From Natronohydrobacter sp. (GTDB lineage Bacteria; Pseudomonadota; Alphaproteobacteria; Rhodobacterales; Rhodobacteraceae): a DNA stretch of 64,000 nt. The notes below the pieces were generated by a model. That model had not been told where the DNA came from. It was given only the letters and a program-made list of their open reading frames with translations, and did not search any database. The translations under genes were made by a program, and so were the position numbers. Positions 1 to 64,000 of this stretch are shown piece after piece. Location: assembly GCA_030603695.1 (NCBI GenBank), contig JAUVXF010000016.1:1-64000 (forward strand), given 5' to 3'. The first letter of the stretch is position 1, and each line of letters begins with the position of its first letter.

Positions 1-216
1 CCGCATGACGCGGAAAACCCAACCAGGGCAAATACTTCAAACACGCCGACAGACAGCGCCAACGCGCGACACAGCCTAAATGAAGGGACAGCGTTCCGGC
101 TCGGGGACTATTTCAGCGACCTGTTAACCAATGAGAAAACGCCGAATAAAGAACTTGAGGTCGTGGGCCGAAAACAAAACGGCCAAACACAACGGAAGGA
201 GAGAAACTATGAATAA
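1..216 (+). CDS. Possible 3' end of an upstream gene, cut by the window edge
   Basis: The frame starting at base 1 stays open for 71 codons and ends at TAA 214-216, while the other two forward frames hit stops by base 80. It would encode a polar tail containing GDYFSDLLTNEK and ending KERNYE. Its stop overlaps the ATG of the next gene at 209, which would suit an operon of exported proteins. No domain is recognised and chance openness over this length is possible, so this is only a candidate. Confidence 0.4.
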   Translation, partial: PHDAENPTRANTSNTPTDSANARHSLNEGTAFRLGDYFSDLLTNEKTPNKELEVVGRKQNGQTQRKERNYE

Positions 217-1081
217 ATATCTCGCATGCACATCATTGTGTGTGCTTTCGCTGGGCTTTGCAGGTGGGGCTTTTGCTCAGGATCTGTCAACGCGGACATT
301 GTCTGCCAGCGTAAGCGGCGTAGTCGCGCCAAGTGGCTTCTCGCAAACCGCTTCGGTTGGTGTGGCTGGCTTTGGGTCGGGCGCTGTGTCTGTAAATACC
401 GAAACTGCGAATTTCCGCGTGCTGGGTGCTGCTGCGGCAGGGCAGAATGATGAAGATGCTTTTGCCGGTTCTGGCGTGGCGTCTGACTTTACCCTCAACC
501 GCACTGTTCAAGTGTCTGGATCTGGCATCGGCGTTGGCCAGGTGTTCGCAACAGGGACATCGCTTGGCACTTTGGGTTTTGAAGGGCTTGCTGGTGCTAA
601 AGCTGAAGTTGGCACAATCGACAATGCTGCCGCAGACCCAGAGCTGACTTCAAACTCGGCCAGTTCGAGCAGCGGCGCAGCGATTGATGGTCGCGCTGGG
701 ACAACGCTTGGTCTGGAAATGATCGGTGCGACCAGCGGGTTCGTTGGTGCGCTTGCGACAGAGAACACAACGACTGATCAGGTTGCCGCGGTTGGTGCAA
801 ACTTTGTCACTTCGGCCTCTGAATCGATCGTCATCGCACCGTTCGAAGGCTTTAACCTTGGAACCAGCCCATCGGCCACAGCGCCGGGTGTTATCGCCGG
901 CTCCGATTCAATCGGTATCGCCGGATTCAACAGCCAGCAAACGGCTGGTGGCCTGGATCTGGCAGTTGCCAACCTTGGCGGCGGCACCATGGAGATTGGC
1001 GGACAAGTTACCGGCTTCTTTGGTGGTGGCTTCGGCACAGGTGCAACTTCGAATTTCGGCAACATCACATCAGCACCATAA
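209..1081 (+). CDS. Secreted Gly/Ala/Ser/Thr-rich protein of unknown function
   Basis: The ATG at 209 is preferred to the upstream ATG at 131: it follows GGAAGGAG and gives a clean signal peptide (MNKYLACTSLCVLSLGF...GAFA, cut before QDL). The mature part of about 265 residues is low in charge and rich in Gly, Ala, Ser and Thr, with alternating small and hydrophobic residues that suggest beta structure. It ends in a Gly/Phe-rich tail (GFFGGGFGTGATSNFGN). There are no cysteines after the signal. It is first of four consecutive genes that all carry export signals. No family is recognised; a surface fibre, adhesin or matrix component is only a guess from composition. Confidence 0.8.
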   Translation: MNKYLACTSLCVLSLGFAGGAFAQDLSTRTLSASVSGVVAPSGFSQTASVGVAGFGSGAVSVNTETANFRVLGAAAAGQNDEDAFAGSGVASDFTLNRTVQVSGSGIGVGQVFATGTSLGTLGFEGLAGAKAEVGTIDNAAADPELTSNSASSSSGAAIDGRAGTTLGLEMIGATSGFVGALATENTTTDQVAAVGANFVTSASESIVIAPFEGFNLGTSPSATAPGVIAGSDSIGIAGFNSQQTAGGLDLAVANLGGGTMEIGGQVTGFFGGGFGTGATSNFGNITSAP

Positions 1082-1277
1082 ATCAAGAGGTCTGGGTTTT
1101 CGGGCGCATGCCTGAAAGCAATGCCTTGTATGATATATTACAGGTGCATGAGACATTCTTGAAAGAATTCGGGCGGTGCAATGCCGCCCGATATTCGCAA
1201 ATAAAGCGACGATCTTTTTACCGCTTAGATGAATTTTCCTGCGGCTGAAAAGGTAAAAGAGTATACAGGAGGCGACT

Positions 1278-1979
1278 GTGAAAGCTGGACAGAGTATAGC
1301 GCTAAAAGCCTTGTCAGGGGTTATTGCCGCGTCTGCCGCGCTCTTGCTCTCGACATCCGCGATTGTTGCCCAGAATGCGGATTCGCAAAGCCTTTCTGGC
1401 GGGGCGACGACCACTGCAAATGTGGAAACCTCTACGAATTTGAATGCCAGCCCAACGGCTGGTTCGATGTCCGGCGGTAATATCTTTGATTTTTCCAGCT
1501 CTGGGCGCACAGCCAATCCGAATGCGCCAAGCCTTGGGTCTTTTGCGGGCGGCCCCTGTATTGGCGAGCAACGCAACGCATCCACATCTATCGCGGGTAT
1601 CGCACTTGGCGGGGGTATGGCCTCTGTCGATGAAAGCTGTTCGCGCCGGAACTGGATTCAGACATTGATTGGCGCATCGCAACATATGCCAGAGGCAGAT
1701 GCCGCCGTGCTGCGCCGCCTTGCGCTGGAAGTGATGCGCGATGATCCCTTGCTGGAACCCGCGCTTGCCCGGATGGGCCTTTCGGTAAATAGCGTGACAG
1801 CCGCGAATGCCACACCTGCCGCACGCCGCGCAGACCGCGATTCAGACCTGGCGCCGTCCAGATCAGCGCGCCCCGCCGCACGCGTTGCCGAGGGCTGCTC
1901 TGTTGTGGTGGCCAATAACGCGCCCGCCGGGTTTGTTTCGCTTCTGACGGACAGAGGCTGCGAGATCAACATCAGATAA
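1278..1979 (+). CDS. Exported protein of unknown function, GTG start
   Basis: The start is GTG 1278, preceded by AGGAGG about 6 bases upstream. The N-terminus is a typical Sec signal (MKAGQSIALKAL...ALLLSTSAIVAQ). Residues about 33-80 are Ser/Gly/Asn/Thr-rich. After GGPCIGEQRNAS the protein becomes more alpha-helical (EADAAVLRRLALEVMRDDPLLEPALARMG). Four cysteines remain after the signal, at GGPCIG, DESCSRR, EGCSVV and DRGCEI, so disulfides in the periplasm or outside are likely. It lies 196 bp after the previous gene and 38 bp before a lipoprotein gene, so it may belong to one export or assembly locus. The family is not recognised. Confidence 0.8.
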   Translation: MKAGQSIALKALSGVIAASAALLLSTSAIVAQNADSQSLSGGATTTANVETSTNLNASPTAGSMSGGNIFDFSSSGRTANPNAPSLGSFAGGPCIGEQRNASTSIAGIALGGGMASVDESCSRRNWIQTLIGASQHMPEADAAVLRRLALEVMRDDPLLEPALARMGLSVNSVTAANATPAARRADRDSDLAPSRSARPAARVAEGCSVVVANNAPAGFVSLLTDRGCEINIR

Positions 1980-2017
1980 AAGACCACAAGTAAGATTAAG
2001 GCTTGGAAGGAAACCCG

Positions 2018-2677
2018 ATGCCCTATGCTGAAAAGATTACCTGTTTATCATTGGTTGGAACAGTTGGGCTGTTGCTGGCGGCTTGCGCCCCCACCGGGCA
2101 GGTCAGAACCAGCGCGGACGAAGGCGTTGGCTGCCGCGATGTGTTGCCTGAATACCTGCATCTGGTTCCGGGCTGCGAGAATTTCGGGATGATTACGGAT
2201 CAGACCTATTCCGCGAGCGGCAAGACCGCCCCACAACCGCTGCCTGCGCCCGTTCCTGCAATCTTGATCCCATGCGATTATCTTGTTTCTTCTACCAGAA
2301 ACGGCCTTGGTCGCTGTCAAACATTGCCCCCGACCCCCGTAACGGGAGTGCCGGGCACACCGCCCGGAACACCACCCGGCACGCCTCCCGGAACACCGCC
2401 GGGCACACCGCCCGACACACCGCCCGACACACCACCGGGCGGGGGTAATGGGCCATCCTCTTCGGCTGGTGCCTCTACGACCAATACGAGCACCTCTGTA
2501 AGCCAGACGCCCACTGGCAGAACAGCCGAAGCAGAAGCCGGAAACGCAACCGCTTCTGCGACGAATGAGGGAGGAAACACCAGCACATCCTCTGGAACGT
2601 CAAATACCGGCACAAGCACCAGCGGCGGGACAATGTCGGTCACAGCGGGCAACTTGTCGATAAGTGTTTCGAACTGA
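2018..2677 (+). CDS. Lipoprotein with PGTP repeats and Ser/Thr/Asn-rich tail
   Basis: The ATG at 2018 follows GGAAGG and is preferred to an in-frame TTG at 2003. The N-terminus MPYAEKITCLSLVGTVG runs into a lipobox (LLAAC), so the mature protein should be lipid-anchored at that cysteine. A globular part of about 70 residues with four cysteines follows (GCRDVLPEY, LVPGCENFG, IPCDYL, GRCQTL). Next come about seven PGTP/PDTP units and a Ser/Thr/Gly/Asn-rich tail ending ISVSN. The layout is anchor, small domain, proline spacer, extended tail. The neighbours are also exported. The function is unknown. Confidence 0.8.
   Translation: MPYAEKITCLSLVGTVGLLLAACAPTGQVRTSADEGVGCRDVLPEYLHLVPGCENFGMITDQTYSASGKTAPQPLPAPVPAILIPCDYLVSSTRNGLGRCQTLPPTPVTGVPGTPPGTPPGTPPGTPPGTPPDTPPDTPPGGGNGPSSSAGASTTNTSTSVSQTPTGRTAEAEAGNATASATNEGGNTSTSSGTSNTGTSTSGGTMSVTAGNLSISVSN
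2351..2434 (+). repeat. 12-bp tandem repeat encoding PGTP/PDTP
   Basis: Seven imperfect direct copies of a 12-base unit of the form CCGGGCACACCG lie inside the lipoprotein gene. The first five encode PGTP and the last two PDTP. Codon third positions vary (GGC/GGA, ACA/ACG, CCG/CCA/CCT), so the array is not fresh slippage but is being kept at the protein level. It is likely an extended proline-rich spacer. Confidence 0.9.
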
Positions 2678-2704
2678 ACTGAACACTTGGTCTAGAAGGT
2701 AACT

Positions 2705-3166
2705 ATGCTTGGAAACGGTATGATAAAGCGAGCTTTTCGCTATGGGTGTTTTGCAACTGCGCTGTTTGGTTTGGCGGCATGCGGGGAATTGGGCAGCATG
2801 TCGGCGCGCAATGCCCCCATTCCGAATACCTATTTCATCTTCTTCGAGCAAGGAACGGCGGATCTATCTGCGGATTCTCAGGGGATTATTGCAGAGGTTT
2901 CCGGGTATATGCAGCGCTACCCCGAACTAGCGGTCAATGTTGTAGGCCATCGCAGCCAGAGCGAGCCAACAGGGCTTGATGAACGCCGCGCGCTGGCCGC
3001 AGGGAATGCGCTTGCGTCTTCGGGCGTAACGCCCACGCGGATAAATCTGGGTGCGCGCGGTGTTGCGGAATCAATTGCGGCGGCCGCCGGTTCAGATGCC
3101 AGCGCTGACCAGCGGGTTGATCTGCTTATTCAAGTGCAGACAGTGGTTGCTTCTGCACAGCCATAA
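2705..3166 (+). CDS. OmpA-family lipoprotein
   Basis: The ATG at 2705 follows AGAAGGTAACT; an in-frame ATG at 2720 is an alternative. The N-terminus has a lipobox (LFGLAAC), predicting a lipid-anchored periplasmic protein. Residues about 45-150 resemble the OmpA C-terminal peptidoglycan-binding domain: the FFEQGTADLSADSQ opening, the helix DERRALAAGNALASSGV, then RINLGARG and DQRVDLLI. The usual GHTD segment reads GHRS here, so the aspartate that normally helps bind diaminopimelate appears missing although the later arginine remains. At 153 residues it is a minimal OmpA-like lipoprotein. It follows three exported proteins and could anchor their product to the cell wall; that role is inference. 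Confidence 0.82.
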   Translation: MLGNGMIKRAFRYGCFATALFGLAACGELGSMSARNAPIPNTYFIFFEQGTADLSADSQGIIAEVSGYMQRYPELAVNVVGHRSQSEPTGLDERRALAAGNALASSGVTPTRINLGARGVAESIAAAAGSDASADQRVDLLIQVQTVVASAQP

Positions 3167-3467
3167 CGCCCCGGAAGGCCGGTTTGGGCTTTATGTGACG
3201 GTTGGTGTTGTGACCCAACGCCAAGCCACTGCCCAAAGCCGTGCCCCAAGGTTGCGGAGCAGGCCCAAAGCTCCAGAATTTAGGTAGTGTTCAGCATGTG
3301 CCAGCGCTGCCCGCCCGCAATCGCCCGCAGGGCGGTTGGTGAAGGTCTTGGGCGTGCCAATCCCTGTGTGAAGCGGCCCCTTTAGAATCCCTGCGCGAAC
3401 GCTAGGGCGGTGGCTGAAAAGGGCTTTGGCTATGGCTGCACTCTTTGTGATCGGGTTGCGGTGGATG
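3167..3467. other. Intergenic region, no gene seen
   Basis: About 300 bases between the OmpA-like gene and the convergent dioxygenase gene. The short open frames here have no ribosome-binding site or recognisable product. A weak GC-rich stem near 3330-3345 is the only structure seen, and it has no T-run. Confidence 0.5.
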
Positions 3468-4406
3468 TCAGCGCAGGGATGCTTTCGGTGTGTGGTGCGT
3501 GTCTGTCAGCAGTGCAGGTAAGCTTGCTTCCAGTTCGGTGCGGCGGTGTTCATGTTGGGGCGGCAATTTTAGCGCTGTGCCAAGATGCTCCATAGCCTCA
3601 TCGACAGCGAAGCCGGGGCCATCGGTGGCAATTTCAAACAGCACGCCACCCGGTTCGCGGAAATAGATTGCCTTGAAATACTGGCGGTCTTTCACCTCTG
3701 TCACCTGTTCCCCGCGCGCCAGAAGCGTATCGCGCAGCCCCTGCTGATGGGCCAGATCGCGCGCCCGGAAGGCGATATGATGGATAGTGCCTGGGCCGGG
3801 GCGGTGCTTTGCAGCCATGTCAGAGCGCCAGATATCCACAATGCGCCCCGGCGCGCTGCCGGGCAAGTGAAAGCGAAACCGCGTGCCGTCTGGCCCACGC
3901 TCTTCCCCATGGGGCTGATAGCCGAACACTTCGGTCAGAATGCGCGCTGTAGGTTCTGGATCGGCCACCCAAAGCGTTGCAGAGTGAAACGCGCCCCAAA
4001 CCGTTTGCGCGGGTGTGGCGATCATTTCAAAGGCTTGGCCATGCGGGTCTTGCAGGGCAAGCCCCTCTTCGTCAAAGCGGGTGAAGCGCGTGCCGCCCAG
4101 GCGGGTGTGCCACTCTTCCAGCGCCTCTTGCGGCACAGCATAGGCAAAGGCCTGCGCTGCCCCTATGCCCGCCTGCCCGCGCGCTGTGGTTTCGCGGTTG
4201 AAGAAGGTCAACACCGATCCGGGCCGCGCATCTGCCGCACCATAATAAAGGTGATACATTTCCGGCGCATCGAAATTCACGGTTTTCTTGATCAGGCGCG
4301 TCCCAAGGCGCTGAACATAAAAATCGAAGTTTTCTTGTGCGGGGCCGGAAATGGCTGTCACATGGTGCAGCCCGGCGATGGGCTGCGTTATGGGTGCGGA
4401 TGTCAT
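3468..4406 (-). CDS. VOC-family ring-cleaving dioxygenase (MhqO/LinE-like)
   Basis: The start at 4406 (MTSAPITQPIAG) is chosen because AGGGAGAATGCC lies directly upstream; a longer frame to 4496 has no such site. The 312-residue product has two vicinal-oxygen-chelate halves. Metal-ligand candidates are the His in GLHHVTAI, the His in the second-half motif TIHHIAF, and the Glu in GGVLFEIATDGPGF near the end. Relatives are Fe(II) dioxygenases that open hydroquinone or similar rings, often acting in quinone or electrophile detoxification. It stands alone, convergent with the OmpA-like gene. The substrate cannot be read from sequence. Confidence 0.85.
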   Translation of the reverse strand: MTSAPITQPIAGLHHVTAISGPAQENFDFYVQRLGTRLIKKTVNFDAPEMYHLYYGAADARPGSVLTFFNRETTARGQAGIGAAQAFAYAVPQEALEEWHTRLGGTRFTRFDEEGLALQDPHGQAFEMIATPAQTVWGAFHSATLWVADPEPTARILTEVFGYQPHGEERGPDGTRFRFHLPGSAPGRIVDIWRSDMAAKHRPGPGTIHHIAFRARDLAHQQGLRDTLLARGEQVTEVKDRQYFKAIYFREPGGVLFEIATDGPGFAVDEAMEHLGTALKLPPQHEHRRTELEASLPALLTDTHHTPKASLR

Positions 4407-4536
4407 GGCATTCTCCCTATCATTCCGCGCAGTATATAGCATCTTGTCGCGAAAGCGCATGCCAGAGGCGCAAACAGGCCCTGTGCCAAGCTGCACAGGG
4501 CCTTGGTGCGCTGGAAATTCATTTCATCCACGAAAG

Positions 4537-5943
4537 TTAGGCATCATAGCGCGTTGCACCCCGGCGGCTTTCATCGACGGGGGTGGTCAGCACGCTGGCA
4601 TGATGGGCGCGCTGCTCGCACCCGGCGCGTGGGCAGATGCGGCAATTGATCCCGATCGGTGTGAAGAGCGCGCCTTGCAGGGCCACGCCTTCGGCATAGC
4701 CGATTTCGGGCGCATGGCCGATGGTGCAACCCATGGCAACAGTCAGTCGGTGATCCTGTCCATGCCGCTCGAATGTGGGGCGATCAACTGTGCGGGCAAA
4801 GACGAAATATTGGGATGTATCGGGCATTTCCACCAGCTGCGGCACGATCCGGCCCGGTAGCCGGAACGTCATATGCACATCCAGCTTGGGGCAGGCGCCA
4901 CCATATTCGGCCAGATGAAAATCTGTCGCATTGAAGCGCTTGGTCACATTGCCCGCCTTGTCCAGCCGCAAAAAGAAAAACGGCACGCCTTGCGCGCCTT
5001 CGCGCTGCATGGTGGTGGCGCGGTGGCATGCCTGTTCAAAACTGACCCCAAAGCGCGTAGCCAGATAATCGAAATCATATTTCGAGGCCCGCGCCTCTGC
5101 CAGAAACGCAGCATAGGGCATCAGCACCGCTGCGGCGAAGTAATTGGTCAGCTCGACAAGGCAACGCGCGCGGCCCTGTTTACTGTCAATGCCCGAAAGT
5201 TCGAGAAGCGCATCCAGCCTGTCGCGATACTCTATCAGGCCCAGAACGTGGACAAGTTGAAAAACCCGGTTGGGGTGATCCAGAGCTTCCGAGAGCCAGA
5301 CGGCGCGGCCCTGCTGGTCATATTGGCGCAGGCTGCGCGGCATCTCACTTACCCGCACCACCCGCACCGAAATTCCGTGCCGGGTGACAAGCCGGGCTTT
5401 CAGCGCGGCATAAAGATCATCTGTCAATGGCGGGCCAGAGGGCCAGAACCCCTCTGCGGCCTGCTCCAGCGCGGGGAAATGGTTGCGCTGTCGGCGGAAG
5501 AAATGATGCACTGCCCCTTCGGGAGAGGCTTCAAAGATCGGCCCCATATCATCCGGGCGTGCGGCCAGTGTCAGCAGCTGGTCAGACGCACTCAGATACG
5601 CGCGATGCAATTGCAAAAACGCCTCTATCAGGCGCGGCGCATGGGTTTGCGCGCCGCGCAATTCTTGCAGATCTGGGCGGGTATCATCAAATAACGGATC
5701 TTGCAGTGCCCCGCGCAAATCGGCCAGCTGTGCGCCTGTGCCATCTTCTGCGATATCATGCCAATCCACGCCATAATGTTCAAAAAGCCGCAACAACAGC
5801 GCCACAGAAACCGAGCGCTGGTTGTTTTCCAGAAGGTTTACATAGGCAGCGCTGACGCCAAGGCGCTTGGCCATCTGGCTTTGTGTTTCTCCCCCCTCCT
5901 GGCGCAGACGGCGCAGATGGGGGCCGATGAAGGTTTTGCGCAT
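4537..5943 (-). CDS. ScfR/PccR-type short-chain acyl-CoA regulator (XRE-HTH + IrrE-like)
   Basis: The 468-residue protein begins with a Cro/C1-type helix-turn-helix (residues about 8-62; QSQMAKRLGVSAAYVNLLE). A central IrrE/ImmA-like peptidase-fold domain follows, then a C-terminal domain with a cysteine-rich end (CRICPRAGCEQ). This architecture is that of the short-chain fatty acyl regulators, including PccR, which controls propionyl-CoA carboxylase in Rhodobacter, and RamB. The metallopeptidase motif, normally HExxH, reads HVLGL here, so proteolysis is unlikely and the domain probably senses an acyl-CoA. No propionate or acetate gene adjoins it, so it would act in trans. Confidence 0.85.
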   Translation of the reverse strand: MRKTFIGPHLRRLRQEGGETQSQMAKRLGVSAAYVNLLENNQRSVSVALLLRLFEHYGVDWHDIAEDGTGAQLADLRGALQDPLFDDTRPDLQELRGAQTHAPRLIEAFLQLHRAYLSASDQLLTLAARPDDMGPIFEASPEGAVHHFFRRQRNHFPALEQAAEGFWPSGPPLTDDLYAALKARLVTRHGISVRVVRVSEMPRSLRQYDQQGRAVWLSEALDHPNRVFQLVHVLGLIEYRDRLDALLELSGIDSKQGRARCLVELTNYFAAAVLMPYAAFLAEARASKYDFDYLATRFGVSFEQACHRATTMQREGAQGVPFFFLRLDKAGNVTKRFNATDFHLAEYGGACPKLDVHMTFRLPGRIVPQLVEMPDTSQYFVFARTVDRPTFERHGQDHRLTVAMGCTIGHAPEIGYAEGVALQGALFTPIGINCRICPRAGCEQRAHHASVLTTPVDESRRGATRYDA

Positions 5944-6067
5944 TGGCGGGCCTGACGCGTAACAGATGTTACACGCAGGCTATGACAGATTTGGGGGTTT
6001 GTAAATTCTGGTGGCGGGGCCGGCCATTTCCGTACTCGCCCCGGCATGCGCCGTCCCATTTCCGTGC

Positions 6068-6364
6068 TTAGGCCGCGAGGTTATTTTTTGCGTTCTCTTT
6101 TGACATGCGGTCTCGTAGCATACTTGAAATTTGCCTATTTGCCCCTTGGATAACCAAGCGTGCCTTTATCGCATCGAAAGAAAAATGGTCCAGAAGTGGT
6201 ACGAATGCCGTGTTGGCGAAGGATGAGGTGATGTTCATGATGCCAGTGAAGTCAACTGTGACTGTATTACTGGCTTGTAACTCAGCACATAGCTTGTCGT
6301 AAACGATACAGCCTTGTGCTGCCGTGTCACCCCCAGCGACCAGTGCTTTGACTGAAATCACCAC
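6068..6364 (-). CDS. STAS-like protein (DUF4325 type)
   Basis: A 98-residue soluble protein. The pattern VTVDFTGIMNITSSFANTAF resembles the STAS-like DUF4325 fold, with the serine-containing loop where anti-anti-sigma proteins are phosphorylated. Its start overlaps the end of the upstream HATPase gene by 7 bases, so the two are translated as a pair. Known STAS/HATPase pairs act as partner switches, the ATPase phosphorylating the STAS protein. Whether that happens here, and what the output is, are not known. Base composition is visibly more AT-rich than the flanking genes. Confidence 0.75.
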   Translation of the reverse strand: MVISVKALVAGGDTAAQGCIVYDKLCAELQASNTVTVDFTGIMNITSSFANTAFVPLLDHFSFDAIKARLVIQGANRQISSMLRDRMSKENAKNNLAA

Positions 6365-7233
6365 TCAAAGTCTCCTTCCTCATCCGCCTGATAAAGCAAA
6401 TCTGTCCTGAAACGCATCTCTATCATGGTGCCGGGACAGAAGCCTTGCACTTTATATGGCACTTTTCTTACCAAATTGCCAACTTTATCTATGGTAACAC
6501 CCCCACCCGCCGACAGACACCGCAGGGTACCAGAGAAGTTTTGCACGACATTCTGTTGCAGGTAGAACAAGCCTACGCCCCTGTTGGTGGGCAAGCTTTG
6601 CGATGAGAACCCGTCTTCAAATGCAAGGGCGATTGCCTCTGAATCTGAGAGTCCCTGCACTATGCGCGCAACTGTGTTCGGGATGCCCTGACCGATATCT
6701 GCAATGCAAATTTCCAAGTTTTCTTCTCTTGGGTACCATTGCGCAAAGACGCTTCCAAGGCCTGAGTCAGTGTGATCGGCGATATTGTTAAACACCTCTG
6801 ACAGGCATGTCTTGAGTTCTGCCATATGTCTGACAGGCACGCCGCAGTGTGCAGACAACCACGGCAGCAGAGTAAATTCGAGCCAAGCATGAGACTCTTG
6901 GGGGTGAATAGCTTGGAGTGGCTGTGTGGTGGGTCTGATGCCGGATGTGGCCGCGAGAGGTTCTCCCAAATGCTGCTCAAAGAACTTTGCATCATCCAGG
7001 AACTGAATTGCCGAACGGTTAACGTCCAGATTGGAATATCGAACGCAGCAACCCCTATGACTCAGGTAGCGGCTAAGGTTGCTTAGAAAGACAACACCAG
7101 AAGGCCGCAAAAATTGCATGCGCGAAAAATCAAAACTGATTTCTTCGGGCAGTTGTTCAAACTGCCCGAAGTGTTGTTCAACTTGTGTGAACAATTGCTC
7201 CGCCCTGAATTGGCGCGGCAAAGTTACTATCAT
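6358..7233 (-). CDS. STAS-domain plus HATPase protein (GHKL anti-sigma-factor-like)
   Basis: A 291-residue protein in two parts. Residues 1-90 look STAS-like (EISFDFSRMQFLRPSGVVFL). Residues about 115-280 form a GHKL ATPase with N box EVFNNIADHT, G1 box DIGQGIP and G2 box NRGVGLFYL. There is no HisKA dimerisation helix and no membrane segment, so it is more like SpoIIAB/RsbW or phage-type regulators than a sensor kinase. It is first in a two-gene unit with the overlapping STAS-like gene. Lower GC and the absence of related neighbours suggest horizontal acquisition. No start other than ATG 7233 is evident; its ribosome-binding site is weak. Confidence 0.75.
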   Translation of the reverse strand: MIVTLPRQFRAEQLFTQVEQHFGQFEQLPEEISFDFSRMQFLRPSGVVFLSNLSRYLSHRGCCVRYSNLDVNRSAIQFLDDAKFFEQHLGEPLAATSGIRPTTQPLQAIHPQESHAWLEFTLLPWLSAHCGVPVRHMAELKTCLSEVFNNIADHTDSGLGSVFAQWYPREENLEICIADIGQGIPNTVARIVQGLSDSEAIALAFEDGFSSQSLPTNRGVGLFYLQQNVVQNFSGTLRCLSAGGGVTIDKVGNLVRKVPYKVQGFCPGTMIEMRFRTDLLYQADEEGDFEW

Positions 7234-7293
7234 TACGGTCTCTAAAAAATAGCTTTAAAACAACATCTTAAAGGTGCTTTTGTTATTTTCTGT

Positions 7294-8949
7294 TCACCTC
7301 GAAAACTTCTTATACTTCACGCGCTTCGGCTCTAAGGCATCTGGCCCAAGGCGGCGTTTCTTGTCGTCTTCATAGGCCGCGAAATTACCTTCGAACCACT
7401 CCACATGCGCCTCGCCTTCGAAGGCTAGGATATGGGTGCAAAGGCGGTCAAGGAAAAAGCGGTCGTGGGAGATGATCACCGCGCAGCCTGCGAAATCTTC
7501 CAGCGCGGCTTCCAGCGCTTGCAGGGTTTCCACGTCCAGATCGTTGGTGGGTTCGTCCAGCAGCAACACATTGCCGCCCGCGCGCAGCAATTTTGCCATA
7601 TGCACGCGGTTGCGCTCTCCGCCCGACAGAAGGCCCACTTTCTTTTGCTGATCACCGCCTTTGAAGTTGAACGCCCCCACATAGGCGCGCGAATTCACCT
7701 CTGCATCGCCCAGAACAATCACATCCAGCCCGTCAGAGATTTCTTCCCAGACCGTTTTATTCGCATCCAGCGCATCGCGGGATTGGTCGACATAGGACAG
7801 CTTTACGGTGTCGCCAAACTCCACTGTTCCCTCATCGGGCTGTTCCTGCCCTGTCAGCATGCGAAACAGGGTGGATTTGCCTGCCCCATTGGGGCCGATC
7901 ACGCCCACAATCCCGCCCGGCGGCAGCGCAAAACTTAGGTCTTCGATCAAGAGGCGGTCGCCATAGCCCTTTTTCAGGCCGGTAATCTCAATCACCTTGC
8001 CGCCAAGGCGCGGGCCATTGGGAATGATGATCTGCGCGCGTCCGATCTTCTCGCGCTCTGATTGGCTGGCCTTTTCCTCATAGGCCTGAATGCGCGCCTT
8101 GGATTTGGTCTGCCGCGCTTTTGCGCCCGCTCTGATCCATTCCAATTCGCGCTCCAAGGATTTCTGGCGCGCTTTGTCCTCGCGGGCTTCCTGGCTCAGG
8201 CGTTTGGCCTTTTGTTCCAGCCAGCTGGAATAATTCCCTTCATAGGGAATGCCGCGCCCGCGATCGAGTTCCAGAATCCAGCCTGTGATATCATCCAGAA
8301 AATACCGGTCATGGGTGACAATCAGGATCGTGCCCTTGTATTCGATCAGGTGCTTTTGCAGCCATGCGATTGTTTCGGCATCCAGATGGTTGGTCGGTTC
8401 GTCCAGAAGCAGCATATCGGGCGCTTCCAGCAGCAGCTTGCACAGCGCCACGCGGCGGCGTTCCCCCCCCGACAGGGTGGTAACATCGGCGGTATCGGGC
8501 GGGCAGCGCAGCGCTTCCGTGGCCACATCAATCTGGCTGTCCAGATCCCACAGGTTTTCGGCGTCAATCTCATCTTGCAGGCGGGCCATTTCATCGGCGG
8601 TTTCGTCCGAATAGTTCATGGCCAGTTCGTTATAGCGATCCAGCTTGCCCTGTTTTTCGGCCACGCCCAGCATCACATTGCCGCGCACATCAAGGCTTTC
8701 ATCCAGTTGCGGTTCCTGTGGCAGATAGCCCACGCGCGCGCCCTTTGCCGCCCAAGCCTCGCCGGTGAAATCCTTGTCCATGCCCGCCATGATGCGCAGC
8801 AGGGTGGATTTGCCCGCGCCGTTCACGCCCACAACCCCGATTTTCACGCCCGGCAAAAAGGACAGGCGGATATTTTCAAAACATTTCTTGCCGCCCGGAT
8901 ATGTCTTGGAGACACCATCCATGTGATAAACATATTGATAAGACGCCAT
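7294..8949 (-). CDS. ettA: Energy-dependent translational throttle protein EttA (ABC-F ATPase)
   Basis: The 551-residue soluble protein has two ABC ATPase domains and no transmembrane part. It shows Walker A GVNGAGKST and GPNGAGKST, signatures LSGGERRRV and LSGGERNRV, and Walker B LLLDEPTNHLD and LLLDEPTNDLD. Full-length similarity in pattern, including the start MASYQYVYHMDGVSK, fits EttA, which binds the ribosomal E site and gates the first elongation step according to the ATP/ADP ratio. The start at 8949 is preferred to 8985 because GCGGAGC lies about 10 bases upstream. It is divergent from the amino-acid ABC operon. Confidence 0.95.
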   Translation of the reverse strand: MASYQYVYHMDGVSKTYPGGKKCFENIRLSFLPGVKIGVVGVNGAGKSTLLRIMAGMDKDFTGEAWAAKGARVGYLPQEPQLDESLDVRGNVMLGVAEKQGKLDRYNELAMNYSDETADEMARLQDEIDAENLWDLDSQIDVATEALRCPPDTADVTTLSGGERRRVALCKLLLEAPDMLLLDEPTNHLDAETIAWLQKHLIEYKGTILIVTHDRYFLDDITGWILELDRGRGIPYEGNYSSWLEQKAKRLSQEAREDKARQKSLERELEWIRAGAKARQTKSKARIQAYEEKASQSEREKIGRAQIIIPNGPRLGGKVIEITGLKKGYGDRLLIEDLSFALPPGGIVGVIGPNGAGKSTLFRMLTGQEQPDEGTVEFGDTVKLSYVDQSRDALDANKTVWEEISDGLDVIVLGDAEVNSRAYVGAFNFKGGDQQKKVGLLSGGERNRVHMAKLLRAGGNVLLLDEPTNDLDVETLQALEAALEDFAGCAVIISHDRFFLDRLCTHILAFEGEAHVEWFEGNFAAYEDDKKRRLGPDALEPKRVKYKKFSR

Positions 8950-9124
8950 TGCCTTTGCTCCGCGTGAAATGGGGTTTGTTCTCACCTACAAGGGGCAGGG
9001 CGGGCGCGCAAGGCTTGTGCGCAGTGCCGATTTCGGTTGTGAAATGGGCTTTTGGGGCGCGTGAAGGCTTGCAAATGCCATCTCTCTGCGTGCAAATGGT
9101 GAAAATCTGATCAAATCGGACATC
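8950..9124. promoter_or_regulatory. Divergent promoter region between ettA and the ABC operon
   Basis: These 175 bases separate two divergent start codons and must hold both promoters. No confident -35/-10 pair or operator palindrome was found by eye. Confidence 0.4.
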
Positions 9125-9898
9125 ATGCCCCAGACGCCCGTCATCGAGATTCGCAATCTGCATAAGGCTTACGGCCAGCTAGAGGTGCTCAAAGGCGTCA
9201 GCATTGCCGCGCAAAAGGGCGATGTTGTCTCGCTGATCGGGTCTTCCGGTTCGGGCAAATCCACGCTGTTGCGCTGTTGCAACCTGCTGGAAGACAGCCA
9301 GCAAGGCGAGATCTTGTTCAATGGCGAGCCTGTGCGCTGGAAAGGGCAGGGCGCAACCCGCCAGCCTGCCGACCGGGCGCAAGTTACCCGCATTCGCACC
9401 AATCTGAGCATGGTGTTCCAAAGCTTCAACCTGTGGGCGCATATGACGGTGCTGCAAAATGTGATGGAAGCCCCGGTGCATGTGCTGAAACAAGATCGCG
9501 CAGAGGTGGAAAGCCGCGCGCGTGCGCTGCTGGACAAGGTGGGTATTGGCGACAAGGCCGATGTTTACCCCGCGCAAATGTCGGGTGGCCAGCAACAACG
9601 CGCCGCGATTGCGCGCGCGCTGTGCATGCAGCCAGAGGCGCTGTTGTTTGATGAACCCACCTCTGCCCTTGATCCAGAGTTGGAACAAGAGGTGGTGCGC
9701 GTCATCCGTGCGCTGGCGGAAGAAGGGCGCACAATGCTGATTGTCACCCATGATATGCGCATGGCCGCCGATGTGTCCGATCATGTGGTGTTTTTGCATG
9801 ATGGCCGGATTGAAGAACAAGGGCCACCAGAAAGCCTGTTCAAGACGCCGCAATCTGCGCGGCTAAAACAGTTCCTCAGCCATTCTTTGGCGGAATGA
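9125..9898 (+). CDS. Polar amino-acid-type ABC transporter ATPase (HisP/OccP-like)
   Basis: The 257-residue protein has Walker A GSSGSGKST, Q-loop VFQSFNLW, signature MSGGQQQR, Walker B ALLFDEPTSALD and the H-loop VTHDM. The short insertion before the Q-loop (RIRTNLSMVFQSFNLW) is typical of HisP, OccP and NocP ATPases. It powers import at the inner membrane together with the periplasmic binding protein and two permeases that follow. The ATPase comes first and the binding protein starts 37 bp downstream. The downstream gamma-glutamyl ligases suggest the cargo is an amine or basic amino acid; that is inference. Confidence 0.92.
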   Translation: MPQTPVIEIRNLHKAYGQLEVLKGVSIAAQKGDVVSLIGSSGSGKSTLLRCCNLLEDSQQGEILFNGEPVRWKGQGATRQPADRAQVTRIRTNLSMVFQSFNLWAHMTVLQNVMEAPVHVLKQDRAEVESRARALLDKVGIGDKADVYPAQMSGGQQQRAAIARALCMQPEALLFDEPTSALDPELEQEVVRVIRALAEEGRTMLIVTHDMRMAADVSDHVVFLHDGRIEEQGPPESLFKTPQSARLKQFLSHSLAE

Positions 9899-9935
9899 GG
9901 CAACCCAAACCCAAAACCGAGTTAGGGAGATTACA

Positions 9936-10670
9936 ATGAAAAAGACAACCTTTGCCATTATTGCCGCTGCTTTCGCGGCGTCCGGCGCAATGGCGCAAGA
10001 TGTTGTGCGCATGGGGTCAGAGGGGGCCTACCCCCCCTATAACTTCATCAATGACGCAACTGGCGAGTTGGATGGCTATGAGCGCGAGTTGGGCGATGAA
10101 ATCTGCCGCCGGGCAGAGCTGAATTGCGAATGGGTGATCAATGACTGGGATACGATAATTCCCAATCTGGTATCGGGCAATTACGATACCATCATGGCGG
10201 GCATGAGCATTACAGAGGCCCGGATGGAAGTGATTGCCTTCTCGCAAAACTATCTGCTGCCAGAGCCTTCGGCGTTTATCGGGCTGGCTGATACCGATGA
10301 AAGCGCGCGCGACACTGGTGTGATTGCAGCGCAATCCAACACCATTCAGGCGGCTTTCGTGGCCGATAGCGATGCCGATTTGCTGGAATTCCCCACCCCG
10401 GATGAAACCATTTCCGCCCTGCGCAATGGCGAGGCTGATGCCGTTCTGGCCGACAAGGCGTTTCTTGCGCCCTATGTTGCCGATTCCAATGGCGAGTTGG
10501 TCTTTCTGGGCGATGATGTGATTTTGGGCGGCGGGATCGGGATTGGCCTGCGCCAGTCTGATGATGCGCTGCGCGATACGCTCAACGCGGTAATTGACGA
10601 GATGAAGGCCGATGGATCGCTGAATGCGATGATTGAAAAGTGGTTCGGCCCTGATCATCCGAAATTCTAA
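9936..10670 (+). CDS. Periplasmic amino-acid-type substrate-binding protein (SBP family 3)
   Basis: A signal peptide (MKKTTFAIIAAAFAASGAMA, cut before QDV) precedes about 224 mature residues of the family-3 fold. Landmarks are GAYPPYNFI, the LDGYERELGDEICRR helix, IIPNLVSGNYDTIMAGMSIT and the hinge-side AALRNGEADAVL-type segment. These resemble lysine/arginine/ornithine and octopine/nopaline binding proteins. The tyrosine in YPPYNF and the arginine in TEARMEVIAF are expected ligand contacts. A strong hairpin follows the stop codon and probably raises its yield over the permeases. Confidence 0.92.
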   Translation: MKKTTFAIIAAAFAASGAMAQDVVRMGSEGAYPPYNFINDATGELDGYERELGDEICRRAELNCEWVINDWDTIIPNLVSGNYDTIMAGMSITEARMEVIAFSQNYLLPEPSAFIGLADTDESARDTGVIAAQSNTIQAAFVADSDADLLEFPTPDETISALRNGEADAVLADKAFLAPYVADSNGELVFLGDDVILGGGIGIGLRQSDDALRDTLNAVIDEMKADGSLNAMIEKWFGPDHPKF

Positions 10671-10678
10671 GATAATTG

Positions 10679-10708
10679 GGGCCGGGCAGTGTAACTGCTG
10701 CCCGGCCC
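10679..10708 (+). terminator. Intercistronic hairpin between binding protein and permease genes
   Basis: A perfect 11-bp stem, GGGCCGGGCAG paired with CTGCCCGGCCC, encloses an 8-base loop and has no T-run. Placed just after the binding-protein gene, it likely stabilises the upstream mRNA or partly attenuates readthrough, giving the usual excess of binding protein over permease. Confidence 0.8.
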
Positions 10709-10718
10709 TGCCGCCCCC

Positions 10719-11600
10719 ATGTTCAGCTTTTGCACAGATCCCTCTGTCCTGCCGGATTGGCAATGGTTCGCCTGTTACCTGACAAACGCGACCCATTTGC
10801 AATTCTACCGCGCCTTTGGCGTGGTGCTGGTGCTATTGGCGATCACGGCCCCTGTGGCGCTGGGCATGGGTATGTTGGGCGCGCTTGCGCTGCGCTCTCG
10901 GTTTGCGCCTTTGGTGTGGTTTGGCAAAGGCTATGTCAATATCGTGCGCGGTGTGCCCGATATCGTGTTTTTCCTGTTCGTGCCAATCGCGCTGGGGCAG
11001 GGGATTGAATGGGTGATGCACCAGATCAACTGCCCGGACTGGGATCAGCCCATCCGGCAGGGTAATGATTTCATTGTCTGCCGCGAGGCCAAGGTTCCGC
11101 CCCTGAATTCGGCAGCTTGGGTCTATCAGCTTTATGCCTTCCTGATGGCGGTTGTGGCCTTTGCGTTGGTCTTTGGGGCTTTTGCCGCCAATACGCTGCA
11201 TGGCGCGATGCAGGCTGTGCCGCGTGCCCAGATCGAAACGGCCGAAGCTTACGGCATGACCCGCGCGCAAGCATTCCGCCGGATTGTGCTGCCGCAAATG
11301 TGGGTCTATGCGCTGCCGGGCCTGTCGAATATCTGGCAAATCCTGATCAAGGCCACACCGCTTTTATTCCTGCTTGGCATTCAGGATATTGTCTTTTGGG
11401 CGCGCGAGTTGGGGGGGCAGAAAACCTCGCTCTTTGCCTATCCGCACCCGGATTGGCGGATGTGGTATTTCTTGGGCCTGTTGTGTTTTTACCTGTTCCT
11501 CACATGGGGGTCAGAGCGCGCCTTCGCGCGGCTGAATGCGCGGCTGTCGCGCGGGCAGGCCACGGCGGCGGGCGAGCGCATGCGAAAGGCCGCCGCATGA
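10719..11600 (+). CDS. Amino-acid ABC transporter permease 1 (HisQ/OccQ-like)
   Basis: The 293-residue inner-membrane protein has about five transmembrane helices. It carries the EAA loop characteristic of this class (IETAEAYGMTRAQAFRRIVLP), which docks on the ATPase. An insertion near residues 100-130 (MHQINCPDWDQPIRQGND) with charged residues and cysteines is longer than in the E. coli proteins. The ATG at 10719 starts 10 bases after the hairpin. Its TGA overlaps the ATG of the second permease, so the two are translationally coupled. Confidence 0.9.
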   Translation: MFSFCTDPSVLPDWQWFACYLTNATHLQFYRAFGVVLVLLAITAPVALGMGMLGALALRSRFAPLVWFGKGYVNIVRGVPDIVFFLFVPIALGQGIEWVMHQINCPDWDQPIRQGNDFIVCREAKVPPLNSAAWVYQLYAFLMAVVAFALVFGAFAANTLHGAMQAVPRAQIETAEAYGMTRAQAFRRIVLPQMWVYALPGLSNIWQILIKATPLLFLLGIQDIVFWARELGGQKTSLFAYPHPDWRMWYFLGLLCFYLFLTWGSERAFARLNARLSRGQATAAGERMRKAAA

Positions 11601-12448
11601 GAACCTGCGCTGAAAGTTTTGACGCCTATATCCTGCGCGCACTGGGGCGTGATTACGGGGAAAACCTGTTGCCGCGGGGTTTGGATATCACCACCTGCGA
11701 CCAAGTGTTTCTGATCGCAAGCGGGCTGATCTGGAATATCTATTTTGCCGGGCTGGCAATTATAATCGGCTTTGGGCTGGCCGTTGGCGTGGCCGTGGCG
11801 CGGTTTGGCGAAAGCCGTATTCTCAGCCCGTTGGCGGGTGGGTTTATCTTTGTCTTCCGTGGCTCGCCGCTGTTTATCCAGTTCTTTTTCTTCTATTCGG
11901 CCTTTGTGCTGTTGCCGCGCTCTGGCATTGATATTCCGCTGGGTTTTGTCACGCTGACAGTGAATACCTCTGCCCTGACCACGGCGCAGGTGGGGGGGCT
12001 GGTGGTGCTGGTGCTCAATACAACCGCCTATTCGGCAGAGCTTTTTCTTGGCGCGCTGCGCAGCATTCCGAAAGGTGATCTGGAAGCCGCCGATGCTTAC
12101 GGCATGTCGGGGTTCACCAAATTCCGCCGCGTTGTGTTCCCTTCTATGCTGCGGTTGGCATGGCCCAGTTACACGAATGAGGCCATTTTTCTAACCCATT
12201 CCACCACGCTGGTTTTTCTTTCGGCCTTTCCCGCGCGACAGCAATCGGGCGAGGCGTTTTATTACGCCCGATATTTTGTGGATCAAACCTTCAACCCGTT
12301 TTTTGCCTATCCTCTGGTTGCGGCCTATTTCGTTGTGCTGACGCTGTCGATTATCGGCGCATTTGGCCTTGTGAACCGCCATCTCAACCGCCACCTTCCG
12401 CAAGAGCGGCGCGCGCGCTACCGGTTCCGCCCGCAATATCTACGGTGA
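11597..12448 (+). CDS. Amino-acid ABC transporter permease 2 (HisM/OccM-like)
   Basis: The ATG at 11597 overlaps the upstream TGA (ATGA) and gives 283 residues. A much longer open frame back to 11117 lies wholly inside permease 1 in another frame and is not the start. About five membrane helices are visible, with the EAA loop LEAADAYGMSGFTKFRRVVFP. A cytoplasmic or periplasmic N-terminal stretch of about 35 residues (ITTCDQVF region) precedes the first helix. It pairs with permease 1 as a heterodimer. The stop is 3 bases before the ligase gene, which ties transport and metabolism into one operon. Confidence 0.9.
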   Translation: MRTCAESFDAYILRALGRDYGENLLPRGLDITTCDQVFLIASGLIWNIYFAGLAIIIGFGLAVGVAVARFGESRILSPLAGGFIFVFRGSPLFIQFFFFYSAFVLLPRSGIDIPLGFVTLTVNTSALTTAQVGGLVVLVLNTTAYSAELFLGALRSIPKGDLEAADAYGMSGFTKFRRVVFPSMLRLAWPSYTNEAIFLTHSTTLVFLSAFPARQQSGEAFYYARYFVDQTFNPFFAYPLVAAYFVVLTLSIIGAFGLVNRHLNRHLPQERRARYRFRPQYLR

Positions 12449-12451
12449 AGC

Positions 12452-13777
12452 ATGTCTCTTGATCCGCGCCTGTTAAACAATATCCGCGTCGCTGTGGCCG
12501 ATCTGAATGGCCATGCGCGCGCAAAGCGTGTGCCTGCGGTGCAATATAATGCCCTGATGGCGGGAGAGGTGAAAATGCCCCTCTCGGCGCTTAATCTGGA
12601 TATCTGGGGCAATGATATCGCAGACAGCCCGTTTGTATTTGAAACGGGCGATGCCGATGGCTTTTTGCGCCCGACAGAGCGCGGGCTTTTGCCAATGCCA
12701 TGGATCGGGCCAGATGCCGCCATGCTGCCAATGTGGATGTATCACGCCGATGGCCGCCCGTTCGAGGGTGATCCCCGCCATGCACTTGCGCGCATCAAGG
12801 CGCGCTATGAGGCGCTGGGGCTGCGCGCTGTAACGGCCACAGAGCTGGAATTCTATTTGATAGATGACACGGAAGAGCGGTTTTTGCCGCCCATAAGCCC
12901 TGTCTCTGGCCGCCGTGCAATGGGGGCGGCCACGCTGTCCATGCGGATGCTGGACGAATTCAACGCCTTTTTCGATGCCCTTTATGCCGGGTGCGAGGCC
13001 ATGGGGATCGAACCCGATACCGCCACATCAGAGGCCGGGCCGGGCCAGTTTGAAATCAATCTGCATCATGGCGATGACCCTTTGAAAATGGCGGATGATA
13101 CATGGCTGTTCAAAATCCTTGTGCGGCGCTTGGCGCGCTCGCATGGGATGGCGGCCAGTTTCATGGCCAAACCCTATGCGGCGGCCTCTGGCAGCGGGCT
13201 GCATCTGCATGCATCGCTGGTGGATGACGCGGGGCGCAATGTGTTTGACAATGGCGGGCCAGAGGGTAGCGCCATGCTGCGCCATGCCATTGGCGGTGTA
13301 TTGGCGGCCATGCCGGATTCTGCGCTGATCTTCGCGCCCCATGCCAATAGCTATGCGCGTCTTGTGCCGCATGCCCATGCGCCAACAGGGGTGGCTTGGG
13401 CCTATGAGAACCGCACGGCCTCTGTGCGCGTGCCGGTCGGGGCACCCAAGGCGCGGCGGCTGGAACACCGCACTGCCGGGGGCGATGTGAACCCCTATCT
13501 GTTGATGAGTGCCGTTCTGGGGGCCATGTTGATAGGGATAGAGGATCACATCACCGCGCCCGCACCTGTCACAGGTGACGCCTATTCGCAAAACCTGCCG
13601 CAAATTCCGGGTACATGGGCAGAGGCGGTGGACAGTTTCGCCCACTCTCCCCATATGCGGCGCATATTCGATCCGGTGCTGATAGATAACATGGTGCGCA
13701 CCAAGCGGCAGGAAATGGCCGGGGTTGCGGCGCTGTCGGAACAGCAGCTCTTGGACTTGTATCTTGAATCTGTCTAG
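12452..13777 (+). CDS. Glutamine-synthetase-family ligase, gamma-glutamylputrescine-synthetase-like (first copy)
   Basis: The 441-residue protein has the GS beta-grasp N-terminus (RVAVADLNGHARAKRVP) and catalytic domain. Visible active-site elements are ATELEFYLID, EAGPGQFEINLHHGD, GSGLHLHASL and the arginine-rich NRTASVRVP. It lacks the adenylylation loop of the true GlnA at 35-36.5 kb. Relatives such as PuuA and GlnT attach glutamate to amines or amino acids using ATP. Its position directly behind the ABC transporter suggests it acts on the imported compound. It is clearly different in sequence from the second copy at 14844, so the two are old paralogues, not a recent duplication. Confidence 0.85.
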   Translation: MSLDPRLLNNIRVAVADLNGHARAKRVPAVQYNALMAGEVKMPLSALNLDIWGNDIADSPFVFETGDADGFLRPTERGLLPMPWIGPDAAMLPMWMYHADGRPFEGDPRHALARIKARYEALGLRAVTATELEFYLIDDTEERFLPPISPVSGRRAMGAATLSMRMLDEFNAFFDALYAGCEAMGIEPDTATSEAGPGQFEINLHHGDDPLKMADDTWLFKILVRRLARSHGMAASFMAKPYAAASGSGLHLHASLVDDAGRNVFDNGGPEGSAMLRHAIGGVLAAMPDSALIFAPHANSYARLVPHAHAPTGVAWAYENRTASVRVPVGAPKARRLEHRTAGGDVNPYLLMSAVLGAMLIGIEDHITAPAPVTGDAYSQNLPQIPGTWAEAVDSFAHSPHMRRIFDPVLIDNMVRTKRQEMAGVAALSEQQLLDLYLESV

Positions 13778-14063
13778 TGGTCTGCCCCAGAGGGAAGGTT
13801 CCGTTATGCAGGGCAGAGATGGGGGGCGTGGGGATATTGACAAAGCCGCGCAGCGTCGGGCCGCGGTGCGGCGATCTGGCTTTGAGGCTATGCGCTTTAT
13901 GGAGGCAAAGTCCGAACGAAACGGAAGCTAAGCGCAGGATGCAGCCAAATCGCCGTGCCGGGGGGCGGCCCGGCGATGCGCGGCGGCCTTCGGCCTTGAC
14001 TCCGCGCTTGGTGCTCAGCTCCAACGTCCCCTAACCGCTGAAACCCGCCTTCTGGGTATCTTG
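13776..14063 (+). repeat. Dispersed intergenic repeat, copy A (left end - core - right end)
   Basis: The left end begins at the preceding stop codon (CTAGTGGTCTGC, then GAAGGTTCCG). The core spans about 13843-14011 and is bounded by AAGCCGCGCAGCG and ACTCCGCGCTTGG. The right end runs to GGGTATCTTG. The core matches copies B (24580), C (28524) and D (22018). Relative to its ends it has the same orientation as C and the opposite orientation to B and D. The core contains a stem, ATCGCCG with CGGCGAT. It encodes no plausible protein. Confidence 0.85.
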
Positions 14064-14142
14064 TGCGCGGATCAGAATAGAGGCACCTTGTCAGGGCAGA
14101 GGGTGCAATGCTAAATTTGATCAAATCTAATGAGAGTGTCAG

Positions 14143-14847
14143 ATGAAAATCGGTATCCTGCAAACAGGTCAGGCCCCGGAGGTGCTGCGCACCACCCTTG
14201 GGGATTATCCGGCCATGTTCGCGCGCCTGCTTGCGGGCCATGGCTTTGAATTCCAGACTTGGCATGTCGAGGCGATGGAATTCCCCCGCGCGATAGCGGA
14301 TGCCGATGGCTGGCTGATTACCGGATCGCGCCATGGGGTGTATGAAGATCACCCTTTCATCGCGCCGCTAGAGCAGTTTGTCCGCGATGCCTTGGGCGCG
14401 GGGCGGCCTGTGGTGGGTATCTGCTTTGGCCATCAGATCATGGCGCAGGCGCTGGGCGGGAAAGTGGCAAAATTTGCTGGCGGCTGGGCCGTGGGGGCGC
14501 AGCGCTACCAGTTTGGCGATACCGAACTGGCCCTGAATGCCTGGCATCAGGATCAGGTGCTTACCCCGCCCCAAGGTGCGCAAACCCTTGCAGCCAACGC
14601 GTTTTGCGCCCATGCAGCGCTGGCTTATGGCGCGCATGGGTTTTCCGTGCAGGCCCATCCTGAATTTGAGGATAGCTTTATCAAAGGGCTGATAGACACA
14701 CGCGGTCGCGGCGTTGTGCCTGATACCCTGCTTGAAAGCGCGCTTGCCCAACAGGGCGAGCCGCGCGACAGTGACAAGATCGCCGCGCGCATAGCCGCGC
14801 ATTTCAAACAGCATGCGCCCGCGCATGCCGGATCGGAGGGCCAATGA
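14143..14847 (+). CDS. Class I glutamine amidotransferase-like protein
   Basis: The 234-residue protein is a stand-alone class I GATase domain. The nucleophile elbow is GICFGHQ (Cys), and the His-Glu pair sits in QAHPEFED. WLITGSRHGVYED resembles GMP-synthase-like and yeast/actinobacterial amidase families. In this operon it sits between two gamma-glutamyl ligases and an FAD oxidase, the slot taken in the Puu pathway by a gamma-glutamyl-GABA hydrolase. PuuD has a different length and motif pattern, so the hydrolase role is inference. Its stop overlaps the next ATG (ATGA). Confidence 0.82.
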   Translation: MKIGILQTGQAPEVLRTTLGDYPAMFARLLAGHGFEFQTWHVEAMEFPRAIADADGWLITGSRHGVYEDHPFIAPLEQFVRDALGAGRPVVGICFGHQIMAQALGGKVAKFAGGWAVGAQRYQFGDTELALNAWHQDQVLTPPQGAQTLAANAFCAHAALAYGAHGFSVQAHPEFEDSFIKGLIDTRGRGVVPDTLLESALAQQGEPRDSDKIAARIAAHFKQHAPAHAGSEGQ

Positions 14848-16199
14848 GCCTATGGAAAGAACAGATTCCCGAAGCCGCGCGTGAATTCCTGTCAGGTCGC
14901 CGCCTGGACGAGGTGGAATGCATCATTGCCGACATGGCGGGTGTGGCCCGTGGCAAGGCCATGCCGGCCTATAAATTTGATGAAAACTCCAAATACTACC
15001 TGCCCACATCGATCTTTCTGCAAACCATAACCGGGGGCTGGGCCGAATTCCGCGATGGCGCGGATCTGGAACCCGACATGATCATGCGGCCCGATTTCTC
15101 TACGGCCACTGCCGCGCCCTGGACAGCGGATTGGACATTGCAAATCATCCATGACGCCGAAGATCAGGATGGCAACCCCATCACCACCGCGCCGCGCAAT
15201 GTCCTCAAGCGGGTGTTGGAACTGTATCGCGCCGAAGGATGGCAGCCTGTCATTGCGCCGGAGATGGAGTTTTTCTTCGTCGCCCGCAATCTTGATCCCA
15301 ATATGCCCATCATCCCGCCCATGGGCCGCACGGGGCGGCGGGCGGCTGCGCGCCAAGCCTATTCCATGTCGGCCGTAGATGAATACGGCAAGGTGATAGA
15401 CGACATCTATGATTTTGCCGAGGCCATGGGGCTGGAGATTGACGGCATCTTGCAAGAAGGGGGCGCGGGGCAGGTTGAAATCAACCTAGCCCATGGCGAC
15501 CCGCTGAACCTGGCCGATCAGGTGTTTTACTTCAAACGCATGATCCGCGAGGCCGCTTTGCGCCATGACATGTTCGCCACCTTCATGGCCAAGCCCATAG
15601 AGGGCGAGCCGGGAAGTGCCATGCATATTCACCATTCGGTGCTGGATGTGAAAACCGGGCGCAATCTCTTTTCCACCGAAGAGGGGAAAAGCACAGATGA
15701 ATTCATGCATTTCATCGGCGGGTTGCAGCGCCATTTGCCCTCTGCCGTGGCGCTGATTGCCCCTTATGTGAACAGCTATCGCCGCTATGTGCCAGATTTC
15801 GCGGCGCCGATAAATCTGGAATGGGGCTATGACAACCGCACCACCGGCTTGCGCGTGCCCATTTCTGCCCCGGCTGCGCGGCGTGTGGAAAACCGCTTGG
15901 CGGGGATGGATTGCAACCCATATCTGGGGATCGCGGCTTCTCTGGCCTGCGGATATCTGGGGTTGAAAGAACGGATCGGCCCGCGCGAGGAATGCCGCAC
16001 CAATGCCTATATGGACGAGGATGAATTGCCCCGCACCCTTGGCAGCGCGCTGGATTTGTTCGATGATGCCACGGCCCTGCATGACATTCTTGATCCCGAA
16101 TTCAGCCGGATTTACGCGGCTGTAAAGCGCGATGAATATAACGAGTTCTTGCAAGTTATCAGCCCATGGGAGCGTGAGCATCTGCTCTTGAACGTATGA
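14844..16199 (+). CDS. Glutamine-synthetase-family ligase, gamma-glutamyl amine synthetase-like (second copy)
   Basis: The 451-residue protein shows the GS fold: VECIIADMAGVARGKAMP at the N-terminus, APEMEFFFVAR, EGGAGQVEINLAHGD, GSAMHIHHSV and NRTTGLRVP as active-site segments. It is closer in pattern to PuuA-type gamma-glutamylputrescine synthetases than the first copy is. It starts by ATGA overlap with the amidotransferase and ends by ATGA overlap with the FAD oxidase, so the three are co-translated. Expected reaction: ATP-dependent joining of glutamate to a primary amine. The exact substrate is unknown. Confidence 0.87.
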   Translation: MSLWKEQIPEAAREFLSGRRLDEVECIIADMAGVARGKAMPAYKFDENSKYYLPTSIFLQTITGGWAEFRDGADLEPDMIMRPDFSTATAAPWTADWTLQIIHDAEDQDGNPITTAPRNVLKRVLELYRAEGWQPVIAPEMEFFFVARNLDPNMPIIPPMGRTGRRAAARQAYSMSAVDEYGKVIDDIYDFAEAMGLEIDGILQEGGAGQVEINLAHGDPLNLADQVFYFKRMIREAALRHDMFATFMAKPIEGEPGSAMHIHHSVLDVKTGRNLFSTEEGKSTDEFMHFIGGLQRHLPSAVALIAPYVNSYRRYVPDFAAPINLEWGYDNRTTGLRVPISAPAARRVENRLAGMDCNPYLGIAASLACGYLGLKERIGPREECRTNAYMDEDELPRTLGSALDLFDDATALHDILDPEFSRIYAAVKRDEYNEFLQVISPWEREHLLLNV

Positions 16200-17491
16200 A
16201 TCTGCTCTATGCCAATGACAGGGCGGGGGAATACCCGCCCAGCTATTATGCGGCCACTGCCACGGCCTTGCCCCCTTTTGCGCCCCTCAATGGCGCGCAT
16301 AAGGCAGATGTCTGCATTGTGGGGGCAGGCTATACCGGGCTATCTGCGGCGCTGCATCTGGCGGAGCGGGGCTATAGCGTTATCGTGCTGGAGGCCCATC
16401 GTGTGGGTTTCGGGGCATCGGGGCGCAATGGCGGGCAGGTGGGGCCGGGCCAGCGCATAGAGCAGGACGAGATAGAGCGCATGGTCGGGCGCGATGATGC
16501 GCGCAAACTGTGGCATATCGGGCTGGAAGCGCGTGATCTGGTGCAAGCGCTGATTGCGCGGCATGGCATGGATTGCGGTTGGAAACCGGGTGTGCTGCAT
16601 GCCGAATGGCAGGCGCGCAACCTGCCCCATGCCCGCGCCTATGCCGAGAAACTGGCGCGCGACTATGATTACCCCTATCTCGAACCCCTTGGCCGCGCCG
16701 CGTTGCAAGAGATTGTGCGCGCGCCCGTCTATCAGGGCGGTGTGCTGGATCATGGGGCAGGGCATCTGCACCCTTTGCGCTATGTGCTGGGCTTGGCGCG
16801 TGCAGCCGCCAAGGCCGGGGCGCAGATTTGCGAGAATTCGCTTGTCACCGAAATTCGCCCCGGTGCGCGGGCACAGGTGCACACGGCCACAGGCCATGTC
16901 GAGGCCGCGCATGTGCTGATTGCGGCCAATGGCTATCTGGGTGGGCTGGTGCCGCAGGTGGCGGCCAAGGTTATGCCGATCAACAATTTCATCATTGCCA
17001 CCGAGCCCTTGCCACAAGGCACAGTGCTGGCGCGTGATGTGGCGGTGGCTGACAGCAAATTCGTGATCAATTATTTCCGCCTGTCAGAGGATGGGCGGCT
17101 TTTGTTCGGGGGGGGCGAAAGCTATGGCTACCGCTTTCCTGATATCCTGCGCACAGTGCGCAAACCGATGCTGCAAGTTTTTCCGCAGTTGCGCGATACG
17201 CAGATTACCCATGCCTGGGGCGGCACCTTGGCCATCACGCGCACGCGCTTGCCCTGCTTTTTGCGGGTTGGGCCGAATATTCTGTCGGCCTCTGGTTATT
17301 CGGGGCATGGGGTGGCGCTTGCCAGCCTTGCCGGGCAGATCATGGCGGATACTGTGGCGGGGCAGGCGGAACGGTTTGATCTGATGGCGGGGCTAAAGCT
17401 GCCCAGCTTTCCGGGCGGGCGCGCGCTGCGCAGCCCGCTTCTGGCGCTGGCAATGACATGGTTTTCCCTGCGCGACAGGCTGGGAATATAG
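16196..17491 (+). CDS. FAD-dependent amine oxidase (PuuB-like gamma-glutamylputrescine oxidase)
   Basis: The 431-residue DAO-family protein has the Rossmann FAD motif VCIVGAGYTGLSAALHLAERG (partial) and the second glycine-rich stretch GFGASGRNGGQVGPGQR, typical of PuuB and related oxidases. The C-terminal SGYSGHGVALASLAGQ contacts FAD in this family. It likely oxidises the gamma-glutamylated amine to an aldehyde, releasing ammonia and peroxide. It is the last gene of the unit and is followed by a hairpin. No aldehyde dehydrogenase is adjacent; GabD at 28.8 kb could act later in the route. Confidence 0.88.
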   Translation: MNLLYANDRAGEYPPSYYAATATALPPFAPLNGAHKADVCIVGAGYTGLSAALHLAERGYSVIVLEAHRVGFGASGRNGGQVGPGQRIEQDEIERMVGRDDARKLWHIGLEARDLVQALIARHGMDCGWKPGVLHAEWQARNLPHARAYAEKLARDYDYPYLEPLGRAALQEIVRAPVYQGGVLDHGAGHLHPLRYVLGLARAAAKAGAQICENSLVTEIRPGARAQVHTATGHVEAAHVLIAANGYLGGLVPQVAAKVMPINNFIIATEPLPQGTVLARDVAVADSKFVINYFRLSEDGRLLFGGGESYGYRFPDILRTVRKPMLQVFPQLRDTQITHAWGGTLAITRTRLPCFLRVGPNILSASGYSGHGVALASLAGQIMADTVAGQAERFDLMAGLKLPSFPGGRALRSPLLALAMTWFSLRDRLGI

Positions 17492-17520
17492 GGCGCGTCG
17501 CGTCGCTACGCGCCCCGTTT
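17491..17520. terminator. Hairpin between the convergent oxidase and phaR genes
   Basis: GGGCGCGT pairs with ACGCGCCC (8 bp) around a 9-base loop, followed by CGTTTC. It lies between two convergent stop codons and may serve both directions; the T-run is short. Confidence 0.6.
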
Positions 17521-17529
17521 CAGGCTGTA

Positions 17530-18072
17530 TCAGCCATTCATCTTGTTCAGCTTTTGCTGCAATTCCGCCAGTTGCTTCTTGATCTCGTCCAGATCATCAT
17601 CGCCGTTTTTGGCGCTTGTCCCGGCTGGAATGCCCGGCCAGCCAGCCATCATGGTTTTCATGAAGGCTTGTTGCTGGCGCTGCATTTCCTCAAACCCCGG
17701 CATGGCTGCCATCGGGTTGGCGCGGGCCATGTTCTCGACAATCTTGGATTGCCCGTCCCGCAGCATTTCAAACGACATCGCCAGAAATTGCGGCACAACG
17801 CTTTGCGCTTGGCTGGTATAGCTGCGCACCAGATCTGTCAGCACATCCAGCGGCAGCACATTTTCGCCACGGCTTTCATGCTCTGCAATGATCTGCAACA
17901 GATATTGGCGGGTCAGATCATCGCCGGATTTCAGATCCACGATTTGCACTTCGCGGCCTGCACGGATGAACCCTGCAATATCTTCCAGCGTCACATAATC
18001 GCTGGTCTCTGTGTTATACAACCGACGGCTCGCATAACGCTTTATCAGAAGTGGCTTCGCAGTGTCTGACAT
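17530..18072 (-). CDS. phaR: Polyhydroxyalkanoate synthesis repressor PhaR
   Basis: The 180-residue protein opens with the PhaR DNA-binding/PHB-binding signature LLIKRYASRRLYNTETSDYVTLEDI. A second helical PHB-accumulation regulatory domain follows, and a C-terminal coiled coil (LDEIKKQLAELQQKLNKM). The start at 18072 is preferred to 18108 because AGGGGGAACC lies just upstream. PhaR represses phasin and its own gene until PHB granules titrate it. A near-perfect CTGC-N3-GCAG site (TTGCGTTGCAG, 18095-18105) lies upstream of its start, and two perfect ones lie before phaP. Confidence 0.95.
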   Translation of the reverse strand: MSDTAKPLLIKRYASRRLYNTETSDYVTLEDIAGFIRAGREVQIVDLKSGDDLTRQYLLQIIAEHESRGENVLPLDVLTDLVRSYTSQAQSVVPQFLAMSFEMLRDGQSKIVENMARANPMAAMPGFEEMQRQQQAFMKTMMAGWPGIPAGTSAKNGDDDLDEIKKQLAELQQKLNKMNG

Positions 18073-18094
18073 GGTTCCCCCTAGCGCATGTTTG

Positions 18095-18105
18095 TTGCGT
18101 TGCAG
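18095..18105. promoter_or_regulatory. Candidate PhaR operator upstream of phaR
   Basis: TTGCGTTGCAG differs at one base from the CTGC-N3-GCAG consensus reported for Rhodobacter PhaR. It is 22 bases upstream of the phaR start codon, a fitting place for autorepression. Confidence 0.55.
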
Positions 18106-18134
18106 CAAGACTAGGTGAGGTTTTCACAAAAGGA

Positions 18135-18161
18135 AAGGGCGAGCGTGAAACGCTCGCCCTT
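18135..18161 (-). terminator. Rho-independent terminator of phaP
   Basis: A perfect 12-bp stem (AAGGGCGAGCGT with ACGCTCGCCCTT) has a 3-base loop. On the minus strand it is followed by the T-rich TTTCCTTTTG. It lies 49 bases past the phaP stop and separates phaP from phaR. Confidence 0.9.
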
Positions 18162-18209
18162 GTGCCTGGCCTAACCGGGGAGGACGGTTGGCCCTGCGAT
18201 CCGTGAAGC

Positions 18210-18656
18210 TTACTTCGCGGCAGCGGTTTTGGCAGCTTTGGTTGCTGTGTCGGTTGCTTTCTTGACAGCAGCAGAAGCTTCTTCCTGAATGTCCTTGCCA
18301 GCAGCCATCATCAGCTCAACTGTGTCCATCTGGACTTTTTTCGCGATTTCAGCGAAAGCGGCAACATGCTCTGCGGCCATTTCGGCAGAAGCGGATGCAA
18401 AATCGGTGACAGCTTTGGTGTAATCTGCGGGATCGTCCTTGACGGTCGAGATTTCGCCAACTTTAGCCAGCGTTGCTTTTGTCCACTTTGTCGAAACTTC
18501 GGTGGATTTTTCAGCAGCTTCCAGAGCAACTTTGCTCATTTTCTCTGCCAGAGCGGCTTGCGATTTGAACGCGTCCTGCATTGCGGATGTGTCCATCGGG
18601 AACGCGCCCAGCATGTCTTTCATCAGTTTTGTGTAATCGGGTGTTGCAGCAGCCAT
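18210..18656 (-). CDS. phaP: Phasin PhaP, PHB granule-coating protein
   Basis: The 148-residue protein is almost entirely amphipathic helix, Ala/Lys/Glu-rich, with no membrane segment and a Lys/Ala-rich tail (AVKKATDTATKAAKTAAAK). These are phasin-family features. The start MAAATPDYTKLMKD at 18656 follows AAGGAGAATAGAC; the longer frame to 18740 would run through the operator region. Phasins coat PHB granules, control their number and size, and are made when PhaR is titrated. It has its own terminator and an operator-bearing promoter region, so it can be expressed far above phaC. Confidence 0.93.
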   Translation of the reverse strand: MAAATPDYTKLMKDMLGAFPMDTSAMQDAFKSQAALAEKMSKVALEAAEKSTEVSTKWTKATLAKVGEISTVKDDPADYTKAVTDFASASAEMAAEHVAAFAEIAKKVQMDTVELMMAAGKDIQEEASAAVKKATDTATKAAKTAAAK

Positions 18657-18726
18657 GTCTATTCTCCTTGATTGGATCGTGGAGCAGATCGCTTCGTGCT
18701 CTCTGCATCTGTTCCCAATATGCATG

Positions 18727-18765
18727 CTGCGGTGCAGCATTTCAAGTATTTTTTCTGCGCCGCAG
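18727..18765. promoter_or_regulatory. Two PhaR operators upstream of phaP
   Basis: CTGCGGTGCAG (18727-18737) and CTGCGCCGCAG (18755-18765) are two perfect CTGC-N3-GCAG inverted repeats, 28 bases apart centre to centre, in the 135-bp gap between phaC and phaP. This is the site reported for PhaR in Rhodobacter sphaeroides. The T-rich stretch between them probably belongs to the phaP promoter. Confidence 0.8.
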
Positions 18766-18791
18766 CATTTTTTTGAATGGCTAAAATAACC

Positions 18792-20594
18792 CTATGACAT
18801 TGCGTCATTTTTGGAACTGACAACATAGGTTCCCGGCGCATCGGCCAAGGCGGGATAGCCCGAATCGCCCGGAATGCGTGCGGGAACTTGCGCGCCAGAG
18901 CGTTTGCTCAGCCAATCGGCCCAGAGTGGCCACCACGACCCTTCATTATATTGGGCCGCTTCCAGCCAGTCTTCGGGCCGCCCTGCGGGGGCTTCGCCTG
19001 TGTAGTGGCCGTATTTCTTTTTGCTGGGGGGATTGATAATCCCCGCGATATGTCCCGACTCTGACAGAATAAAGGTTTTATCCGCGCTGCCCATCTTGGA
19101 CATGCCCCGGAAACTGGAACGCCAGGCCGCGATATGATCGGTTTCGCAGGCAATCGCGCAAAGCGGGTGCTTCACATCTGACAGGGTTACATCTTCGCCG
19201 CAGATGCGGAAAGTCGCCCCGGCGAAACGGTCTTGCTGGCACAGGCCGCGCAGGTATTCCACACACATGCGCGCGGGCAGATTGGTTCCGTCCCCGTTCC
19301 AATAGAGCAGGTCAAAGGCGGGCGGCGCCTCTCCCATCATATAGGCGCGGATGGCGGGGCCATAAATCAAATCATTCGAGCGCAGATAAGAGAATGTGCG
19401 CGACATGAAGAAACTGTCCAGATACCCGTTGGTCTGGCATTCCGCTTCGATCCCATCGACGAAATCATCTTCCAGAAAGACACCCACTTCGCCCTGATCG
19501 GAGAAATCGGTCAGCGTGGTAAAGAAGGTGGCAGAGCGCACGGATTTATCCTTGCGCTTGTTCATCAGCGCCAGTGTCAGCGCAAGGGTGGTGCCAGCAA
19601 TGCAATAGCCCACCACATTGACCTGTTTTTCCCCTGTCACCTCGCGCGCCACGCGGATCGCTTCCAGATAGCCTTCTTCCACATAGGTATCCATGCCCAC
19701 ATCGGCATAAGTGGCATCCGGGTTTACCCAGGATACGATGAATAGCGTATAGCCCTGATCGACAATCCATTTGATCAGGCTGTTCTGGGGCTTCAGATCC
19801 ATGATGTAGAATTTGTTGATCCAGGGCGGAAAGATCACAATCGGCGTGCGATGCACCTTTTCCGTGCTGGGGGCATATTGGATCAACTCGAACATGCGGT
19901 TGCGGAAAATCACCTTGCCCGGTGTGGTGGCCAGATTTTCGCCCACGCGAAAGGCATCTTTATCGGCCAGCGTGACCAGCAAATCGCCCTTGTTCGCTTC
20001 CACATCGCGCACAAGGTTTTCCAAACCCCGCACAAGGCTTTCGCCCTCGGTCTCGACCGCCTTCATCAACGCATCGGGGTTGGTGGCCAGAAAATTGGTT
20101 GGCGCCATCATATCGCTGATCTGCTGGGTGAAATAAGACAGACGCCGTTTTTCGCGGTCTGAAATGGATTCCAGCCCTTGCACGGCATCGGTCATGGCCT
20201 CTGTCGCGATCAGGTATTGTTGTTTGATGTAGTTGAAATACGGGTGCGTTTTCCACAGCGGGTTGGTGAAGCGCTTGTCATCGGGTGTCTTGTCTTCGGG
20301 GGCGGCCAGTTTGCCCTTGCGCAACACTTCCTGCGCTTCCAGATGGTGCTTCAGCGCTTTGCCCCAATAATCCAACTGCTGCTCCAGTGCCTTGGAAGGG
20401 TGCTTGAACATTTCCGTCCAATAGGCGGTGGCCGCATGCAGGAATAAATCCGAATCAGGGGCCTGCAAACTGGCCCGCGGCATCTTGCGCTGGGCCAAGG
20501 CCTCGGTCAGGCGATGTGTCAACTCTTCGATACGGGCCAGATTGGCCTTCATACGCTCGACTTTTTTGTCGTCATCATATTCCGAAGTTGTCAT
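18792..20594 (-). CDS. phaC: Class I poly(3-hydroxybutyrate) synthase PhaC
   Basis: The 600-residue alpha/beta-hydrolase-fold enzyme has the synthase box GYCIAG (nucleophile Cys), the catalytic Asp in ACETDHIAAW and the catalytic His in SESGHIAGIINP. A conserved pocket segment (FPPWINKFYIMDL) is also present. It polymerises 3-hydroxybutyryl-CoA on granules. Length and motifs fit class I, which needs no PhaE/PhaR subunit. The start at 20594 (MTTSEYDDDKK) is chosen over 20642 because of the upstream GGGGGA and the polar N-terminus usual in the family. It is divergent from phaZ with 126 bp between starts. Confidence 0.96.
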   Translation of the reverse strand: MTTSEYDDDKKVERMKANLARIEELTHRLTEALAQRKMPRASLQAPDSDLFLHAATAYWTEMFKHPSKALEQQLDYWGKALKHHLEAQEVLRKGKLAAPEDKTPDDKRFTNPLWKTHPYFNYIKQQYLIATEAMTDAVQGLESISDREKRRLSYFTQQISDMMAPTNFLATNPDALMKAVETEGESLVRGLENLVRDVEANKGDLLVTLADKDAFRVGENLATTPGKVIFRNRMFELIQYAPSTEKVHRTPIVIFPPWINKFYIMDLKPQNSLIKWIVDQGYTLFIVSWVNPDATYADVGMDTYVEEGYLEAIRVAREVTGEKQVNVVGYCIAGTTLALTLALMNKRKDKSVRSATFFTTLTDFSDQGEVGVFLEDDFVDGIEAECQTNGYLDSFFMSRTFSYLRSNDLIYGPAIRAYMMGEAPPAFDLLYWNGDGTNLPARMCVEYLRGLCQQDRFAGATFRICGEDVTLSDVKHPLCAIACETDHIAAWRSSFRGMSKMGSADKTFILSESGHIAGIINPPSKKKYGHYTGEAPAGRPEDWLEAAQYNEGSWWPLWADWLSKRSGAQVPARIPGDSGYPALADAPGTYVVSSKNDAMS

Positions 20595-20720
20595 GAAACA
20601 AAATCCCCCGTATTCTTCGCATGTGCAGCAAAGACCCCTCATATGATCTTAACGCTGTAACGCGATGAATAAAAGCGACGATTCCTGTTGAATGGTCGTC
20701 AGCAAAGAATGGGGACACGC

Positions 20721-22001
20721 ATGAAGGGCATGGCGACTTACGATTTGATGGAGTCGATTCGAAATACAAACGAGTGGATGGGGGCATCCGCGCGCGCATT
20801 TGCATCTTATCCCGTTTGGGGAATGGCCCCTAACCCGATGTTCAAGGTCATGTCGGCATGGGGGCGGGTGACAGAACGCAGCTTTGCCCGGATGGTGATC
20901 AAGCCTGATTGGGGGATCAGCAATATTTTGGGCGAAGATGGGCGGGATCATACCGTGGAAGCGGTGGTGGAACTGGCCCGCCCCTTTGGCGATCTGACCC
21001 GCTTCAAGGTGCATGGCCGCCCGGAAAAAACCCGCCGCGTGCTGCTATGTGCGCCGATGTCGGGCCATTATGCTACGCTTTTGCGCTCTACTGTGGCCAG
21101 CCTGCTGCCAGATTGCGAAGTCTGGGTCACGGATTGGCACAATGCGCGCGATATTCCCGTCTCCGAGGGCAAGTTCGATATCGAGGATTATACGGTTTAT
21201 CTGATGGATTTCATGCGCCATCTGGGGCCGGATACCCATGTTATCGCCGTATGCCAGCCCGTGCCGCTTGCCCTGGCCGCAACCGCCTATCTGGCAGAGC
21301 TTCACCCCGATGCCCAGCCCCGCACCCTGACGCTGATCGGCGGGCCGATCGATCCCGATGCCGCCCCAACCGAGGTAACCGATTTTGGCCGCCGCGTGAC
21401 AATGGGGCAGTTGGAGCATCTGGCCATTCAGCGCGTGGGCTTCAAATACAAGGGCGTGGGGCGGCTGGTCTATCCGGGGCTTTTGCAGCTTGGCGGCTTC
21501 ATCTCTATGAATATGGATCGCCACGCACAGGCATTTGCCGATAAAATCTCTGCCGAGGCGCGCGGTGATGGCGGCGAGCGTGACAAGCATAACCGCTTTT
21601 ATGACGAATATCTTGCTGTGATGGATATGACAGCTGAATTCTATCTGTCCACGGTGGAACGAATTTTCAAAGACCGCGAAATCGCGCGCAATGCCTTTAT
21701 GGTGGGCAAGCACAAGGTGGATTTTTCCAAGATTACCAAGGTTGCCGTGAAGGTGGTTGAAGGTGAGAAAGACGATATCAGCGCGCCCGGCCAGTGCTAT
21801 GCCGCGCTTGATCTTCTCACAGGCTTGGCGCCCGAACAAAAGGCCAGCCATATGGAACCCGGCGCAGGGCATTACGGCATTTTTGCCGGCAAATCCTGGC
21901 GCAACAATATCCGACCGCTGGTGATGGGGTTCATGGATACCCATTCTGGCGGTGGTGGTGGGGCCACAGCCGGGCTGAAATTGGCGGCGTCTAACGGGTA
22001 G
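20721..22001 (+). CDS. phaZ: Intracellular PHB depolymerase PhaZ
   Basis: The protein has the short-sequence intracellular depolymerase layout: an N-terminal YDLMESIRNTNEWMGASARA stretch, the nucleophile elbow AVCQP where cysteine replaces the usual lipase serine, and a late GAGHYGIFAGKSWR histidine motif. It degrades native granules to 3-hydroxybutyrate units. Start choice is uncertain: TTG 20688, ATG 20709, ATG 20721 and ATG 20730 are in frame. ATG 20721 has GGGGAC about 7 bases upstream and the family-like MKGMATYD start. Divergent pairing with phaC is common in Rhodobacterales. Confidence 0.92.
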   Translation: MKGMATYDLMESIRNTNEWMGASARAFASYPVWGMAPNPMFKVMSAWGRVTERSFARMVIKPDWGISNILGEDGRDHTVEAVVELARPFGDLTRFKVHGRPEKTRRVLLCAPMSGHYATLLRSTVASLLPDCEVWVTDWHNARDIPVSEGKFDIEDYTVYLMDFMRHLGPDTHVIAVCQPVPLALAATAYLAELHPDAQPRTLTLIGGPIDPDAAPTEVTDFGRRVTMGQLEHLAIQRVGFKYKGVGRLVYPGLLQLGGFISMNMDRHAQAFADKISAEARGDGGERDKHNRFYDEYLAVMDMTAEFYLSTVERIFKDREIARNAFMVGKHKVDFSKITKVAVKVVEGEKDDISAPGQCYAALDLLTGLAPEQKASHMEPGAGHYGIFAGKSWRNNIRPLVMGFMDTHSGGGGGATAGLKLAASNG

Positions 22002-22017
22002 GGTTCTGCGCGTTAGG

Positions 22018-22190
22018 CAATATCCGAATGGGCTGGTAGGAACGGTTAGGGGACAGTGGCGCAGCGCACCAAGCCGCGCAACCTTGGGCCGCGGCGCTGC
22101 GTCATGTGAGAGGGGATGTCCCTTCGCATGACAATGCAAGGCGGCCTTTGGCCTTGGTTCCGCGCGGGGCGATTGGCCCTGACCGTCCCC
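22018..22190 (-). repeat. Dispersed intergenic repeat, copy D (reverse orientation, core shortened)
   Basis: On the plus strand this reads as the reverse complement of the right end (CAATATCC ... GGTTAGGGGAC ... GCACCAAG), then core edge AAGCCGCGCAACC. A divergent middle (about 22085-22135) contains a near-palindrome, GTCATGTGAGAGGG with CCCTTCGCATGAC. The other core edge (GGCGGCCTTTGGCCTTGGTTCCGCGC) follows, then a trace of the left end (CCCTGACCGTCCCC, as in copy B). Core orientation relative to the ends matches copy B. The rest of the gap to 22424 holds no gene. Confidence 0.75.
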
Positions 22191-22424
22191 CTCCATAGCG
22201 GCCCCAAATTGTGGAAGATGTAGGCAGGGGCACAACGCCAGAGCGCGGCCCGCGCAGTCTGAAACTCATGGCGGCGGCTCTGGGCTTTTTCAAACATGCG
22301 CTGCCACCATGCCGGAAGAGCCGGTGCGCTGCTTGGCCGCGTGTTTTTCTGGCAGAGGCATTTCAATTCAGGCCAAGGCGCATTAGATCACCAAAAACCG
22401 TAATTTTGCGCTTCGAGGTATGTC

Positions 22425-23786
22425 ATGCATGATCGCCATCTGACTGAAACCTTGGCCCCTGTGGCCAATGCCCTGTTGCGCGCCGCAAAGGCTGCCGGGG
22501 CAGATGCCGCAGATGCGATTGCGATAGAGGGGCGCTCTGTTTCCATAGATGTGCGCAAGGGCGGGTTGGAACAGGCCGAACGCTCGGAAGGGGTGGATAT
22601 CGGCTTGCGCGTGTTTATCGGCAAGCGCCAGGCCTGTATTTCCTCTTCCGATACGCGGCCAGAAACGCTGGCCGCGATGGCGGCACGCGCCGTCGCCATG
22701 GCGAGAGAGGCCCCCGAAGACCCCTATGCAGGGCTGGCAGAGACGGGACAACTTGCCCTGTTGCGCAGCGCCGAGGGGTTGGAACTGTTTGATCCCGCCC
22801 CAGAGCCAGACCCCGCCACGCTGCAAGAAGATGCGCGCCGCGCAGAGGCGGCGGCGCTCGCGGTTTCCGGCGTGGCGCAGGTGCAATCGGCCTCTGCGGC
22901 TTATGGCACGCAGGCGATCTGGCTTGCGGCAAGCAATGGGTTTCAGGGCGGCTATGCGCGCAGCTCTCGCCATATCTCGGCTGTGGCCATCAGTGGCGAA
23001 GGCACAGGGATGGAGCGCGATTGGTGCGGCGAGGGGCGGATTTTTCAAGCCGATTTGCCCAGCCCCGAAGACGTGGGGACGCTGGCAGGCATGCGGGCGG
23101 CCGAACGCACAAGGCCGCGCAGGCCCAAAACCGGGGCTTATCCCGTGCTTTATGACGAGCGCGTGGCCTCCAGCCTGATCGGGCATTTGCTGGGGGCGAT
23201 CAATGGCGCAGCGATTGCGCGCGGTTCCAGTTGGTTGCGCGATGCCATGGGCCAGCAGGTTTTGCCTGCGGGTATCAGTCTTACGGAAAACCCGCTGCGG
23301 GTGCGCCGCGCGGGTTCGCGCCCCTTCGATGCTGAAGGGCTGCAAAGCCGCATCAAGGATCTGGTGGCGGATGGGGTATTGCAAAGCTGGGTGCTGGATT
23401 TGGCCACGGCGCGCAAGCTGGGGTTGGAGAGCACGGCAAATGCCGCGCGCGGCACATCTGCGCCGCCCGCACCCTCCACATCCAATCTGTTGCTTACCCA
23501 AGGGCCAAAATCGCGCGCAGAATTGATTGCGGATATGGGCACAGGGCTTTTGGTTACATCGCTGATCGGTTCCACGATAAACTCCACCACGGGCGATTAT
23601 TCGCGTGGGGCCAGCGGGTTTTGGGTGGAAAACGGGCAAATTGCCTATCCGGTGAATGAATGCACAATCGCAGGCAATCTGCGAGAGATGCTCACGCGCC
23701 TTATCCCGGCCAATGACGGGCGCGACCATCTGTCCACGGTTGTCCCCTCGCTGCTGGTAGAAGGCATGACACTTGCCGGAGAATGA
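22425..23786 (+). CDS. pmbA: TldD/PmbA-family metalloprotease subunit PmbA (TldE)
   Basis: The 453-residue protein has the TldE/PmbA pattern: IDVRKGGLEQAERSEGVDIGLRVFIG in the N-terminal domain and DYSRGASGFWVENGQIAYPVNECTIAGN near the end. The C-terminus is PSLLVEGMTLAGE. It lacks the HExxxH zinc motif, as expected for the PmbA partner of TldD, which carries the zinc. The heterodimer processes peptides such as antitoxins and microcins. GAGG lies just ahead of ATG 22425. tldD itself is not in the window. It overlaps the next gene by 14 bases. Confidence 0.93.
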   Translation: MHDRHLTETLAPVANALLRAAKAAGADAADAIAIEGRSVSIDVRKGGLEQAERSEGVDIGLRVFIGKRQACISSSDTRPETLAAMAARAVAMAREAPEDPYAGLAETGQLALLRSAEGLELFDPAPEPDPATLQEDARRAEAAALAVSGVAQVQSASAAYGTQAIWLAASNGFQGGYARSSRHISAVAISGEGTGMERDWCGEGRIFQADLPSPEDVGTLAGMRAAERTRPRRPKTGAYPVLYDERVASSLIGHLLGAINGAAIARGSSWLRDAMGQQVLPAGISLTENPLRVRRAGSRPFDAEGLQSRIKDLVADGVLQSWVLDLATARKLGLESTANAARGTSAPPAPSTSNLLLTQGPKSRAELIADMGTGLLVTSLIGSTINSTTGDYSRGASGFWVENGQIAYPVNECTIAGNLREMLTRLIPANDGRDHLSTVVPSLLVEGMTLAGE

Positions 23787-24582
23787 GGCCGATCTGGCGT
23801 TGCTGGTTTCGGCAGCGCATGCGGCAGGAGAGATAGCGCGCCGCCATTTCGGCGATGGCCCGAAATTCTGGGACAAAGGCGCGGGGCTTGGCCCGGTGTC
23901 AGAGGCCGATCTGGAAGTGGACACCATGCTACGTGGCAGGCTGTTGCAGGCGCGTCCTGACTATGGCTGGTTGTCCGAAGAAACGGCAGATCACCCCGCG
24001 CGGCTGGAGCGCGAGCGCGTGTTCATCATAGACCCGATAGACGGCACGCGCGCTTTTCTGGAGGGGCAGACGGGTTTTGCCAATGTCCTTGCCATCGTTG
24101 AAGGTGGTATCCCCGTTGCAGCGGTGGTGCATCTGCCGATGCTGGGGCACACCTATAGCGCCGCGCGCGGGCAAGGCGCTTATCTGGGCGGCACGCGGCT
24201 ACAAGTCAGCCCGCCCCGCGCTGTTGCCGGGGCGAATGTGCTGGCCGCCCGCCCGGCATTGGCAGAGGCGAATTGGCCGGGCGGTGTGCCGCCTGTCACA
24301 CGCCATTTCCGCCCCTCGCTGGCATGGCGCATGGCGCTTGTGGCCGAAGGCTGTTTCGATGCCATGCTGGCGCTGCGCCCGACATGGCATTGGGATATTG
24401 CGGCAGGCGCGCTCTTGATTGCAGAGGCCGGGGGCGTTGTCAGCACAGGGCGTGGCGGGGCCTTGCAGTTTAACACCCCCGATCTTGTGGCCGATGGTGT
24501 TCTTGCCGCCGGGCCGGCGCTGCATGCGGCGCTTTTGTCGCACCGCCTGCCGCCCGATCCCGATCAGCCGCCGCCGCGCTAG
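23773..24582 (+). CDS. Inositol-monophosphatase-family phosphatase (CysQ-like), TTG start
   Basis: The 269-residue protein carries the Li-sensitive phosphatase motifs: metal site WLSEETAD, DPIDGTRAF and the late WHWDIAAGALLIAEAGG. These bind three Mg ions and hydrolyse phosphomonoesters such as 3'-phosphoadenosine 5'-phosphate or inositol phosphate. The only usable start that keeps the conserved N-terminal helix (LLVSAAHAAGEIARRHF) is TTG 23773, since the upstream frame is closed and the next ATG is about 50 codons in. It has GAAGG 8 bases upstream and lies within the end of pmbA, so coupling is likely. CysQ versus IMPase cannot be separated by eye. Confidence 0.88.
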   Translation: MPENEADLALLVSAAHAAGEIARRHFGDGPKFWDKGAGLGPVSEADLEVDTMLRGRLLQARPDYGWLSEETADHPARLERERVFIIDPIDGTRAFLEGQTGFANVLAIVEGGIPVAAVVHLPMLGHTYSAARGQGAYLGGTRLQVSPPRAVAGANVLAARPALAEANWPGGVPPVTRHFRPSLAWRMALVAEGCFDAMLALRPTWHWDIAAGALLIAEAGGVVSTGRGGALQFNTPDLVADGVLAAGPALHAALLSHRLPPDPDQPPPR

Positions 24583-24880
24583 TGTTCTGCATTAGCCGGA
24601 AGGTTCCGCGATGAGGGGCAGCTTTGGCGGGGGTGGGGACGGTCAGGGCTGATTGCCATGCGCGGAATCAAGGCCGCAGGCCGCCGCGCATCGCCGGGCC
24701 GCCCCCCGGCACGGCGATTTGGCTGCAACCTGCGCATAGCTTGGATTTCGCGCGGATTTGGCCAGCATAAAGTGACATAGCCTTGGCGCTGGATCGCCGC
24801 ACCGCGGCCCAGCGCTGCGCGGCTTGGTGCGCTACCCTAATGCCCCCTAACGGCTCAAAACCTGCCCTATGGATATCTTG
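24580..24880 (+). repeat. Dispersed intergenic repeat, copy B (left end - inverted core - right end)
   Basis: The left end starts at the preceding stop codon (CTAGTGTTCTGC, GGAAGGTTCCGCGATG) and matches copy A's left end in the same orientation. The core (about 24660-24826) is the reverse complement of A's core. The right end (CCCCCTAACGGCTC ... GGATATCTTG) again matches A's in the same orientation. The core edges GCGCGGAATCAAGG and CGCTGCGCGGCTTGG are the points where orientation switches. Confidence 0.85.
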
Positions 24881-25071
24881 CCTAAGGTTCAAAGCACCGG
24901 GAGTCATAGGCCAAACGGCCCTTGGGCTTTCCAACCGGGGCAATGTTGCGATAAGACAGGGTCAGGCATTTGGCGCGAAAGGGAATGACAGGATGATCGC
25001 AGGCTGGCCCCATCCCGGCACGTCCCGCCTTGCGTGCTGCCTGCCGATTTTCGCGCAGGGGTAAGCCGCCA

Positions 25072-26277
25072 ATGCCGCCCCCCTCTCTGCTTGATCAGAT
25101 GTTCTCTGCGGGGCGCAAGCCGGGGGCAGAACTGCCTGCAAGCCTCTCGCGCTTATCTGCGCCCCTGATCTGGCTGCATGCCGATGATCTGCGCGCCACA
25201 CAGATGTTGGCGGGGTTTTCCGAAACTGTCTTGCAGCGCGCCCCCAATACCAGCATTTTGCTGACCGGCCCGGAATTTCCGCCCGATCTGGCCGAATTGC
25301 CAAATCGTATCTGCCTGCCCTTGGCCAATGATGACCCAGAGCCAGCGCGCCAGATTCTGGAACGCATAAGCCCCGCTAGCGCGCTGATTGCCGCCCAGAC
25401 CCTGCCCGCCCATCTTATCCGTGCGCTGGCATTGCGCAGGGTGCCTGTTTTCATTGTGGAAACAGGCAAGCCGCGCCATGGGTCGCGCTGGCAAAGACTG
25501 CCGGGAATGACCCGTCACCTTTTGGCCGGGGTAGAGACAGTCTTCGTGCAGACAGCCGCAAGCAAAGCCGCTTGGCTGGCTTTGGGGATGCGCGATGATG
25601 CGATTGTGCGGGCTGGCCGCTTGTCTGGCATGCCGGTGGCGCTGCGCTGCAACGAGGCCGAGCGCGAGGAACTGTCCGAGGCGTTCCGCCATCGCACGCT
25701 GTGGCTTGCAGCCGGGTTGCCAGAGCGCGAAGAGGCTGCCGTTCTGGCCGCCCACCGCGAGGCGATGCGCGAAAGCCACCGCCTTGGCTTGATCCTGCAA
25801 CCGGCAGACCCGATGCGCGGGCCGGAACTGCGCGCCCGCTGTGCCGAGCAATTTGTCACCGCGCTGCGCTCTGTGGATGATCCGGTCATGCCGGATACGC
25901 AAGTTTATGTGGCCGATACCGAAGGCGAGCGCGGCTTGTGGTATCGGCTGGCCGTGGCGTGCTATCTGGGCGGCACATTGGGGGCGGATGGGCCATCCCT
26001 TAGCCCGATGGAACCAGCAGGCCTCGGCTGTGCCATCATTCATGGCCGCATGTTTGGCCGCTATTCCGAAGCTTTTGATATGCTTCGCGAAGCGCGCGCC
26101 ACCCGCATGATCCAAAGTGCAGAGGCTTTGGGTTCGGCGCTATGCACAGCGCTGCGCCCTGAACAGGCCGCAGATCAGGCACATCGGGCGTGGCAGGTCA
26201 TTTCCGGCGGGTCTGCGGCAACTGAAACCATCATGGGGGCCTTGCTGAAATATGCGGCCTCGAAAGGAAAAGCCTGA
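25072..26277 (+). CDS. waaA: 3-deoxy-D-manno-octulosonic acid transferase WaaA (KdtA)
   Basis: The 401-residue glycosyltransferase adds Kdo to lipid A precursors at the inner membrane. Visible family features are the N-terminal domain ([15 protein letters not shown]), [16 protein letters not shown] and, in the C-terminal domain, [18 protein letters not shown] and the nucleotide-sugar-binding end of a retaining GT-B fold ([26 protein letters not shown]). ATG 25072 is chosen over TTG 25030, which lacks a ribosome-binding site. The ATGA overlap with lpxK supports a lipid A role. It is more divergent than enterobacterial WaaA and lacks an obvious N-terminal anchor helix. Confidence 0.85.
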
Positions 26278-27275
26278 TGCGCGCGCCCGGTTTTTGGTTC
26301 AACCCGCCCCATGCGCCGGGCCTGCGCGCGCGGCTTCTGGGGCCTTTGGCCGCGCTTTATGCACGCATCACAGCGCGGCGCGTGGCCCGCGCGCCAGAGT
26401 TTCGTGCCCCTGTCCCGATAATCTGCGTGGGCAATATCAACATTGGCGGCACTGGCAAAACCCCCACCGTAATCGCGCTGGCGCAGATGCTGCTTGCGAT
26501 GGGGCATAAGCCGCATATCCTGTCGCGCGGCTATGGTGGCAGTCTGGTCGGGCCGGTCGCGGTGGATATTCGCGGCCATAGCGCCGCGCAAGTGGGGGAT
26601 GAGCCGCTATTGATGGCCGCCTTTGCGCCTGTCTGGGTGGCACGGGCGCGGGCAGAAGGGGCGCGCGCAGCTGTGGCGGCGGGGGCGGATGTGCTGATCA
26701 TGGATGACGGGTTTCAAAACCCGGCCTTGGCCAAGGATTTATCGGTGGTTGTGGTGGACGCGGCCACAGGCTTTGGCAATGGCCGCGTGCTGCCTGCCGG
26801 CCCTTTGCGCGAGCCCGTGGCGGCGGGGCTGGCGCGGGCCGATCTGGTGCTGAGCATCGGCCCGCCAGAGATGCAGGCCCGTTTCACCCTTGCCCCCGGC
26901 CTGCCTGCGCGCCCTGTGTTGCGCGCCGCCCTTAAGCCTTTGCAAATGGGCATGACATGGCAGGGGCTGCGCGTTCTGGCCTTTGCCGGCATCGGGCGGC
27001 CAGAGAAATTCTTTGCCACGCTGCGCGCGGAAGGGGCCGAAGTGCTGCGCGCCGAGGCCCTGAGCGATCACCAGCCCCTGACAGAGGCCCTGATGGCCCG
27101 GCTGGAATTCGAGGCCAAGGCGCTGGGTGCGCAACTGGTTACAACCGAAAAAGACGCCGTGCGACTGCCTGCGAAATTCCGCGCCAAGGTGCTGGCCCTG
27201 CCTGTGCGGCTGGAATTTGCGCAACCAGAGCAGATAGAGGCAATGTTGCGCAAGGTGATGGGCGCGGATGTGTAA
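26277..27275 (+). CDS. lpxK: Tetraacyldisaccharide 4'-kinase LpxK
   Basis: The 332-residue protein begins with an amphipathic membrane-associating helix ([20 protein letters not shown]). The P-loop is [12 protein letters not shown]. Further conserved motifs are [30 protein letters not shown] (catalytic Asp-Asp) and [11 protein letters not shown]. It phosphorylates the 4' position of the lipid A disaccharide using ATP. ATG 26277 overlaps the waaA stop. It is followed after 94 bases by the IS110 gene on the opposite strand; a weak stem at 27287-27307 may end this transcript. Confidence 0.95.
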
Positions 27276-27369
27276 GCTGGGGCGCAGGCTGGGGGACATA
27301 GCCAGCCCTGCACCGCCGCTTGCAGCGCGGATGCAGGATCTGCATGACAGCTTAGAGTATCCGTCTTGA

Positions 27370-28302
27370 TCAAGCTGTTTTTGGCGTCCATTTGCGGTCT
27401 TGTCGGACGAGTGCGTTGGCCAGTTCGATGAGCTTTCGCATGAGTGCTGTCAGAGCGACCTTTGCGGGTTTTCCATCCGATGTCATCGCTTGGTATTTCT
27501 GCCTCAGATCCGGATTGTAGCGAGCTGCGACAAGTGCCGGCATATATAGCGCATCGCGCAGGAATTTGCGCCCGCCTTGAATGAACGCCTTACCCCGCCA
27601 CTGCCCTGATTGCCGCGTCATAGGTGCAAGGCCCGCAAGGCTCGCGATCTGCTTGCGGCTCAGGGTGCCGATTTCTGGGCATTCGACCAGGATCGCGACC
27701 GCAGTGATCCGGCCCAGCCCCGGGATCGAGCACAGAATATCAAAGGCGCGTGCGCGTTTTGGGCACTGGCGCGCGAGGTCCAGCAGCGCGTCTTCCAGTT
27801 CAGAGATCTGGCGTTTGATCTGCTCAAGCCGGGCCTTGGCCTGTCGTTTAAGCAGGGTCAAGGACTGCGTTTTAGATCGGTTCAGCAATCGCGTGCGTTC
27901 CTTGATCAGAGCCATGCGTGCGATCTGCAATTCTTTGAGGGCAGGCTGATTTTTGTCCGCCGGCGCATCCGGCACAAGATCGAGCGCCGCTCCCATCATG
28001 GCGAGGGCGCGCGCATCAACGGCATCTGTCTTGGCCCTTGTCCCGCGGGCCTGCGCAAAGCGGCGAGCCTGCAGCGGGTTCACTTTCACGAGCGGCAGGA
28101 CACCTGCAAAGCCGCGTTCGAGAGCGGCATGGTAAGCACCGGTTGCCTCATAGGCCACCAGATCCGGCATTGCGGCGCCGATCCAGCGACGAAGTGCCCG
28201 CAGGCCGGCTACCGAGTTCGCAAATTGCCGCGCTTCGTTATCGATCAGGCGATGCGCGTCGAGAGTGTCTTTCGATATGTCGATTCCGATGGTATCTTTC
28301 AT
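27370..28302 (-). mobile_element. IS110-family transposase (DEDD recombinase)
   Basis: The 310-residue protein starts at 28302 (MKDTIGIDISKDTLDAHR). It has the RuvC-like DEDD set: Asp in GIDISKDT, Glu in VAYEATGAYH and two Asp in KTDAVDARALA. A coiled middle and the C-terminal Tnp20 region follow (SIPGLGRITAVAIL, ASLAGLAPMTRQSGQWRG), with the catalytic serine in RQSG. IS110 elements use a guide (bridge) RNA made from their non-coding end and lack terminal inverted repeats, so exact borders cannot be drawn. The gene is intact. Non-coding DNA upstream of it (28303 to about 28523) is long and structured, as in the IS110 subgroup. It lies between lpxK and a truncated copy of the dispersed repeat. 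Confidence 0.92.
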
Positions 28303-28523
28303 TGTCCTCGCGTGTCCTATGCTTGTCGTAGAGGGCTTCGTGCCGCTCTGTATCCGTTCAGGCCTCAGGCGAAGACGATGGCTGATCACACTCTAAAACG
28401 GTCCTTAACGACCAAGCCTGTGACGATCCAGCCACCGCCACTGCACGCCATAAATGGCGTGCAGTGGCTCTTTATTCGCACAAGAGCCACCATCAGCATA
28501 AGACAAGCGGGTTGCAGACATTC
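28303..28523 (-). ncRNA. Candidate IS110 bridge-RNA region with nested hairpins
   Basis: This is about 220 bases of non-coding DNA directly upstream of the transposase. It holds a perfect 13-bp stem with 4-base loop at 28438-28467 (CCACTGCACGCCA, loop TAAA). A second stem of 9 bp at 28464-28490 (GTGGCTCTT with AAGAGCCAC) shares bases with the first, so the two are alternatives. Size and position match the left end that encodes bridge RNA in IS110-group elements. The programming loops and core dinucleotides cannot be assigned without other copies. Confidence 0.45.
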
Positions 28524-28719
28524 GGGTAGCGCACCAAGCGCGGAATCGAGGGCGTCAGCCCGCCGCGCATCGCTGGGCCGCCCCCCGGCACAGCGATTTG
28601 GCTGCCACCTGCGCATAGCCTGAGTTTCGTTCGGACGTGGCCAGTATAAAGCGCTAAGCACTGCTGCCGGATTGCCGCACCGCGGCCCATCAATGCGCGG
28701 CTTTGGCTATGTTCCCCCA
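28524..28719 (-). repeat. Dispersed intergenic repeat, copy C (right end truncated near the IS110 element)
   Basis: Starting at GGGTAGCGCACCAAG, this is the inner part of the right end (reverse complement), then the core (GCGCGGAATCGAGG to ATGCGCGGCTTTGG) and a short part of the left end (TATGTTCCCCC). Orientation of core to ends equals copy A. The outer right-end sequence present in A, B and D stops here exactly where the IS110 non-coding end begins. The rest of the gap to 28829 shows nothing else. Confidence 0.78.
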
Positions 28720-28829
28720 TAACCGCCGCGCGCCTTGCAGCCCCTTTGCCGCAATGATCAGCTGTGTCGCCCAGCGGTTAGCCATCACCCATGGCCCGAG
28801 GCTGCAACCCTGCTTCGGGCCATATGTGC

Positions 28830-30308
28830 TCAGACACTCAGGCAGATATACTTCATCTCCAGATAATCCTCGATCCCGTGAAGCGAGCCTTCGCGCCCAA
28901 GCCCCGATTGCTTGACCCCGCCAAATGGCGCCACTTCGGTGGAAATGAGGCCGGTATTCACCCCCACAATCCCGTATTCCAGCGCTTCCTGAACCCGCGT
29001 TATCCGCCCGATATCGCGGGCATAGAAATAGGCGGCCAGCCCGAAGATGGTGTCATTGGCATGCCCGATCACCTCCTCCTCGGTCTCGAAGCGGAACAGG
29101 GGGGCAAGCGGGCCAAAGGTTTCTTGCTGTGCCACGGCCATGGATTGCGTCACGCCTGTGAGGATTGTGGGTTCAAAGAACGTGCCGCCATTGCCATGCC
29201 TGCGCCCGCCTGTCAGCAACTGCCCGCCTTTTTCCAGCGCATCGCGGATATGGTCTTCCACCTTCAGGACGGCTTTTTCACTTATCAGCGGGCCAAGATC
29301 GGTGCCATTTGCCAGCCCGTCACCCACGCGCAGCGCCTCTACTGCCGCTTTCAGTTTGGCGGCGAAAGCATCATATACCCCGGCCTGCACATAGATCCGG
29401 TTGGCGCAAACGCAGGTTTGCCCATTGTTGCGATATTTCGACATCATCGCACCAGCCACGGCGGCATCCAGATCGGCGTCATCAAACACGATGAATGGCG
29501 CGTTACCCCCCAATTCCATGGAACATTTCATCACCTGATCTGCCGCTTGGCGCAGCAGGACGCGCCCCACTTCCGTAGAGCCTGTGAATGTCAGTTTCCG
29601 AACAATCGGGTTCTCGCAGAACTCTTTGCCGATATCAGAGGCGCGCGAGGATGGGATGACCGAGAGCAGCCCCTTGGGCAGCCCCGCGCGCTCTGCCAGA
29701 ACGGCCATTGCAAGGGCAGAAAGCGGGGTTTCCGTGGCCGGACGCGCGACAAATCCGCAGCCCGCAGCAAGCGCAGGCGCAACCTTGCGCGCTATCATGG
29801 CATTGGGGAAATTCCATGGCGTGATAGAGGCCGCGACCCCGATGGGCTGGCGGATCACACTGATCCGCTTGTCGGGCTGGTGGCCGGGGATAATTTCGCC
29901 GTACACGCGCTTGGCTTCCTCGGCGAACCATTCCACAAAGCTGGCACCATAGGCAACTTCGCCCCGCGCCTCTGCCAGTGGCTTGCCCATTTCGGCAGTC
30001 AGGATCAGCGCCAGATCCTCTTGGTTTTGCATCATCAACTCATACCAGCGGCGCAAGACTGCCGCGCGATCCTTGCCTGTGCGCGCGGCCCATGCGTGGC
30101 GTGCGGCATCTGCCGCAGCAATGGCGCGGCCTGCCTCTGCGCGGCTCATATCCGCAACCCGCGCGATCACATCACCCCGCGCGGGGTTGCGCACCTCAAA
30201 CCGCGCGCCATCATCCGCGTGCTGCCATTCCCCGGCGATAAAGCCGCGCTCTTCCAGCAATGATGGGTCTTTCAGCGCAGATTGCAGATCTGTCGGTTGG
30301 TCTAGCAT
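28830..30308 (-). CDS. gabD: NAD(P)-dependent succinate-semialdehyde dehydrogenase GabD
   Basis: The 492-residue aldehyde dehydrogenase has FTGSTEVGRVL, the catalytic Glu motif MELGGNAPFIVFDDAD and the catalytic Cys motif NNGQTCVCANRIYV. The doublet TCVC is typical of GabD, where a second cysteine gives redox control. ITPWNFPNAM and the closing APFGGVKQSGLGREG also fit. It oxidises succinate semialdehyde, the product of GABA transamination, to succinate. The start at 30308 (MLDQPTDLQSAL) follows AGAGAGGATATCTT; 30383 would add an unusual basic leader. No GABA transaminase is adjacent. Confidence 0.92.
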   Translation of the reverse strand: MLDQPTDLQSALKDPSLLEERGFIAGEWQHADDGARFEVRNPARGDVIARVADMSRAEAGRAIAAADAARHAWAARTGKDRAAVLRRWYELMMQNQEDLALILTAEMGKPLAEARGEVAYGASFVEWFAEEAKRVYGEIIPGHQPDKRISVIRQPIGVAASITPWNFPNAMIARKVAPALAAGCGFVARPATETPLSALAMAVLAERAGLPKGLLSVIPSSRASDIGKEFCENPIVRKLTFTGSTEVGRVLLRQAADQVMKCSMELGGNAPFIVFDDADLDAAVAGAMMSKYRNNGQTCVCANRIYVQAGVYDAFAAKLKAAVEALRVGDGLANGTDLGPLISEKAVLKVEDHIRDALEKGGQLLTGGRRHGNGGTFFEPTILTGVTQSMAVAQQETFGPLAPLFRFETEEEVIGHANDTIFGLAAYFYARDIGRITRVQEALEYGIVGVNTGLISTEVAPFGGVKQSGLGREGSLHGIEDYLEMKYICLSV

Positions 30309-30485
30309 AAGATATCCTCTCTTCGTGCGGCCCTTGCGGGGCTTTGCCGGGCGCACGGTAGCGGGGATCGGCCGGGATGTCACGGGGGGCGGGTGGCGCC
30401 CGAAAAATCATCCGTCAAGAAAGAAGACGTTAAGAAAGTTCTGAGAGGCTATCGCCATAGCAGGCAGGAACAGAAGGGCGCCATC
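30309..30485. promoter_or_regulatory. Divergent promoter region between gabD and the diguanylate cyclase gene
   Basis: 177 bases hold the start signals of both genes. No clear operator or promoter boxes were identified by eye. Confidence 0.35.
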
Positions 30486-31961
30486 ATGTGCGCGAAAGAT
30501 ATTACAGCATCTGCGGCCGATATGTCGGAAGGGTTTTTCGCGGAATTGGTTATGCGCCATTCCTCCGATGGTGTGATCATCTGTGCGCCTGATTGCACGG
30601 CAATCTGGGTTAACACTGGCTTTGCAGTGCAAACCGGCCATGCTCCTGAAGAAATCCTTGGCCGCTTTTGCCCCGATGTTTTGCGCGCTGCCGATAGCGA
30701 CCCCGAAGTGACCCGCAAAATAGAGGCAGCTTTGGCGGAACGGCGCGAAATCCGAATTGATGCCCCCATTCAGGGCAAATCCGGGGCATTGGTCTGGGTT
30801 GATCTGCGCGTGACGCCGGTTTTTGACAATTCTGGCCGCCACACTTATTTCATTGCCATCATGCGCGATATTACCGAACGCAAGTTGCTGGAAGGCCAGA
30901 ATGAGGAAATGCGCCATGCCGAGGCCCTGCGCCAGTCCGAGCGCCAGCTTTTGGCACTGACAAGCGAATGGCTGTATTCCGCCAAATCATTCGCGGAATT
31001 GCTGATGGTGATCAAACGCGCCATGCACACCCTGATCCCAGAGGCGGAGGGCGCGCTTTACATTTATGATACCCCGCGTTCCATGTTGGAACTGGTCACA
31101 AGCTGGGGTTCTGCCCCTGCATTCGCGCCCCATATCCTGCCAGATGATTGCTGGGCGCTGCGCCGGGGGCGCGCCTATTCGTACGGCCTGAAACCGATCG
31201 AATTTGCCTGCGATCATGTGGATAATCCCAACATCCCTTATTTCTGCCTGCCGATTATTGCGCATGGTGAAACCATTGGCCTGATGCATATCGTCTTTGA
31301 TGGCTTTGAGGAGGATGGGATCATGCGCCATATGCGGGCTGAAACCCTGCGCAACCGCTGGGATATTTCGCTGATCTGCGCTGAACAAATTAGCCTTGCG
31401 GTGGCCAATGTGCGTTTGCGGCAGGAATTGCTGGAACAATCCGTGCGCGATCCGCTGACGGGGCTGCATAATCGGCGCTGGTTCTCGGAACATGCCGCGC
31501 GCGAGATCATGTTGGCAGAGCGCGACGATAAACCTTTGGCCCTCATTGCGCTGGATATTGACCATTTCAAGCAATTCAATGACAGGTTTGGCCATGATGT
31601 CGGCGATCTGGTGCTGAAAGAGGTGGCGGCCGCCTTGTCGCGCGCCATGCCCAATACCGCGCATCTGTGCCGGTTTGGGGGGGAAGAATTTGTTGTCCTG
31701 TGCTGTGACCAAACCGAACAGCAAACCCTTGCCCAAGCCGAAGCGCTGCGCCTTGCTGTGGCTGATAGTACCCCCGTTATCACTGGCCAAATACTTCCAC
31801 CTGTGACCATTTCTGCCGGAATCGGGCGCTTGGGCCGTGACGGCACCTCTCTGGACGATATCTTGAAAGCGGCTGACCGGGCGCTTTACAAGGCCAAGGC
31901 GCAGGGGCGCAACCGCGTTGTGGGTGATGGGTCAGAGCCGCTTGTACTGACCCCGTGTTAA
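30486..31961 (+). CDS. PAS-GAF-GGDEF diguanylate cyclase
   Basis: The 491-residue soluble signalling protein has an N-terminal PAS domain with PAC tail (about residues 15-130; HSSDGVIICAPDCTAIWVN, ending FIAIMRDITERK). A GAF domain (about 170-325) and a C-terminal GGDEF domain follow, with RDPLTGLHNRRWF, DIDHFKQFNDRFGHDVGD and the active-site loop RFGGEEFVVLCC. GGEEF is a functional cyclase variant, so it should make cyclic di-GMP from two GTP. No RxxD product-inhibition site is seen at the usual distance before the loop. ATG 30486 follows GAAGGGCGCC. The input signal is unknown. Confidence 0.9.
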   Translation: MCAKDITASAADMSEGFFAELVMRHSSDGVIICAPDCTAIWVNTGFAVQTGHAPEEILGRFCPDVLRAADSDPEVTRKIEAALAERREIRIDAPIQGKSGALVWVDLRVTPVFDNSGRHTYFIAIMRDITERKLLEGQNEEMRHAEALRQSERQLLALTSEWLYSAKSFAELLMVIKRAMHTLIPEAEGALYIYDTPRSMLELVTSWGSAPAFAPHILPDDCWALRRGRAYSYGLKPIEFACDHVDNPNIPYFCLPIIAHGETIGLMHIVFDGFEEDGIMRHMRAETLRNRWDISLICAEQISLAVANVRLRQELLEQSVRDPLTGLHNRRWFSEHAAREIMLAERDDKPLALIALDIDHFKQFNDRFGHDVGDLVLKEVAAALSRAMPNTAHLCRFGGEEFVVLCCDQTEQQTLAQAEALRLAVADSTPVITGQILPPVTISAGIGRLGRDGTSLDDILKAADRALYKAKAQGRNRVVGDGSEPLVLTPC

Positions 31962-32431
31962 GGCTGTGCCGGGTGCCATTTGCTGCTTGGGCATAACCAT
32001 TTTGCGCCTGTCACCGCATGCAGCCAGAAGTAAGGCCGTGTCTTGGCCCGCTGCACCTGCATGGCAAATCGGGCAGGTTCGCAAGGTAACACAGCCGGCC
32101 TTGGCCAAGCCCAGATGGCGGCTTTGGGGGGAATTCGTCGCATTTCTCTCTGGCCGGAACAGGCTGTGCGCAACATTGGGTCGGCCATCCCTGCATGGCC
32201 CTTCAGCACCACGGCTAGTGTTTGACTCTCCGCCGCTTTCCCCCTATTTGTCTGGCTGTCGGCCCTTTGGCGCGATGCAATCTTATGGGAAAACAATGGA
32301 CGGCAGTTCCAGTCGGGCGTGGCAGACACGTTCCGCAGCACAGATAGAATGTAATCCGCGCGTGTCGCGGGCTGTGCGCCGGGGATAAGCCGGCACCTGC
32401 CCCCGCGCGCCAAGGCACAGGGGGGATGGTG
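31962..32431. other. Intergenic region before mgtE, no gene seen
   Basis: About 470 bases. Open frames of 140 and 151 codons exist on both strands but lack ribosome-binding sites and look like translated GC-rich spacer. No dispersed-repeat copy, no recognisable magnesium riboswitch and no T-tailed hairpin were found. It probably contains the mgtE promoter and leader. Confidence 0.5.
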
Positions 32432-33835
32432 ATGATCACCCAGACTTCACTTAGCGAAATGCGTTTTGGCGCTGACAGCGATCGGTCAGGCTTTGACGCG
32501 GCCTTTATCGCGATCGAAGTTGCCCGGCTCTTGCATGAAAAGCAGGATGCCGCGATCCGGGAATTTCTGGAAAGTCAGGAATTGGCCGATATCGCCGCGC
32601 TGATAGACGAGCTGGAGATCGGCGATGATTTGGCCGTTCTGCGCCTTTTGCCCCTGCATGATCAGGCAGAGTTGCTGGGCTATCTGCGCCCCCGCGCCCA
32701 GACCGATCTGGCCACGCGCATCCCCCGGCGCGAGCTGGTGGCCCTGATGACAGCCATGAGCCATGACGAACGCGCAGACCTTTTCAAGCAACTGGATGAG
32801 GAAGCGCAGGAAGCCATCCTGCCTGCCTTGTCGAAAGCCGAGCGCGAGGATTTGCGCCGCCTTGCCGCCTATGAGGAATGGACAGTCGGCTCTGTCATGA
32901 CCTCGGATTATGCTACTCTCAAGCCAGAAATGACATCAACTCAGGCTATCGAGGCGCTGCGCATGCAGGCCATCGAGGCCGAGACAATCTATTCCGCCTA
33001 TATCATCGATGAAGAGCGTAAATTGATTGGGGTGGTCAGTCTGCGCGATCTGCTCACCGCCCGCCCGCGCCAATCTGTGGCCGAGGTGATGGATACAGAA
33101 CCCGTCTGGGTGCGCGCCGATGACGAACAGGAAGAGGCCGCGCGCCTTGTCGCCCGGTATGACCTTCTGGCCCTGCCGGTGCTGGACAATAATGACCGCC
33201 TTGTGGGCATCGTGACCGCAGATGACGCGATGGATGTCACCGAAGAAGAGGTGACAGAGGATTTCCACAAAGGCTCTATCGTGCAGCCTTTGGAAATGTC
33301 CGTGGCAGAAGCCTCTATCGCGCTGCTGTATCGCGCGCGTATTTTCTGGCTGGTGCTCTTGGTCTTTGGCAATATCTTCTCTGGCGCGGGCATCGCTTAT
33401 TTCGAAGAGACGATTGCCGCGCATCTGTCACTTCTCTTCTTCTTGCCACTGCTCATCGCCTCTGGCGGGAATGCGGGCACGCAATCAGCCACGCTGATGG
33501 TGCGCGCACTGGCCACGGGCGATGTGCGGCCCGCAGATTTCGGCCGCCTGCTGGCCCGCGAGGTGCTGATCGCGCTGGGTCTGGGCCTGACAATGGCGTT
33601 TGCCGTTTCTGTTATAGGTGTCTGGCGCGGGGGGCCGGAAATCGCAGCTGTGGTGGCGCTGGCCATGATCACCATTGTTATGGTCGGGGCGCTGATCGGC
33701 ATGTGCCTGCCCTTCATCTTCGCCCGGCTGGATCGTGACCCCGCCGCCGCGTCCGGCCCGCTTGTCACCTCTATTGCCGATGTGCTGGGTGTCTTGATTT
33801 ATTTCACCATTGCCGCGCGCCTGCTCAGCCTCTGA
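32432..33835 (+). CDS. mgtE: Magnesium transporter MgtE
   Basis: The 467-residue protein has the MgtE layout: a cytoplasmic N domain (about 25-145; helical, acidic), two CBS domains (about 150-275; [39 protein letters not shown]) and five C-terminal membrane helices with the pore motif [27 protein letters not shown]. It is a Mg-gated channel in the inner membrane. ATG codons at 32426 and 32432 are in frame. The AGGGGG element ends at 32425, so 32432 has the workable spacing. It is transcribed toward pheS 68 bases downstream. Confidence 0.93.
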
Positions 33836-33903
33836 GCGGGTTGCAATTTTCTGGCCAAGCCGCTACCCGAAACGCCATCACAATGCGGCACAAGAGGCAG
33901 AAC

Positions 33904-34986
33904 ATGGAAGCGATTGCAGGGCTTCGCGGCAAATATCTGGAACAAATCGCCAGCGCCGCCGATATAGAGGCGCTGGAAAGCGTGCGTTTGGCCGCTTTGG
34001 GCAAGAAGGGCGAAATCAGCCTTCTGATGCGCGAATTGGGCCAGATGGGCGCAGAGGCGCGCCAAACAGCAGGCCCCGCGCTCAATGGCCTGAAATCAGA
34101 GATAGATGCCGCCCTCAAGGCCCGCCGCGCCGGTCTGGAAGACGCGGTTCTCAATGCACGGCTGAAGGCCGAATGGCTGGATGTCACGCTTCCGGGCAGG
34201 CCCCGGCCCATGGGCACGATCCACCCGATCAGCCAGGTGATGGACGAACTCACCGCCATCTTTGCCGATATGGGGTTTTCCGTGGCCGAAGGCCCGCAGA
34301 TCGAATCCGACTGGTATAATTTCGATGCGCTCAATATCGCGCCCGAACACCCCGCGCGCCAGGAACATGATACGTTTTTCATGCATCGCGCGCCCGGCGA
34401 TAATCGCCCGCCACATGTCTTGCGCACCCATACCAGCCCGGTACAAATCCGCGCCATGCAGGCACAGGGTGCCCCCATCCGCGTGATCGCGCCGGGCCGC
34501 GTATACCGCATGGATATGGATCAAACCCATACGCCGATGTTTCATCAGGTCGAAGGGCTGGCCATAGATCGCGATATCTCCATGGCCCAGCTCAAATGGA
34601 CATTGGAAGAATTCTGCCGCGCCTTCTTCGAGGTGGAAGAAGTTGAATTGCGCTTCCGCGCCTCGCATTTCCCCTTCACCGAACCCTCGGCAGAGGTGGA
34701 TATCCGCTGTTCCTGGGAAGGGGGGCAACTCAAGATCGGCGAAGGCAAGGATTGGCTGGAAATCCTCGGCTCCGGCATGGTGCATCCCAAAGTGCTCCAG
34801 GCTGGCGGGATCGATCCCAGCCAGTGGCAGGGCTTCGCCTTTGGCCTTGGCATCGATCGCATCGCCATGCTGAAATATGGCATCCCCGATCTGCGCGCGT
34901 TCTTCGAATCTGATCTGCGCTGGCTGCGCCATTATGGCTTTGCATCCCTCGATCAGCCGGGCCTTGCTGCTGGCCTGTCGCGCTGA
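33904..34986 (+). CDS. pheS: Phenylalanine-tRNA ligase alpha subunit PheS
   Basis: The 361-residue protein has the N-terminal coiled-coil that contacts tRNA (about 1-85). The class II catalytic core follows: motif 2 region [25 protein letters not shown] and motif 3 [31 protein letters not shown] is the phenylalanine-pocket segment. ATG 33904 with AAGAGGC upstream is preferred to the 33841 extension. It pairs with PheT in an alpha2-beta2 enzyme, but pheT does not follow: the next gene is glnA on the opposite strand, after a cluster of hairpins. Confidence 0.95.
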
Positions 34987-35024
34987 ACGCGGCTTTCATC
35001 TTGGTCTAAATATCCACGGGGTTT

Positions 35025-35050
35025 CTCAAGGGGGGCGTGCCCCCCTTGAG
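35025..35050 (+). terminator. GC-rich hairpin after pheS
   Basis: CTCAAGGGGGGC and GCCCCCCTTGAG form a perfect stem of about 11 bp with a CGTG loop, 39 bases after the pheS stop. There is no T-run directly after it. Confidence 0.6.
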
Positions 35051-35061
35051 GCAGGGGGGTA

Positions 35062-35079
35062 GGGGGGCGGCAGCCCCCC
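35062..35079 (+). terminator. Second GC-rich hairpin after pheS
   Basis: GGGGGGC and GCCCCCC pair around a GGCA loop, followed by AATCTTCCTTT. It probably completes transcription termination of pheS. Confidence 0.6.
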
Positions 35080-35114
35080 AATCTTCCTTTACCCCCAAAC
35101 ACCCACCCAAAAAC

Positions 35115-35143
35115 AAAAGCCCCCGCAAATTGCGGGGGCTTTC
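35115..35143 (-). terminator. Rho-independent terminator of glnA
   Basis: The stem AAAGCCCCCGC with GCGGGGGCTTT has a 5-base AAATT loop. Read on the minus strand it is followed by TTTTGTTTTTGGG. It lies 18 bases past the glnA stop and could also act on the plus strand (TTT). Confidence 0.88.
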
Positions 35144-35160
35144 ATCTGTCTCACCTGCAC

Positions 35161-36567
35161 TTAGCAGCTGTAATACATCGTATATTCAATCGGGTGCGGT
35201 GTGTGCTCATAGGCATACACTTCTTCCCATTTCAGATCGATATAGGCCATGATCTGATCTTTGGTGAACACGTCACCAGCCAGCAGGAAGTCATGGTCGG
35301 CCGCAAGTGAATCCAGCGCTTCGCGCAAGGATGCACAAACGGTGGGGATGCCTTCCAACTCTTCAGGCGGCAGATCATACAGGTCTTTGTCCGAAGCGGG
35401 GCCTGGATCGATCTTGTTCTTGATCCCGTCAAGGCCAGCCATCAGCAGGGCAGCAAAGGCCAGATAGGGGTTGGCTGCAGGGTCTGGGAAGCGAGCTTCC
35501 ACGCGCTTTGCCTTGGGGCTTTCTGTCCAGGGAATGCGAATGCAGCCAGAGCGGTTGCGTGCCGAATAGGCGCGCAGCACCGGGGCTTCAAAACCGGGGA
35601 TCAAGCGCTTGTAGCTGTTGGTCGAGGGGTTGGTAAAGGCGTTCAGCGTTTTGGCATGCTTCAGAATGCCGCCGATGAACCACAGCGCCTCTTGGCTCAG
35701 GTCTGCGTATTTGTCGCCTGCAAACAGCGGCTTGCCGTCTTTCCAGATCGACATGTTCACATGCATCCCTGTGCCGTTATCGCCTTTGATGGGCTTGGGC
35801 ATGAAGGTTGCGGTCTTGCCGTAAGCATCGGCCACATTGCGCACGACATATTTGTATTTCATGATCTCATCGGCCTGCTTTGTCAGCGTGCCGAAAATCA
35901 GGCCAAGTTCATGCTGGGCGGAAGCCACTTCGGTGTGATGCTTGTCCACCTTCATGCCCATGTCTTTCATGGTCGTCAGCATTTCAGACCGCATGTCCTG
36001 ATTTGCATCAACCGGGTTCATGGCGAAGTAATGGCCTTTCACACCGGGGCGATGGCCGGAATTGCCATGCTCATAGGTTGTGTCAGAATTCCAAGCAGCT
36101 TCTTCGGCATCCACCTCGAAGCTCACTTTATTGATCTTGTCGCTGTATTTCACGCTGTCAAAAACGAAGAATTCCGCTTCTGGCCCGAAATAGGACGCAT
36201 CACCAATCCCAGAGGCTTTCAGATAGGCTTCTGCCTTCTGCGCTGTGCCGCGCGGGTCGCGCTCGTAAGGCTCATTTGTGTCGGGTTCTACGATAGACGC
36301 ATGAATTGCCAGTGTTTTTTCTGCATAGAAGGGATCGATATAGACCGAATCAAAATCGAACACCAATTTCATGTCAGAGGCTTCAATGCCTTTCCAGCCC
36401 GGCACGGAAGACCCGTCAAACATGAAGCCTTCTTCCAGGAAATCTTCATCCACCAGATCGCCCACAATGGTCACATGCAGCATGCGCCCGCGCGGATCGG
36501 TAAAGCGGATATCAAGATAGGCGATATCCTCGTCTTTCATAAGTTTGAGAACGTTTTCTGAACTCAT
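35161..36567 (-). CDS. glnA: Type I glutamine synthetase GlnA
   Basis: At 468 residues it has the usual length of the dodecameric GSI-beta enzyme. Motifs include the N-terminal DPRGRMLHVTIVGD, FMFDGSSVPGWKGI, FGPEAEFFVFD, NGTGMHVNMSIWKDG and NRSGCIRIPWTESPKAKRVEARFPD. The C-terminal KDLYDLPPEELE includes the tyrosine adenylylated by GlnE, so covalent control is expected. It makes glutamine from glutamate and ammonium and lies 62 bases after glnB, in the classical alphaproteobacterial glnBA order. It differs strongly from the two GS-like ligases at 12-16 kb. Confidence 0.98.
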   Translation of the reverse strand: MSSENVLKLMKDEDIAYLDIRFTDPRGRMLHVTIVGDLVDEDFLEEGFMFDGSSVPGWKGIEASDMKLVFDFDSVYIDPFYAEKTLAIHASIVEPDTNEPYERDPRGTAQKAEAYLKASGIGDASYFGPEAEFFVFDSVKYSDKINKVSFEVDAEEAAWNSDTTYEHGNSGHRPGVKGHYFAMNPVDANQDMRSEMLTTMKDMGMKVDKHHTEVASAQHELGLIFGTLTKQADEIMKYKYVVRNVADAYGKTATFMPKPIKGDNGTGMHVNMSIWKDGKPLFAGDKYADLSQEALWFIGGILKHAKTLNAFTNPSTNSYKRLIPGFEAPVLRAYSARNRSGCIRIPWTESPKAKRVEARFPDPAANPYLAFAALLMAGLDGIKNKIDPGPASDKDLYDLPPEELEGIPTVCASLREALDSLAADHDFLLAGDVFTKDQIMAYIDLKWEEVYAYEHTPHPIEYTMYYSC

Positions 36568-36629
36568 GTCTTTTTCCCTTTTTGTTTAGCAGAGTGTGTC
36601 CGGGCCTTGGCCCAAATTGGGCGGCGCGG

Positions 36630-37152
<523 letters not shown>

Positions 37153-38649
37153 ATGACTGAAATCCTGTCATCTGCACAAATGCGCGCCGTTGAAGCGGCC
37201 GGAATCGAGTCGGGCGCGGTTTCAGGCTTGCAACTGATGGAGCGCGCAGGCGCCGGGGTTGTCGCTGCGATTTTTGCGCACTGGCCCGATGCGCCGCGCC
37301 GCGCGGCGGTGCTGTGCGGGCCGGGCAATAATGGGGGCGATGGCTATGTGATAGCCCGGCTGCTTGCGCAGCGGGGCTGGCAGGTTGCACTTGCCGCGCC
37401 CATGCCGCCAACAACGCCAGATGCACAGGCCAATGCCGCAGCATGGGCTGAGATTGGCCCAGTGCAAGCCGCCTTTGATGACAACCAGCTGGAGGGCGCG
37501 ATCTTCGTGGATGCGCTGTTTGGCACAGGGCTTGCGCGCCCGCTTGCACCATCGCTTTGGCAGCCCCTTGCACAGGCGCAGGCATGCGGGGCGCGCATTG
37601 TGGCCGTGGATATTTTATCGGGCCTTTGTGCGGATAGTGGGCGGGTTTTGGCCGAAGGGGCCTATCTGCCGCGCGGGGCTGATCTGACAGTCACATTCCA
37701 GACCCCGAAACTGGGCCATATGCTGATGCCTGCTGGTGGCCTGTCGGGGCTGTTGCAATGCGTGGATATCGGGCTGGGTGCGCAGCTTGCGGCGCTCATA
37801 GCGCAAGAACTGCGGCCTGCGCATCTGGTTTCTGCGCCATCTGCGGCGCTGCTGGGGAAAGGGCAGGGGCATAAGTTTGACCATGGCCATGCGTTTATTC
37901 CAAGCGGTGGCGTTGGGCGCGGTGGGGCCGCGCGCCTTGCGGCGCGGGCGGCATTGCGCATTGGGGCGGGGTTGGTGACGCTGGGGTGCCCACCTGCCGC
38001 ATTGATTGAAAACGCCGCGCGGCTGGATGCCATCATGCTGCGCCCTGTGAAAGATGCTGCCGCGCTGGCCGGGGTATTGGCCGATATGCGGGTAAATGCG
38101 CTGTGCCTTGGCCCCGGCCTTGGGCTTGGCGCGCGCGAGGGCGCGCTTGTGGCGGCGGCCTTGGCCAGCAAGCGCGCGCTGGTGCTGGATGCAGATGCCC
38201 TAAGCCTGATCGCACAAAGCGCTGATTTACGTTCCGCGCTTCATCGGGGATGTGTGCTGACCCCCCATGCTGGCGAGTTTGCGCGGCTCTGGCCCGATTT
38301 GGCGCAAAGCGGCCTGTCCAAGCTTGACGCCACGCGCCGCGCCGCCGAGGCGTGCGGGGCGCATGTGCTGTTCAAAGGCGCAGATACTGTCATTGCCACC
38401 CCTGAAGGGCAAGTGGCGGTTCATTCCAGCCTGCATGCACGCGCTGTGCCATGGCTGGCAACTGCGGGGGCGGGTGATGTTCTGGCCGGGTTTATTGCAG
38501 GGCTGCTTGCAAGAGGGGCTGCGCCGTTCGAGGCTGCAAAGATGGCGGTCTGGCTGCATGTGGACTGCGCCCTTGCCCATGGCCCCGGTCTGATTGCCGA
38601 GGATTTGCCCGAAGCGCTGCCCGATGTCTTGCGCGCGCTTGGTGTCTGA
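37153..38649 (+). CDS. nnrE/nnrD: Bifunctional NAD(P)HX epimerase / ADP-dependent NAD(P)HX dehydratase
   Basis: The 498-residue fusion repairs hydrated NAD(P)H. The N-terminal epimerase (about 1-210) shows MRAVEAAGIESG, CGPGNNGGDGYVIARLL and VDALFGTGL. The C-terminal ribokinase-like dehydratase (about 225-498) shows IPSGGVGRGGAARLAARAAL, CLGPGLG, LTPHAGEFARL, LFKGADTVIATPEG and TAGAGDVLAGFIAG. Length and domain order are those of E. coli YjeF. It stands alone; the next gene is convergent and only 33 bases away. Confidence 0.95.
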   Translation: MTEILSSAQMRAVEAAGIESGAVSGLQLMERAGAGVVAAIFAHWPDAPRRAAVLCGPGNNGGDGYVIARLLAQRGWQVALAAPMPPTTPDAQANAAAWAEIGPVQAAFDDNQLEGAIFVDALFGTGLARPLAPSLWQPLAQAQACGARIVAVDILSGLCADSGRVLAEGAYLPRGADLTVTFQTPKLGHMLMPAGGLSGLLQCVDIGLGAQLAALIAQELRPAHLVSAPSAALLGKGQGHKFDHGHAFIPSGGVGRGGAARLAARAALRIGAGLVTLGCPPAALIENAARLDAIMLRPVKDAAALAGVLADMRVNALCLGPGLGLGAREGALVAAALASKRALVLDADALSLIAQSADLRSALHRGCVLTPHAGEFARLWPDLAQSGLSKLDATRRAAEACGAHVLFKGADTVIATPEGQVAVHSSLHARAVPWLATAGAGDVLAGFIAGLLARGAAPFEAAKMAVWLHVDCALAHGPGLIAEDLPEALPDVLRALGV

Positions 38650-38682
38650 ACGCGAATCGTTTCGCCTTTCCGCCTGCCTGAT

Positions 38683-39171
38683 TCAGCCGCGCACCTGCGC
38701 GATCAACCCGCCGATATCCAGCAAGACATCTTCGCCAAACCCAAGCTGGAACAACGGTGCGGCCTGCGCCATGCGATGCACATGCACCCCATCCACCAGC
38801 GCGCGTGCCGCTGTAAGGCTGGCCGCGCCAAACAGAATATCTGTGCGCCAGTCGCGCACGCCCAGCTTTTGGCCCGCGCCAACAACCAGCTTCGGGTGCA
38901 AACGCGCCGGATGCACCCCCAGCCCAAAGGCCGTTGGGTCTATCTGCACCAGTTCCGCTCCGCCTTCATGCCTGCGCATACTCTGAAGAGTGATCACCCG
39001 CGCATTCCGATCCAAAAGCAGATCGCCAACGCGCAAATCCTCTACCCGGCGTGGCCCCACCACGCTGCGCAGCCGCGTTCCAAGGGCAAAGCCTTCGGCT
39101 GCCCCGGTGGCCCGCACATGTGGTTTGCGCGGGGCGAGGGCGGGGGAAAGTGAAATATTGCCTGCAAACAT
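38683..39171 (-). CDS. Hint-domain protein
   Basis: The start at 39171 (MFAGNISLSPALAP) follows AGGAG; the longer frame to 39366 runs back to the tRNA gene promoter and lacks a ribosome-binding site. The 162-residue product has a Hedgehog/intein-type Hint fold: FALGTRLRSVVGPRRVEDLRVGDLLLDRN, ARVITLQSMRR, HPARLHPKLVVGAG and DILFGAAS. In active Hint domains a cysteine or serine opens the domain (for example CF-x-GT). Here the site reads GFALGT, so autoprocessing is doubtful. Hint proteins are common in Rhodobacteraceae; their role is mostly unknown. Confidence 0.75.
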   Translation of the reverse strand: MFAGNISLSPALAPRKPHVRATGAAEGFALGTRLRSVVGPRRVEDLRVGDLLLDRNARVITLQSMRRHEGGAELVQIDPTAFGLGVHPARLHPKLVVGAGQKLGVRDWRTDILFGAASLTAARALVDGVHVHRMAQAAPLFQLGFGEDVLLDIGGLIAQVRG

Positions 39172-39387
39172 GACCCAAAACTCCTGCATGCGCTGTGCCA
39201 CGCGATTGTAACAATGCGGTAACGCATGGCCGCAAGGCAGCACTGTTTCCACGAAAGCGACAATCCCCTGCAACTGGGGCGAAAATCGGGCGGGAATAGG
39301 TAAAGCGTAAGGCAGGGCATTTTGGAAATGCACAGGCGTTTTTCCCCTCGCATCCGCTGAAATCATTTGTTAGAGGGCATTCCAGAT

Positions 39388-39472
39388 GCGGGTGTGGCGA
39401 AATTGGCAGACGCACCAGATTTAGGTTCTGGCGCCGCAAGGCGTGGGGGTTCAAGTCCCTCCACCCGCACCA
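39388..39472 (+). tRNA. tRNA-Leu (anticodon TAG)
   Basis: A class II tRNA with acceptor stem GCGGGTG/CACCCGC and D arm GCG...CGC. The anticodon stem CCAGA/TCTGG has loop TTTAGGT, giving anticodon TAG (reads CUA). The variable arm is CGCC-GCAA-GGCG and the T arm GGGGG TTCAAGT CCCTC. The 3' ACCA is encoded. Confidence 0.97.
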
Positions 39473-39528
39473 AATATACCAAGTTGTGTGATCGCCGCGC
39501 GGTGAAAGCCGTGTTGCCATCGGGTGCA

Positions 39529-39615
39529 TGGTGGCCCCTGAGGGACTCGAACCCTCACGCCCATACGAGCCTCAGATTTTAAGTCTGGTCTGTCTACCAG
39601 TTCCAGCAAGGGGCC
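39529..39615 (-). tRNA. tRNA-Leu (anticodon TAA)
   Basis: On the minus strand the acceptor stem is GGCCCCT/AGGGGCC with encoded ACCA. The anticodon loop CTTAAAA gives anticodon TAA (reads UUA), the variable arm is GCTC-GTAT-GGGC and the T arm GAGGG TTCGAGT CCCTC. The outermost anticodon-stem pair is a C-A mismatch (CCAGA against TCTGA). It is convergent with the other tRNA-Leu, 56 bases away. Confidence 0.95.
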
Positions 39616-39693
39616 ACGGCTGCTCTCTACTCTACAAGGCGCGCGGTTCTCAAGGCAGATTCGCGCGGCCTGCTGATATTGCGGCGCTGCGCG

Positions 39694-41028
39694 CTACCGC
39701 TGCTCCAGCAAAATGGCCGAAACGGGCACAAGCGCCACCTGATTGGCCCGCCCTTCGTTGCGCCACAACTCCAAAGCTTCCATTGTCGCGTCATTTGCGG
39801 CATCGCCATAGACGATCACATGCCCCAACTGGCTGGCCTGAAACACGGCGCGATCCAGAAAACGGCGAATGGTGAACTGGCTTTCGGGGCCGGGGTCTAT
39901 CACGCGGAAAATCTCTGCATGGCGCAGGCCGGCGGCCTCTGCTGCGCGGGCGGCCTGACTTAGCCCCCCGGCAAAGGTAATCAGCCCATGCCCGTCGCGT
40001 TGCAAAATCGCCAGCACATCGCGCAACAGGCCCGCATTGCGGGTAAATCCGTCTGTGGGCAGATCGACAAGGCCAATAGCGGTTGGAAAGCTGTCCAGAT
40101 AGCTGCCCAAAGTGACATCCATATCGGCAGGGCTGGCCCCGGTTGGCAGGCCTGCGGCAAGGATCACGATTTCTTTGCCTGCGTTGAAATACATCTCCGC
40201 GGCCTCTGGCGCCGAAGGATCAAGCGGGTTCAGCGCCAGTGTGATGGGGAAATCAAAGGCTGCAACCGCATGGCGCAGCGCCATGGGAAGGCCGGGGTCA
40301 TACAGGATAAGCGCCATTTTTGGCGCGCCATCGGATGTGCCATCATATTGGGTGTTGCGTTCCAGCGCAGTCATGCCCCCGCGCGGCAGGGCAGGCAGAA
40401 AGGTTCCGGCCGCATCGGGGCTGGCATTGGAATTTGTCGCGGCGGGCACACGGCCGGGCACCGGGGTTCCGGGCATGGCACTTGGCGCTGGCCGTCTCAC
40501 CTGTTCCTCTGGCGCAGGGGCAAGAGCCTCTGGCGGTGCGGGCGCAGCCAGACTGCCATCATCGCTTGGCGTGCCGGGGGTATTGAGGCCCGAAATCGCA
40601 GGCAATGTGGTGCTTTGGCTCTCGGGCAGCGGCGGGGCGTTATCCGGCGCGGGGGCCTCGGGCTGTGCAAGGTCTGGCACTGGGGGGGGCGGTGGTGTCT
40701 GGGCTGTGACCTGCAATTGCGGCGCCGAATCTTGTGACGCCATGCCCTCCAAGGGGCTTTCTGGCGGGGCTTCGGGCGGTGGGATTGTGGCCACCATCGG
40801 GGGGGCTGCCTGCTCTTGCTGCAAATCCAGCCGTGCAAAACCGTCGGGTTGCGGGGCGGTTTCAGGGAGCGGCGCAATCTGCGCTATCGGGGTCTCAGGC
40901 CCTGTCTCTGTCTCTGCAACAGGCGCAAACCCCAGACTTGCCCCGATCATGAGCAGAAAAATACTTGCCGTGCCTGTAGCCAAACCCGCCAGAAAACTTG
41001 TTTGCACGTTCTGCCTCATAACTTGCAT
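39694..41028 (-). CDS. Divergent polysaccharide deacetylase family protein (YibQ-like)
   Basis: The start at 41028 (MQVMRQNVQTSFLAG) or 41019 gives about 444 residues. One N-terminal membrane helix (about 8-32; FLAGLATGTASIFLLMIGA) is followed by a long Pro/Ala/Glu-rich linker (about 35-215). A C-terminal NodB-like barrel follows (MALILYDPGLPM, ITLALNPLDP, EIVILAAGLPTGASPADMDVTLG, GLITFAGGLSQ, RRFLDRAVFQA). The catalytic Asp-His-His metal triad of true deacetylases is not obvious, as in the DUF610/YibQ group. It is probably anchored in the inner membrane facing the periplasm, with the linker spanning peptidoglycan. Divergent from trpG. Exact function unknown. Confidence 0.83.
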   Translation of the reverse strand: MQVMRQNVQTSFLAGLATGTASIFLLMIGASLGFAPVAETETGPETPIAQIAPLPETAPQPDGFARLDLQQEQAAPPMVATIPPPEAPPESPLEGMASQDSAPQLQVTAQTPPPPPVPDLAQPEAPAPDNAPPLPESQSTTLPAISGLNTPGTPSDDGSLAAPAPPEALAPAPEEQVRRPAPSAMPGTPVPGRVPAATNSNASPDAAGTFLPALPRGGMTALERNTQYDGTSDGAPKMALILYDPGLPMALRHAVAAFDFPITLALNPLDPSAPEAAEMYFNAGKEIVILAAGLPTGASPADMDVTLGSYLDSFPTAIGLVDLPTDGFTRNAGLLRDVLAILQRDGHGLITFAGGLSQAARAAEAAGLRHAEIFRVIDPGPESQFTIRRFLDRAVFQASQLGHVIVYGDAANDATMEALELWRNEGRANQVALVPVSAILLEQR

Positions 41029-41179
41029 GAAAATATATTTTCGGCTTATTTCGCCCCTCCAGCTCTTTTCTCTCACAATTCCGCGTGCCGATCAAACCTA
41101 ATGGCCCTCGCGGCCTTGACCTTATGGGCCGCGCGCAGGCATGTAGGCGGTAAACCCGCTCTTTGCCCGGAAAACGCGC

Positions 41180-41761
41180 ATGCTGCTGCTGATCGATAAC
41201 TATGACAGTTTCACCTATAATCTTGTCCATTATCTGGGCGAGTTGGGCGCGGATGTGCAGGTGCACCGCAATGACGCGCTAAGCGTGCAAGATGCCATGG
41301 GCCTGCGGCCCTCTGGCATTGTGCTTTCGCCCGGCCCCTGCGATCCCGATCAAGCCGGAATTTGCCTGCCGCTGACACTGGCGGCAGCAGAGGCGGGGAT
41401 ACCCCTTTTGGGTGTGTGCCTTGGCCACCAGACCATCGGGCAGGCCTTTGGGGGCCGTGTGGTGCGCGCGCCCCAGATCGTGCATGGCAAGCTGGGGCAG
41501 ATGCACCATGCGGGCGCGGGCGTGTTCAAGGGCCTGCCCTCGCCTCTGATGGCCACGCGCTATCATTCGCTGGTGGTAGAGCGCGACAGCCTGCCCGATT
41601 GTCTGGAGATTACCGCATGGCTGGAAGATGGGCTGATCATGGGGTTGCGCCATAAGGATTTGGCCGTGGAAGGGGTGCAGTTTCACCCCGAAAGCATCCG
41701 CTCAGAACATGGGCACGCGATGTTGCGCAATTTTCTGGATCAAATCGCGGTGGGTGCGTGA
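41180..41761 (+). CDS. trpG: Anthranilate synthase component II (glutamine amidotransferase TrpG)
   Basis: The 193-residue class I GATase begins [20 protein letters not shown], with [13 protein letters not shown], nucleophile [15 protein letters not shown] and the His-Glu pair VQFHPESI. It supplies ammonia to TrpE (or PabB). Adjacency to trpD and trpC shows the tryptophan role, although it may also serve folate synthesis. trpE is not next to it here. Its TGA overlaps the trpD start. Confidence 0.94.
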
Positions 41762-42783
41762 TGGATGATCTCAAGCCCCTGATCGGCATTGCCGCCACCC
41801 GTCCGCTGACCCGCACAGAGGCCGAATTGGCCTTCAACCTGCTGTTTGAGGGGCAGGCCACCCCGGCGCAGACTGGCGGTTTCCTGATGGCGCTGCGCAC
41901 GCGCGGCGAAACAGTGGATGAATACGCCGCCGCTGCCGCCGTGATGCGCGCCAAATGCGTGAAGGTGCGCGCCCCCGATGGGGCGATGGATATTGTGGGC
42001 ACGGGCGGCGATGGCAAGGGCACGCTCAATATCTCTACCGCTACGGCCTTTGTGGTGGCGGGCGCGGGTGTGCCTGTGGCCAAGCATGGCAATCGCAACC
42101 TCTCTTCCAAATCCGGGGCGGCAGATGCGCTGGGCGCTTTGGGGATAGAGGTGATGGTCGGCCCCGCCGTGGTGGAACAGGCTTTGGCAGAGGCCGGAAT
42201 TGGCTTTATGATGGCCCCCATGCACCACCCCGCCATGCGCCATGTCGGCCCTGTGCGGATGGAATTGGGCACGCGCACCATTTTCAACATTCTTGGCCCG
42301 CTGACAAACCCGGCCGGGGTAAAATACCAGCTGACCGGTGCGTTCAGTGCCGATTTGCTGCGCCCGATGGCAGAAACCCTGCGTGCGCTGGGCACAAAGC
42401 GCGCTTGGCTGGTGCATGGGGGCGATGGCACGGATGAGCTGTCAATCGCCGCCGAAAGCGATGTTGTCGCGCTGGAAGATGGCGAGATTCGCGCCTTTCG
42501 CCTGCACCCGCAAGAGGCCGGTTTGCCCCTGCACCCGTTCGCGGATTTGCTGGGGGGCGCACCGGGTGAAAATGCCGCCGAATTGCGCGCGCTGCTTGAA
42601 GGTGCGGGCCGCCCCGCCTACCGTGATGCCGTGTTGCTGAATGCGGCGGCGGCGCTGGTTGTGGCAGGGCGCGCGGCAGATTTGCCCGCAGGCGTTGCGC
42701 TTGCGCGCGAGAGCATAGACACAGGGGCGGCGCGCAAGGCGGCAGAAGTGCTGGCCCGCATCAGCCCCCTGAAAGCCGGATAA
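41761..42783 (+). CDS. trpD: Anthranilate phosphoribosyltransferase TrpD
   Basis: The 340-residue enzyme joins anthranilate to PRPP. Visible motifs are [21 protein letters not shown] (PRPP/Mg site, first part), [39 protein letters not shown] and [15 protein letters not shown]. Both GTG 41758 and ATG 41761 are possible; the ATG is chosen, overlapping the trpG stop by one base. It sits second in the trpGDC unit. Confidence 0.95.
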
Positions 42784-42803
42784 TCGTGACGGAGTTAGCG
42801 CCA

Positions 42804-43613
42804 ATGGCCACCATTCTGGACAAGATCAAAGCCTATAAGCTGGAAGAAATCGCCAGCCGCAAGGCCGCACATTCCGTGCAGCAGGTGGAAGAGGCCGCAA
42901 GGGCCGCCCCCGCCCCGCGCGGCTTTGCCGCCGCCTTGGCGCGGGCAGAGGCCACAGGCTATGGCCTGATTGCCGAGATCAAGAAGGCCAGCCCCTCCAA
43001 GGGCCTGATCCGCGCTGATTTCGACCCCCCCGCATTGGCGCGCGCCTATCAGCAAGGGGGTGCAACCTGCCTGAGCGTGCTGACAGATGCCCCCAGCTTT
43101 CAGGGCGCTGACAGCTATCTGACACAGGCGCGCGCGGCCACGGATCTGCCTGCGCTGCGCAAGGATTTCATGTATGACACCTATCAGGTGGCAGAGGCGC
43201 GCGCGTTGCATGCCGATTGCATTCTGATCATCATGGCCTCTGTCTCTGATATGCAGGCGCAAGAGTTGGAAGATGCCGCTTACGGCTGGGGTATGGATGT
43301 TCTGGTCGAAGTGCATGACGAGGAAGAACTGACCCGCGCGCTTGCGCTGAAATCGCCGCTTCTGGGGGTGAATAACCGCAACCTCAAGACATTCGAGGTA
43401 ACGCTGGAGACAACGCGCCGCCTGTCTGCGCTTGTGCCCGAAGGCAAGCGCCTGATTGCCGAAAGCGGGATTTATACCCCCGCCGATCTGGCCGATCTGG
43501 CGGGCTATGGCGCGCGTTCCTTCCTGATTGGGGAAAGCCTGATGCGCGCGCAGGATGTGGCACAGGCCACGCGCGCGCTGCTTGCAAACCCGGTGCTTCC
43601 AGAACAGGTGTAA
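42804..43613 (+). CDS. trpC: Indole-3-glycerol phosphate synthase TrpC
   Basis: The 269-residue TIM barrel shows [21 protein letters not shown] with the catalytic Lys, [37 protein letters not shown] and [14 protein letters not shown] 42804 ([16 protein letters not shown]) follows GGAG at a good distance; GTG 42786 is less likely. It makes the indole ring for tryptophan. moaC follows after one base, so tryptophan and molybdopterin genes are one transcript. Confidence 0.96.
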
Positions 43614-43614
43614 T

Positions 43615-44094
43615 GTGGAAAAACTGACACATTTTGATGCCGAAGGCCACGCGCACATGGTGGATGTGTCGCAAAAATCCCATACGGCGCGGGTGGCTGT
43701 TGCTGAAAGTGCCGTGCAGATGCTGCCCGAAACGCTGGCCCTGATTACCGAAGGGCGCGCGAAAAAGGGCGATGTGCTGGGCGTTGCGCGGTTGGCGGGG
43801 ATCATGGGCGCCAAGCGCTGCGCCGATCTGATCCCGCTTTGCCATCCGCTGCCGATTACCAAAGTCTCTGTTGATCTGACACCAGACAGCAGTTTGCCGG
43901 GCGTGCGCATCCGCGCCGAAGTGCGCACCACAGGCCAGACCGGGGTAGAGATGGAGGCGCTGACCGCCGCCTCTGTCGCTGCGCTGACAGTCTATGACAT
44001 GCTCAAGGCCGCAGAGAAATCCATGACCATCACCGCCACGCGGGTGGTGCTAAAAGATGGCGGCAAATCGGGCCGCTACGAGGCCGCGCCATGA
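43615..44094 (+). CDS. moaC: Cyclic pyranopterin monophosphate synthase MoaC, GTG start
   Basis: The 159-residue protein has the MoaC core: [51 protein letters not shown] and [20 protein letters not shown]. It converts the MoaA product to cyclic pyranopterin monophosphate, the first molybdopterin intermediate. The start is GTG 43615 just after the trpC TAA, with AGGTG upstream. The longer frame from 43555 lies inside trpC. The cofactor is needed by the formate dehydrogenase in this window. Confidence 0.95.
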
Positions 44095-45266
44095 TCACTG
44101 TGGAAGAGGCCCTTGCACAGGTTCTGGCCCTTGTAACCCCGCTGGAGAGCGAAGAAATCGGGCTTGCGCAGGCCGCAGGCCGGGTGCTGCGTGCGCCCGT
44201 GATTGCGCAGCGCGATCAGCCGCCCTTTACCGCTTCGGCCATGGATGGCTACGCGGTTGCGGAATGCGCAGCGCAGGGCGCGCGGTTGCAGGTGATCGGG
44301 CAGGCGGCGGCAGGGCATGAATTTGCAGGCACTCTGGCCCCCGGCCAGGCCGTGCGGATATTCACTGGCGCACCTGTGCCCGATGGGGCAACCCGCGTTA
44401 TCATGCAAGAGCATGTGACAGCGCAGGGCGCGGAAATCACACTGAATCTGGCCCCGGATGACAAGGCCCGCCATATCCGCGCCCAAGGCATAGATTTCGC
44501 GGCAGGGGATCAGCTTAGCGCCCCGCGCCGGCTGCGCCCTGTGGATCTGGCCCTGATTGCGGCCATGAATTGCGCGCAACTGCGCGTCAGCAAACGCCCC
44601 GATGTGGCGATCATTGCCACGGGTGATGAACTGGTCATGCCGGGCGAAGCGCCGCGCCCCGACCAGATTATCGCGTCCAATGCCTTTGCCCTGAAAGCCA
44701 TGGCAGAGGCCGAGGGCGCGCGCGCCCGTATCCTGCCCATCGCAGGCGATACCGAGGCCAATTTGCGCGCTGTTTTCGAACTGGCCGCCGGGGCCGATAT
44801 GATTGTCACGATCGGCGGGGCCTCTGTTGGCGATCATGATCTTGTGGGGCCAGTGGCCAAGGCGCTGGGCGCAACCCGTGCCTTTTACAAAGTGGCGCTG
44901 CGCCCCGGCAAGCCCTTGATGGCCGGGCGCATGGGGGGGGCGATGCTGCTGGGCTTGCCGGGCAATCCTGTGTCTTCCATCGTCTGCGCGCATCTCTTCA
45001 TGCGCCCGGCGTTGCGCGCGTTGCAAGGGTTGGGGGCCTATCCGCTGGCCACGGCCAGCGCACGGCTGCTGCATGATTTGCCCGCCAATGGCCCGCGTGC
45101 CCATTACATGCGCGCAACCTTGGGGCCGGATGGCACGATTTCGGCCTTTGTGGATCAGGATTCATCGCTGATCGGCGTGCTTTGCGCCGCCGATGCCCTG
45201 CTGATCCGCCCCATAAATGACCCGGCGCGCCATGCGGGCGAACAAATGCGGTATATCGCTTTGTAA
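44091..45266 (+). CDS. moeA: Molybdopterin molybdenumtransferase MoeA
   Basis: The 391-residue protein has the MoeA domains: [32 protein letters not shown], the MoCF domain [10 protein letters not shown] and [44 protein letters not shown] and a C-terminal domain. It inserts molybdate into adenylated molybdopterin. ATG 44091 overlaps the moaC stop. It ends 80 bases before lexA, which has its own promoter. Confidence 0.95.
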
Positions 45267-45271
45267 GCGTC

Positions 45272-45300
45272 TTGACAGGTTTTTGGAACATTGATAGAAC
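45272..45300 (+). promoter_or_regulatory. lexA promoter with overlapping LexA (SOS) box
   Basis: GAAC-N7-GAAC at 45286-45300 is the reverse of the alphaproteobacterial LexA box GTTC-N7-GTTC and is perfect. A -35 TTGACA (45272-45277) lies 17 bases before a weak -10 (TAGAAC, 45295-45300) that falls in the box. A second, imperfect box (GTTCTTGTAATGTTA) follows at 45313-45327. This layout predicts autorepression of lexA. Confidence 0.88.
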
Positions 45301-45346
45301 ATCGCAAGGGGTGTTCTTGTAATGTTACCTGTTCAGGAGGGCTGCA

Positions 45347-46024
45347 ATGCTGACGCATAAGCAAATCGAACTGCTCCGGCTGATTCATACCCGGATGGAG
45401 GCCGAAGGGGTTGCCCCGTCATTCGAGGAAATGAAAGACGCGCTGGATTTGCGATCAAAATCTGGCATTCACCGCCTGATTACCGCGCTGGAAGAGCGCG
45501 GGTTTATCCGCCGCTTGGCCCACCGCGCCCGCGCCATTGAGGTGCTGAAACTGCCCGAAGCCCTGATGCCGCCAGAGGCAGAGGCCGAGACAGTTGTTCC
45601 CTTTCCCAAGCCTGAACCCCGCACCGCACCGCAAGGCGATGTGGTGGCCTTGCCGGTTATGGGGCGCATTGCGGCGGGCACCCCGATAGAGGCTATCAAC
45701 AATTCGGTGCGCGATATCAGCATACCCGGCAGCATGCTGGGCGGGCGTGGCGCGCATTACGCTTTGGAAGTGCAGGGCGATTCGATGATTGATCTGGGGA
45801 TCAATGATGGCGATATCGTCGTGATCCGCGAACAGACGACCGCGGATAATGGGGATATCGTTGTGGCTCTTGTGGAAGGGCATGAAGCCACGCTGAAGCG
45901 CTTTCACCGCCGCAATGGTATGATCGCACTGGAAGCGGCGAACCCGGCCTATGAAACACGCATGTTGCGCGATGATCAGGTGGCCGTGCAGGGCAGGCTT
46001 GTGGGATTGATCCGCAGTTACTGA
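45347..46024 (+). CDS. lexA: SOS repressor LexA
   Basis: The 225-residue protein has the winged-helix DNA-binding domain [21 protein letters not shown]...[23 protein letters not shown] long linker leads to the autocleavage site in [13 protein letters not shown] (Ala-Gly). The peptidase domain has Ser in [12 protein letters not shown] and Lys in [13 protein letters not shown] 45347 follows CAGGAGGGCTGC. It represses DNA-repair genes until RecA filaments trigger self-cleavage. The position after moeA is usual in Rhodobacterales. Confidence 0.97.
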
Positions 46025-46031
46025 CAGGGCG

Positions 46032-47033
46032 TTACTGGGCTGCCAGCCAGCGCTCTGCCAGTTCGGCGCTGCCCTGCGCAAAATGCGGGGCCAGGGCTTG
46101 CGGTTCTGGTGCATCGGCATGGCTGCCAATCCAGGCCAGCAAGGCAAGACGCCGCAACAGGATAAAACTGTCCATCTCTGCTTCATCCGCCGCAGAAAGG
46201 GGGCGGATGGGCCGGTATCCATCCAGCCAAGCCGCTTTCAGCGCCGGAATGCTGGGGTCTGTTTCCATAAAGCTGATGGCGGCGGCGAAATCTGACAAGA
46301 ACCAGCCAAAACCGCAATCATCAAAATCAATCACCCGTGGTGCGGCGTCTGAAATCAGCAAATTCGCCAGTCGCATATCGGCATGGATAAGCCCAAAGCG
46401 CGCTGGCCCTTTGCCATATGCCAACAGCCTGTGTTGCAACGTGGTTTCCACCCGTTCCAAAACGGCGCGAATGGCGTGATCCACTAGCGGCCCATCGCGC
46501 CAATCACCCCAGATGGGATTGGGGCCAAAAACGGCGGTCTCATCCCAGAGCAGGCGCATAAACCCGGCAGGGCGGGGCCAATCAACCGCATGCAGGTGCA
46601 TCCGCGCGGCGATTGCGCCAAGTTGGCGAAAAGCTTCGGTCAGATCATCGCGCTGGTCGGGATGGCGGCCGGGGACGAAATGAAACAGCACCAGATACCG
46701 TGGCGCGGAAATGCCTTCATACTGAAATCGCTGAATCGCCTGCCCATCGCGCCCCAGAAAATGCCGCGGCGTCGCAACAATTCCCTCGCGCTCCAGCGCG
46801 CCCATCCATGCCAATTCGCTCTCTATTGCGCGGCGGGAATGGTAGTTTTCGCGGTGCACCCGCAGCACGGCACGAAACCCGCCCGCCGCTTCCACCAGAT
46901 AGGTTACATTCTCTGAAACATTGATCCGCCTTGCCCGCGCATGGGGCGGCAGATCCCACAGGGGAAGGGCAGCTTGCGCCAAGCCATCCATGCGGGCCAA
47001 CACATCCTGAAACGACAGATCGGCAGAGGGCAT
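46032..47033 (-). CDS. APH-type phosphotransferase (aminoglycoside phosphotransferase/choline kinase fold)
   Basis: The 333-residue kinase-like protein has the Brenner motif LIHADMRLANLL (catalytic Asp and Asn) and the metal motif VIDFDDCGFG (DFG equivalent). An N-terminal lobe (ENVTYLVEAAGGFRAVLRVHREN) carries the likely ATP lysine/arginine. It resembles the homoserine-kinase-like and RdoA/HomK branches more than true resistance enzymes. The substrate is unknown. It is convergent with lexA with only 7 bases between stops. Confidence 0.82.
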   Translation of the reverse strand: MPSADLSFQDVLARMDGLAQAALPLWDLPPHARARRINVSENVTYLVEAAGGFRAVLRVHRENYHSRRAIESELAWMGALEREGIVATPRHFLGRDGQAIQRFQYEGISAPRYLVLFHFVPGRHPDQRDDLTEAFRQLGAIAARMHLHAVDWPRPAGFMRLLWDETAVFGPNPIWGDWRDGPLVDHAIRAVLERVETTLQHRLLAYGKGPARFGLIHADMRLANLLISDAAPRVIDFDDCGFGWFLSDFAAAISFMETDPSIPALKAAWLDGYRPIRPLSAADEAEMDSFILLRRLALLAWIGSHADAPEPQALAPHFAQGSAELAERWLAAQ

Positions 47034-47357
47034 GGCCGCTCCTTCATGTAAACATCACGCTTGGCGCTGGCATAACGCCCCACCGCCCCTTGGTAAAGCG
47101 GCGCTGTGCCAATCGGGGTTCGGGGGGATATCATTTCGAAAACCCCGAAATATTGCGAACATAAAAAATATAATCCCATTTTCCGGCCCTTTCAGCGCAA
47201 ATTTTCCAGCAGTTGCCATTTGCAGCATTACCCGTTTCGGGGCCATGGCGGTGGCCAGAATTTTGGCCACGCTGCCCAACTGCCCGTCCCTTGCGCTGCC
47301 CTTGAAGGCGCGCTGCGCCCTCGCTACCTGCCGCAAAGGTAAGAGGGCAGGTGCGTT
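47034..47357 (+). promoter_or_regulatory. cysA leader with promoter -10 and alternative hairpins
   Basis: 324 bases without a gene. A TATAAT at 47169-47174 sits in an AT-rich patch and would give a leader of about 180 bases. Near its end, TACCT (47325-47329) can pair with AGGTA (47337-47341), or ACCTGCC (47326-47332) with GGCAGGT (47346-47352). The two pairings exclude each other, and the second buries the cysA ribosome-binding site. A GTGGCC/GGCCAC stem lies further upstream. This suggests cis-control of sulfate uptake. Confidence 0.5.
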
Positions 47358-48461
47358 ATGGCGATTTCGATCTCAGGATTGCAAAAACGATTCGGGCAAA
47401 CAGATGTGTTGCGCGGCTTGGAGCTGGAAATCAGCAAGGGCGAACTTGTGGCGCTACTTGGCCCCTCCGGTTCTGGGAAAACCACGCTGCTGAAAATCAT
47501 TGCAGGTCTGGAATGGCCCGATGCCGGGCGGCTGGATGTGGATGGCGCGAATTGGCTGCAACTGGCCGCCCAAGACCGCCGGATTGGCTTTGTGTTTCAG
47601 AATTATGCGCTGTTCCCGCATATGCGCGTGCGGGACAATCTGGCCTTTGGCCTGACTGTGCGCCCCCGCGCAGAGCGACCGGGCAAAGCGGTTATTGCGG
47701 CCAAGGTGGACGAATTGTTGCATTTTCTGCAAATCACCCATCTGGCAGATCGCTATCCCGCCCAGCTATCGGGTGGCCAGCGCCAACGTGTTGCCCTGGG
47801 CCGCGCCTTGGCGATTGAACCCAAGCTGTTGCTGCTGGATGAACCCTTTGGCGCGCTGGATGCCGCCATTCGGCGCGATTTGCGCCGCTGGCTGCGCGGG
47901 GTGCACGAGGCCACGGGTTCCACCACCATATTCGTAACCCATGATCAGGAAGAGGCCTTTGAACTTGCCGACCGCGTGGTGGTGATGGGCGAGGGGCGCA
48001 TCGAACAGATTGGCCATGCCGATGCCATCCATGATCACCCCGCCAGCCCCTTTGTGGCGCGCTTTATGGGGGCAACAGTGGAATTGCCTGTCACCTTTGT
48101 TGCGGGCCGTGCCGAAGGGCTGGGGTTAGATCTTGTACAGCTTGCACGCCGCGCGCTGCCCGATGGCACGGGCACGCTTTTTGCCCGGCCCGAAGATATC
48201 CGCCCAGTGCCAGACAGCGCGGGGCCGTGGCGCATAGAATCCCGTATTTCCAATGGCGCGCATTTGCGGCTGGTCTTGCGCAATACCAACGGGGCAGAAG
48301 CCGAAGCCGATATCCCGCGCCGCACCCCACAGGCTGATGCGCTTGTGCCCGGCGCAGTGACGCGCTTGCGCATAGACGCAGGCGCGCTTTTTCCAGCCGA
48401 GCGGCGCGCCGCTGTCGCCACATCCTTGCAAACCTCTCTCAAATTGGAGTCTTCCAGATGA
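47358..48461 (+). CDS. cysA: Sulfate/thiosulfate ABC transporter ATPase CysA
   Basis: The 367-residue protein has Walker A GPSGSGKTT, Q-loop VFQNYALFPHM, signature LSGGQRQRV, Walker B LLLLDEPFGALD and a C-terminal regulatory TOBE-like domain (about 240-360; TLFARPEDIRPV). It hydrolyses ATP to drive sulfate import through CysT-CysW. It is first in a four-gene unit where every junction overlaps by ATGA. Having the ATPase first and the binding protein second is not the E. coli order. Confidence 0.93.
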   Translation: MAISISGLQKRFGQTDVLRGLELEISKGELVALLGPSGSGKTTLLKIIAGLEWPDAGRLDVDGANWLQLAAQDRRIGFVFQNYALFPHMRVRDNLAFGLTVRPRAERPGKAVIAAKVDELLHFLQITHLADRYPAQLSGGQRQRVALGRALAIEPKLLLLDEPFGALDAAIRRDLRRWLRGVHEATGSTTIFVTHDQEEAFELADRVVVMGEGRIEQIGHADAIHDHPASPFVARFMGATVELPVTFVAGRAEGLGLDLVQLARRALPDGTGTLFARPEDIRPVPDSAGPWRIESRISNGAHLRLVLRNTNGAEAEADIPRRTPQADALVPGAVTRLRIDAGALFPAERRAAVATSLQTSLKLESSR

Positions 48462-49453
48462 AACCTACACTACTTGTTTCCGCCCTTGCCTTGTCTTTGG
48501 GGGCGGCCCCCGCCTTTGCGCAAGATCGCCTGTTGAATGTCAGCTATGACATTGCGCGAGAATTGTTCGAGGCGCTGAACCCCGCCTTTGCCGCCCATTG
48601 GGAGGCAACCACAGGCCGCACCGTAACCATTGACATGAGCCATGGGGGCACCTCGCGCCAAGCCCGTGCCATTCTGGAGGGGCTGCCAGCCGATGTTGTG
48701 ACCTTCAATCAGGAAACCGACATAGAGGTTCTGGCAGAAGCGGGGCTTGTGCCCGATAACTGGCGCGATCTGCTGCCAAATGGGGCGTCTCCGTGGTATT
48801 CGCTGCCTGCTTTCCTTGTGCGCGAAGGCAACCCAAAGAATATTCAGGATTGGGCAGATCTGGCCCGCGAAGATGTGGCCCCCGTTTTCCCCAACCCCAA
48901 GACCAGTGGCAATGCGCGCTACACCTATCTGGCCGCCTATGCCTATGAATTGGCCCGCAATGGCGGCGATCATGCCGGCGCGCAGGAATTTGTCGCGGCT
49001 ATCTTCGCCTCTGTTCCGGTGTTTGATACAGGCGGGCGCGCAGCGACCCAGACATTCGCAGAGCGTAATATCGGCGATGTTCTTGTCACATTCGAGGCCG
49101 AAACCGGCGGCATTGCCGCTGAATACGCTGCACAGGGGCTGCAACGTGTCACCCCGTCGCAAAGCCTGTTTGCGGCCTTTCCTGTGGCCGTGGTGGCGCA
49201 AAATGCGGAACGCAATGGCACGACCGAAGTGGCCACGGCCTATCTGGAATGGCTGTATTCCGCAGATGCGCAAGAAATCGTGGCGCAGCATTTCTACCGC
49301 GTGACAGATGAAGGCGTGGCTGCCCGCTATGCTGATAGTCTGCCTGCGCTGGATTTGGTCACAGTCGATGAAGTCTTTGGTGGCTGGGGTGCAATCCGGG
49401 CCGATCATCTGGCCGATGGCGCCATTCTGGATCAGGTTTTTGTAAATCAATGA
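48458..49453 (+). CDS. sbp: Periplasmic sulfate-binding protein (Sbp/CysP)
   Basis: The 331-residue protein has a signal peptide (LALSLGAAPAFA, cut before QDR). Family motifs follow: LLNVSYDIARELFEALNPAF, MSHGGTSRQARAILEGLPADVVTFNQ, FPNPKTSGNARYTYLAAYAY, GDVLVTFEAE and a C-terminal WGAIRADHLADGAILDQVF. Ser and Gly residues in SHGGTS and TSGN bind the oxyanion. Sbp and CysP cannot be told apart with certainty by eye. ATGA overlaps join it to cysA and cysT. Confidence 0.92.
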   Translation: MKPTLLVSALALSLGAAPAFAQDRLLNVSYDIARELFEALNPAFAAHWEATTGRTVTIDMSHGGTSRQARAILEGLPADVVTFNQETDIEVLAEAGLVPDNWRDLLPNGASPWYSLPAFLVREGNPKNIQDWADLAREDVAPVFPNPKTSGNARYTYLAAYAYELARNGGDHAGAQEFVAAIFASVPVFDTGGRAATQTFAERNIGDVLVTFEAETGGIAAEYAAQGLQRVTPSQSLFAAFPVAVVAQNAERNGTTEVATAYLEWLYSADAQEIVAQHFYRVTDEGVAARYADSLPALDLVTVDEVFGGWGAIRADHLADGAILDQVFVNQ

Positions 49454-50298
49454 GTGTGATCGCCGCCCCCATTCGGGCAAAGCGCGTTTTGCCGGGCTTT
49501 ACGCTTAGCCTTGGCACAACGCTGCTTTACCTGACATTGATTGTGCTTATCCCTGTGGCCGCATTGGTGCTGAAAGGCGCAGAGATGGGGCCAGAGCGGT
49601 TTTGGCGCATTGTCAGTTCCCCCCGCGCGGTGGCGGCGTTTCAGATCACGCTTGCTGCCGCCGTGATCGCGACTGTGTTTAACGCGGTTTACGGGGTGCT
49701 GATGGCATGGGTGCTTGTGCGGTATGAATTTCCGGGCAAGCGCCTGCTGGATGCACTGATGGACGTGCCCTTTGCCCTGCCTACTGCGGTTGCGGGCCTG
49801 TCGCTGACCGCACTTTTTTCGGCAAATGGCTGGTTTGGTGCAGTGTTGCACCCCGCTGGAATTCCGGTGGTTTATACCATCTGGGGGATAGCGCTGGCCA
49901 TGGCCTTCACCTCTGTTCCGTTTGTGGTGCGCACTGTCCAGCCTGTGCTGGAAGATATGGACCCCGCGTTGGAACAAGCTGCCATCACCTTGGGCGCGCG
50001 TCCATGGGCCGTGTTCTTCCGTGTGGTATGCCCTGCCATTCTGCCCGCGTGGCTGGCGGGGTGCACCACCGCTTTCGCACGCTCGTTGGGGGAATTTGGC
50101 GCGATTGTCTTTATCGCTGGCAATCTGCCCTTTCAGACCGAAATCGCGGCCCTCTTGGCCTATATCCGGCTGGAAGAGTTTGACTATAACGGCGCAAGTG
50201 CCATTGCGCTTGTGCTTTTGGGCTTTGCGCTGGTGCTGCTTCTTACCTCTAACCTGCTGCAATTCTGGGCCGCACGCGCGCGCGAGGGGGCAAGATGA
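49450..50298 (+). CDS. cysT: Sulfate ABC transporter permease CysT (CysU)
   Basis: The 282-residue protein has six predicted membrane helices. The cytoplasmic EAA loop (LEQAAITLGARPWAVFFRVVCP) docks on CysA. It opens with VLPGFTLSLGTTLLYLTLIVLIP, as CysT proteins do, and has VPFALPTAVAGLSLTALF and SLGEFGAIVFIAGN in the core. It forms the channel with CysW. ATGA overlaps occur at both ends. Confidence 0.93.
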   Translation: MSVIAAPIRAKRVLPGFTLSLGTTLLYLTLIVLIPVAALVLKGAEMGPERFWRIVSSPRAVAAFQITLAAAVIATVFNAVYGVLMAWVLVRYEFPGKRLLDALMDVPFALPTAVAGLSLTALFSANGWFGAVLHPAGIPVVYTIWGIALAMAFTSVPFVVRTVQPVLEDMDPALEQAAITLGARPWAVFFRVVCPAILPAWLAGCTTAFARSLGEFGAIVFIAGNLPFQTEIAALLAYIRLEEFDYNGASAIALVLLGFALVLLLTSNLLQFWAARAREGAR

Positions 50299-51119
50299 CT
50301 GCTGCAAACCCGATCCTTCTGCCCGGCCAATCGCGCCATGGTGCGCGCGTCTTGATTGGCGTCGCGGTTGTGCTGAGCATTCTGTTCATCGCCGCGCCCT
50401 TGGTTTTCATCTTTGCGCGTGCCTTCGCGCAGGGCTGGGGGGTGTATGTTTCCAATATCCTGCATCCGATGACGCTGCACGCCATCTGGCTGACAACGCT
50501 GGTTGCGATAATTGTCGTGCCGCTGAATGTGGCATTTGGCATTGCGGCGGCTTGGGCCGTGGCCAAGCACCGCTTTCCGGGGCGTGGGCTGCTGGTCACG
50601 ATGATCGAAATTCCCTTTTCCATTTCGCCCATCATTGCAGGCATCTGCTACCTGTTGCTCTATGGCCGCCAAGGGCTGCTAGGCCCGTGGTTGCAGGCCA
50701 ATGAGGTGCAGGTCATGTTCGCGCTGCCCGGTATTGTGCTGGTCACAATGTTCGTGACAGCGCCCTTTGTCGCGCGCGAGGTTTTGCCCCTGATGCAGGC
50801 CCAAGGCACAGAGCAGGAACAGGCGGCGGTAACACTGGGCGCGAATGGCTGGCAGATTTTCCGCCGTGTCACGCTGCCAAATATCCGCTGGGCGCTGCTA
50901 TATGGCGCGGTGCTGTGCACGGCCCGCGCGGTGGGCGAATTTGGCGGTGTTTCGGTGGTTTCCGGCAATATTCGCGGGCAGACCAATACTTTGCCGCTGC
51001 ATGTGGAACTCTTGTTCAATGATCTGAATGCCGTGGGGGCGTTTGCGGCAGCATCAACCCTGACATTGATTGCCATTCTGGCCCTGTTTGTCAAAGCGGC
51101 GCTGGAAGGGCGGCGTTAA
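50295..51119 (+). CDS. cysW: Sulfate ABC transporter permease CysW
   Basis: The 274-residue six-helix permease shows IEIPFSISPIIAGICYLLLYG, the EAA loop TEQEQAAVTLGANGWQIFRRVTLP and ARAVGEFGGVSVVSGNIRGQTNTLPLHVELL, which is diagnostic of CysW. It is the last gene of the unit. Its TAA at 51117-51119 overlaps the TAA of the convergent WD40 gene within TTAA, so neither gene has a private 3' untranslated region and no terminator separates them. Confidence 0.93.
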   Translation: MTAANPILLPGQSRHGARVLIGVAVVLSILFIAAPLVFIFARAFAQGWGVYVSNILHPMTLHAIWLTTLVAIIVVPLNVAFGIAAAWAVAKHRFPGRGLLVTMIEIPFSISPIIAGICYLLLYGRQGLLGPWLQANEVQVMFALPGIVLVTMFVTAPFVAREVLPLMQAQGTEQEQAAVTLGANGWQIFRRVTLPNIRWALLYGAVLCTARAVGEFGGVSVVSGNIRGQTNTLPLHVELLFNDLNAVGAFAAASTLTLIAILALFVKAALEGRR

Positions 51120-52372
51120 TCCGCCTCTGCCGCGCGGGCCAGAAATTCCACCAGTGCCTGACGGTCTTCGGCTGCGGATATGCGCTGCTCTGGCATGCGC
51201 GATCCGGGCGTATAGGCTTCGGGGCCAAATTCAAACAGTTCCGCCACGGTTTGCGGTGTCCAGATGATGTTCAACTGTTGCAGGGCAGGTGAATAATCAT
51301 AGCCCTGTTGCGTGGCGATTGATTGGCCGAAAATAGCGTGCAGGCTTGGCCCGGCGCGGCTGTGATCATTGGGCGCAAGGGAATGGCACACGGCGCAAGC
51401 CTGCCAGATTTCCGCCCCCCGGCTATCATCGGCATATTCCGCATCTTCGGCCAGCGCCTGCCCCCCAAGGGCCGTGCCATCCGCCAATGACCAACGCCGG
51501 ATCACACCATCCGCCCCGGCGGTAAACACTTGGTCGCCGTCCAGCGCCAGCCCCCAGACGGGCCCGGTTGCGGCGCGAAACATCTGGCGTTGCACCAGAT
51601 CGGTGTCTTGCAACAGCCAGACCGTGCCATCAATCGCGGCGGCGGCAATATCCGTGCCATTGGCCGCCAATGCCACAAGGGGGCGGTCTGTCAAAAACCG
51701 CTCTGGCAGCATCTCGCCGCTATCCGAGAACAGGCGCAAAGCCCCTTCGGCAAAGATGATTGCAACACGATTTTGCGTGATTGCCAGCCCATTGGGCAAA
51801 TCGGGCAAATCGGCCCGCGCCTGCAATTCCAGCGCCCTGTTCCAGCGGGCCAGCCGAAAATCGCCCCCCACGCTGACCAGATCACCACCCTGCAAAAAGC
51901 CTATGCCTGTTACACGGTCTGAATGGGCCTGGTGAAATGTGATGTTTTGGGTTGCGATATCCAGCAAGGCCACGCGCCCATCCCAAAACCCCGCCGCAAC
52001 ATGCCCGCCATCTGGCGCTACATCCAGCGCGGCGATGGCGGAAATGCCCGGTGCGGTAGCAAATTCTGGCGCGCGGCCATCTTTTTGCCAAATGGCGATG
52101 CGCCCATCTTGCCCCGCTGTCACAAAGCCGCCTTGCGGCAACAGCGCCACGGCGGTCACATTGCCATCGTGAAAGCGGGTGATAGTGCGGGCCGAGGCGC
52201 TGGCCAGATCCCACAAAATCGCGCGGGTATCAAAGCTGCCAGAGATCAGCACACCCCCGGCGCTATCAAGCGCGCCGACAGGGCCACCATGCCCGCGCAA
52301 ATCCTGCGCGGGCGTGGCTGCGGGCAGGGCCAGCACCAACAGCGTGGCCAAGGGCACAAGCCATGCGCGCAT
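51116..52372 (-). CDS. Exported WD40 beta-propeller with C-terminal cytochrome c domain
   Basis: The 418-residue protein has a signal peptide (MRAWLVPLATLLVLALPAATPA, cut before QDL). About seven WD40-like repeats follow (about 25-310; for example GGVLISGSFDTRAILWDL, GGFVTAGQDGRIAIWQKDG, GDQVFTAGADGVIRRWSL). The C-terminal class I cytochrome c domain (about 318-415) has heme motif CAVCH, RAGPSLHAIFG and the likely axial Met in GSRMPEQ. It should be a periplasmic electron-carrying scaffold; partners are unknown. Downstream of mrp and the small gene on the same strand. Confidence 0.85.
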   Translation of the reverse strand: MRAWLVPLATLLVLALPAATPAQDLRGHGGPVGALDSAGGVLISGSFDTRAILWDLASASARTITRFHDGNVTAVALLPQGGFVTAGQDGRIAIWQKDGRAPEFATAPGISAIAALDVAPDGGHVAAGFWDGRVALLDIATQNITFHQAHSDRVTGIGFLQGGDLVSVGGDFRLARWNRALELQARADLPDLPNGLAITQNRVAIIFAEGALRLFSDSGEMLPERFLTDRPLVALAANGTDIAAAAIDGTVWLLQDTDLVQRQMFRAATGPVWGLALDGDQVFTAGADGVIRRWSLADGTALGGQALAEDAEYADDSRGAEIWQACAVCHSLAPNDHSRAGPSLHAIFGQSIATQQGYDYSPALQQLNIIWTPQTVAELFEFGPEAYTPGSRMPEQRISAAEDRQALVEFLARAAEAD

Positions 52373-52381
52373 TGGGCAAAC

Positions 52382-52537
52382 TTAGTTGCCGATCAGATTG
52401 GTTCCGGGGTTGTCTACCCGTGCGCCCTCGGTCGAGAAGGCCGAGTAGCTGGGCTGCTGGAACCCGCTATCCAGAAAATTCGCCGCGCCAAAGGCGATGA
52501 TAATGGCAAAGACGATTGCGGCCAGAAAGGCTTTCAT
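52382..52537 (-). CDS. Small 51-residue protein with N-terminal membrane/signal helix
   Basis: The gene has ATG 52537, the sequence MKAFLAAIVFAIIIAFGAAN then a polar tail (FLDSGFQQPSYSAFSTEGAR...) ending NLIGN, and TAA at 52382-52384. AGGAG lies 8 bases upstream of the ATG. The ATG overlaps the mrp stop (ATGA), and the WD40 gene begins 9 bases after its stop, so it sits in an operon. One hydrophobic helix predicts an inner-membrane or secreted peptide. The family is not recognised. Confidence 0.75.
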   Translation of the reverse strand: MKAFLAAIVFAIIIAFGAANFLDSGFQQPSYSAFSTEGARVDNPGTNLIGN

Positions 52538-53646
52538 GTCGGGTCTCCTGTCATGTTTAGGGCGGGGCTTTGGCCCGCTCCTGCTGCATTCAGCCCGGCC
52601 ATCATGGCACGGGCGATCTGTTGGTAAATCTGGCCCAAAGGCCCATCAGGGTCGCGCGCTGTGATCGGCTGGCCTGCATCAGACGCCGCGCGCAGCGCCT
52701 GCGTCAGCGGCACCGCACCCAGATAGGGCACCGACAGGCGCGCAGCTTCTTGCTGTGCGCCGCCCTGCCCGAAAATCGCATGGCTGCTGCCGCAATCAGG
52801 GCAGATGAAATGCGACATATTCTCTATAATGCCCAAGATTGGCACATCTACCTTGCGAAACATCGTGATCCCGCGCCGCGCATCTATCAGCGACAGGTCT
52901 TGCGGGGTGGAGACAATCACCGCCCCTGCCAGTTTTGTGCCCTGCGCCAGCGCAAGCTGCGCATCGCCCGTGCCCGGTGGCATATCTACCAACAGCACAT
53001 CCAGCGCGCCCCATTCCACATCGGCCATCATTTGGGTGATCGCCGACATAACCATCGGGCCGCGCCAGACCATCGCAGTTTCGGCATCCACCAACAGGCC
53101 CATGGACATGGCTTTCAGCCCGAAAGCCTGCATGGGCTTCAGTTTGCGCCCATCTGTCATGCCGGGTTTGCCATGCAGGCCCAGCAGCGTGGGCATGGAG
53201 GGGCCGTAAATATCGGCATCCAGAATGCCAACTGCCAGCCCTTGTGCACGCAATGCCAGCGCCAGATTGACAGTGGTGGTGGATTTGCCAACGCCCCCTT
53301 TGCCAGAGGCCACGGCGATCACATGGCGAATGCCTGCCAGCGGATCGGCTTTGGCCTTGGGGGCGGGGGCGGAGAGCTTGGGCGGGGCTGCGCGTTCCGA
53401 AGTCAGTACAGCGAAAACAGATGTCACGCCGGGCAGGGCGCGCAGGCGTCTTTCCACGGTATCGCGGATGGGCTGAAAATCCTTGGCCTCTTGCGCCTCT
53501 ATCTGAATAGAGAGGCTGATCCGCCCCCCTGTCACGCTTAGCCCGGATATGCGGCCAGAGGCCCCAAGGCTACCGCCATCCGGCAGGATCACGCCATCAA
53601 GGGCGGCGCGAACATCATCATCCAATGTGGAAGGGTGCGCAGACAT
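52534..53646 (-). CDS. mrp: Mrp/ApbC-type iron-sulfur carrier ATPase
   Basis: The 370-residue protein has an N-terminal MIP18-like domain (about 1-90) and a P-loop NTPase domain with deviant Walker A ASGKGGVGKSTTTVNLALAL. Further motifs are DADIYGPSMPTLLG, VDMPPGTGDAQLALAQ and the Fe-S-binding CPDCG. It is a scaffold or carrier for [4Fe-4S] cluster delivery. The start at 53646 (MSAHPSTLDDDVRAAL) fits the family; an in-frame ATG at 53679 falls in a hairpin. Close to the Fe-S-rich formate dehydrogenase genes. Confidence 0.94.
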   Translation of the reverse strand: MSAHPSTLDDDVRAALDGVILPDGGSLGASGRISGLSVTGGRISLSIQIEAQEAKDFQPIRDTVERRLRALPGVTSVFAVLTSERAAPPKLSAPAPKAKADPLAGIRHVIAVASGKGGVGKSTTTVNLALALRAQGLAVGILDADIYGPSMPTLLGLHGKPGMTDGRKLKPMQAFGLKAMSMGLLVDAETAMVWRGPMVMSAITQMMADVEWGALDVLLVDMPPGTGDAQLALAQGTKLAGAVIVSTPQDLSLIDARRGITMFRKVDVPILGIIENMSHFICPDCGSSHAIFGQGGAQQEAARLSVPYLGAVPLTQALRAASDAGQPITARDPDGPLGQIYQQIARAMMAGLNAAGAGQSPALNMTGDPT

Positions 53647-53680
53647 GAGCCAAGGCGATCTTGCAAAGAGAGGGGACATA

Positions 53681-53707
53681 GGCCCGGCCCCAATGCGGGG
53701 CCGGGCC
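53681..53707 (-). terminator. Strong hairpin between fdhI and mrp
   Basis: GGCCCGGCCCC and GGGGCCGGGCC form a perfect 11-bp stem with loop AATGC, 22 bases past the fdhI stop. It lacks a T-run on the minus strand, so it may be a Rho-linked terminator or an mRNA-stabilising end of the fdh transcript. Confidence 0.6.
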
Positions 53708-53728
53708 TTTGGGTTTGGCAACGTGGCG

Positions 53729-54724
53729 TTATTCCGCCGGGGTAGAGGCCTGCGCGTTATTGCGCGACTGAGAGGTTTTCACCTCTTCCACCCACAGGGA
53801 ATGGTGCTCTTTTGCCCAGTTCTCATCCACTTCGCCCGAACCCATCGCATCGAACGCGCCTTCCATCCCGACAGAGCCGATATAGATATGCGCGATCACA
53901 ATGGCCGACAGGCCCGCCGCGATCAGGGCATGAATGATCTGGAAGAACTGCCAATCCGCAGGTGCGCCAGCTTCGGCTGGGAAAAGCAGCATGATCCCTG
54001 TCCAGCTAAGCCCTGCGCCGCCAATGATAACGGCCCAGAAAATAACCTTCTGCCCGGCATTGAACTTGCGCGCAGGCGGGTGAACGCCCTTCTTGAACAG
54101 CCCGCCACCTTGCTTGATCCATTCCAGATCAATCTTGCTGGGCACATTGTGTATAACCCAAAGCAGGAAGATCATGATCAGCGCGGCCATGAAGGGCCAA
54201 GCCAGGAAGTTATGCGCAATCTTGCCCCAGGCCGACAGCGTGCCAAAAGCATTCTCGCCAATCAGGGGCAGGATCATGGTTTTGCCAATGATCAGGTTCA
54301 AGCCCGACAGCGCCAGAATGATGAAGGTGGACGCCAGCGTCCAATGCGCAAAACGCTCTATGGCATTGAATCGCAGGATCGTGCGGCCAGATGGCCCGGA
54401 ATCGATGCGGATTTTGCCACGCACCGCATAGAACGCGGCCAAAAGAGCAACCATGCCCACCACGGCCCAAATGGACAATGTATGCAGGGTTTGGCCTTGC
54501 AACACGGCCCAGGCCTTGTTTTCAGGCTTGATCAATGCGCCTGCGGCCTGATCTGGGATGGTAACACGCCCAGTGATTGGGGCATTGCTGCCAAGAGCCT
54601 GAAACAGCGCATCTTCATTGACCGATCTTTCGGTCGGGTTGACTTGGGCTTGCACCTCTGGCGCGGCCAGCCCGAAGGCCAGCACCACGCCAAGGGCAAG
54701 AAGCAGTTTTGTGAGATATGTCAT
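53729..54724 (-). CDS. fdhI: Formate dehydrogenase gamma subunit (cytochrome b556, FdoI/FdnI-like)
   Basis: The 331-residue protein has a signal-like N-terminus (LLLALGVVLAFGLAAPEVQA), a periplasmic segment, then four membrane helices. Histidines suited to two b hemes lie in FNAIERFAHWTLA, WGKIAHNFLAWP, IIHALIAAG and IAHIYIGSVGMEGAFDAMGSG. It anchors the alpha-beta heterodimer at the outer face of the inner membrane and passes electrons to quinone. The extra N-terminal segment of about 110 residues makes it longer than E. coli FdnI, as in many alphaproteobacterial proteins. Confidence 0.93.
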   Translation of the reverse strand: MTYLTKLLLALGVVLAFGLAAPEVQAQVNPTERSVNEDALFQALGSNAPITGRVTIPDQAAGALIKPENKAWAVLQGQTLHTLSIWAVVGMVALLAAFYAVRGKIRIDSGPSGRTILRFNAIERFAHWTLASTFIILALSGLNLIIGKTMILPLIGENAFGTLSAWGKIAHNFLAWPFMAALIMIFLLWVIHNVPSKIDLEWIKQGGGLFKKGVHPPARKFNAGQKVIFWAVIIGGAGLSWTGIMLLFPAEAGAPADWQFFQIIHALIAAGLSAIVIAHIYIGSVGMEGAFDAMGSGEVDENWAKEHHSLWVEEVKTSQSRNNAQASTPAE

Positions 54725-54736
54725 GCTTTTGGCCCC

Positions 54737-55333
54737 TTATACTGTCACTGTATCGCCATAGGCGGCGCGCCAACCCCAGGCACCCGACCCATAGCCACGT
54801 GTGACCACCCGCTCGCGGTAGATATCGGCGATGATATCGCCATCCCCCGCCAGCAATGCCTTGGTAGAGCACATTTCCGCACAAAGCGGCAATTTGCCCT
54901 CTGCCAGACGGTTGGCGCCATATTTGACATATTCCGCCTGGCTCATATCCGGCTCTGGGCCGCCAGAGCAGTAGGTGCATTTGTCCATCTTGCCGCGCGT
55001 GCCAAAATTGGCCGTTTGCGGATATTGGGGCGCACCGAAGGGGCAGGCATAGCTGCAATAGCCGCAGCCGATGCAGGTATCTTTGTTGTGCAACACGACA
55101 GCGTCATCCGTGGTGTAAAAGCACGATACCGGGCACACCGCCGCGCAAGGCGCGTCGGTGCAGTGCATGCAGGCCATAGAGACCGAACGCTCGCCCGGCA
55201 GACCATCATTGATGGTCACAACCCGGCGGCGGTTGATGCCCCAAGGCACCTCATGCTCGTTTTTGCAGGCCGTCACGCAAGCCTGACATTCGATGCAACG
55301 ATCCGCATCACAGAGGAATTTCATCCGTGCCAT
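54737..55333 (-). CDS. fdhB: Formate dehydrogenase beta subunit, four-cluster ferredoxin
   Basis: The 198-residue protein has cysteine groups for four [4Fe-4S] clusters: CIECQACVTAC, CMHCTDAPCAAVCPVSC, CIGCGYCSYACPFGAP and CTYCSGG with a later CAEMC. It wires the alpha subunit to the heme subunit. Shorter than E. coli FdnH, it lacks the C-terminal membrane helix, so it is held by the other subunits. It lies between fdhA and fdhI with gaps of 15 and 12 bases. Confidence 0.95.
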   Translation of the reverse strand: MARMKFLCDADRCIECQACVTACKNEHEVPWGINRRRVVTINDGLPGERSVSMACMHCTDAPCAAVCPVSCFYTTDDAVVLHNKDTCIGCGYCSYACPFGAPQYPQTANFGTRGKMDKCTYCSGGPEPDMSQAEYVKYGANRLAEGKLPLCAEMCSTKALLAGDGDIIADIYRERVVTRGYGSGAWGWRAAYGDTVTV

Positions 55334-55348
55334 TTTTGTTTTCCTCCC

Positions 55349-58309
55349 TTACGCCGCTGCGATCTGGCAAAGCGTAACCTTGCCTTCATGCATGCCGGTC
55401 ACCGGGTCATACCCATAGGTGGTGATAACGTTGACAGATTCGCCCAAGACAATCGGGTCTGTGCCTGCGGGGTATTTGGCCCGCTGGTCTTCGCCCTGGA
55501 ACCAGCCTGCGAAGTGGAAGGGCATAAAGGCCAGCCCCGAATTCACACGCTCTGTCACCAAGGCTTTGACGCGGGCTTTTGATCCGCCTTCAGGCCCTGT
55601 AACCCAGACCCAGCCGCCATCGACAATGCCGCGCGCTTGCGCATCTGCGGGATTGATCTCGATGAACATGTCTTGCTTGAGTTCTGCCAGCCACGGGTTG
55701 GAACGTGTTTCCTCGCCGCCGCCTTCATATTCCACCAAGCGCCCAGAAGTGAGGATGATCGGGAATTGCTCGAACACCTTGCGTTCCACCACATCTGCCT
55801 GAACCACGCTGCCGATATTGGGCATACGCTGCTGGCGGCGATCGGCGTTTGTGGGATATTGCGCAACCAGATCTGGCCGGGCCGAATAGATCGGCTCGCG
55901 GTGCACAGGGATCGGGTCTGGCAGGTTCCATGCCACGGCGCGGGCCTTGCCATTGCCGAAGGGCACGCAGCCATGCTGCAATGCGACGCGCTGAATGCCG
56001 CCCGAAAGATCGGTTGACCAGCTGACACCGCCAATATTTTCGCCGCCGATCCGCTGAATTACCGCCAGTTCCTGCGGTGTCAGATCGGTTTCCCAGCCAA
56101 GCTGTTCCAGAAGCGCATAGGTGAATTCTGGATACCCATCCTGAATTTCCGATCCGCGCGGCCAGCTGCCTTCGGCCAGCAGGGTTTCGCCATCGCGTTC
56201 CAGCCCAAAGCGCGGACGGAATGCGCCGCCCCCTTCCATTGGTGCCAGATTGGTATTGTAGAGGATATGCGTGCCGGGATGGCGCAGTTCCGGTGTGCCC
56301 CAGCATGGCCAAGGCAGACCATAATAATCGCCCTGAATTTCGGCTGGCGCATCGGGTTTCGCGCGCAGGGTGATCAGGTCGAAATGCTGCTGATTGGCCA
56401 TATGGGCTTTCAGGCGCTCCGGGCTTTGGCCCGTGTAACCGGTCGACCACCCGCCACGGTTGATTTCGCGCAGAATGGATTCGGGTGTTGGTTCCATCCC
56501 GAATTTGCCCTGCACCATCTCATAGTTCTTGAACATCTGCTCTGCAAAGCCCAGACGCTCTGACAGCGCATAGATCACGGCATAGTCGTTATCCGATTCA
56601 AAGATCGGATCGACAACCTTCTCGCCCCACTGGATAGAGCGGTTGGAGGCCGTTCGCGAGCCTGCACATTCAAACTGCGTGCAGATCGGCAACAGATAGG
56701 TGTTGTCGGTGCGCGAATGCAGCGCCGCGAAGGTGGTGGGGTGCGGGTCTGCAACCACCAGCAAATCCAGCGCATCCATGCCGCGCTGTGCATCCTGCAT
56801 CCGGGGCACAGTGTTGCCGCCATGGCCGAACACGATCATTGCCTTGATGTTGTCCTGCTGGTCAATTTCATCCGTGTCTATTGTCACAGCGTCAAACCAG
56901 CGGGTCGAGGTGATGCCCGGCACTTCCATATTCTGCTCTGGCGTGCGCGCATCGCGCCCACCTTTGGCCGGAACCGCATCGAAGCGCGATACGAAATATT
57001 CGTAAGGCACGTCCCAGACGCGCGACCAATGCCGCCATGCGCCTGCACCAAGGCCGTAATAGCAAGGCAGGTTGCCCACATCCAAGCCGAAATCGGTTGC
57101 GCCCTGCACGTTGCAATGGCCGCGGAAGATATTGGCGCCATTGCCTTCGCCGCCCACATTGCCAGTGGCCAAGAGCAGCAGGTTATAGGCGCGCACATTG
57201 GCCGTGCCGACAGTGTGCTGAGTGCCACCCATGCACCAGATGAAGGTAGAGGGGCGTTCCTTCGCGAATTGTTCGGCCACACGTTTCAGCGTTGCGCCGT
57301 CAATCCCGGTGATGTTTTCAACCAGTTCGGGGGTGTAATCCTTCACCACCTCACGTACCTGATCCATCCCCCAGACACGCTGGGCGATATACTCTTTGTC
57401 TTCCCAGCCATTTTCAAAGATGTGATACAGCATCCCGTTGATAACGGCGATATCGGTGCCGGGACGGAAGCGCACATATTCTGTGGCATGGGCCGCAGTG
57501 CGGGTGAAGCGGGGGTCAAACACCACCACATTCGCGCGCTGCGTTTCCTTGCCTTCCAGAATGTGCTGAAGCGAAACTGGATGTGCCTCTGCGGCGTTAG
57601 ACCCCATAAAGACAACAGTTTTCGCATTGCGGATGTCATTATAGCTGTTGGTCTGCGCGCCGTAGCCCCAAGTGTTCGCAACACCGGCCACAGTGGTAGA
57701 GTGGCAGATACGCGCCTGGTGATCTACGTTATTCGTGCCCCAGAAAGCTGCGAATTTGCGGAACAGATACGCGCCTTCATTGGAGAATTTCGCAGAACCC
57801 AGCAGATAGACGGAATCAGCGCCCGAATTCTGGCGGATTTCGCCCATCTTGGCAGAGATTTCATCCAAAGCCTGATCCCAGGTGATGCGCTGCCATTCGC
57901 CGCCCACCTTCTTCATCGGGTATTTGATGCGGCGATCACCATGCACCAACTCGCGCACCGATGCGCCCTTGGCGCAATGCGTGCCGCGGTTGATCGGGCT
58001 GCCATAGGCAGGCTCTTGCCCGACCCAGACGCCGTTTTGCACTTCGGCAACGACTGAACAGCCCACCGAACAATGGGTGCACATGTTCTTTTTCAGCTCT
58101 ATCGGCTGGCCCATATCAGTGAAGCCAGCAGCTTCTACCCGGCGGGTCATGCCTGCGCCAACAGTTGTGAGAGCGGCAAGCCCGCCCACCGTCAGGCCGG
58201 ATGCGCGCAGAAAGCTGCGGCGATCCAGCGGCTTTGCGGCCATGCCAGCGGCCATCTGTGACAGGCGGCCTGTAGAAGCCGCTTCACGGGTTCTGCGTTT
58301 GACAAGCAT
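55349..58309 (-). CDS. fdhA: Formate dehydrogenase alpha subunit, Mo/W-bis-PGD enzyme, Tat-exported
   Basis: The 986-residue catalytic subunit has a Tat signal (DRRSFLRASGLTVGG, twin Arg at 30-31). The N-terminal [4Fe-4S] site is Cys77, Cys80, Cys84 and Cys112 (CTHCSVGC...THCAKG). The metal ligand is Cys202 in ARICHSTTVAG, where enterobacterial FDH-N has selenocysteine, and the following histidine is the conserved active-site His. Molybdopterin-binding segments include CMGGTQHTVGTANVRAYNLL and the C-terminal dinucleotide-binding domain. It oxidises formate in the periplasm. ATG 58309 overlaps the fdhX stop. MoaC/MoeA and the chaperone genes nearby serve its maturation. Confidence 0.96.
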   Translation of the reverse strand: MLVKRRTREAASTGRLSQMAAGMAAKPLDRRSFLRASGLTVGGLAALTTVGAGMTRRVEAAGFTDMGQPIELKKNMCTHCSVGCSVVAEVQNGVWVGQEPAYGSPINRGTHCAKGASVRELVHGDRRIKYPMKKVGGEWQRITWDQALDEISAKMGEIRQNSGADSVYLLGSAKFSNEGAYLFRKFAAFWGTNNVDHQARICHSTTVAGVANTWGYGAQTNSYNDIRNAKTVVFMGSNAAEAHPVSLQHILEGKETQRANVVVFDPRFTRTAAHATEYVRFRPGTDIAVINGMLYHIFENGWEDKEYIAQRVWGMDQVREVVKDYTPELVENITGIDGATLKRVAEQFAKERPSTFIWCMGGTQHTVGTANVRAYNLLLLATGNVGGEGNGANIFRGHCNVQGATDFGLDVGNLPCYYGLGAGAWRHWSRVWDVPYEYFVSRFDAVPAKGGRDARTPEQNMEVPGITSTRWFDAVTIDTDEIDQQDNIKAMIVFGHGGNTVPRMQDAQRGMDALDLLVVADPHPTTFAALHSRTDNTYLLPICTQFECAGSRTASNRSIQWGEKVVDPIFESDNDYAVIYALSERLGFAEQMFKNYEMVQGKFGMEPTPESILREINRGGWSTGYTGQSPERLKAHMANQQHFDLITLRAKPDAPAEIQGDYYGLPWPCWGTPELRHPGTHILYNTNLAPMEGGGAFRPRFGLERDGETLLAEGSWPRGSEIQDGYPEFTYALLEQLGWETDLTPQELAVIQRIGGENIGGVSWSTDLSGGIQRVALQHGCVPFGNGKARAVAWNLPDPIPVHREPIYSARPDLVAQYPTNADRRQQRMPNIGSVVQADVVERKVFEQFPIILTSGRLVEYEGGGEETRSNPWLAELKQDMFIEINPADAQARGIVDGGWVWVTGPEGGSKARVKALVTERVNSGLAFMPFHFAGWFQGEDQRAKYPAGTDPIVLGESVNVITTYGYDPVTGMHEGKVTLCQIAAA

Positions 58310-58524
58310 CAGTTGTCCCCCCGAGGATAGTAACGATTGGTGCGGTAGAAAGTTTCGACATGCTCTGTCTTTTGGTAGCGTGCGCGCGTGCGCTCGTCGC
58401 CTGTTTGCTGTGCGAAACTTGGGCGCGCGCTGCCAGCAGTCAGGGCCGCAGCAGAGGCCGCGCCAGTTGCTGCCACGCCAAAGAATGCGCGCCGACTTAG
58501 CGGTGTATGCTTGTCATGTGCCAT
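58309..58524 (-). CDS. Formate dehydrogenase region Tat-target small protein (FdhX type)
   Basis: The 71-residue protein has a twin-arginine signal (SRRAFFGVAATGAASAAALTAG) followed by only about 35 mature residues (ERTRARYQKTEHVETFYRTNRYYPRG). It matches the small Tat-target family found just upstream of FDH alpha genes. Its role is unsettled; it may be a periplasmic accessory or small subunit of the dehydrogenase. The stop overlaps the fdhA start by ATGA. Confidence 0.9.
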   Translation of the reverse strand: MAHDKHTPLSRRAFFGVAATGAASAAALTAGSARPSFAQQTGDERTRARYQKTEHVETFYRTNRYYPRGDN

Positions 58525-58594
58525 CGGATCCTCCCATCTGGCCGGATGTGCAGGCCCTCTCCTGCGCCATCCAATTTTCGATATTCACACTGGC

Positions 58595-59200
58595 TCAAGC
58601 CGCGAGCGAAAACGCCCGCGACTCGATATCTGTTAGCAGCCGGCCAATTTCGGCCAGCGGTTGATAGAATCGCGCGCTTGGCGCGATTGCGAGATCATCA
58701 AAGAATTGTGCCGCCCATGGCGCGATATGACGGTTGAAAAACGCTGCCTGCGCTGTGGCGCTAAGCGGGATTTCTCCGGCGGCGATATCGGCCATCACTT
58801 CAAAAAGCAGCGCGATATGGTCTTCGGGTTCGTGCCGCCCTTCGGCGCGCGCAACGCCAAGCCGCGCCAGATCGCCGCGCAAATCGGCCAAGGGGCGCTC
58901 GTTCAGAAAGCCTGTCTGATAGAAACTGCCATAGGGCAGCAATTCGCCACGGCCGACCCCGATGAACAATTCGAAGAATTCGCGCTCTACCGCCTGTGGC
59001 TGCGCATTGCGCGCAGCTTCGGCAAGTGCCGCAAAGGCAAGCCCCATCGCGCTGTCATCGCCGCGCAAGTCTGCAATCTGCGCCAATAGCCCCTGATCGG
59101 GCGGCGCAACCAATAAGCGCGCCAGAAAGCGATACTGTTCGCTTCTTGCGGCATCTATGGCGTCGATGGCTGGCCCCGCAGCGGGCTGGCTATCTTGCAT
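58595..59200 (-). CDS. TorD/DmsD-family maturation chaperone for formate dehydrogenase
   Basis: The 201-residue all-helical protein begins MQDSQPAAGPAID and contains SEQYRFLARLLVAPPD, VEREFFELFIGVGRGELLPYGSFYQTGFLNERPL and EPEDHIALLFEVMADI. FIGxGxGELxPYGSFYxTGFLxE and the ExPDH-like motif are hallmarks of TorD-family chaperones. These bind Tat signals and hold apo-molybdoenzymes for cofactor loading. The start at 59200 follows AGGACATGAC; the 59260 extension is unlikely. Directly upstream of fdhX and fdhA on the same strand. Confidence 0.88.
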   Translation of the reverse strand: MQDSQPAAGPAIDAIDAARSEQYRFLARLLVAPPDQGLLAQIADLRGDDSAMGLAFAALAEAARNAQPQAVEREFFELFIGVGRGELLPYGSFYQTGFLNERPLADLRGDLARLGVARAEGRHEPEDHIALLFEVMADIAAGEIPLSATAQAAFFNRHIAPWAAQFFDDLAIAPSARFYQPLAEIGRLLTDIESRAFSLAA

Positions 59201-59322
59201 TGTGTCATGTCCTGTTCGCGCAGATTGCAGGAATATGCAACCGTATACAAAGTTAAACACAAGGGGGCGGTCTGTCCAGTGTTTCGGGCGCGTCAGATGA
59301 AAGATAAATCTACGACCAAAGT

Positions 59323-59970
59323 CTAACCCGGCAGCGCGCCGCCATGGCGTTTGCGCGGTGGGGGTGCTTCAGTACCTGACTGATTTGCTTTGGCTTTTCC
59401 GGGCGCCTGCGGCATGGCCTCTGTGGGTGCCGGCGGCTGGGAAGCGGGGGCAGAAGAGGGATTCTGCGGCGCAGAAACAGGCGCAGCTTCTTGCGGCGCT
59501 GGGATATCTTTTGCTTCAGTTTCTGGCGTGTTGGCGGCTGCTGCATCGCGGCGAGGTGCCATCAATTCGCGCAGCATTTCGGCTGCGCGGGCGGGCGTGG
59601 GGGCCACCCCATCGCCGGGCACGCCACCGGGTGTGTTCCAATCCCACGCGTAATCAACAGCGGGGTTTTTGTAGTCGCGGATGGCGGGGGTTAGCATCCA
59701 CATTTTGCGCAACGCGGCATTGCGCATGGCCTGGGGCACGCCTTTGCGCATGAAGGGGCGGATGTCGGTTTCCGGCGTCAACTCTTCCAGACTGGGCAGG
59801 GCGGCCAGCTCTTCGGGAGAGAGTGATTCTTCCTCCGGGGCGGGCGCCTCGGCCTCCGCCGCTGCCTCTGGCGCGGGCTGTGGCTCTGGTGGTTGTGGCT
59901 CTGTCGCGGCGCGTTTGCGCTTTGACCAGCGGCCTAGAAAACTGTCATCTTGGGGGGGCTGTGCCATCAT
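59323..59970 (-). CDS. DUF3306 protein of the formate dehydrogenase cluster
   Basis: The 215-residue protein has the DUF3306 signature near the N-terminus (SFLGRWSKRKR). A Pro/Glu/Ala-rich region and a conserved core follow (LPSLEELTPETDIRPFMRKGVPQAMRNAALRKMWML, TPAIRDYKNPAVDYAWDWNTPG). A disordered Pro/Ala tail ends PRKRHGGALPG. No signal peptide or membrane segment is seen, so it is probably cytoplasmic. Genes of this family occur beside FDH operons, which suggests a maturation or regulatory role; the biochemical function is unknown. The start overlaps or abuts the DUF3305 stop. Confidence 0.82.
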   Translation of the reverse strand: MMAQPPQDDSFLGRWSKRKRAATEPQPPEPQPAPEAAAEAEAPAPEEESLSPEELAALPSLEELTPETDIRPFMRKGVPQAMRNAALRKMWMLTPAIRDYKNPAVDYAWDWNTPGGVPGDGVAPTPARAAEMLRELMAPRRDAAAANTPETEAKDIPAPQEAAPVSAPQNPSSAPASQPPAPTEAMPQAPGKAKANQSGTEAPPPRKRHGGALPG

Positions 59971-60501
59971 TCACCTTTTGCGCGGGGCATTTACCCATTT
60001 GTCGCCCTCTTGCAGCACGCGCGGGGCGCGCGCGGTCATGGCATTGGGATCGACAGGCAGGCGCTTGCGCTTCTTGAACGGCATTTCCACATGATGCTTG
60101 TCAATAAACCCCGATATATGCGCGCGCAGGCTATCGGGCATGGGCACGGCCTCGACCGTCAAATCCAGATCAGAGGCATAGCCTTCCCCCTCATAGGGAT
60201 CGGCGGTTACGGCGATCACTTCGGCGGTTCGTGGGTCTTGGCCGCGCATGGCCACCCAGACAGAGGGCCGCCCCGATAAAAGATTGTCGCGGTGATGCCC
60301 GGTATCGCCCGAATACAGCGTCAGATCACGCCCGCCCAGATACCAGGTTTCCACCCCGTCCTCGCTGGACAGCAGCGAATTGGGCGCGGCTTGGGGTTCT
60401 TGTGGCAGCACCGCATAGGGGCGCAATTCGCCTGTGCCCCATTTCGTGACAGGGGGGCGGCGCAGGGCAAGAACCGAAATGCGCAAAACATCTTGTGGCA
60501 T
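59971..60501 (-). CDS. DUF3305 protein of the formate dehydrogenase cluster
   Basis: The 176-residue soluble protein begins MPQDVLRISVLALRRPPVTKWG and contains VETWYLGGRDLTLYSGDTGHHRDNLL, PSVWVAMRG and EAVPMPDSLRAHISGFIDKHHVEMPFKKRKR, the pattern of DUF3305. The start at 60501 follows AGGGGC. The open frame extending to 60708 overlaps the neighbouring gene and is not used. Always linked to DUF3306 and FDH genes as far as known; no activity has been assigned. Confidence 0.83.
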   Translation of the reverse strand: MPQDVLRISVLALRRPPVTKWGTGELRPYAVLPQEPQAAPNSLLSSEDGVETWYLGGRDLTLYSGDTGHHRDNLLSGRPSVWVAMRGQDPRTAEVIAVTADPYEGEGYASDLDLTVEAVPMPDSLRAHISGFIDKHHVEMPFKKRKRLPVDPNAMTARAPRVLQEGDKWVNAPRKR

Positions 60502-60512
60502 ATCTGCGCCCC

Positions 60513-61502
60513 TTAATTCAGCACGGGTTCTGCCAGTGGCAGGCCCGTCAGCAGGTTTTGGGGTTTCATGCGGATTGCGCCATCTGCCCCAAGCCCAAGG
60601 ATAAGCCAGATCGGCTGGCCCTGCAAATCGGGGCGCAAACGGGTGTGATCGTCTATATCCAGCCGGAACAGGCCCACCAATGTGGCCGGGCTGGGCTTGC
60701 CGGCCCAAAGCGCGTTGCCAATGGCTGTGCCGGCAGGATCAAGCCCGATGAACCAGCGCAAATCTATATCATCGGCGCGGGTATGCGGGGTAACGCGGCA
60801 TTCCAGCCCAAGCATATGGCGCAAAAAGGCTGCAATCGCCTCTGCCATGCCGCGCCGCGCTTCTGGATCGCCGCCAAAATTAAGCACCATCGTATGCGCG
60901 TCAGAGCGTGACCAATATGTCCAGTCATTGCCGCCGCCCAGCACATCCAGACTGTTCAACCCGCCCGAAAACATCGCTGTCAGCGGCGAGGCGTGCATTT
61001 CCTGCTCAAAAAGCTGCACCAGTTCTTCATCGGCCAGAAGTAGCTTGTCATCCTTGATATGGCTGCGCTGGGGGCGGAAGAAACATTCTGCCGCGCGCAG
61101 CACTTGCGGATCATCGCAGCCATCCAGCGCATTGCGCAAGATGAGTTGCACAAGCTGGCCCATGAACACCACAGGCAGCGTGACCCCCTCTTGCACAATG
61201 CGGGCATAGCCTTCTTCAATTGTGCCAGCCGCAAGCAGCCTGTCGCGCAGCCCCAGAAGAAAGCGCCAGTTTTCCTGTGCGTCTGCGTCTTTCAGCGCGG
61301 TGAGTTCCATCTCAGATACTTTCGCGCGGGGGTGCTGCATCAGGCGGGAATGCAGGCTGCGTTCTGCCGCGCAGGCATCTGCCGGGGGCAGCACTTCGGG
61401 CCGCGCCAGCCATGCAAGGATCAGCTCATCTGTGACCAGCATACGCCCTTGCGCATCCAGCCGCGTCAGATGATGGCCAGAGGCCACCCAGAATTCCGGC
61501 AT
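60513..61502 (-). CDS. DUF6352-type protein of the formate dehydrogenase cluster
   Basis: The 329-residue soluble protein opens MPEFWVASGHHLTRLDAQGRM and has a conserved helical middle (LPPADACAAERSLHSRLMQHPRAKV in part, WRFLLGLRDRLLAAGTIEEGY). NDWTYWSRSDAHTMVLNF and HTRADDIDLRWFIGLDPAGT follow. It has no signal, membrane helix, nucleotide-binding loop or cysteine cluster. I recall this family as a formate-dehydrogenase neighbour; the assignment is by pattern and position. Function unknown. Overlaps the DUF6505 stop by one base. Confidence 0.7.
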   Translation of the reverse strand: MPEFWVASGHHLTRLDAQGRMLVTDELILAWLARPEVLPPADACAAERSLHSRLMQHPRAKVSEMELTALKDADAQENWRFLLGLRDRLLAAGTIEEGYARIVQEGVTLPVVFMGQLVQLILRNALDGCDDPQVLRAAECFFRPQRSHIKDDKLLLADEELVQLFEQEMHASPLTAMFSGGLNSLDVLGGGNDWTYWSRSDAHTMVLNFGGDPEARRGMAEAIAAFLRHMLGLECRVTPHTRADDIDLRWFIGLDPAGTAIGNALWAGKPSPATLVGLFRLDIDDHTRLRPDLQGQPIWLILGLGADGAIRMKPQNLLTGLPLAEPVLN

Positions 61503-62047
61503 CAGTCTTCCCCCCTGAGGGTGAACAGATCGACATGATCCTCCACCTCCTCGACAAAATGAAAGGCGCGGTCATGGCCCTGCAAATGCGCACCCGAAAA
61601 GGCGCTTTCATCGCGGGGTTTGAGCGTGCGAAACTGCTCTACAATCGCGCCATCGTCATGGCGGCGGTGCAGCGCGATCAGCGTATTCAGGCCATGGGCG
61701 CGGCACAGGCTTTCGGCCAGCGCCACTTCTTCTTCGGCGGCAGGGCGTGCAGCGTCCAGCGAGGGCGCGCCCAGATGGGCCACCAACTGCCGCGCAAGCC
61801 CCTCTACCAGTGCCGCGCGTTCGTCTGGCCGTGCCTCTTGCACGGTGACAAGCGTGGAATAGCCAAAACTCTCTACCCCCAAAAAGCCAGAGCGGAAGGC
61901 GATTGCTTCCTTGCGCGACAGGCTGTCAGGCGACCGGCCCCAGAACAGAAATGTTCCCGGCACGGCCCATTCCCCCGGCTCTGCGGCATGGGTGAACACC
62001 ACCTTGTCCGAGGCATCCAGCCGGATGGTGCGGGGCAGGCGGGTCAC
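61502..62047 (-). CDS. DUF6505-type protein of the formate dehydrogenase cluster
   Basis: The 181-residue soluble protein begins MTRLPRTIRLDASDKVVF and contains EWAVPGTFLFWGRSPDSLSRKEAIAFRSGFLGV and a C-terminal GHDRAFHFVEEVEDHVDLFTLRGED. Acidic, with one cysteine, no signal peptide and no metal motif. It sits between the lipoate-ligase-like gene (ATGA-type overlap at 62044-62047) and the DUF6352 gene, so all are co-translated. No function is assigned. Confidence 0.7.
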   Translation of the reverse strand: MTRLPRTIRLDASDKVVFTHAAEPGEWAVPGTFLFWGRSPDSLSRKEAIAFRSGFLGVESFGYSTLVTVQEARPDERAALVEGLARQLVAHLGAPSLDAARPAAEEEVALAESLCRAHGLNTLIALHRRHDDGAIVEQFRTLKPRDESAFSGAHLQGHDRAFHFVEEVEDHVDLFTLRGED

Positions 62048-62769
62048 AGTTTTGGCCCTTCCGCTCCGCGCCAGCCTGTCGCGCCCATCTCTTCCAGCAT
62101 CGGGCGTGACCGTTTGCCCCCGCCAGAGGGCGTGATTTCCACCAGCCTGTCGCCCTCTATCCGGCGCACACCGCGTAACAGTGGCGGGTCTATCCGCATC
62201 AGGTAGCGGTTTGTCACGGCCTCTATGCCGTCATGTTTCCAGCGGTCAAAATACAGCATCATGTAGCTGGCAAAGGTGGCCACTATATCTTCTGCGGCGT
62301 CAAAGGCTTCTTCTTTAAGAGAGGTGGATTCGGGGAAGCGCCCCGGTTCTTCCAGATGGTCACGATCCGCGATCAATTCGGCGGCAAAGACCATCCAGTC
62401 GGGCATATCATCCGGCCCTGTGCCCGGCGCCACAGCAAAGCGGCCCCCACCAAGGCGGGCTTTGTCATAGCGCAGCTCATCGGGCCAGACCAGCCGCACC
62501 GCGCGTTCGGGCGGGCAATGCGCGGCCAGCGCATCGGCCAGCGCACTCATGCCAAGGGCGAAGGCCATTTGCGCCTCTTTCAGCGGCTGTTCCGGTTCTA
62601 GTACCACGGCAAAGGCCAAAAGCCCCGCCGACTGATGCAGCACAAGCGCGCCCGCCCCTTCGGTTGGGGCCAGTTCCGTGCCCGTGGCCAGCACATCGCG
62701 CGCGTGGCTTTTGTGCAGGGTAAAAGGCGGGGGCAGCAGAATGGGCGCTGTGCGGTCTAGGGTTTCCAT
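62044..62769 (-). CDS. Biotin/lipoate A/B ligase-family protein of the formate dehydrogenase cluster
   Basis: The 241-residue protein has a BirA/LplA-like fold pattern: an N-terminal LPPPFTLHKSHARDVLATGTELAPTEGAGALV stretch, a long helix (LKEAQMAFALGMSALADALAAH), then VRLVWPDELRYDKARLGGGRFAVAPGTG in the position of the KxGG nucleotide motif of the family. A C-terminal domain with RMDPPLLRG-like beta strands follows (RIDPPLLRGVRRIEGDRLVEI). No lipoyl- or biotin-accepting protein is encoded nearby, so its acceptor is unknown. It is the first gene of the minus-strand accessory unit. Confidence 0.78.
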   Translation of the reverse strand: METLDRTAPILLPPPFTLHKSHARDVLATGTELAPTEGAGALVLHQSAGLLAFAVVLEPEQPLKEAQMAFALGMSALADALAAHCPPERAVRLVWPDELRYDKARLGGGRFAVAPGTGPDDMPDWMVFAAELIADRDHLEEPGRFPESTSLKEEAFDAAEDIVATFASYMMLYFDRWKHDGIEAVTNRYLMRIDPPLLRGVRRIEGDRLVEITPSGGGKRSRPMLEEMGATGWRGAEGPKL

Positions 62770-62869
62770 ACACTCTCCTGCATTTCATTTTGCCAATGCG
62801 CTACACTTAGGCGCTTTGGCAGGTTATATGCCTGCTAAATAGTCACGCCAGAGGCAAGAGAAAAGTCCT
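62770..62869. promoter_or_regulatory. Divergent promoter region of the FDH accessory cluster
   Basis: These 100 bases separate the lipoate-ligase-like gene (minus) and the ferredoxin-domain gene (plus). They are somewhat AT-richer than the genes and must hold both promoters; no operator was identified. Confidence 0.4.
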
Positions 62870-64000
62870 ATGCCCCAGCCAAACACAACCCGTCTTATCT
62901 GCACCTGCGAAGCAACCATGGCCCCTGATGCTGCCAGTCTTGGGGGGCAAGACCGCGCGGCCAGCCAGCTATGCCGCGCGCAACTGGATCATTTTCGTGC
63001 TGCTTTGGGTGAATTTGCCGATATAACCGTCGCTTGCACGCAAGAAGCGCCGCTATTTGCCGAAGTTGCGGAAGATATGGGCTTTGAGGGGCGGTTGCGC
63101 TTTGCCAATATCCGCGAAACGGCGGGCTGGTCGCAAGAGGGCGCAAAGGCTGGCCCGAAAATGGCGGCGCTCTTGGCCATGGCAGAAACCGAGGCCACGC
63201 CCTTCGAGGTGGTCAGTCTGGAAAGCAACGGCGTGGCGCTGGTTCTGGGCCGCGATCAGGTGGCGGTGGAGGCGGCTGCAACCCTGTCGGAAACACTCGA
63301 CATTACGGTTCTTTTGCAGCCCGGTGCGGATGTCACCCCGCCCCGCCAGACAACATGGCCCGTGCTGCAAGGGCGCATTCGGCGCGTGGCAGGGCATTTG
63401 GGCGCGTTTGAGCTGGTGGTGGATGATTACGCCAGCCCCGCCCCATCCTCGCGCACAAGGCTGGAATTTGACGGCGCGCGTGATGGCGCGGTGTCGCGCT
63501 GCGATCTGGTGATAGACCTGACAGGCGGGCAGGCGCTGTTTGATGCCACGCGCCCCGGCTATTTCCGTGCCGATCCGCGCGATAAGGTGGCCGTGGCAAA
63601 GCTGGTGGCACAGGCCGGGCAGATGGTGGGCACATTCGACAAGCCCCGTTTCATAGATTTCACGCCAGAGCTATGCGCCCATTCGCGCAACACGCTGACA
63701 GGCTGCACGCGCTGTCTGAACCTGTGCCCCACAGGGGCCATCACCTCTGCGGGCGATACTGTCGCGATTGATCCCAATATCTGCGCGGGCTGTGGCCAAT
63801 GCGCGGCTGCCTGCCCCACGGGGGCTGCCGCCTATGCGTTGCCTGTGGCAACCAATATTGCCGCGCGGTTGCGGGTGGGGCTGGCGGCATGGTTTGCGGC
63901 TGGCGGGCGCACAGCACCTGTTATCCTGTTTCATGATGAAAGCCACGGCGCGGCCCTGATAGATGCCAGCGCACGGTTTGGGCGCGGCTTGCCCGCGCAT
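62870..64000 (+). CDS. 4Fe-4S ferredoxin-domain protein, 3' end beyond the window
   Basis: Open from ATG 62870 to the window edge: 377 codons with no stop, so it is partial. The N-terminal region (MPQPNTTRLICTCEATMAPD) contains a CxC and a NAD-type rhodanese-free alpha/beta domain. Around residues 268-325 two clusters occur: CAHSRNTLTGCTRCLNLCPTGAI and CAGCGQCAAACPTGAA, the standard pair of [4Fe-4S] sites (with an additional upstream Cys). It is divergent from the FDH accessory genes and probably part of the same system as an electron carrier or maturation factor. The far C-terminus cannot be seen. Confidence 0.83.
   Translation, partial: MPQPNTTRLICTCEATMAPDAASLGGQDRAASQLCRAQLDHFRAALGEFADITVACTQEAPLFAEVAEDMGFEGRLRFANIRETAGWSQEGAKAGPKMAALLAMAETEATPFEVVSLESNGVALVLGRDQVAVEAAATLSETLDITVLLQPGADVTPPRQTTWPVLQGRIRRVAGHLGAFELVVDDYASPAPSSRTRLEFDGARDGAVSRCDLVIDLTGGQALFDATRPGYFRADPRDKVAVAKLVAQAGQMVGTFDKPRFIDFTPELCAHSRNTLTGCTRCLNLCPTGAITSAGDTVAIDPNICAGCGQCAAACPTGAAAYALPVATNIAARLRVGLAAWFAAGGRTAPVILFHDESHGAALIDASARFGRGLPAH

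Follow-up and report, generated by a model that had tools for sequence, protein, structure and literature searches.

Repeats with IS630-like ends carry a core in both orientations between arms of fixed order in Natronohydrobacter sp.

The window, a 64,000-nt stretch of Natronohydrobacter sp. DNA, holds four members of a repeat family in which two distinct outer arms with IS630-like ends keep a fixed order and the core between them comes in both orientations. At sites shared with the closest relative compared, the core was found flipped in some cases and replaced in others. We regard it as probable that these repeats are IS630-type MITEs whose cassettes are exchanged by recombination between copies, either way round, and that no dedicated switch takes part.

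Genomes, arm types and thresholds

The genome containing the window (G000, 2.95 Mb) was compared with its closest relative in the comparison (G033) and with a genus set of 37 genomes, mostly drafts, the genus presumably being Roseinatronobacter. Arms were typed as L or R, the two distinct outer arms, or as K, a third linker present in tandem arrays, at a threshold score of at least 34, shuffled flanks scoring at most 31. Copies in G000 were searched for with copy B at E ≤ 0.01 and with copy A at E ≤ 1, up to 40 candidates per genome being scored, against up to 20 when the core was sought across the genus set.

The orthologous comparison of G000 and G033 comprised 11 sites, six of which were anchored on one side only (L112, L116, L118, L121, L122 and L123). 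Left out were elements with unanchored flanks, with anchors inside other repeats or coreless in G000 (L109, L114, L115, L120, L126, L128, L196 and L202), the composite L111/L198, the fragment L192, L197, the core-2 sites L124, L127, L194, L195, L199 and L201 (L194 and L201 being anchored on one side), and the site of copy C, which is rearranged in G033. Four sites were retrieved from Pseudosulfitobacter, of which L304 was left out of the comparison.

The four copies of the window

An earlier note, made from the sequence of this stretch, had described four copies, A to D, all of which we found in place:

13774..14080, + strand: copy A, whole; L arm, reversed core, R arm (arms typed RL; right end by eye)
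13774..13839, + strand: copy A L arm, with IS630-like end, GGAAGGTTCCG, GGGCAG and GGGGATATT
13845..14007, − strand: copy A core, head at the right (core model)
14008..14080, − strand: copy A R arm
21998..22243, − strand: copy D; L-core-R as read on this strand, with a short core (arms typed and ends placed by eye)
22127..22165, − strand: copy D core head fragment (model positions 1–39, 13.6 bits)
24579..24900, + strand: copy B, whole; L arm, forward core, R arm (arms typed LR)
24579..24640, + strand: copy B L arm, last bases GGGGAC
24660..24823, + strand: copy B core (core model)
24660..24689, + strand: copy B core head hairpin
24824..24900, − strand: copy B R arm (end at 5/16 mismatches)
28514..28719, + strand: copy C; core flanked by the inner boundary repeats alone, without recognisable outer ends (R-core-L by eye)
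28538..28701, + strand: copy C core (core model)

The proposed orientation of the core, one way in A and C and the other way in B and D, was recovered from typed arms for A and B and by eye for C and D, the arm scores of copy C lying under the typing threshold; the tail of copy D, together with another short centre, was read by eye and not by the model. The claim that A and B begin at a stop codon held for both, each at the stop of an open frame: copy A, with the end sequence CTAGTGGTCTGCCCCA, starts inside a CTAG holding the TAG stop of ORF 12452–13777, the upstream frame being open for 442 codons, and copy B starts inside a CTAG holding the TAG stop of ORF 23773–24582. Judged by eye, copy D is probably placed likewise, as its R-arm end overlaps the TAG (21999–22001) closing the putative ORF 20688–22001, which is itself overlapped by an open frame on the opposite strand. 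Open frames also overlap the copies, as expected of GC-rich DNA.

IS630-like ends

Using a 25-base end pattern, we obtained 28 matches in 14 of the 37 genomes, and none with the reversed control. Five of the 28 lie at contig ends and lead into the beginning of an IS630-type transposase, one of them in G000, where the IS copy is cut by the contig end. A full copy bounded by CTAG was present in G005, and its 363-residue protein scored 267.5 bits with the NCBIfam IS630 model (cutoff 100) and 84.1 bits with Pfam DDE_3 (cutoff 28.6). By eye, the consensus end of the R arm agrees with the left end of this insertion sequence at approximately 25 of 30 bases; its right end, CTAGTGTTCCGAGTCTGACACTTCC, likewise read by eye, matches the repeat ends over fewer bases, and a scripted right-end search of the full element returned none within 9/30 mismatches of the left end. 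L257 and L258 were considered and dropped: their ends match on either side, yet the frames listed there include no transposase.

A recognised end (at most 6/16 mismatches) was borne by only 35 of 67 typed arms, the chance expectation being 10.9%. The terminal repeats match an IS630-family insertion sequence, as in an IS630-type MITE. Fourteen of the 35 recognised ends start with CTAG, a count biased by the presence of CTAG in the search pattern. A stop triplet occupied bases 2–4 in 20 of the 35, and 14 of these 20 were preceded by at least 100 in-frame open codons, both counts standing without a control set.

These data are consistent with the repeats being old MITEs that are not autonomous and belong to an IS630-family insertion sequence, whose transposase would bind the outer ends (CTAGTGTTCTGCACC...) and move them. 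Insertion at the TA of CTAG would leave CTAG at the end of the element, so that a TAG stop would be preserved upon insertion; the position of copies directly beside genes would then be accounted for.

Arm order and arrays

The whole-genome search suggested in the earlier note returned at least 69 matches in G000 to copy A and at least 64 to copy B, so that the count of four holds for the window and not genome-wide, many of the additional copies lying in tandem arrays. Given these counts and arm scores above those of shuffled flanks (maximum 31), chance GC-rich similarity is not the cause. An element of approximately 300 bp with this many matches fits a short, many-copy MITE.

Among 79 core stretches in G000, 13 were R-core-L and nine L-core-R, with no L-L and no R-R, as the proposed fixed order of the ends predicts; the remaining 57 were one-armed, in arrays or untypable. 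The 23 stretches of G033 gave three RL, three LR, no LL and no RR. The other loci scanned comprised three clearly RL and no clearly LR, with R on both sides at L104 and L143, and both orientations are therefore firmly established in G000 and G033 only. K-core-K accounted for 13 of the 79 G000 stretches, and arrays are closed by arms, e.g. R-core-K and K-core-L in L070, a BOX-like plan of fixed outer and tandem inner modules.

Flipped and replaced cores at orthologous sites

Opposite orientations at orthologous sites, which the earlier note had named as support for inversion, were found at 4 of the 11 G000/G033 sites (L110/L045, L112/L048, L113/L040 and L123/L031), two of them anchored on both sides and L112 and L123 on one side only; L110 is without typable arms, and the arm scores of L048, L112 and L114 lie near the threshold. 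At the other seven sites (L116, L117, L118, L119, L121, L122 and L125) the core lies the same way. When the 68 G000 cores were ranked, the orthologous core took places 12, 13, 19 and 21 at the flipped sites, and at the unflipped sites place 1 (L117, L118 and L125), 3 (L119), 18 (L122), 47 (L116) and 52 (L121); the low ranks of the last three indicate that replacement of the core took place without a flip as well.

On the seven measurable sides of the flipped sites, identity was 0.72–0.92 in the arms (35–110 bp) and 0.47–0.75 in the 18-bp junctions, with no control set for these values. Junction identity was 0.78 and 0.94 at L117/L049, and 0.53, 0.72 and 0.67 at the replaced, unflipped L116, L121 and L122. 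The earlier note had located the switch points in GCGCGG/CCGCGC sequences at the core edges, a placement that we revise, as the junctions switch too and the change falls, by eye, near GGGGAC/GTCCCC, approximately 15–25 bp outside the core.

L121, L122 and L123, each one-armed because the G033 contigs break within cores, hold a 100-bp core segment that is 100% identical among them, within three different old arms, and L114 (L-core-R) carries the same 100-bp stretch at 99%, near-identical cassettes thus lying both ways round within one genome. Six further G000/G033 sites hold a different cassette. The site of copy A has in G033 the same arms, another interior and a core-1 head facing the opposite way. 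Copies B and D were not found at the syntenic places in G033, where the spacers align poorly, and these alignments showed neither a target duplication nor a clean empty site. The G033 element L195 has flanks that adjoin two G000 elements, L066 and L075, on two contigs. Two different cassettes also occupy a single site within one species of Pseudosulfitobacter, where the flanks are 95.4% and 96.6% identical.

Of the two origins offered in the earlier note, an invertible core or families built by inversion, the flips at orthologous sites agree with inversion; the differing junctions and the cores replaced elsewhere do not. We consider it unlikely that RecA-type recombination, or a site-specific recombinase that escaped notice, repeatedly inverts cassettes in place via the inverted GGGGACATT/AATGTCCCC repeats. 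The four flipped sites would fit such a process, as would near-identical cores lying both ways within one genome and some L-arm elements of G033 with A-type junctions (GGGGACATT...core), the form of an inversion product, with ...AATGTCCCC on the opposite side in L114 and L116 (L111 stops at the contig end). However, junctions differ between flipped partners, a different core family occupies the same place at other sites, and three sites with different old arms share one recent cassette, all of which in-place inversion accommodates less well than exchange. At L110, L112 and L113, core identity between orthologues is 88–90%, which is close to the neutral level, so that in-place inversion is possible there and the case for exchange rests on the short junctions.

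Exchange between copies, the reading that we prefer, would operate on a cassette consisting of the core and junctions of approximately 20 bp, lying between the two distinct arms and edged by short inverted GGGGAC-type repeats. Cassettes would be replaced through homologous recombination between copies (gene conversion or gap repair), and an incoming cassette may be free in its orientation because each arm contains the boundary repeat and the two ends of the core partly form an inverted repeat. That fixed intergenic arm pairs instead serve as sockets for interchangeable hairpin cassettes, swapped either way by a dedicated process recognising the inner GGGGAC-type repeats and not by ordinary gene conversion, is unlikely.

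Spread, direction and fold of the core

The 164-bp core was found in at least 26 of the 37 genus genomes and also on Pseudosulfitobacter plasmids, its family being wider than that of the arms. It partly matches its own reverse complement (copy A above all 300 random sequences, copy B within their range); forward scores are nevertheless clearly higher than reverse ones, and orientation is set by the head hairpin. One inner pair of this hairpin, otherwise C-G, is replaced by G-C in 12 of 47 cores and is unpaired in eight of the 47, partly from misaligned gaps. Apart from this pair, the consensus fold is almost without covariation (term −0.21), and folding is not exceptional (z −1.27 for the core and −1.04 for element B). 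At the gathering score, Rfam found two tRNAs only in the whole window and no match for the repeats; with this, the unexceptional fold and the near-absent covariation, an RNA family was rejected. A long hairpin of the two arms, i.e. a cut palindrome, was rejected as well, arms of the same element being no more alike than arms of different elements in the same genome (n = 38 elements in G000, 10 in G005, 6 in G035 and 4 in G017); in G000, likeness was lower within elements than between them (24.2 versus 30.5).

The spread of the core bears on the view that it is a mobile element in its own right, a small MITE or REP-like unit nested in the arms by insertion or inserted elsewhere. The core is far more widely spread than the arms, 33 of 50 cores in the other loci scanned are without a recognisable IS630-like end, junctions in G005 are by eye common to sites with different outer sequence, and cores occur in tandem arrays and possess a head hairpin with one covarying pair. 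Against this, the relative position of the core does not differ among 22 two-armed elements, which would be unlikely under independent insertions, and a search for arm-only elements, covering 19 matches to the L-arm pattern and 12 to the R-arm pattern, yielded no arm pair that lacked both a core and a remnant of one: 27 of these matches adjoin known cores by coordinates, and the other four are, by eye, a shortened two-armed element, one with a core-head remnant, a coreless lone L arm and coding-like DNA. Nested insertion is, on balance, improbable.

The core tree is too weak to separate one flip from many. Orientation and array labels are clustered on it (for the three groups, none of 200 shuffles gave so low a value), and the hypothesis of a single clade is rejected neither for A (p-AU 0.433) nor for B (p-AU 0.213); the A/B label has to change 10 times on the best tree, and none of the orientation or array groups is monophyletic in any of the 200 trees of the bootstrap. 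Two ancient subfamilies, A and B, derived from one inversion and spread whole by transposition with no later exchange, would account for the clustering, the unrejected clades and the junctions characteristic of each type in G000, but are very unlikely in view of the 10 label changes and the bootstrap trees, and largely refuted by opposite types at the same orthologous sites, unless re-insertion took place at the identical place within the same arms.

Relation to known repeats

The known repeats compared here are RUP, BOX, Galileo, REP/BIME, with which rhizobial RIME is grouped, and MITEPye1. RUP of pneumococcus is described as a simple 107-bp intergenic unit with ends matching IS630-Spn1 and TA-containing targets (PMC2229807; PMC3049150), and the present repeats resemble it in being small and IS630-ended, in their apparently intergenic position and in their putative TA-containing targets; here, however, two distinct arms enclose an exchangeable core in either orientation or in tandem. 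BOX of Streptococcus, boxA-boxB(n)-boxC, has fixed outer modules, tandem inner modules in varying number and ends resembling an insertion sequence (PMC3049150), a likeness of design only, and an inner module that lies either way between the fixed ends, or is swapped at an existing site, does not figure in that description. In Galileo of Drosophila, ends of one subfamily are reported with the centre of another, attributed to ectopic recombination and conversion between copies (PMC3573991), but Galileo is a eukaryotic element of the P-element superfamily with long terminal repeats rather than a short bacterial repeat with arms of fixed order. REP/BIME share the intergenic, palindromic, modular and clustered character (PMC2817692), but the ends of the present repeats are IS630-like. 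MITEPye1 of the related bacterium Paracoccus yeei is a MITE with ends matching host insertion sequences, although these are IS1182-type and the element has 1–3 chromosomal copies (PMC11578231). Among the open-access titles and abstracts examined, none dealt with repeats of this genus or with swapped interiors of bacterial MITEs.

Implications

Bacterial MITEs are commonly regarded as units that transpose and subsequently decay. In these repeats, ends and middle seem to have separate histories, the ends staying and the middle being exchanged, in either direction and even across core families. If this is true, the repeats allow recombination events among short dispersed repeats to be counted, the well-kept cores of worn elements are explained, and the placement of repeats against stop codons has a simple cause. 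A repeat lying in opposite orientations need not, moreover, be a phase-variation switch. The core families number at least two, with relatives in two genera, and the host is a soda-lake type of bacterium.

Both core orientations lie between arms of fixed order

All four repeat copies that had been claimed for the window were found, with cores as follows.

13845-14007, minus strand: full core of copy A
24660-24823, plus strand: full core of copy B
28538-28701, plus strand: full core of copy C
Copy D: core head and, by eye, tail, flanking a different short centre

The window also carries two mutually facing tRNA genes (39388-39469, plus strand; 39532-39615, minus strand).

In the whole genome to which the window belongs (G000; 2.95 Mb, 40 contigs), copy B had at least 64 matches (E<=0.01) and copy A at least 69 (E<=1). 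Fifty stretches fetched round matches, together with the window, contained 79 non-overlapping full or partial core stretches. For every core, both 130-base flanks were scored against consensus left (L) and right (R) arms and an array linker (K), using a threshold of 34, the highest score for shuffled flanks being 31.

Arm types flanking the cores in G000 and in G033, another genome of the genus (RL, R-core-L; -, side without typed arm)
G000 (n=79): RL 13, KK 13, K- 10, LR 9, untypable 8, L- 6, KL 4, R- 4, -K 3, -L 3, -R 3, KR 1, RK 1, LK 1; LL or RR 0
G033 (n=23): R- 5, untypable 4, LR 3, RL 3, L- 2, -L 2, K- 2, LK 1, -K 1; LL or RR 0

Since RL and LR elements both occur (13 and 9 of 79) while LL and RR are absent, the proposal of the earlier note that the ends keep their order with the core lying either way holds genome-wide. 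Tandem core arrays with K linkers of ~95 bp, some of them L- or R-capped, were observed on G000 contigs C18, C2, C29, C31 and C7; such arrays end in the same L/R arms (e.g. R-core-K and K-core-L at L070), a design like that of pneumococcal BOX elements. Among 50 cores scanned at other loci (two from G033, two from G000), 33 had no recognisable end, three were clearly RL, two had R on both sides and none was clearly LR; both orientations are therefore firmly shown in G000 and G033 only.

The earlier note had also placed the switch at GCGCGG/CCGCGC sequences at the core edges, which was not confirmed. Read by eye, the core head adjoining an R arm has a junction like GGGGACGTTGGAGCTGAGCACCAA, and that adjoining an L arm one of the GGGGACGGTCAGGGCTGATTGCCCT or GATTTGCTCTTTT type. 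As junction type depends on the neighbouring arm, the changing segment takes in the junctions, as far as a GGGGAC repeat common to both arms in inverted order. Some L-arm elements in G033 (L111, L114, L116) carry an A-type junction. Folding of the core was not exceptional, with one head-hairpin base pair covarying in 12 of 47 cores.

Core direction differs at some orthologous sites

G033 was the closest relative found, with flank identity mostly 85-93%; the genomes compared were mostly drafts. Eleven sites were compared, each with a core stretch of 100 bases or more in G033 and a core at the corresponding position in G000; five were anchored on both sides (L110, L113, L117, L119, L125) and six on one. 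Opposite orientations at orthologous sites, set beforehand as a test, were found at four of the 11 (L110/L045, L112/L048, L113/L040, L123/L031), and direction was unchanged at seven (L116, L117, L118, L119, L121, L122, L125). At six more G033 sites, a second core family (core 2) lies where the flanks match G000 elements; at one of these, the orthologue of copy A, a core-1 head is left over in the opposite direction.

Copies B and D are absent from a syntenic G033 contig (56 bases versus 380 at B, and 94 versus 343 at D, in poorly aligned spacers); by eye, the gene preceding copy D ends AAC GGG TAG in G000 and AAC GGT TGA in G033. In place of window positions 27263-28790, including copy C, G033 contig C79 has ~280 bases, and part of the window stretch matches another contig.

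Probable exchange of the interior between copies

Each G033 core was compared with 68 G000 cores (overall mean identity 0.868). The orthologous core ranked first at L117 (0.957), L118 (0.926) and L125 (0.913) and third at L119 (0.902), all unflipped; at the flipped sites it ranked 12, 13, 19 and 21 (identity 0.884-0.91), and at unflipped L122, L116 and L121 it ranked 18, 47 and 52. With neutral divergence here at ~10%, replacement at L110, L112 and L113 is not proven by rank alone. Junctions were unlike at all four flipped sites, in short stretches compared without a control. The L123 core is 100% the same over 100 bases as those of L121 and L122, whose arms differ, and L123 thus appears a clear case of core replacement. 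L114, which was typed as L-core-R on an L arm scoring just at threshold, has a core 99% identical to this one. In the core tree, a single clade for either orientation was not rejected.

In Pseudosulfitobacter, three sites were compared between plasmids: at L303/L306 the flanks were 95.4% and 96.6% identical, with a different cassette resembling core 2 in between; L302/L307 had a shortened core and altered junction, and L305 showed no change among the nine full-length copies listed. The G033 element L195 has its left and right flanks beside two separate G000 elements (L066 and L075, contigs C26 and C31), the arrangement expected from recombination between copies. A similar picture is seen for L197 inside contig C18 (versus L061). 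Both are rearrangement breakpoints at repeats.

Exchange is the sole reading here that would cover all flips, replacements and core-2 substitutions. We interpret the repeats as one family of MITEs of IS630 type whose interior is modular and exchangeable, resembling RUP in their ends and BOX in their modules; compared with both, the interior swapped at standing sites in either direction is an added feature. No description of such a MITE interior was found in the open-access literature searched, as far as its text was available.

Outer ends and an IS630-type insertion sequence

The consensus start of the arms is CTAGTG-TCTGCACCT. A 25-base version gave 28 matches in 14 of 37 genomes at <=3 mismatches, and its reversed control none in the 37. 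Five of the 28, one in G000, are contig ends leading into the start of an IS630-type transposase. A full insertion sequence copy in G005 has CTAG at its bounds and encodes a 363-residue protein passing NCBIfam IS630 (267.5 bits, cutoff 100) and Pfam DDE_3; its right end, read by eye, is CTAGTGTTCCGAGTCTGACACTTCC, whereas a script allowing up to 9 mismatches in 30 detected no right end. IS630-family elements insert at TA, which is duplicated (PMC2170065).

A recognisable end was present on 35 of 67 typed arms (chance, 10.9%). CTAG began 14 of the 35, under a search pattern biased towards CTAG, and a stop triplet occupied bases 2-4 in 20, of which 14 follow at least 100 open codons in frame, both counts being without a control. 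IS630-type insertion reportedly prefers CTAG. Insertion there would leave TAG intact, so that a stop codon may be a harmless target.

In G004, 12 matches to the insertion sequence start, most at contig ends, suggest that it has probably multiplied. At L258 (1500-2370, G001), a 246-residue frame, and no transposase, lies between two IS630-like ends spaced 868 bp apart; by eye the frame looks like a LysE-type exporter, and the element possibly carries a passenger. A ~1.06 kb element at L257 (1500-2565, G036) has both IS630-like ends, core-like sequence near one of them and small reading frames, one of 80 residues with several cysteines.

Spread of the core

At E<=1e-5 the core was found in at least 26 of the 37 genomes from the genus, counting G000. 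A long exact pattern matched two Roseinatronobacter genomes, and the genus of G000 is probably Roseinatronobacter. By blastn the core occurs in 98 plasmid records (91 Pseudosulfitobacter, 4 Salipiger, 2 Sulfitobacter, 1 Roseinatronobacter). As 33 of the 50 cores elsewhere have no recognisable end, the core may lead an existence of its own. Core 2, of ~200 bp, has relatives in two genera.

Loci with core 2
G033: L111, L124, L127, L128, L194, L195, L199, L201, L202
Pseudosulfitobacter: L306
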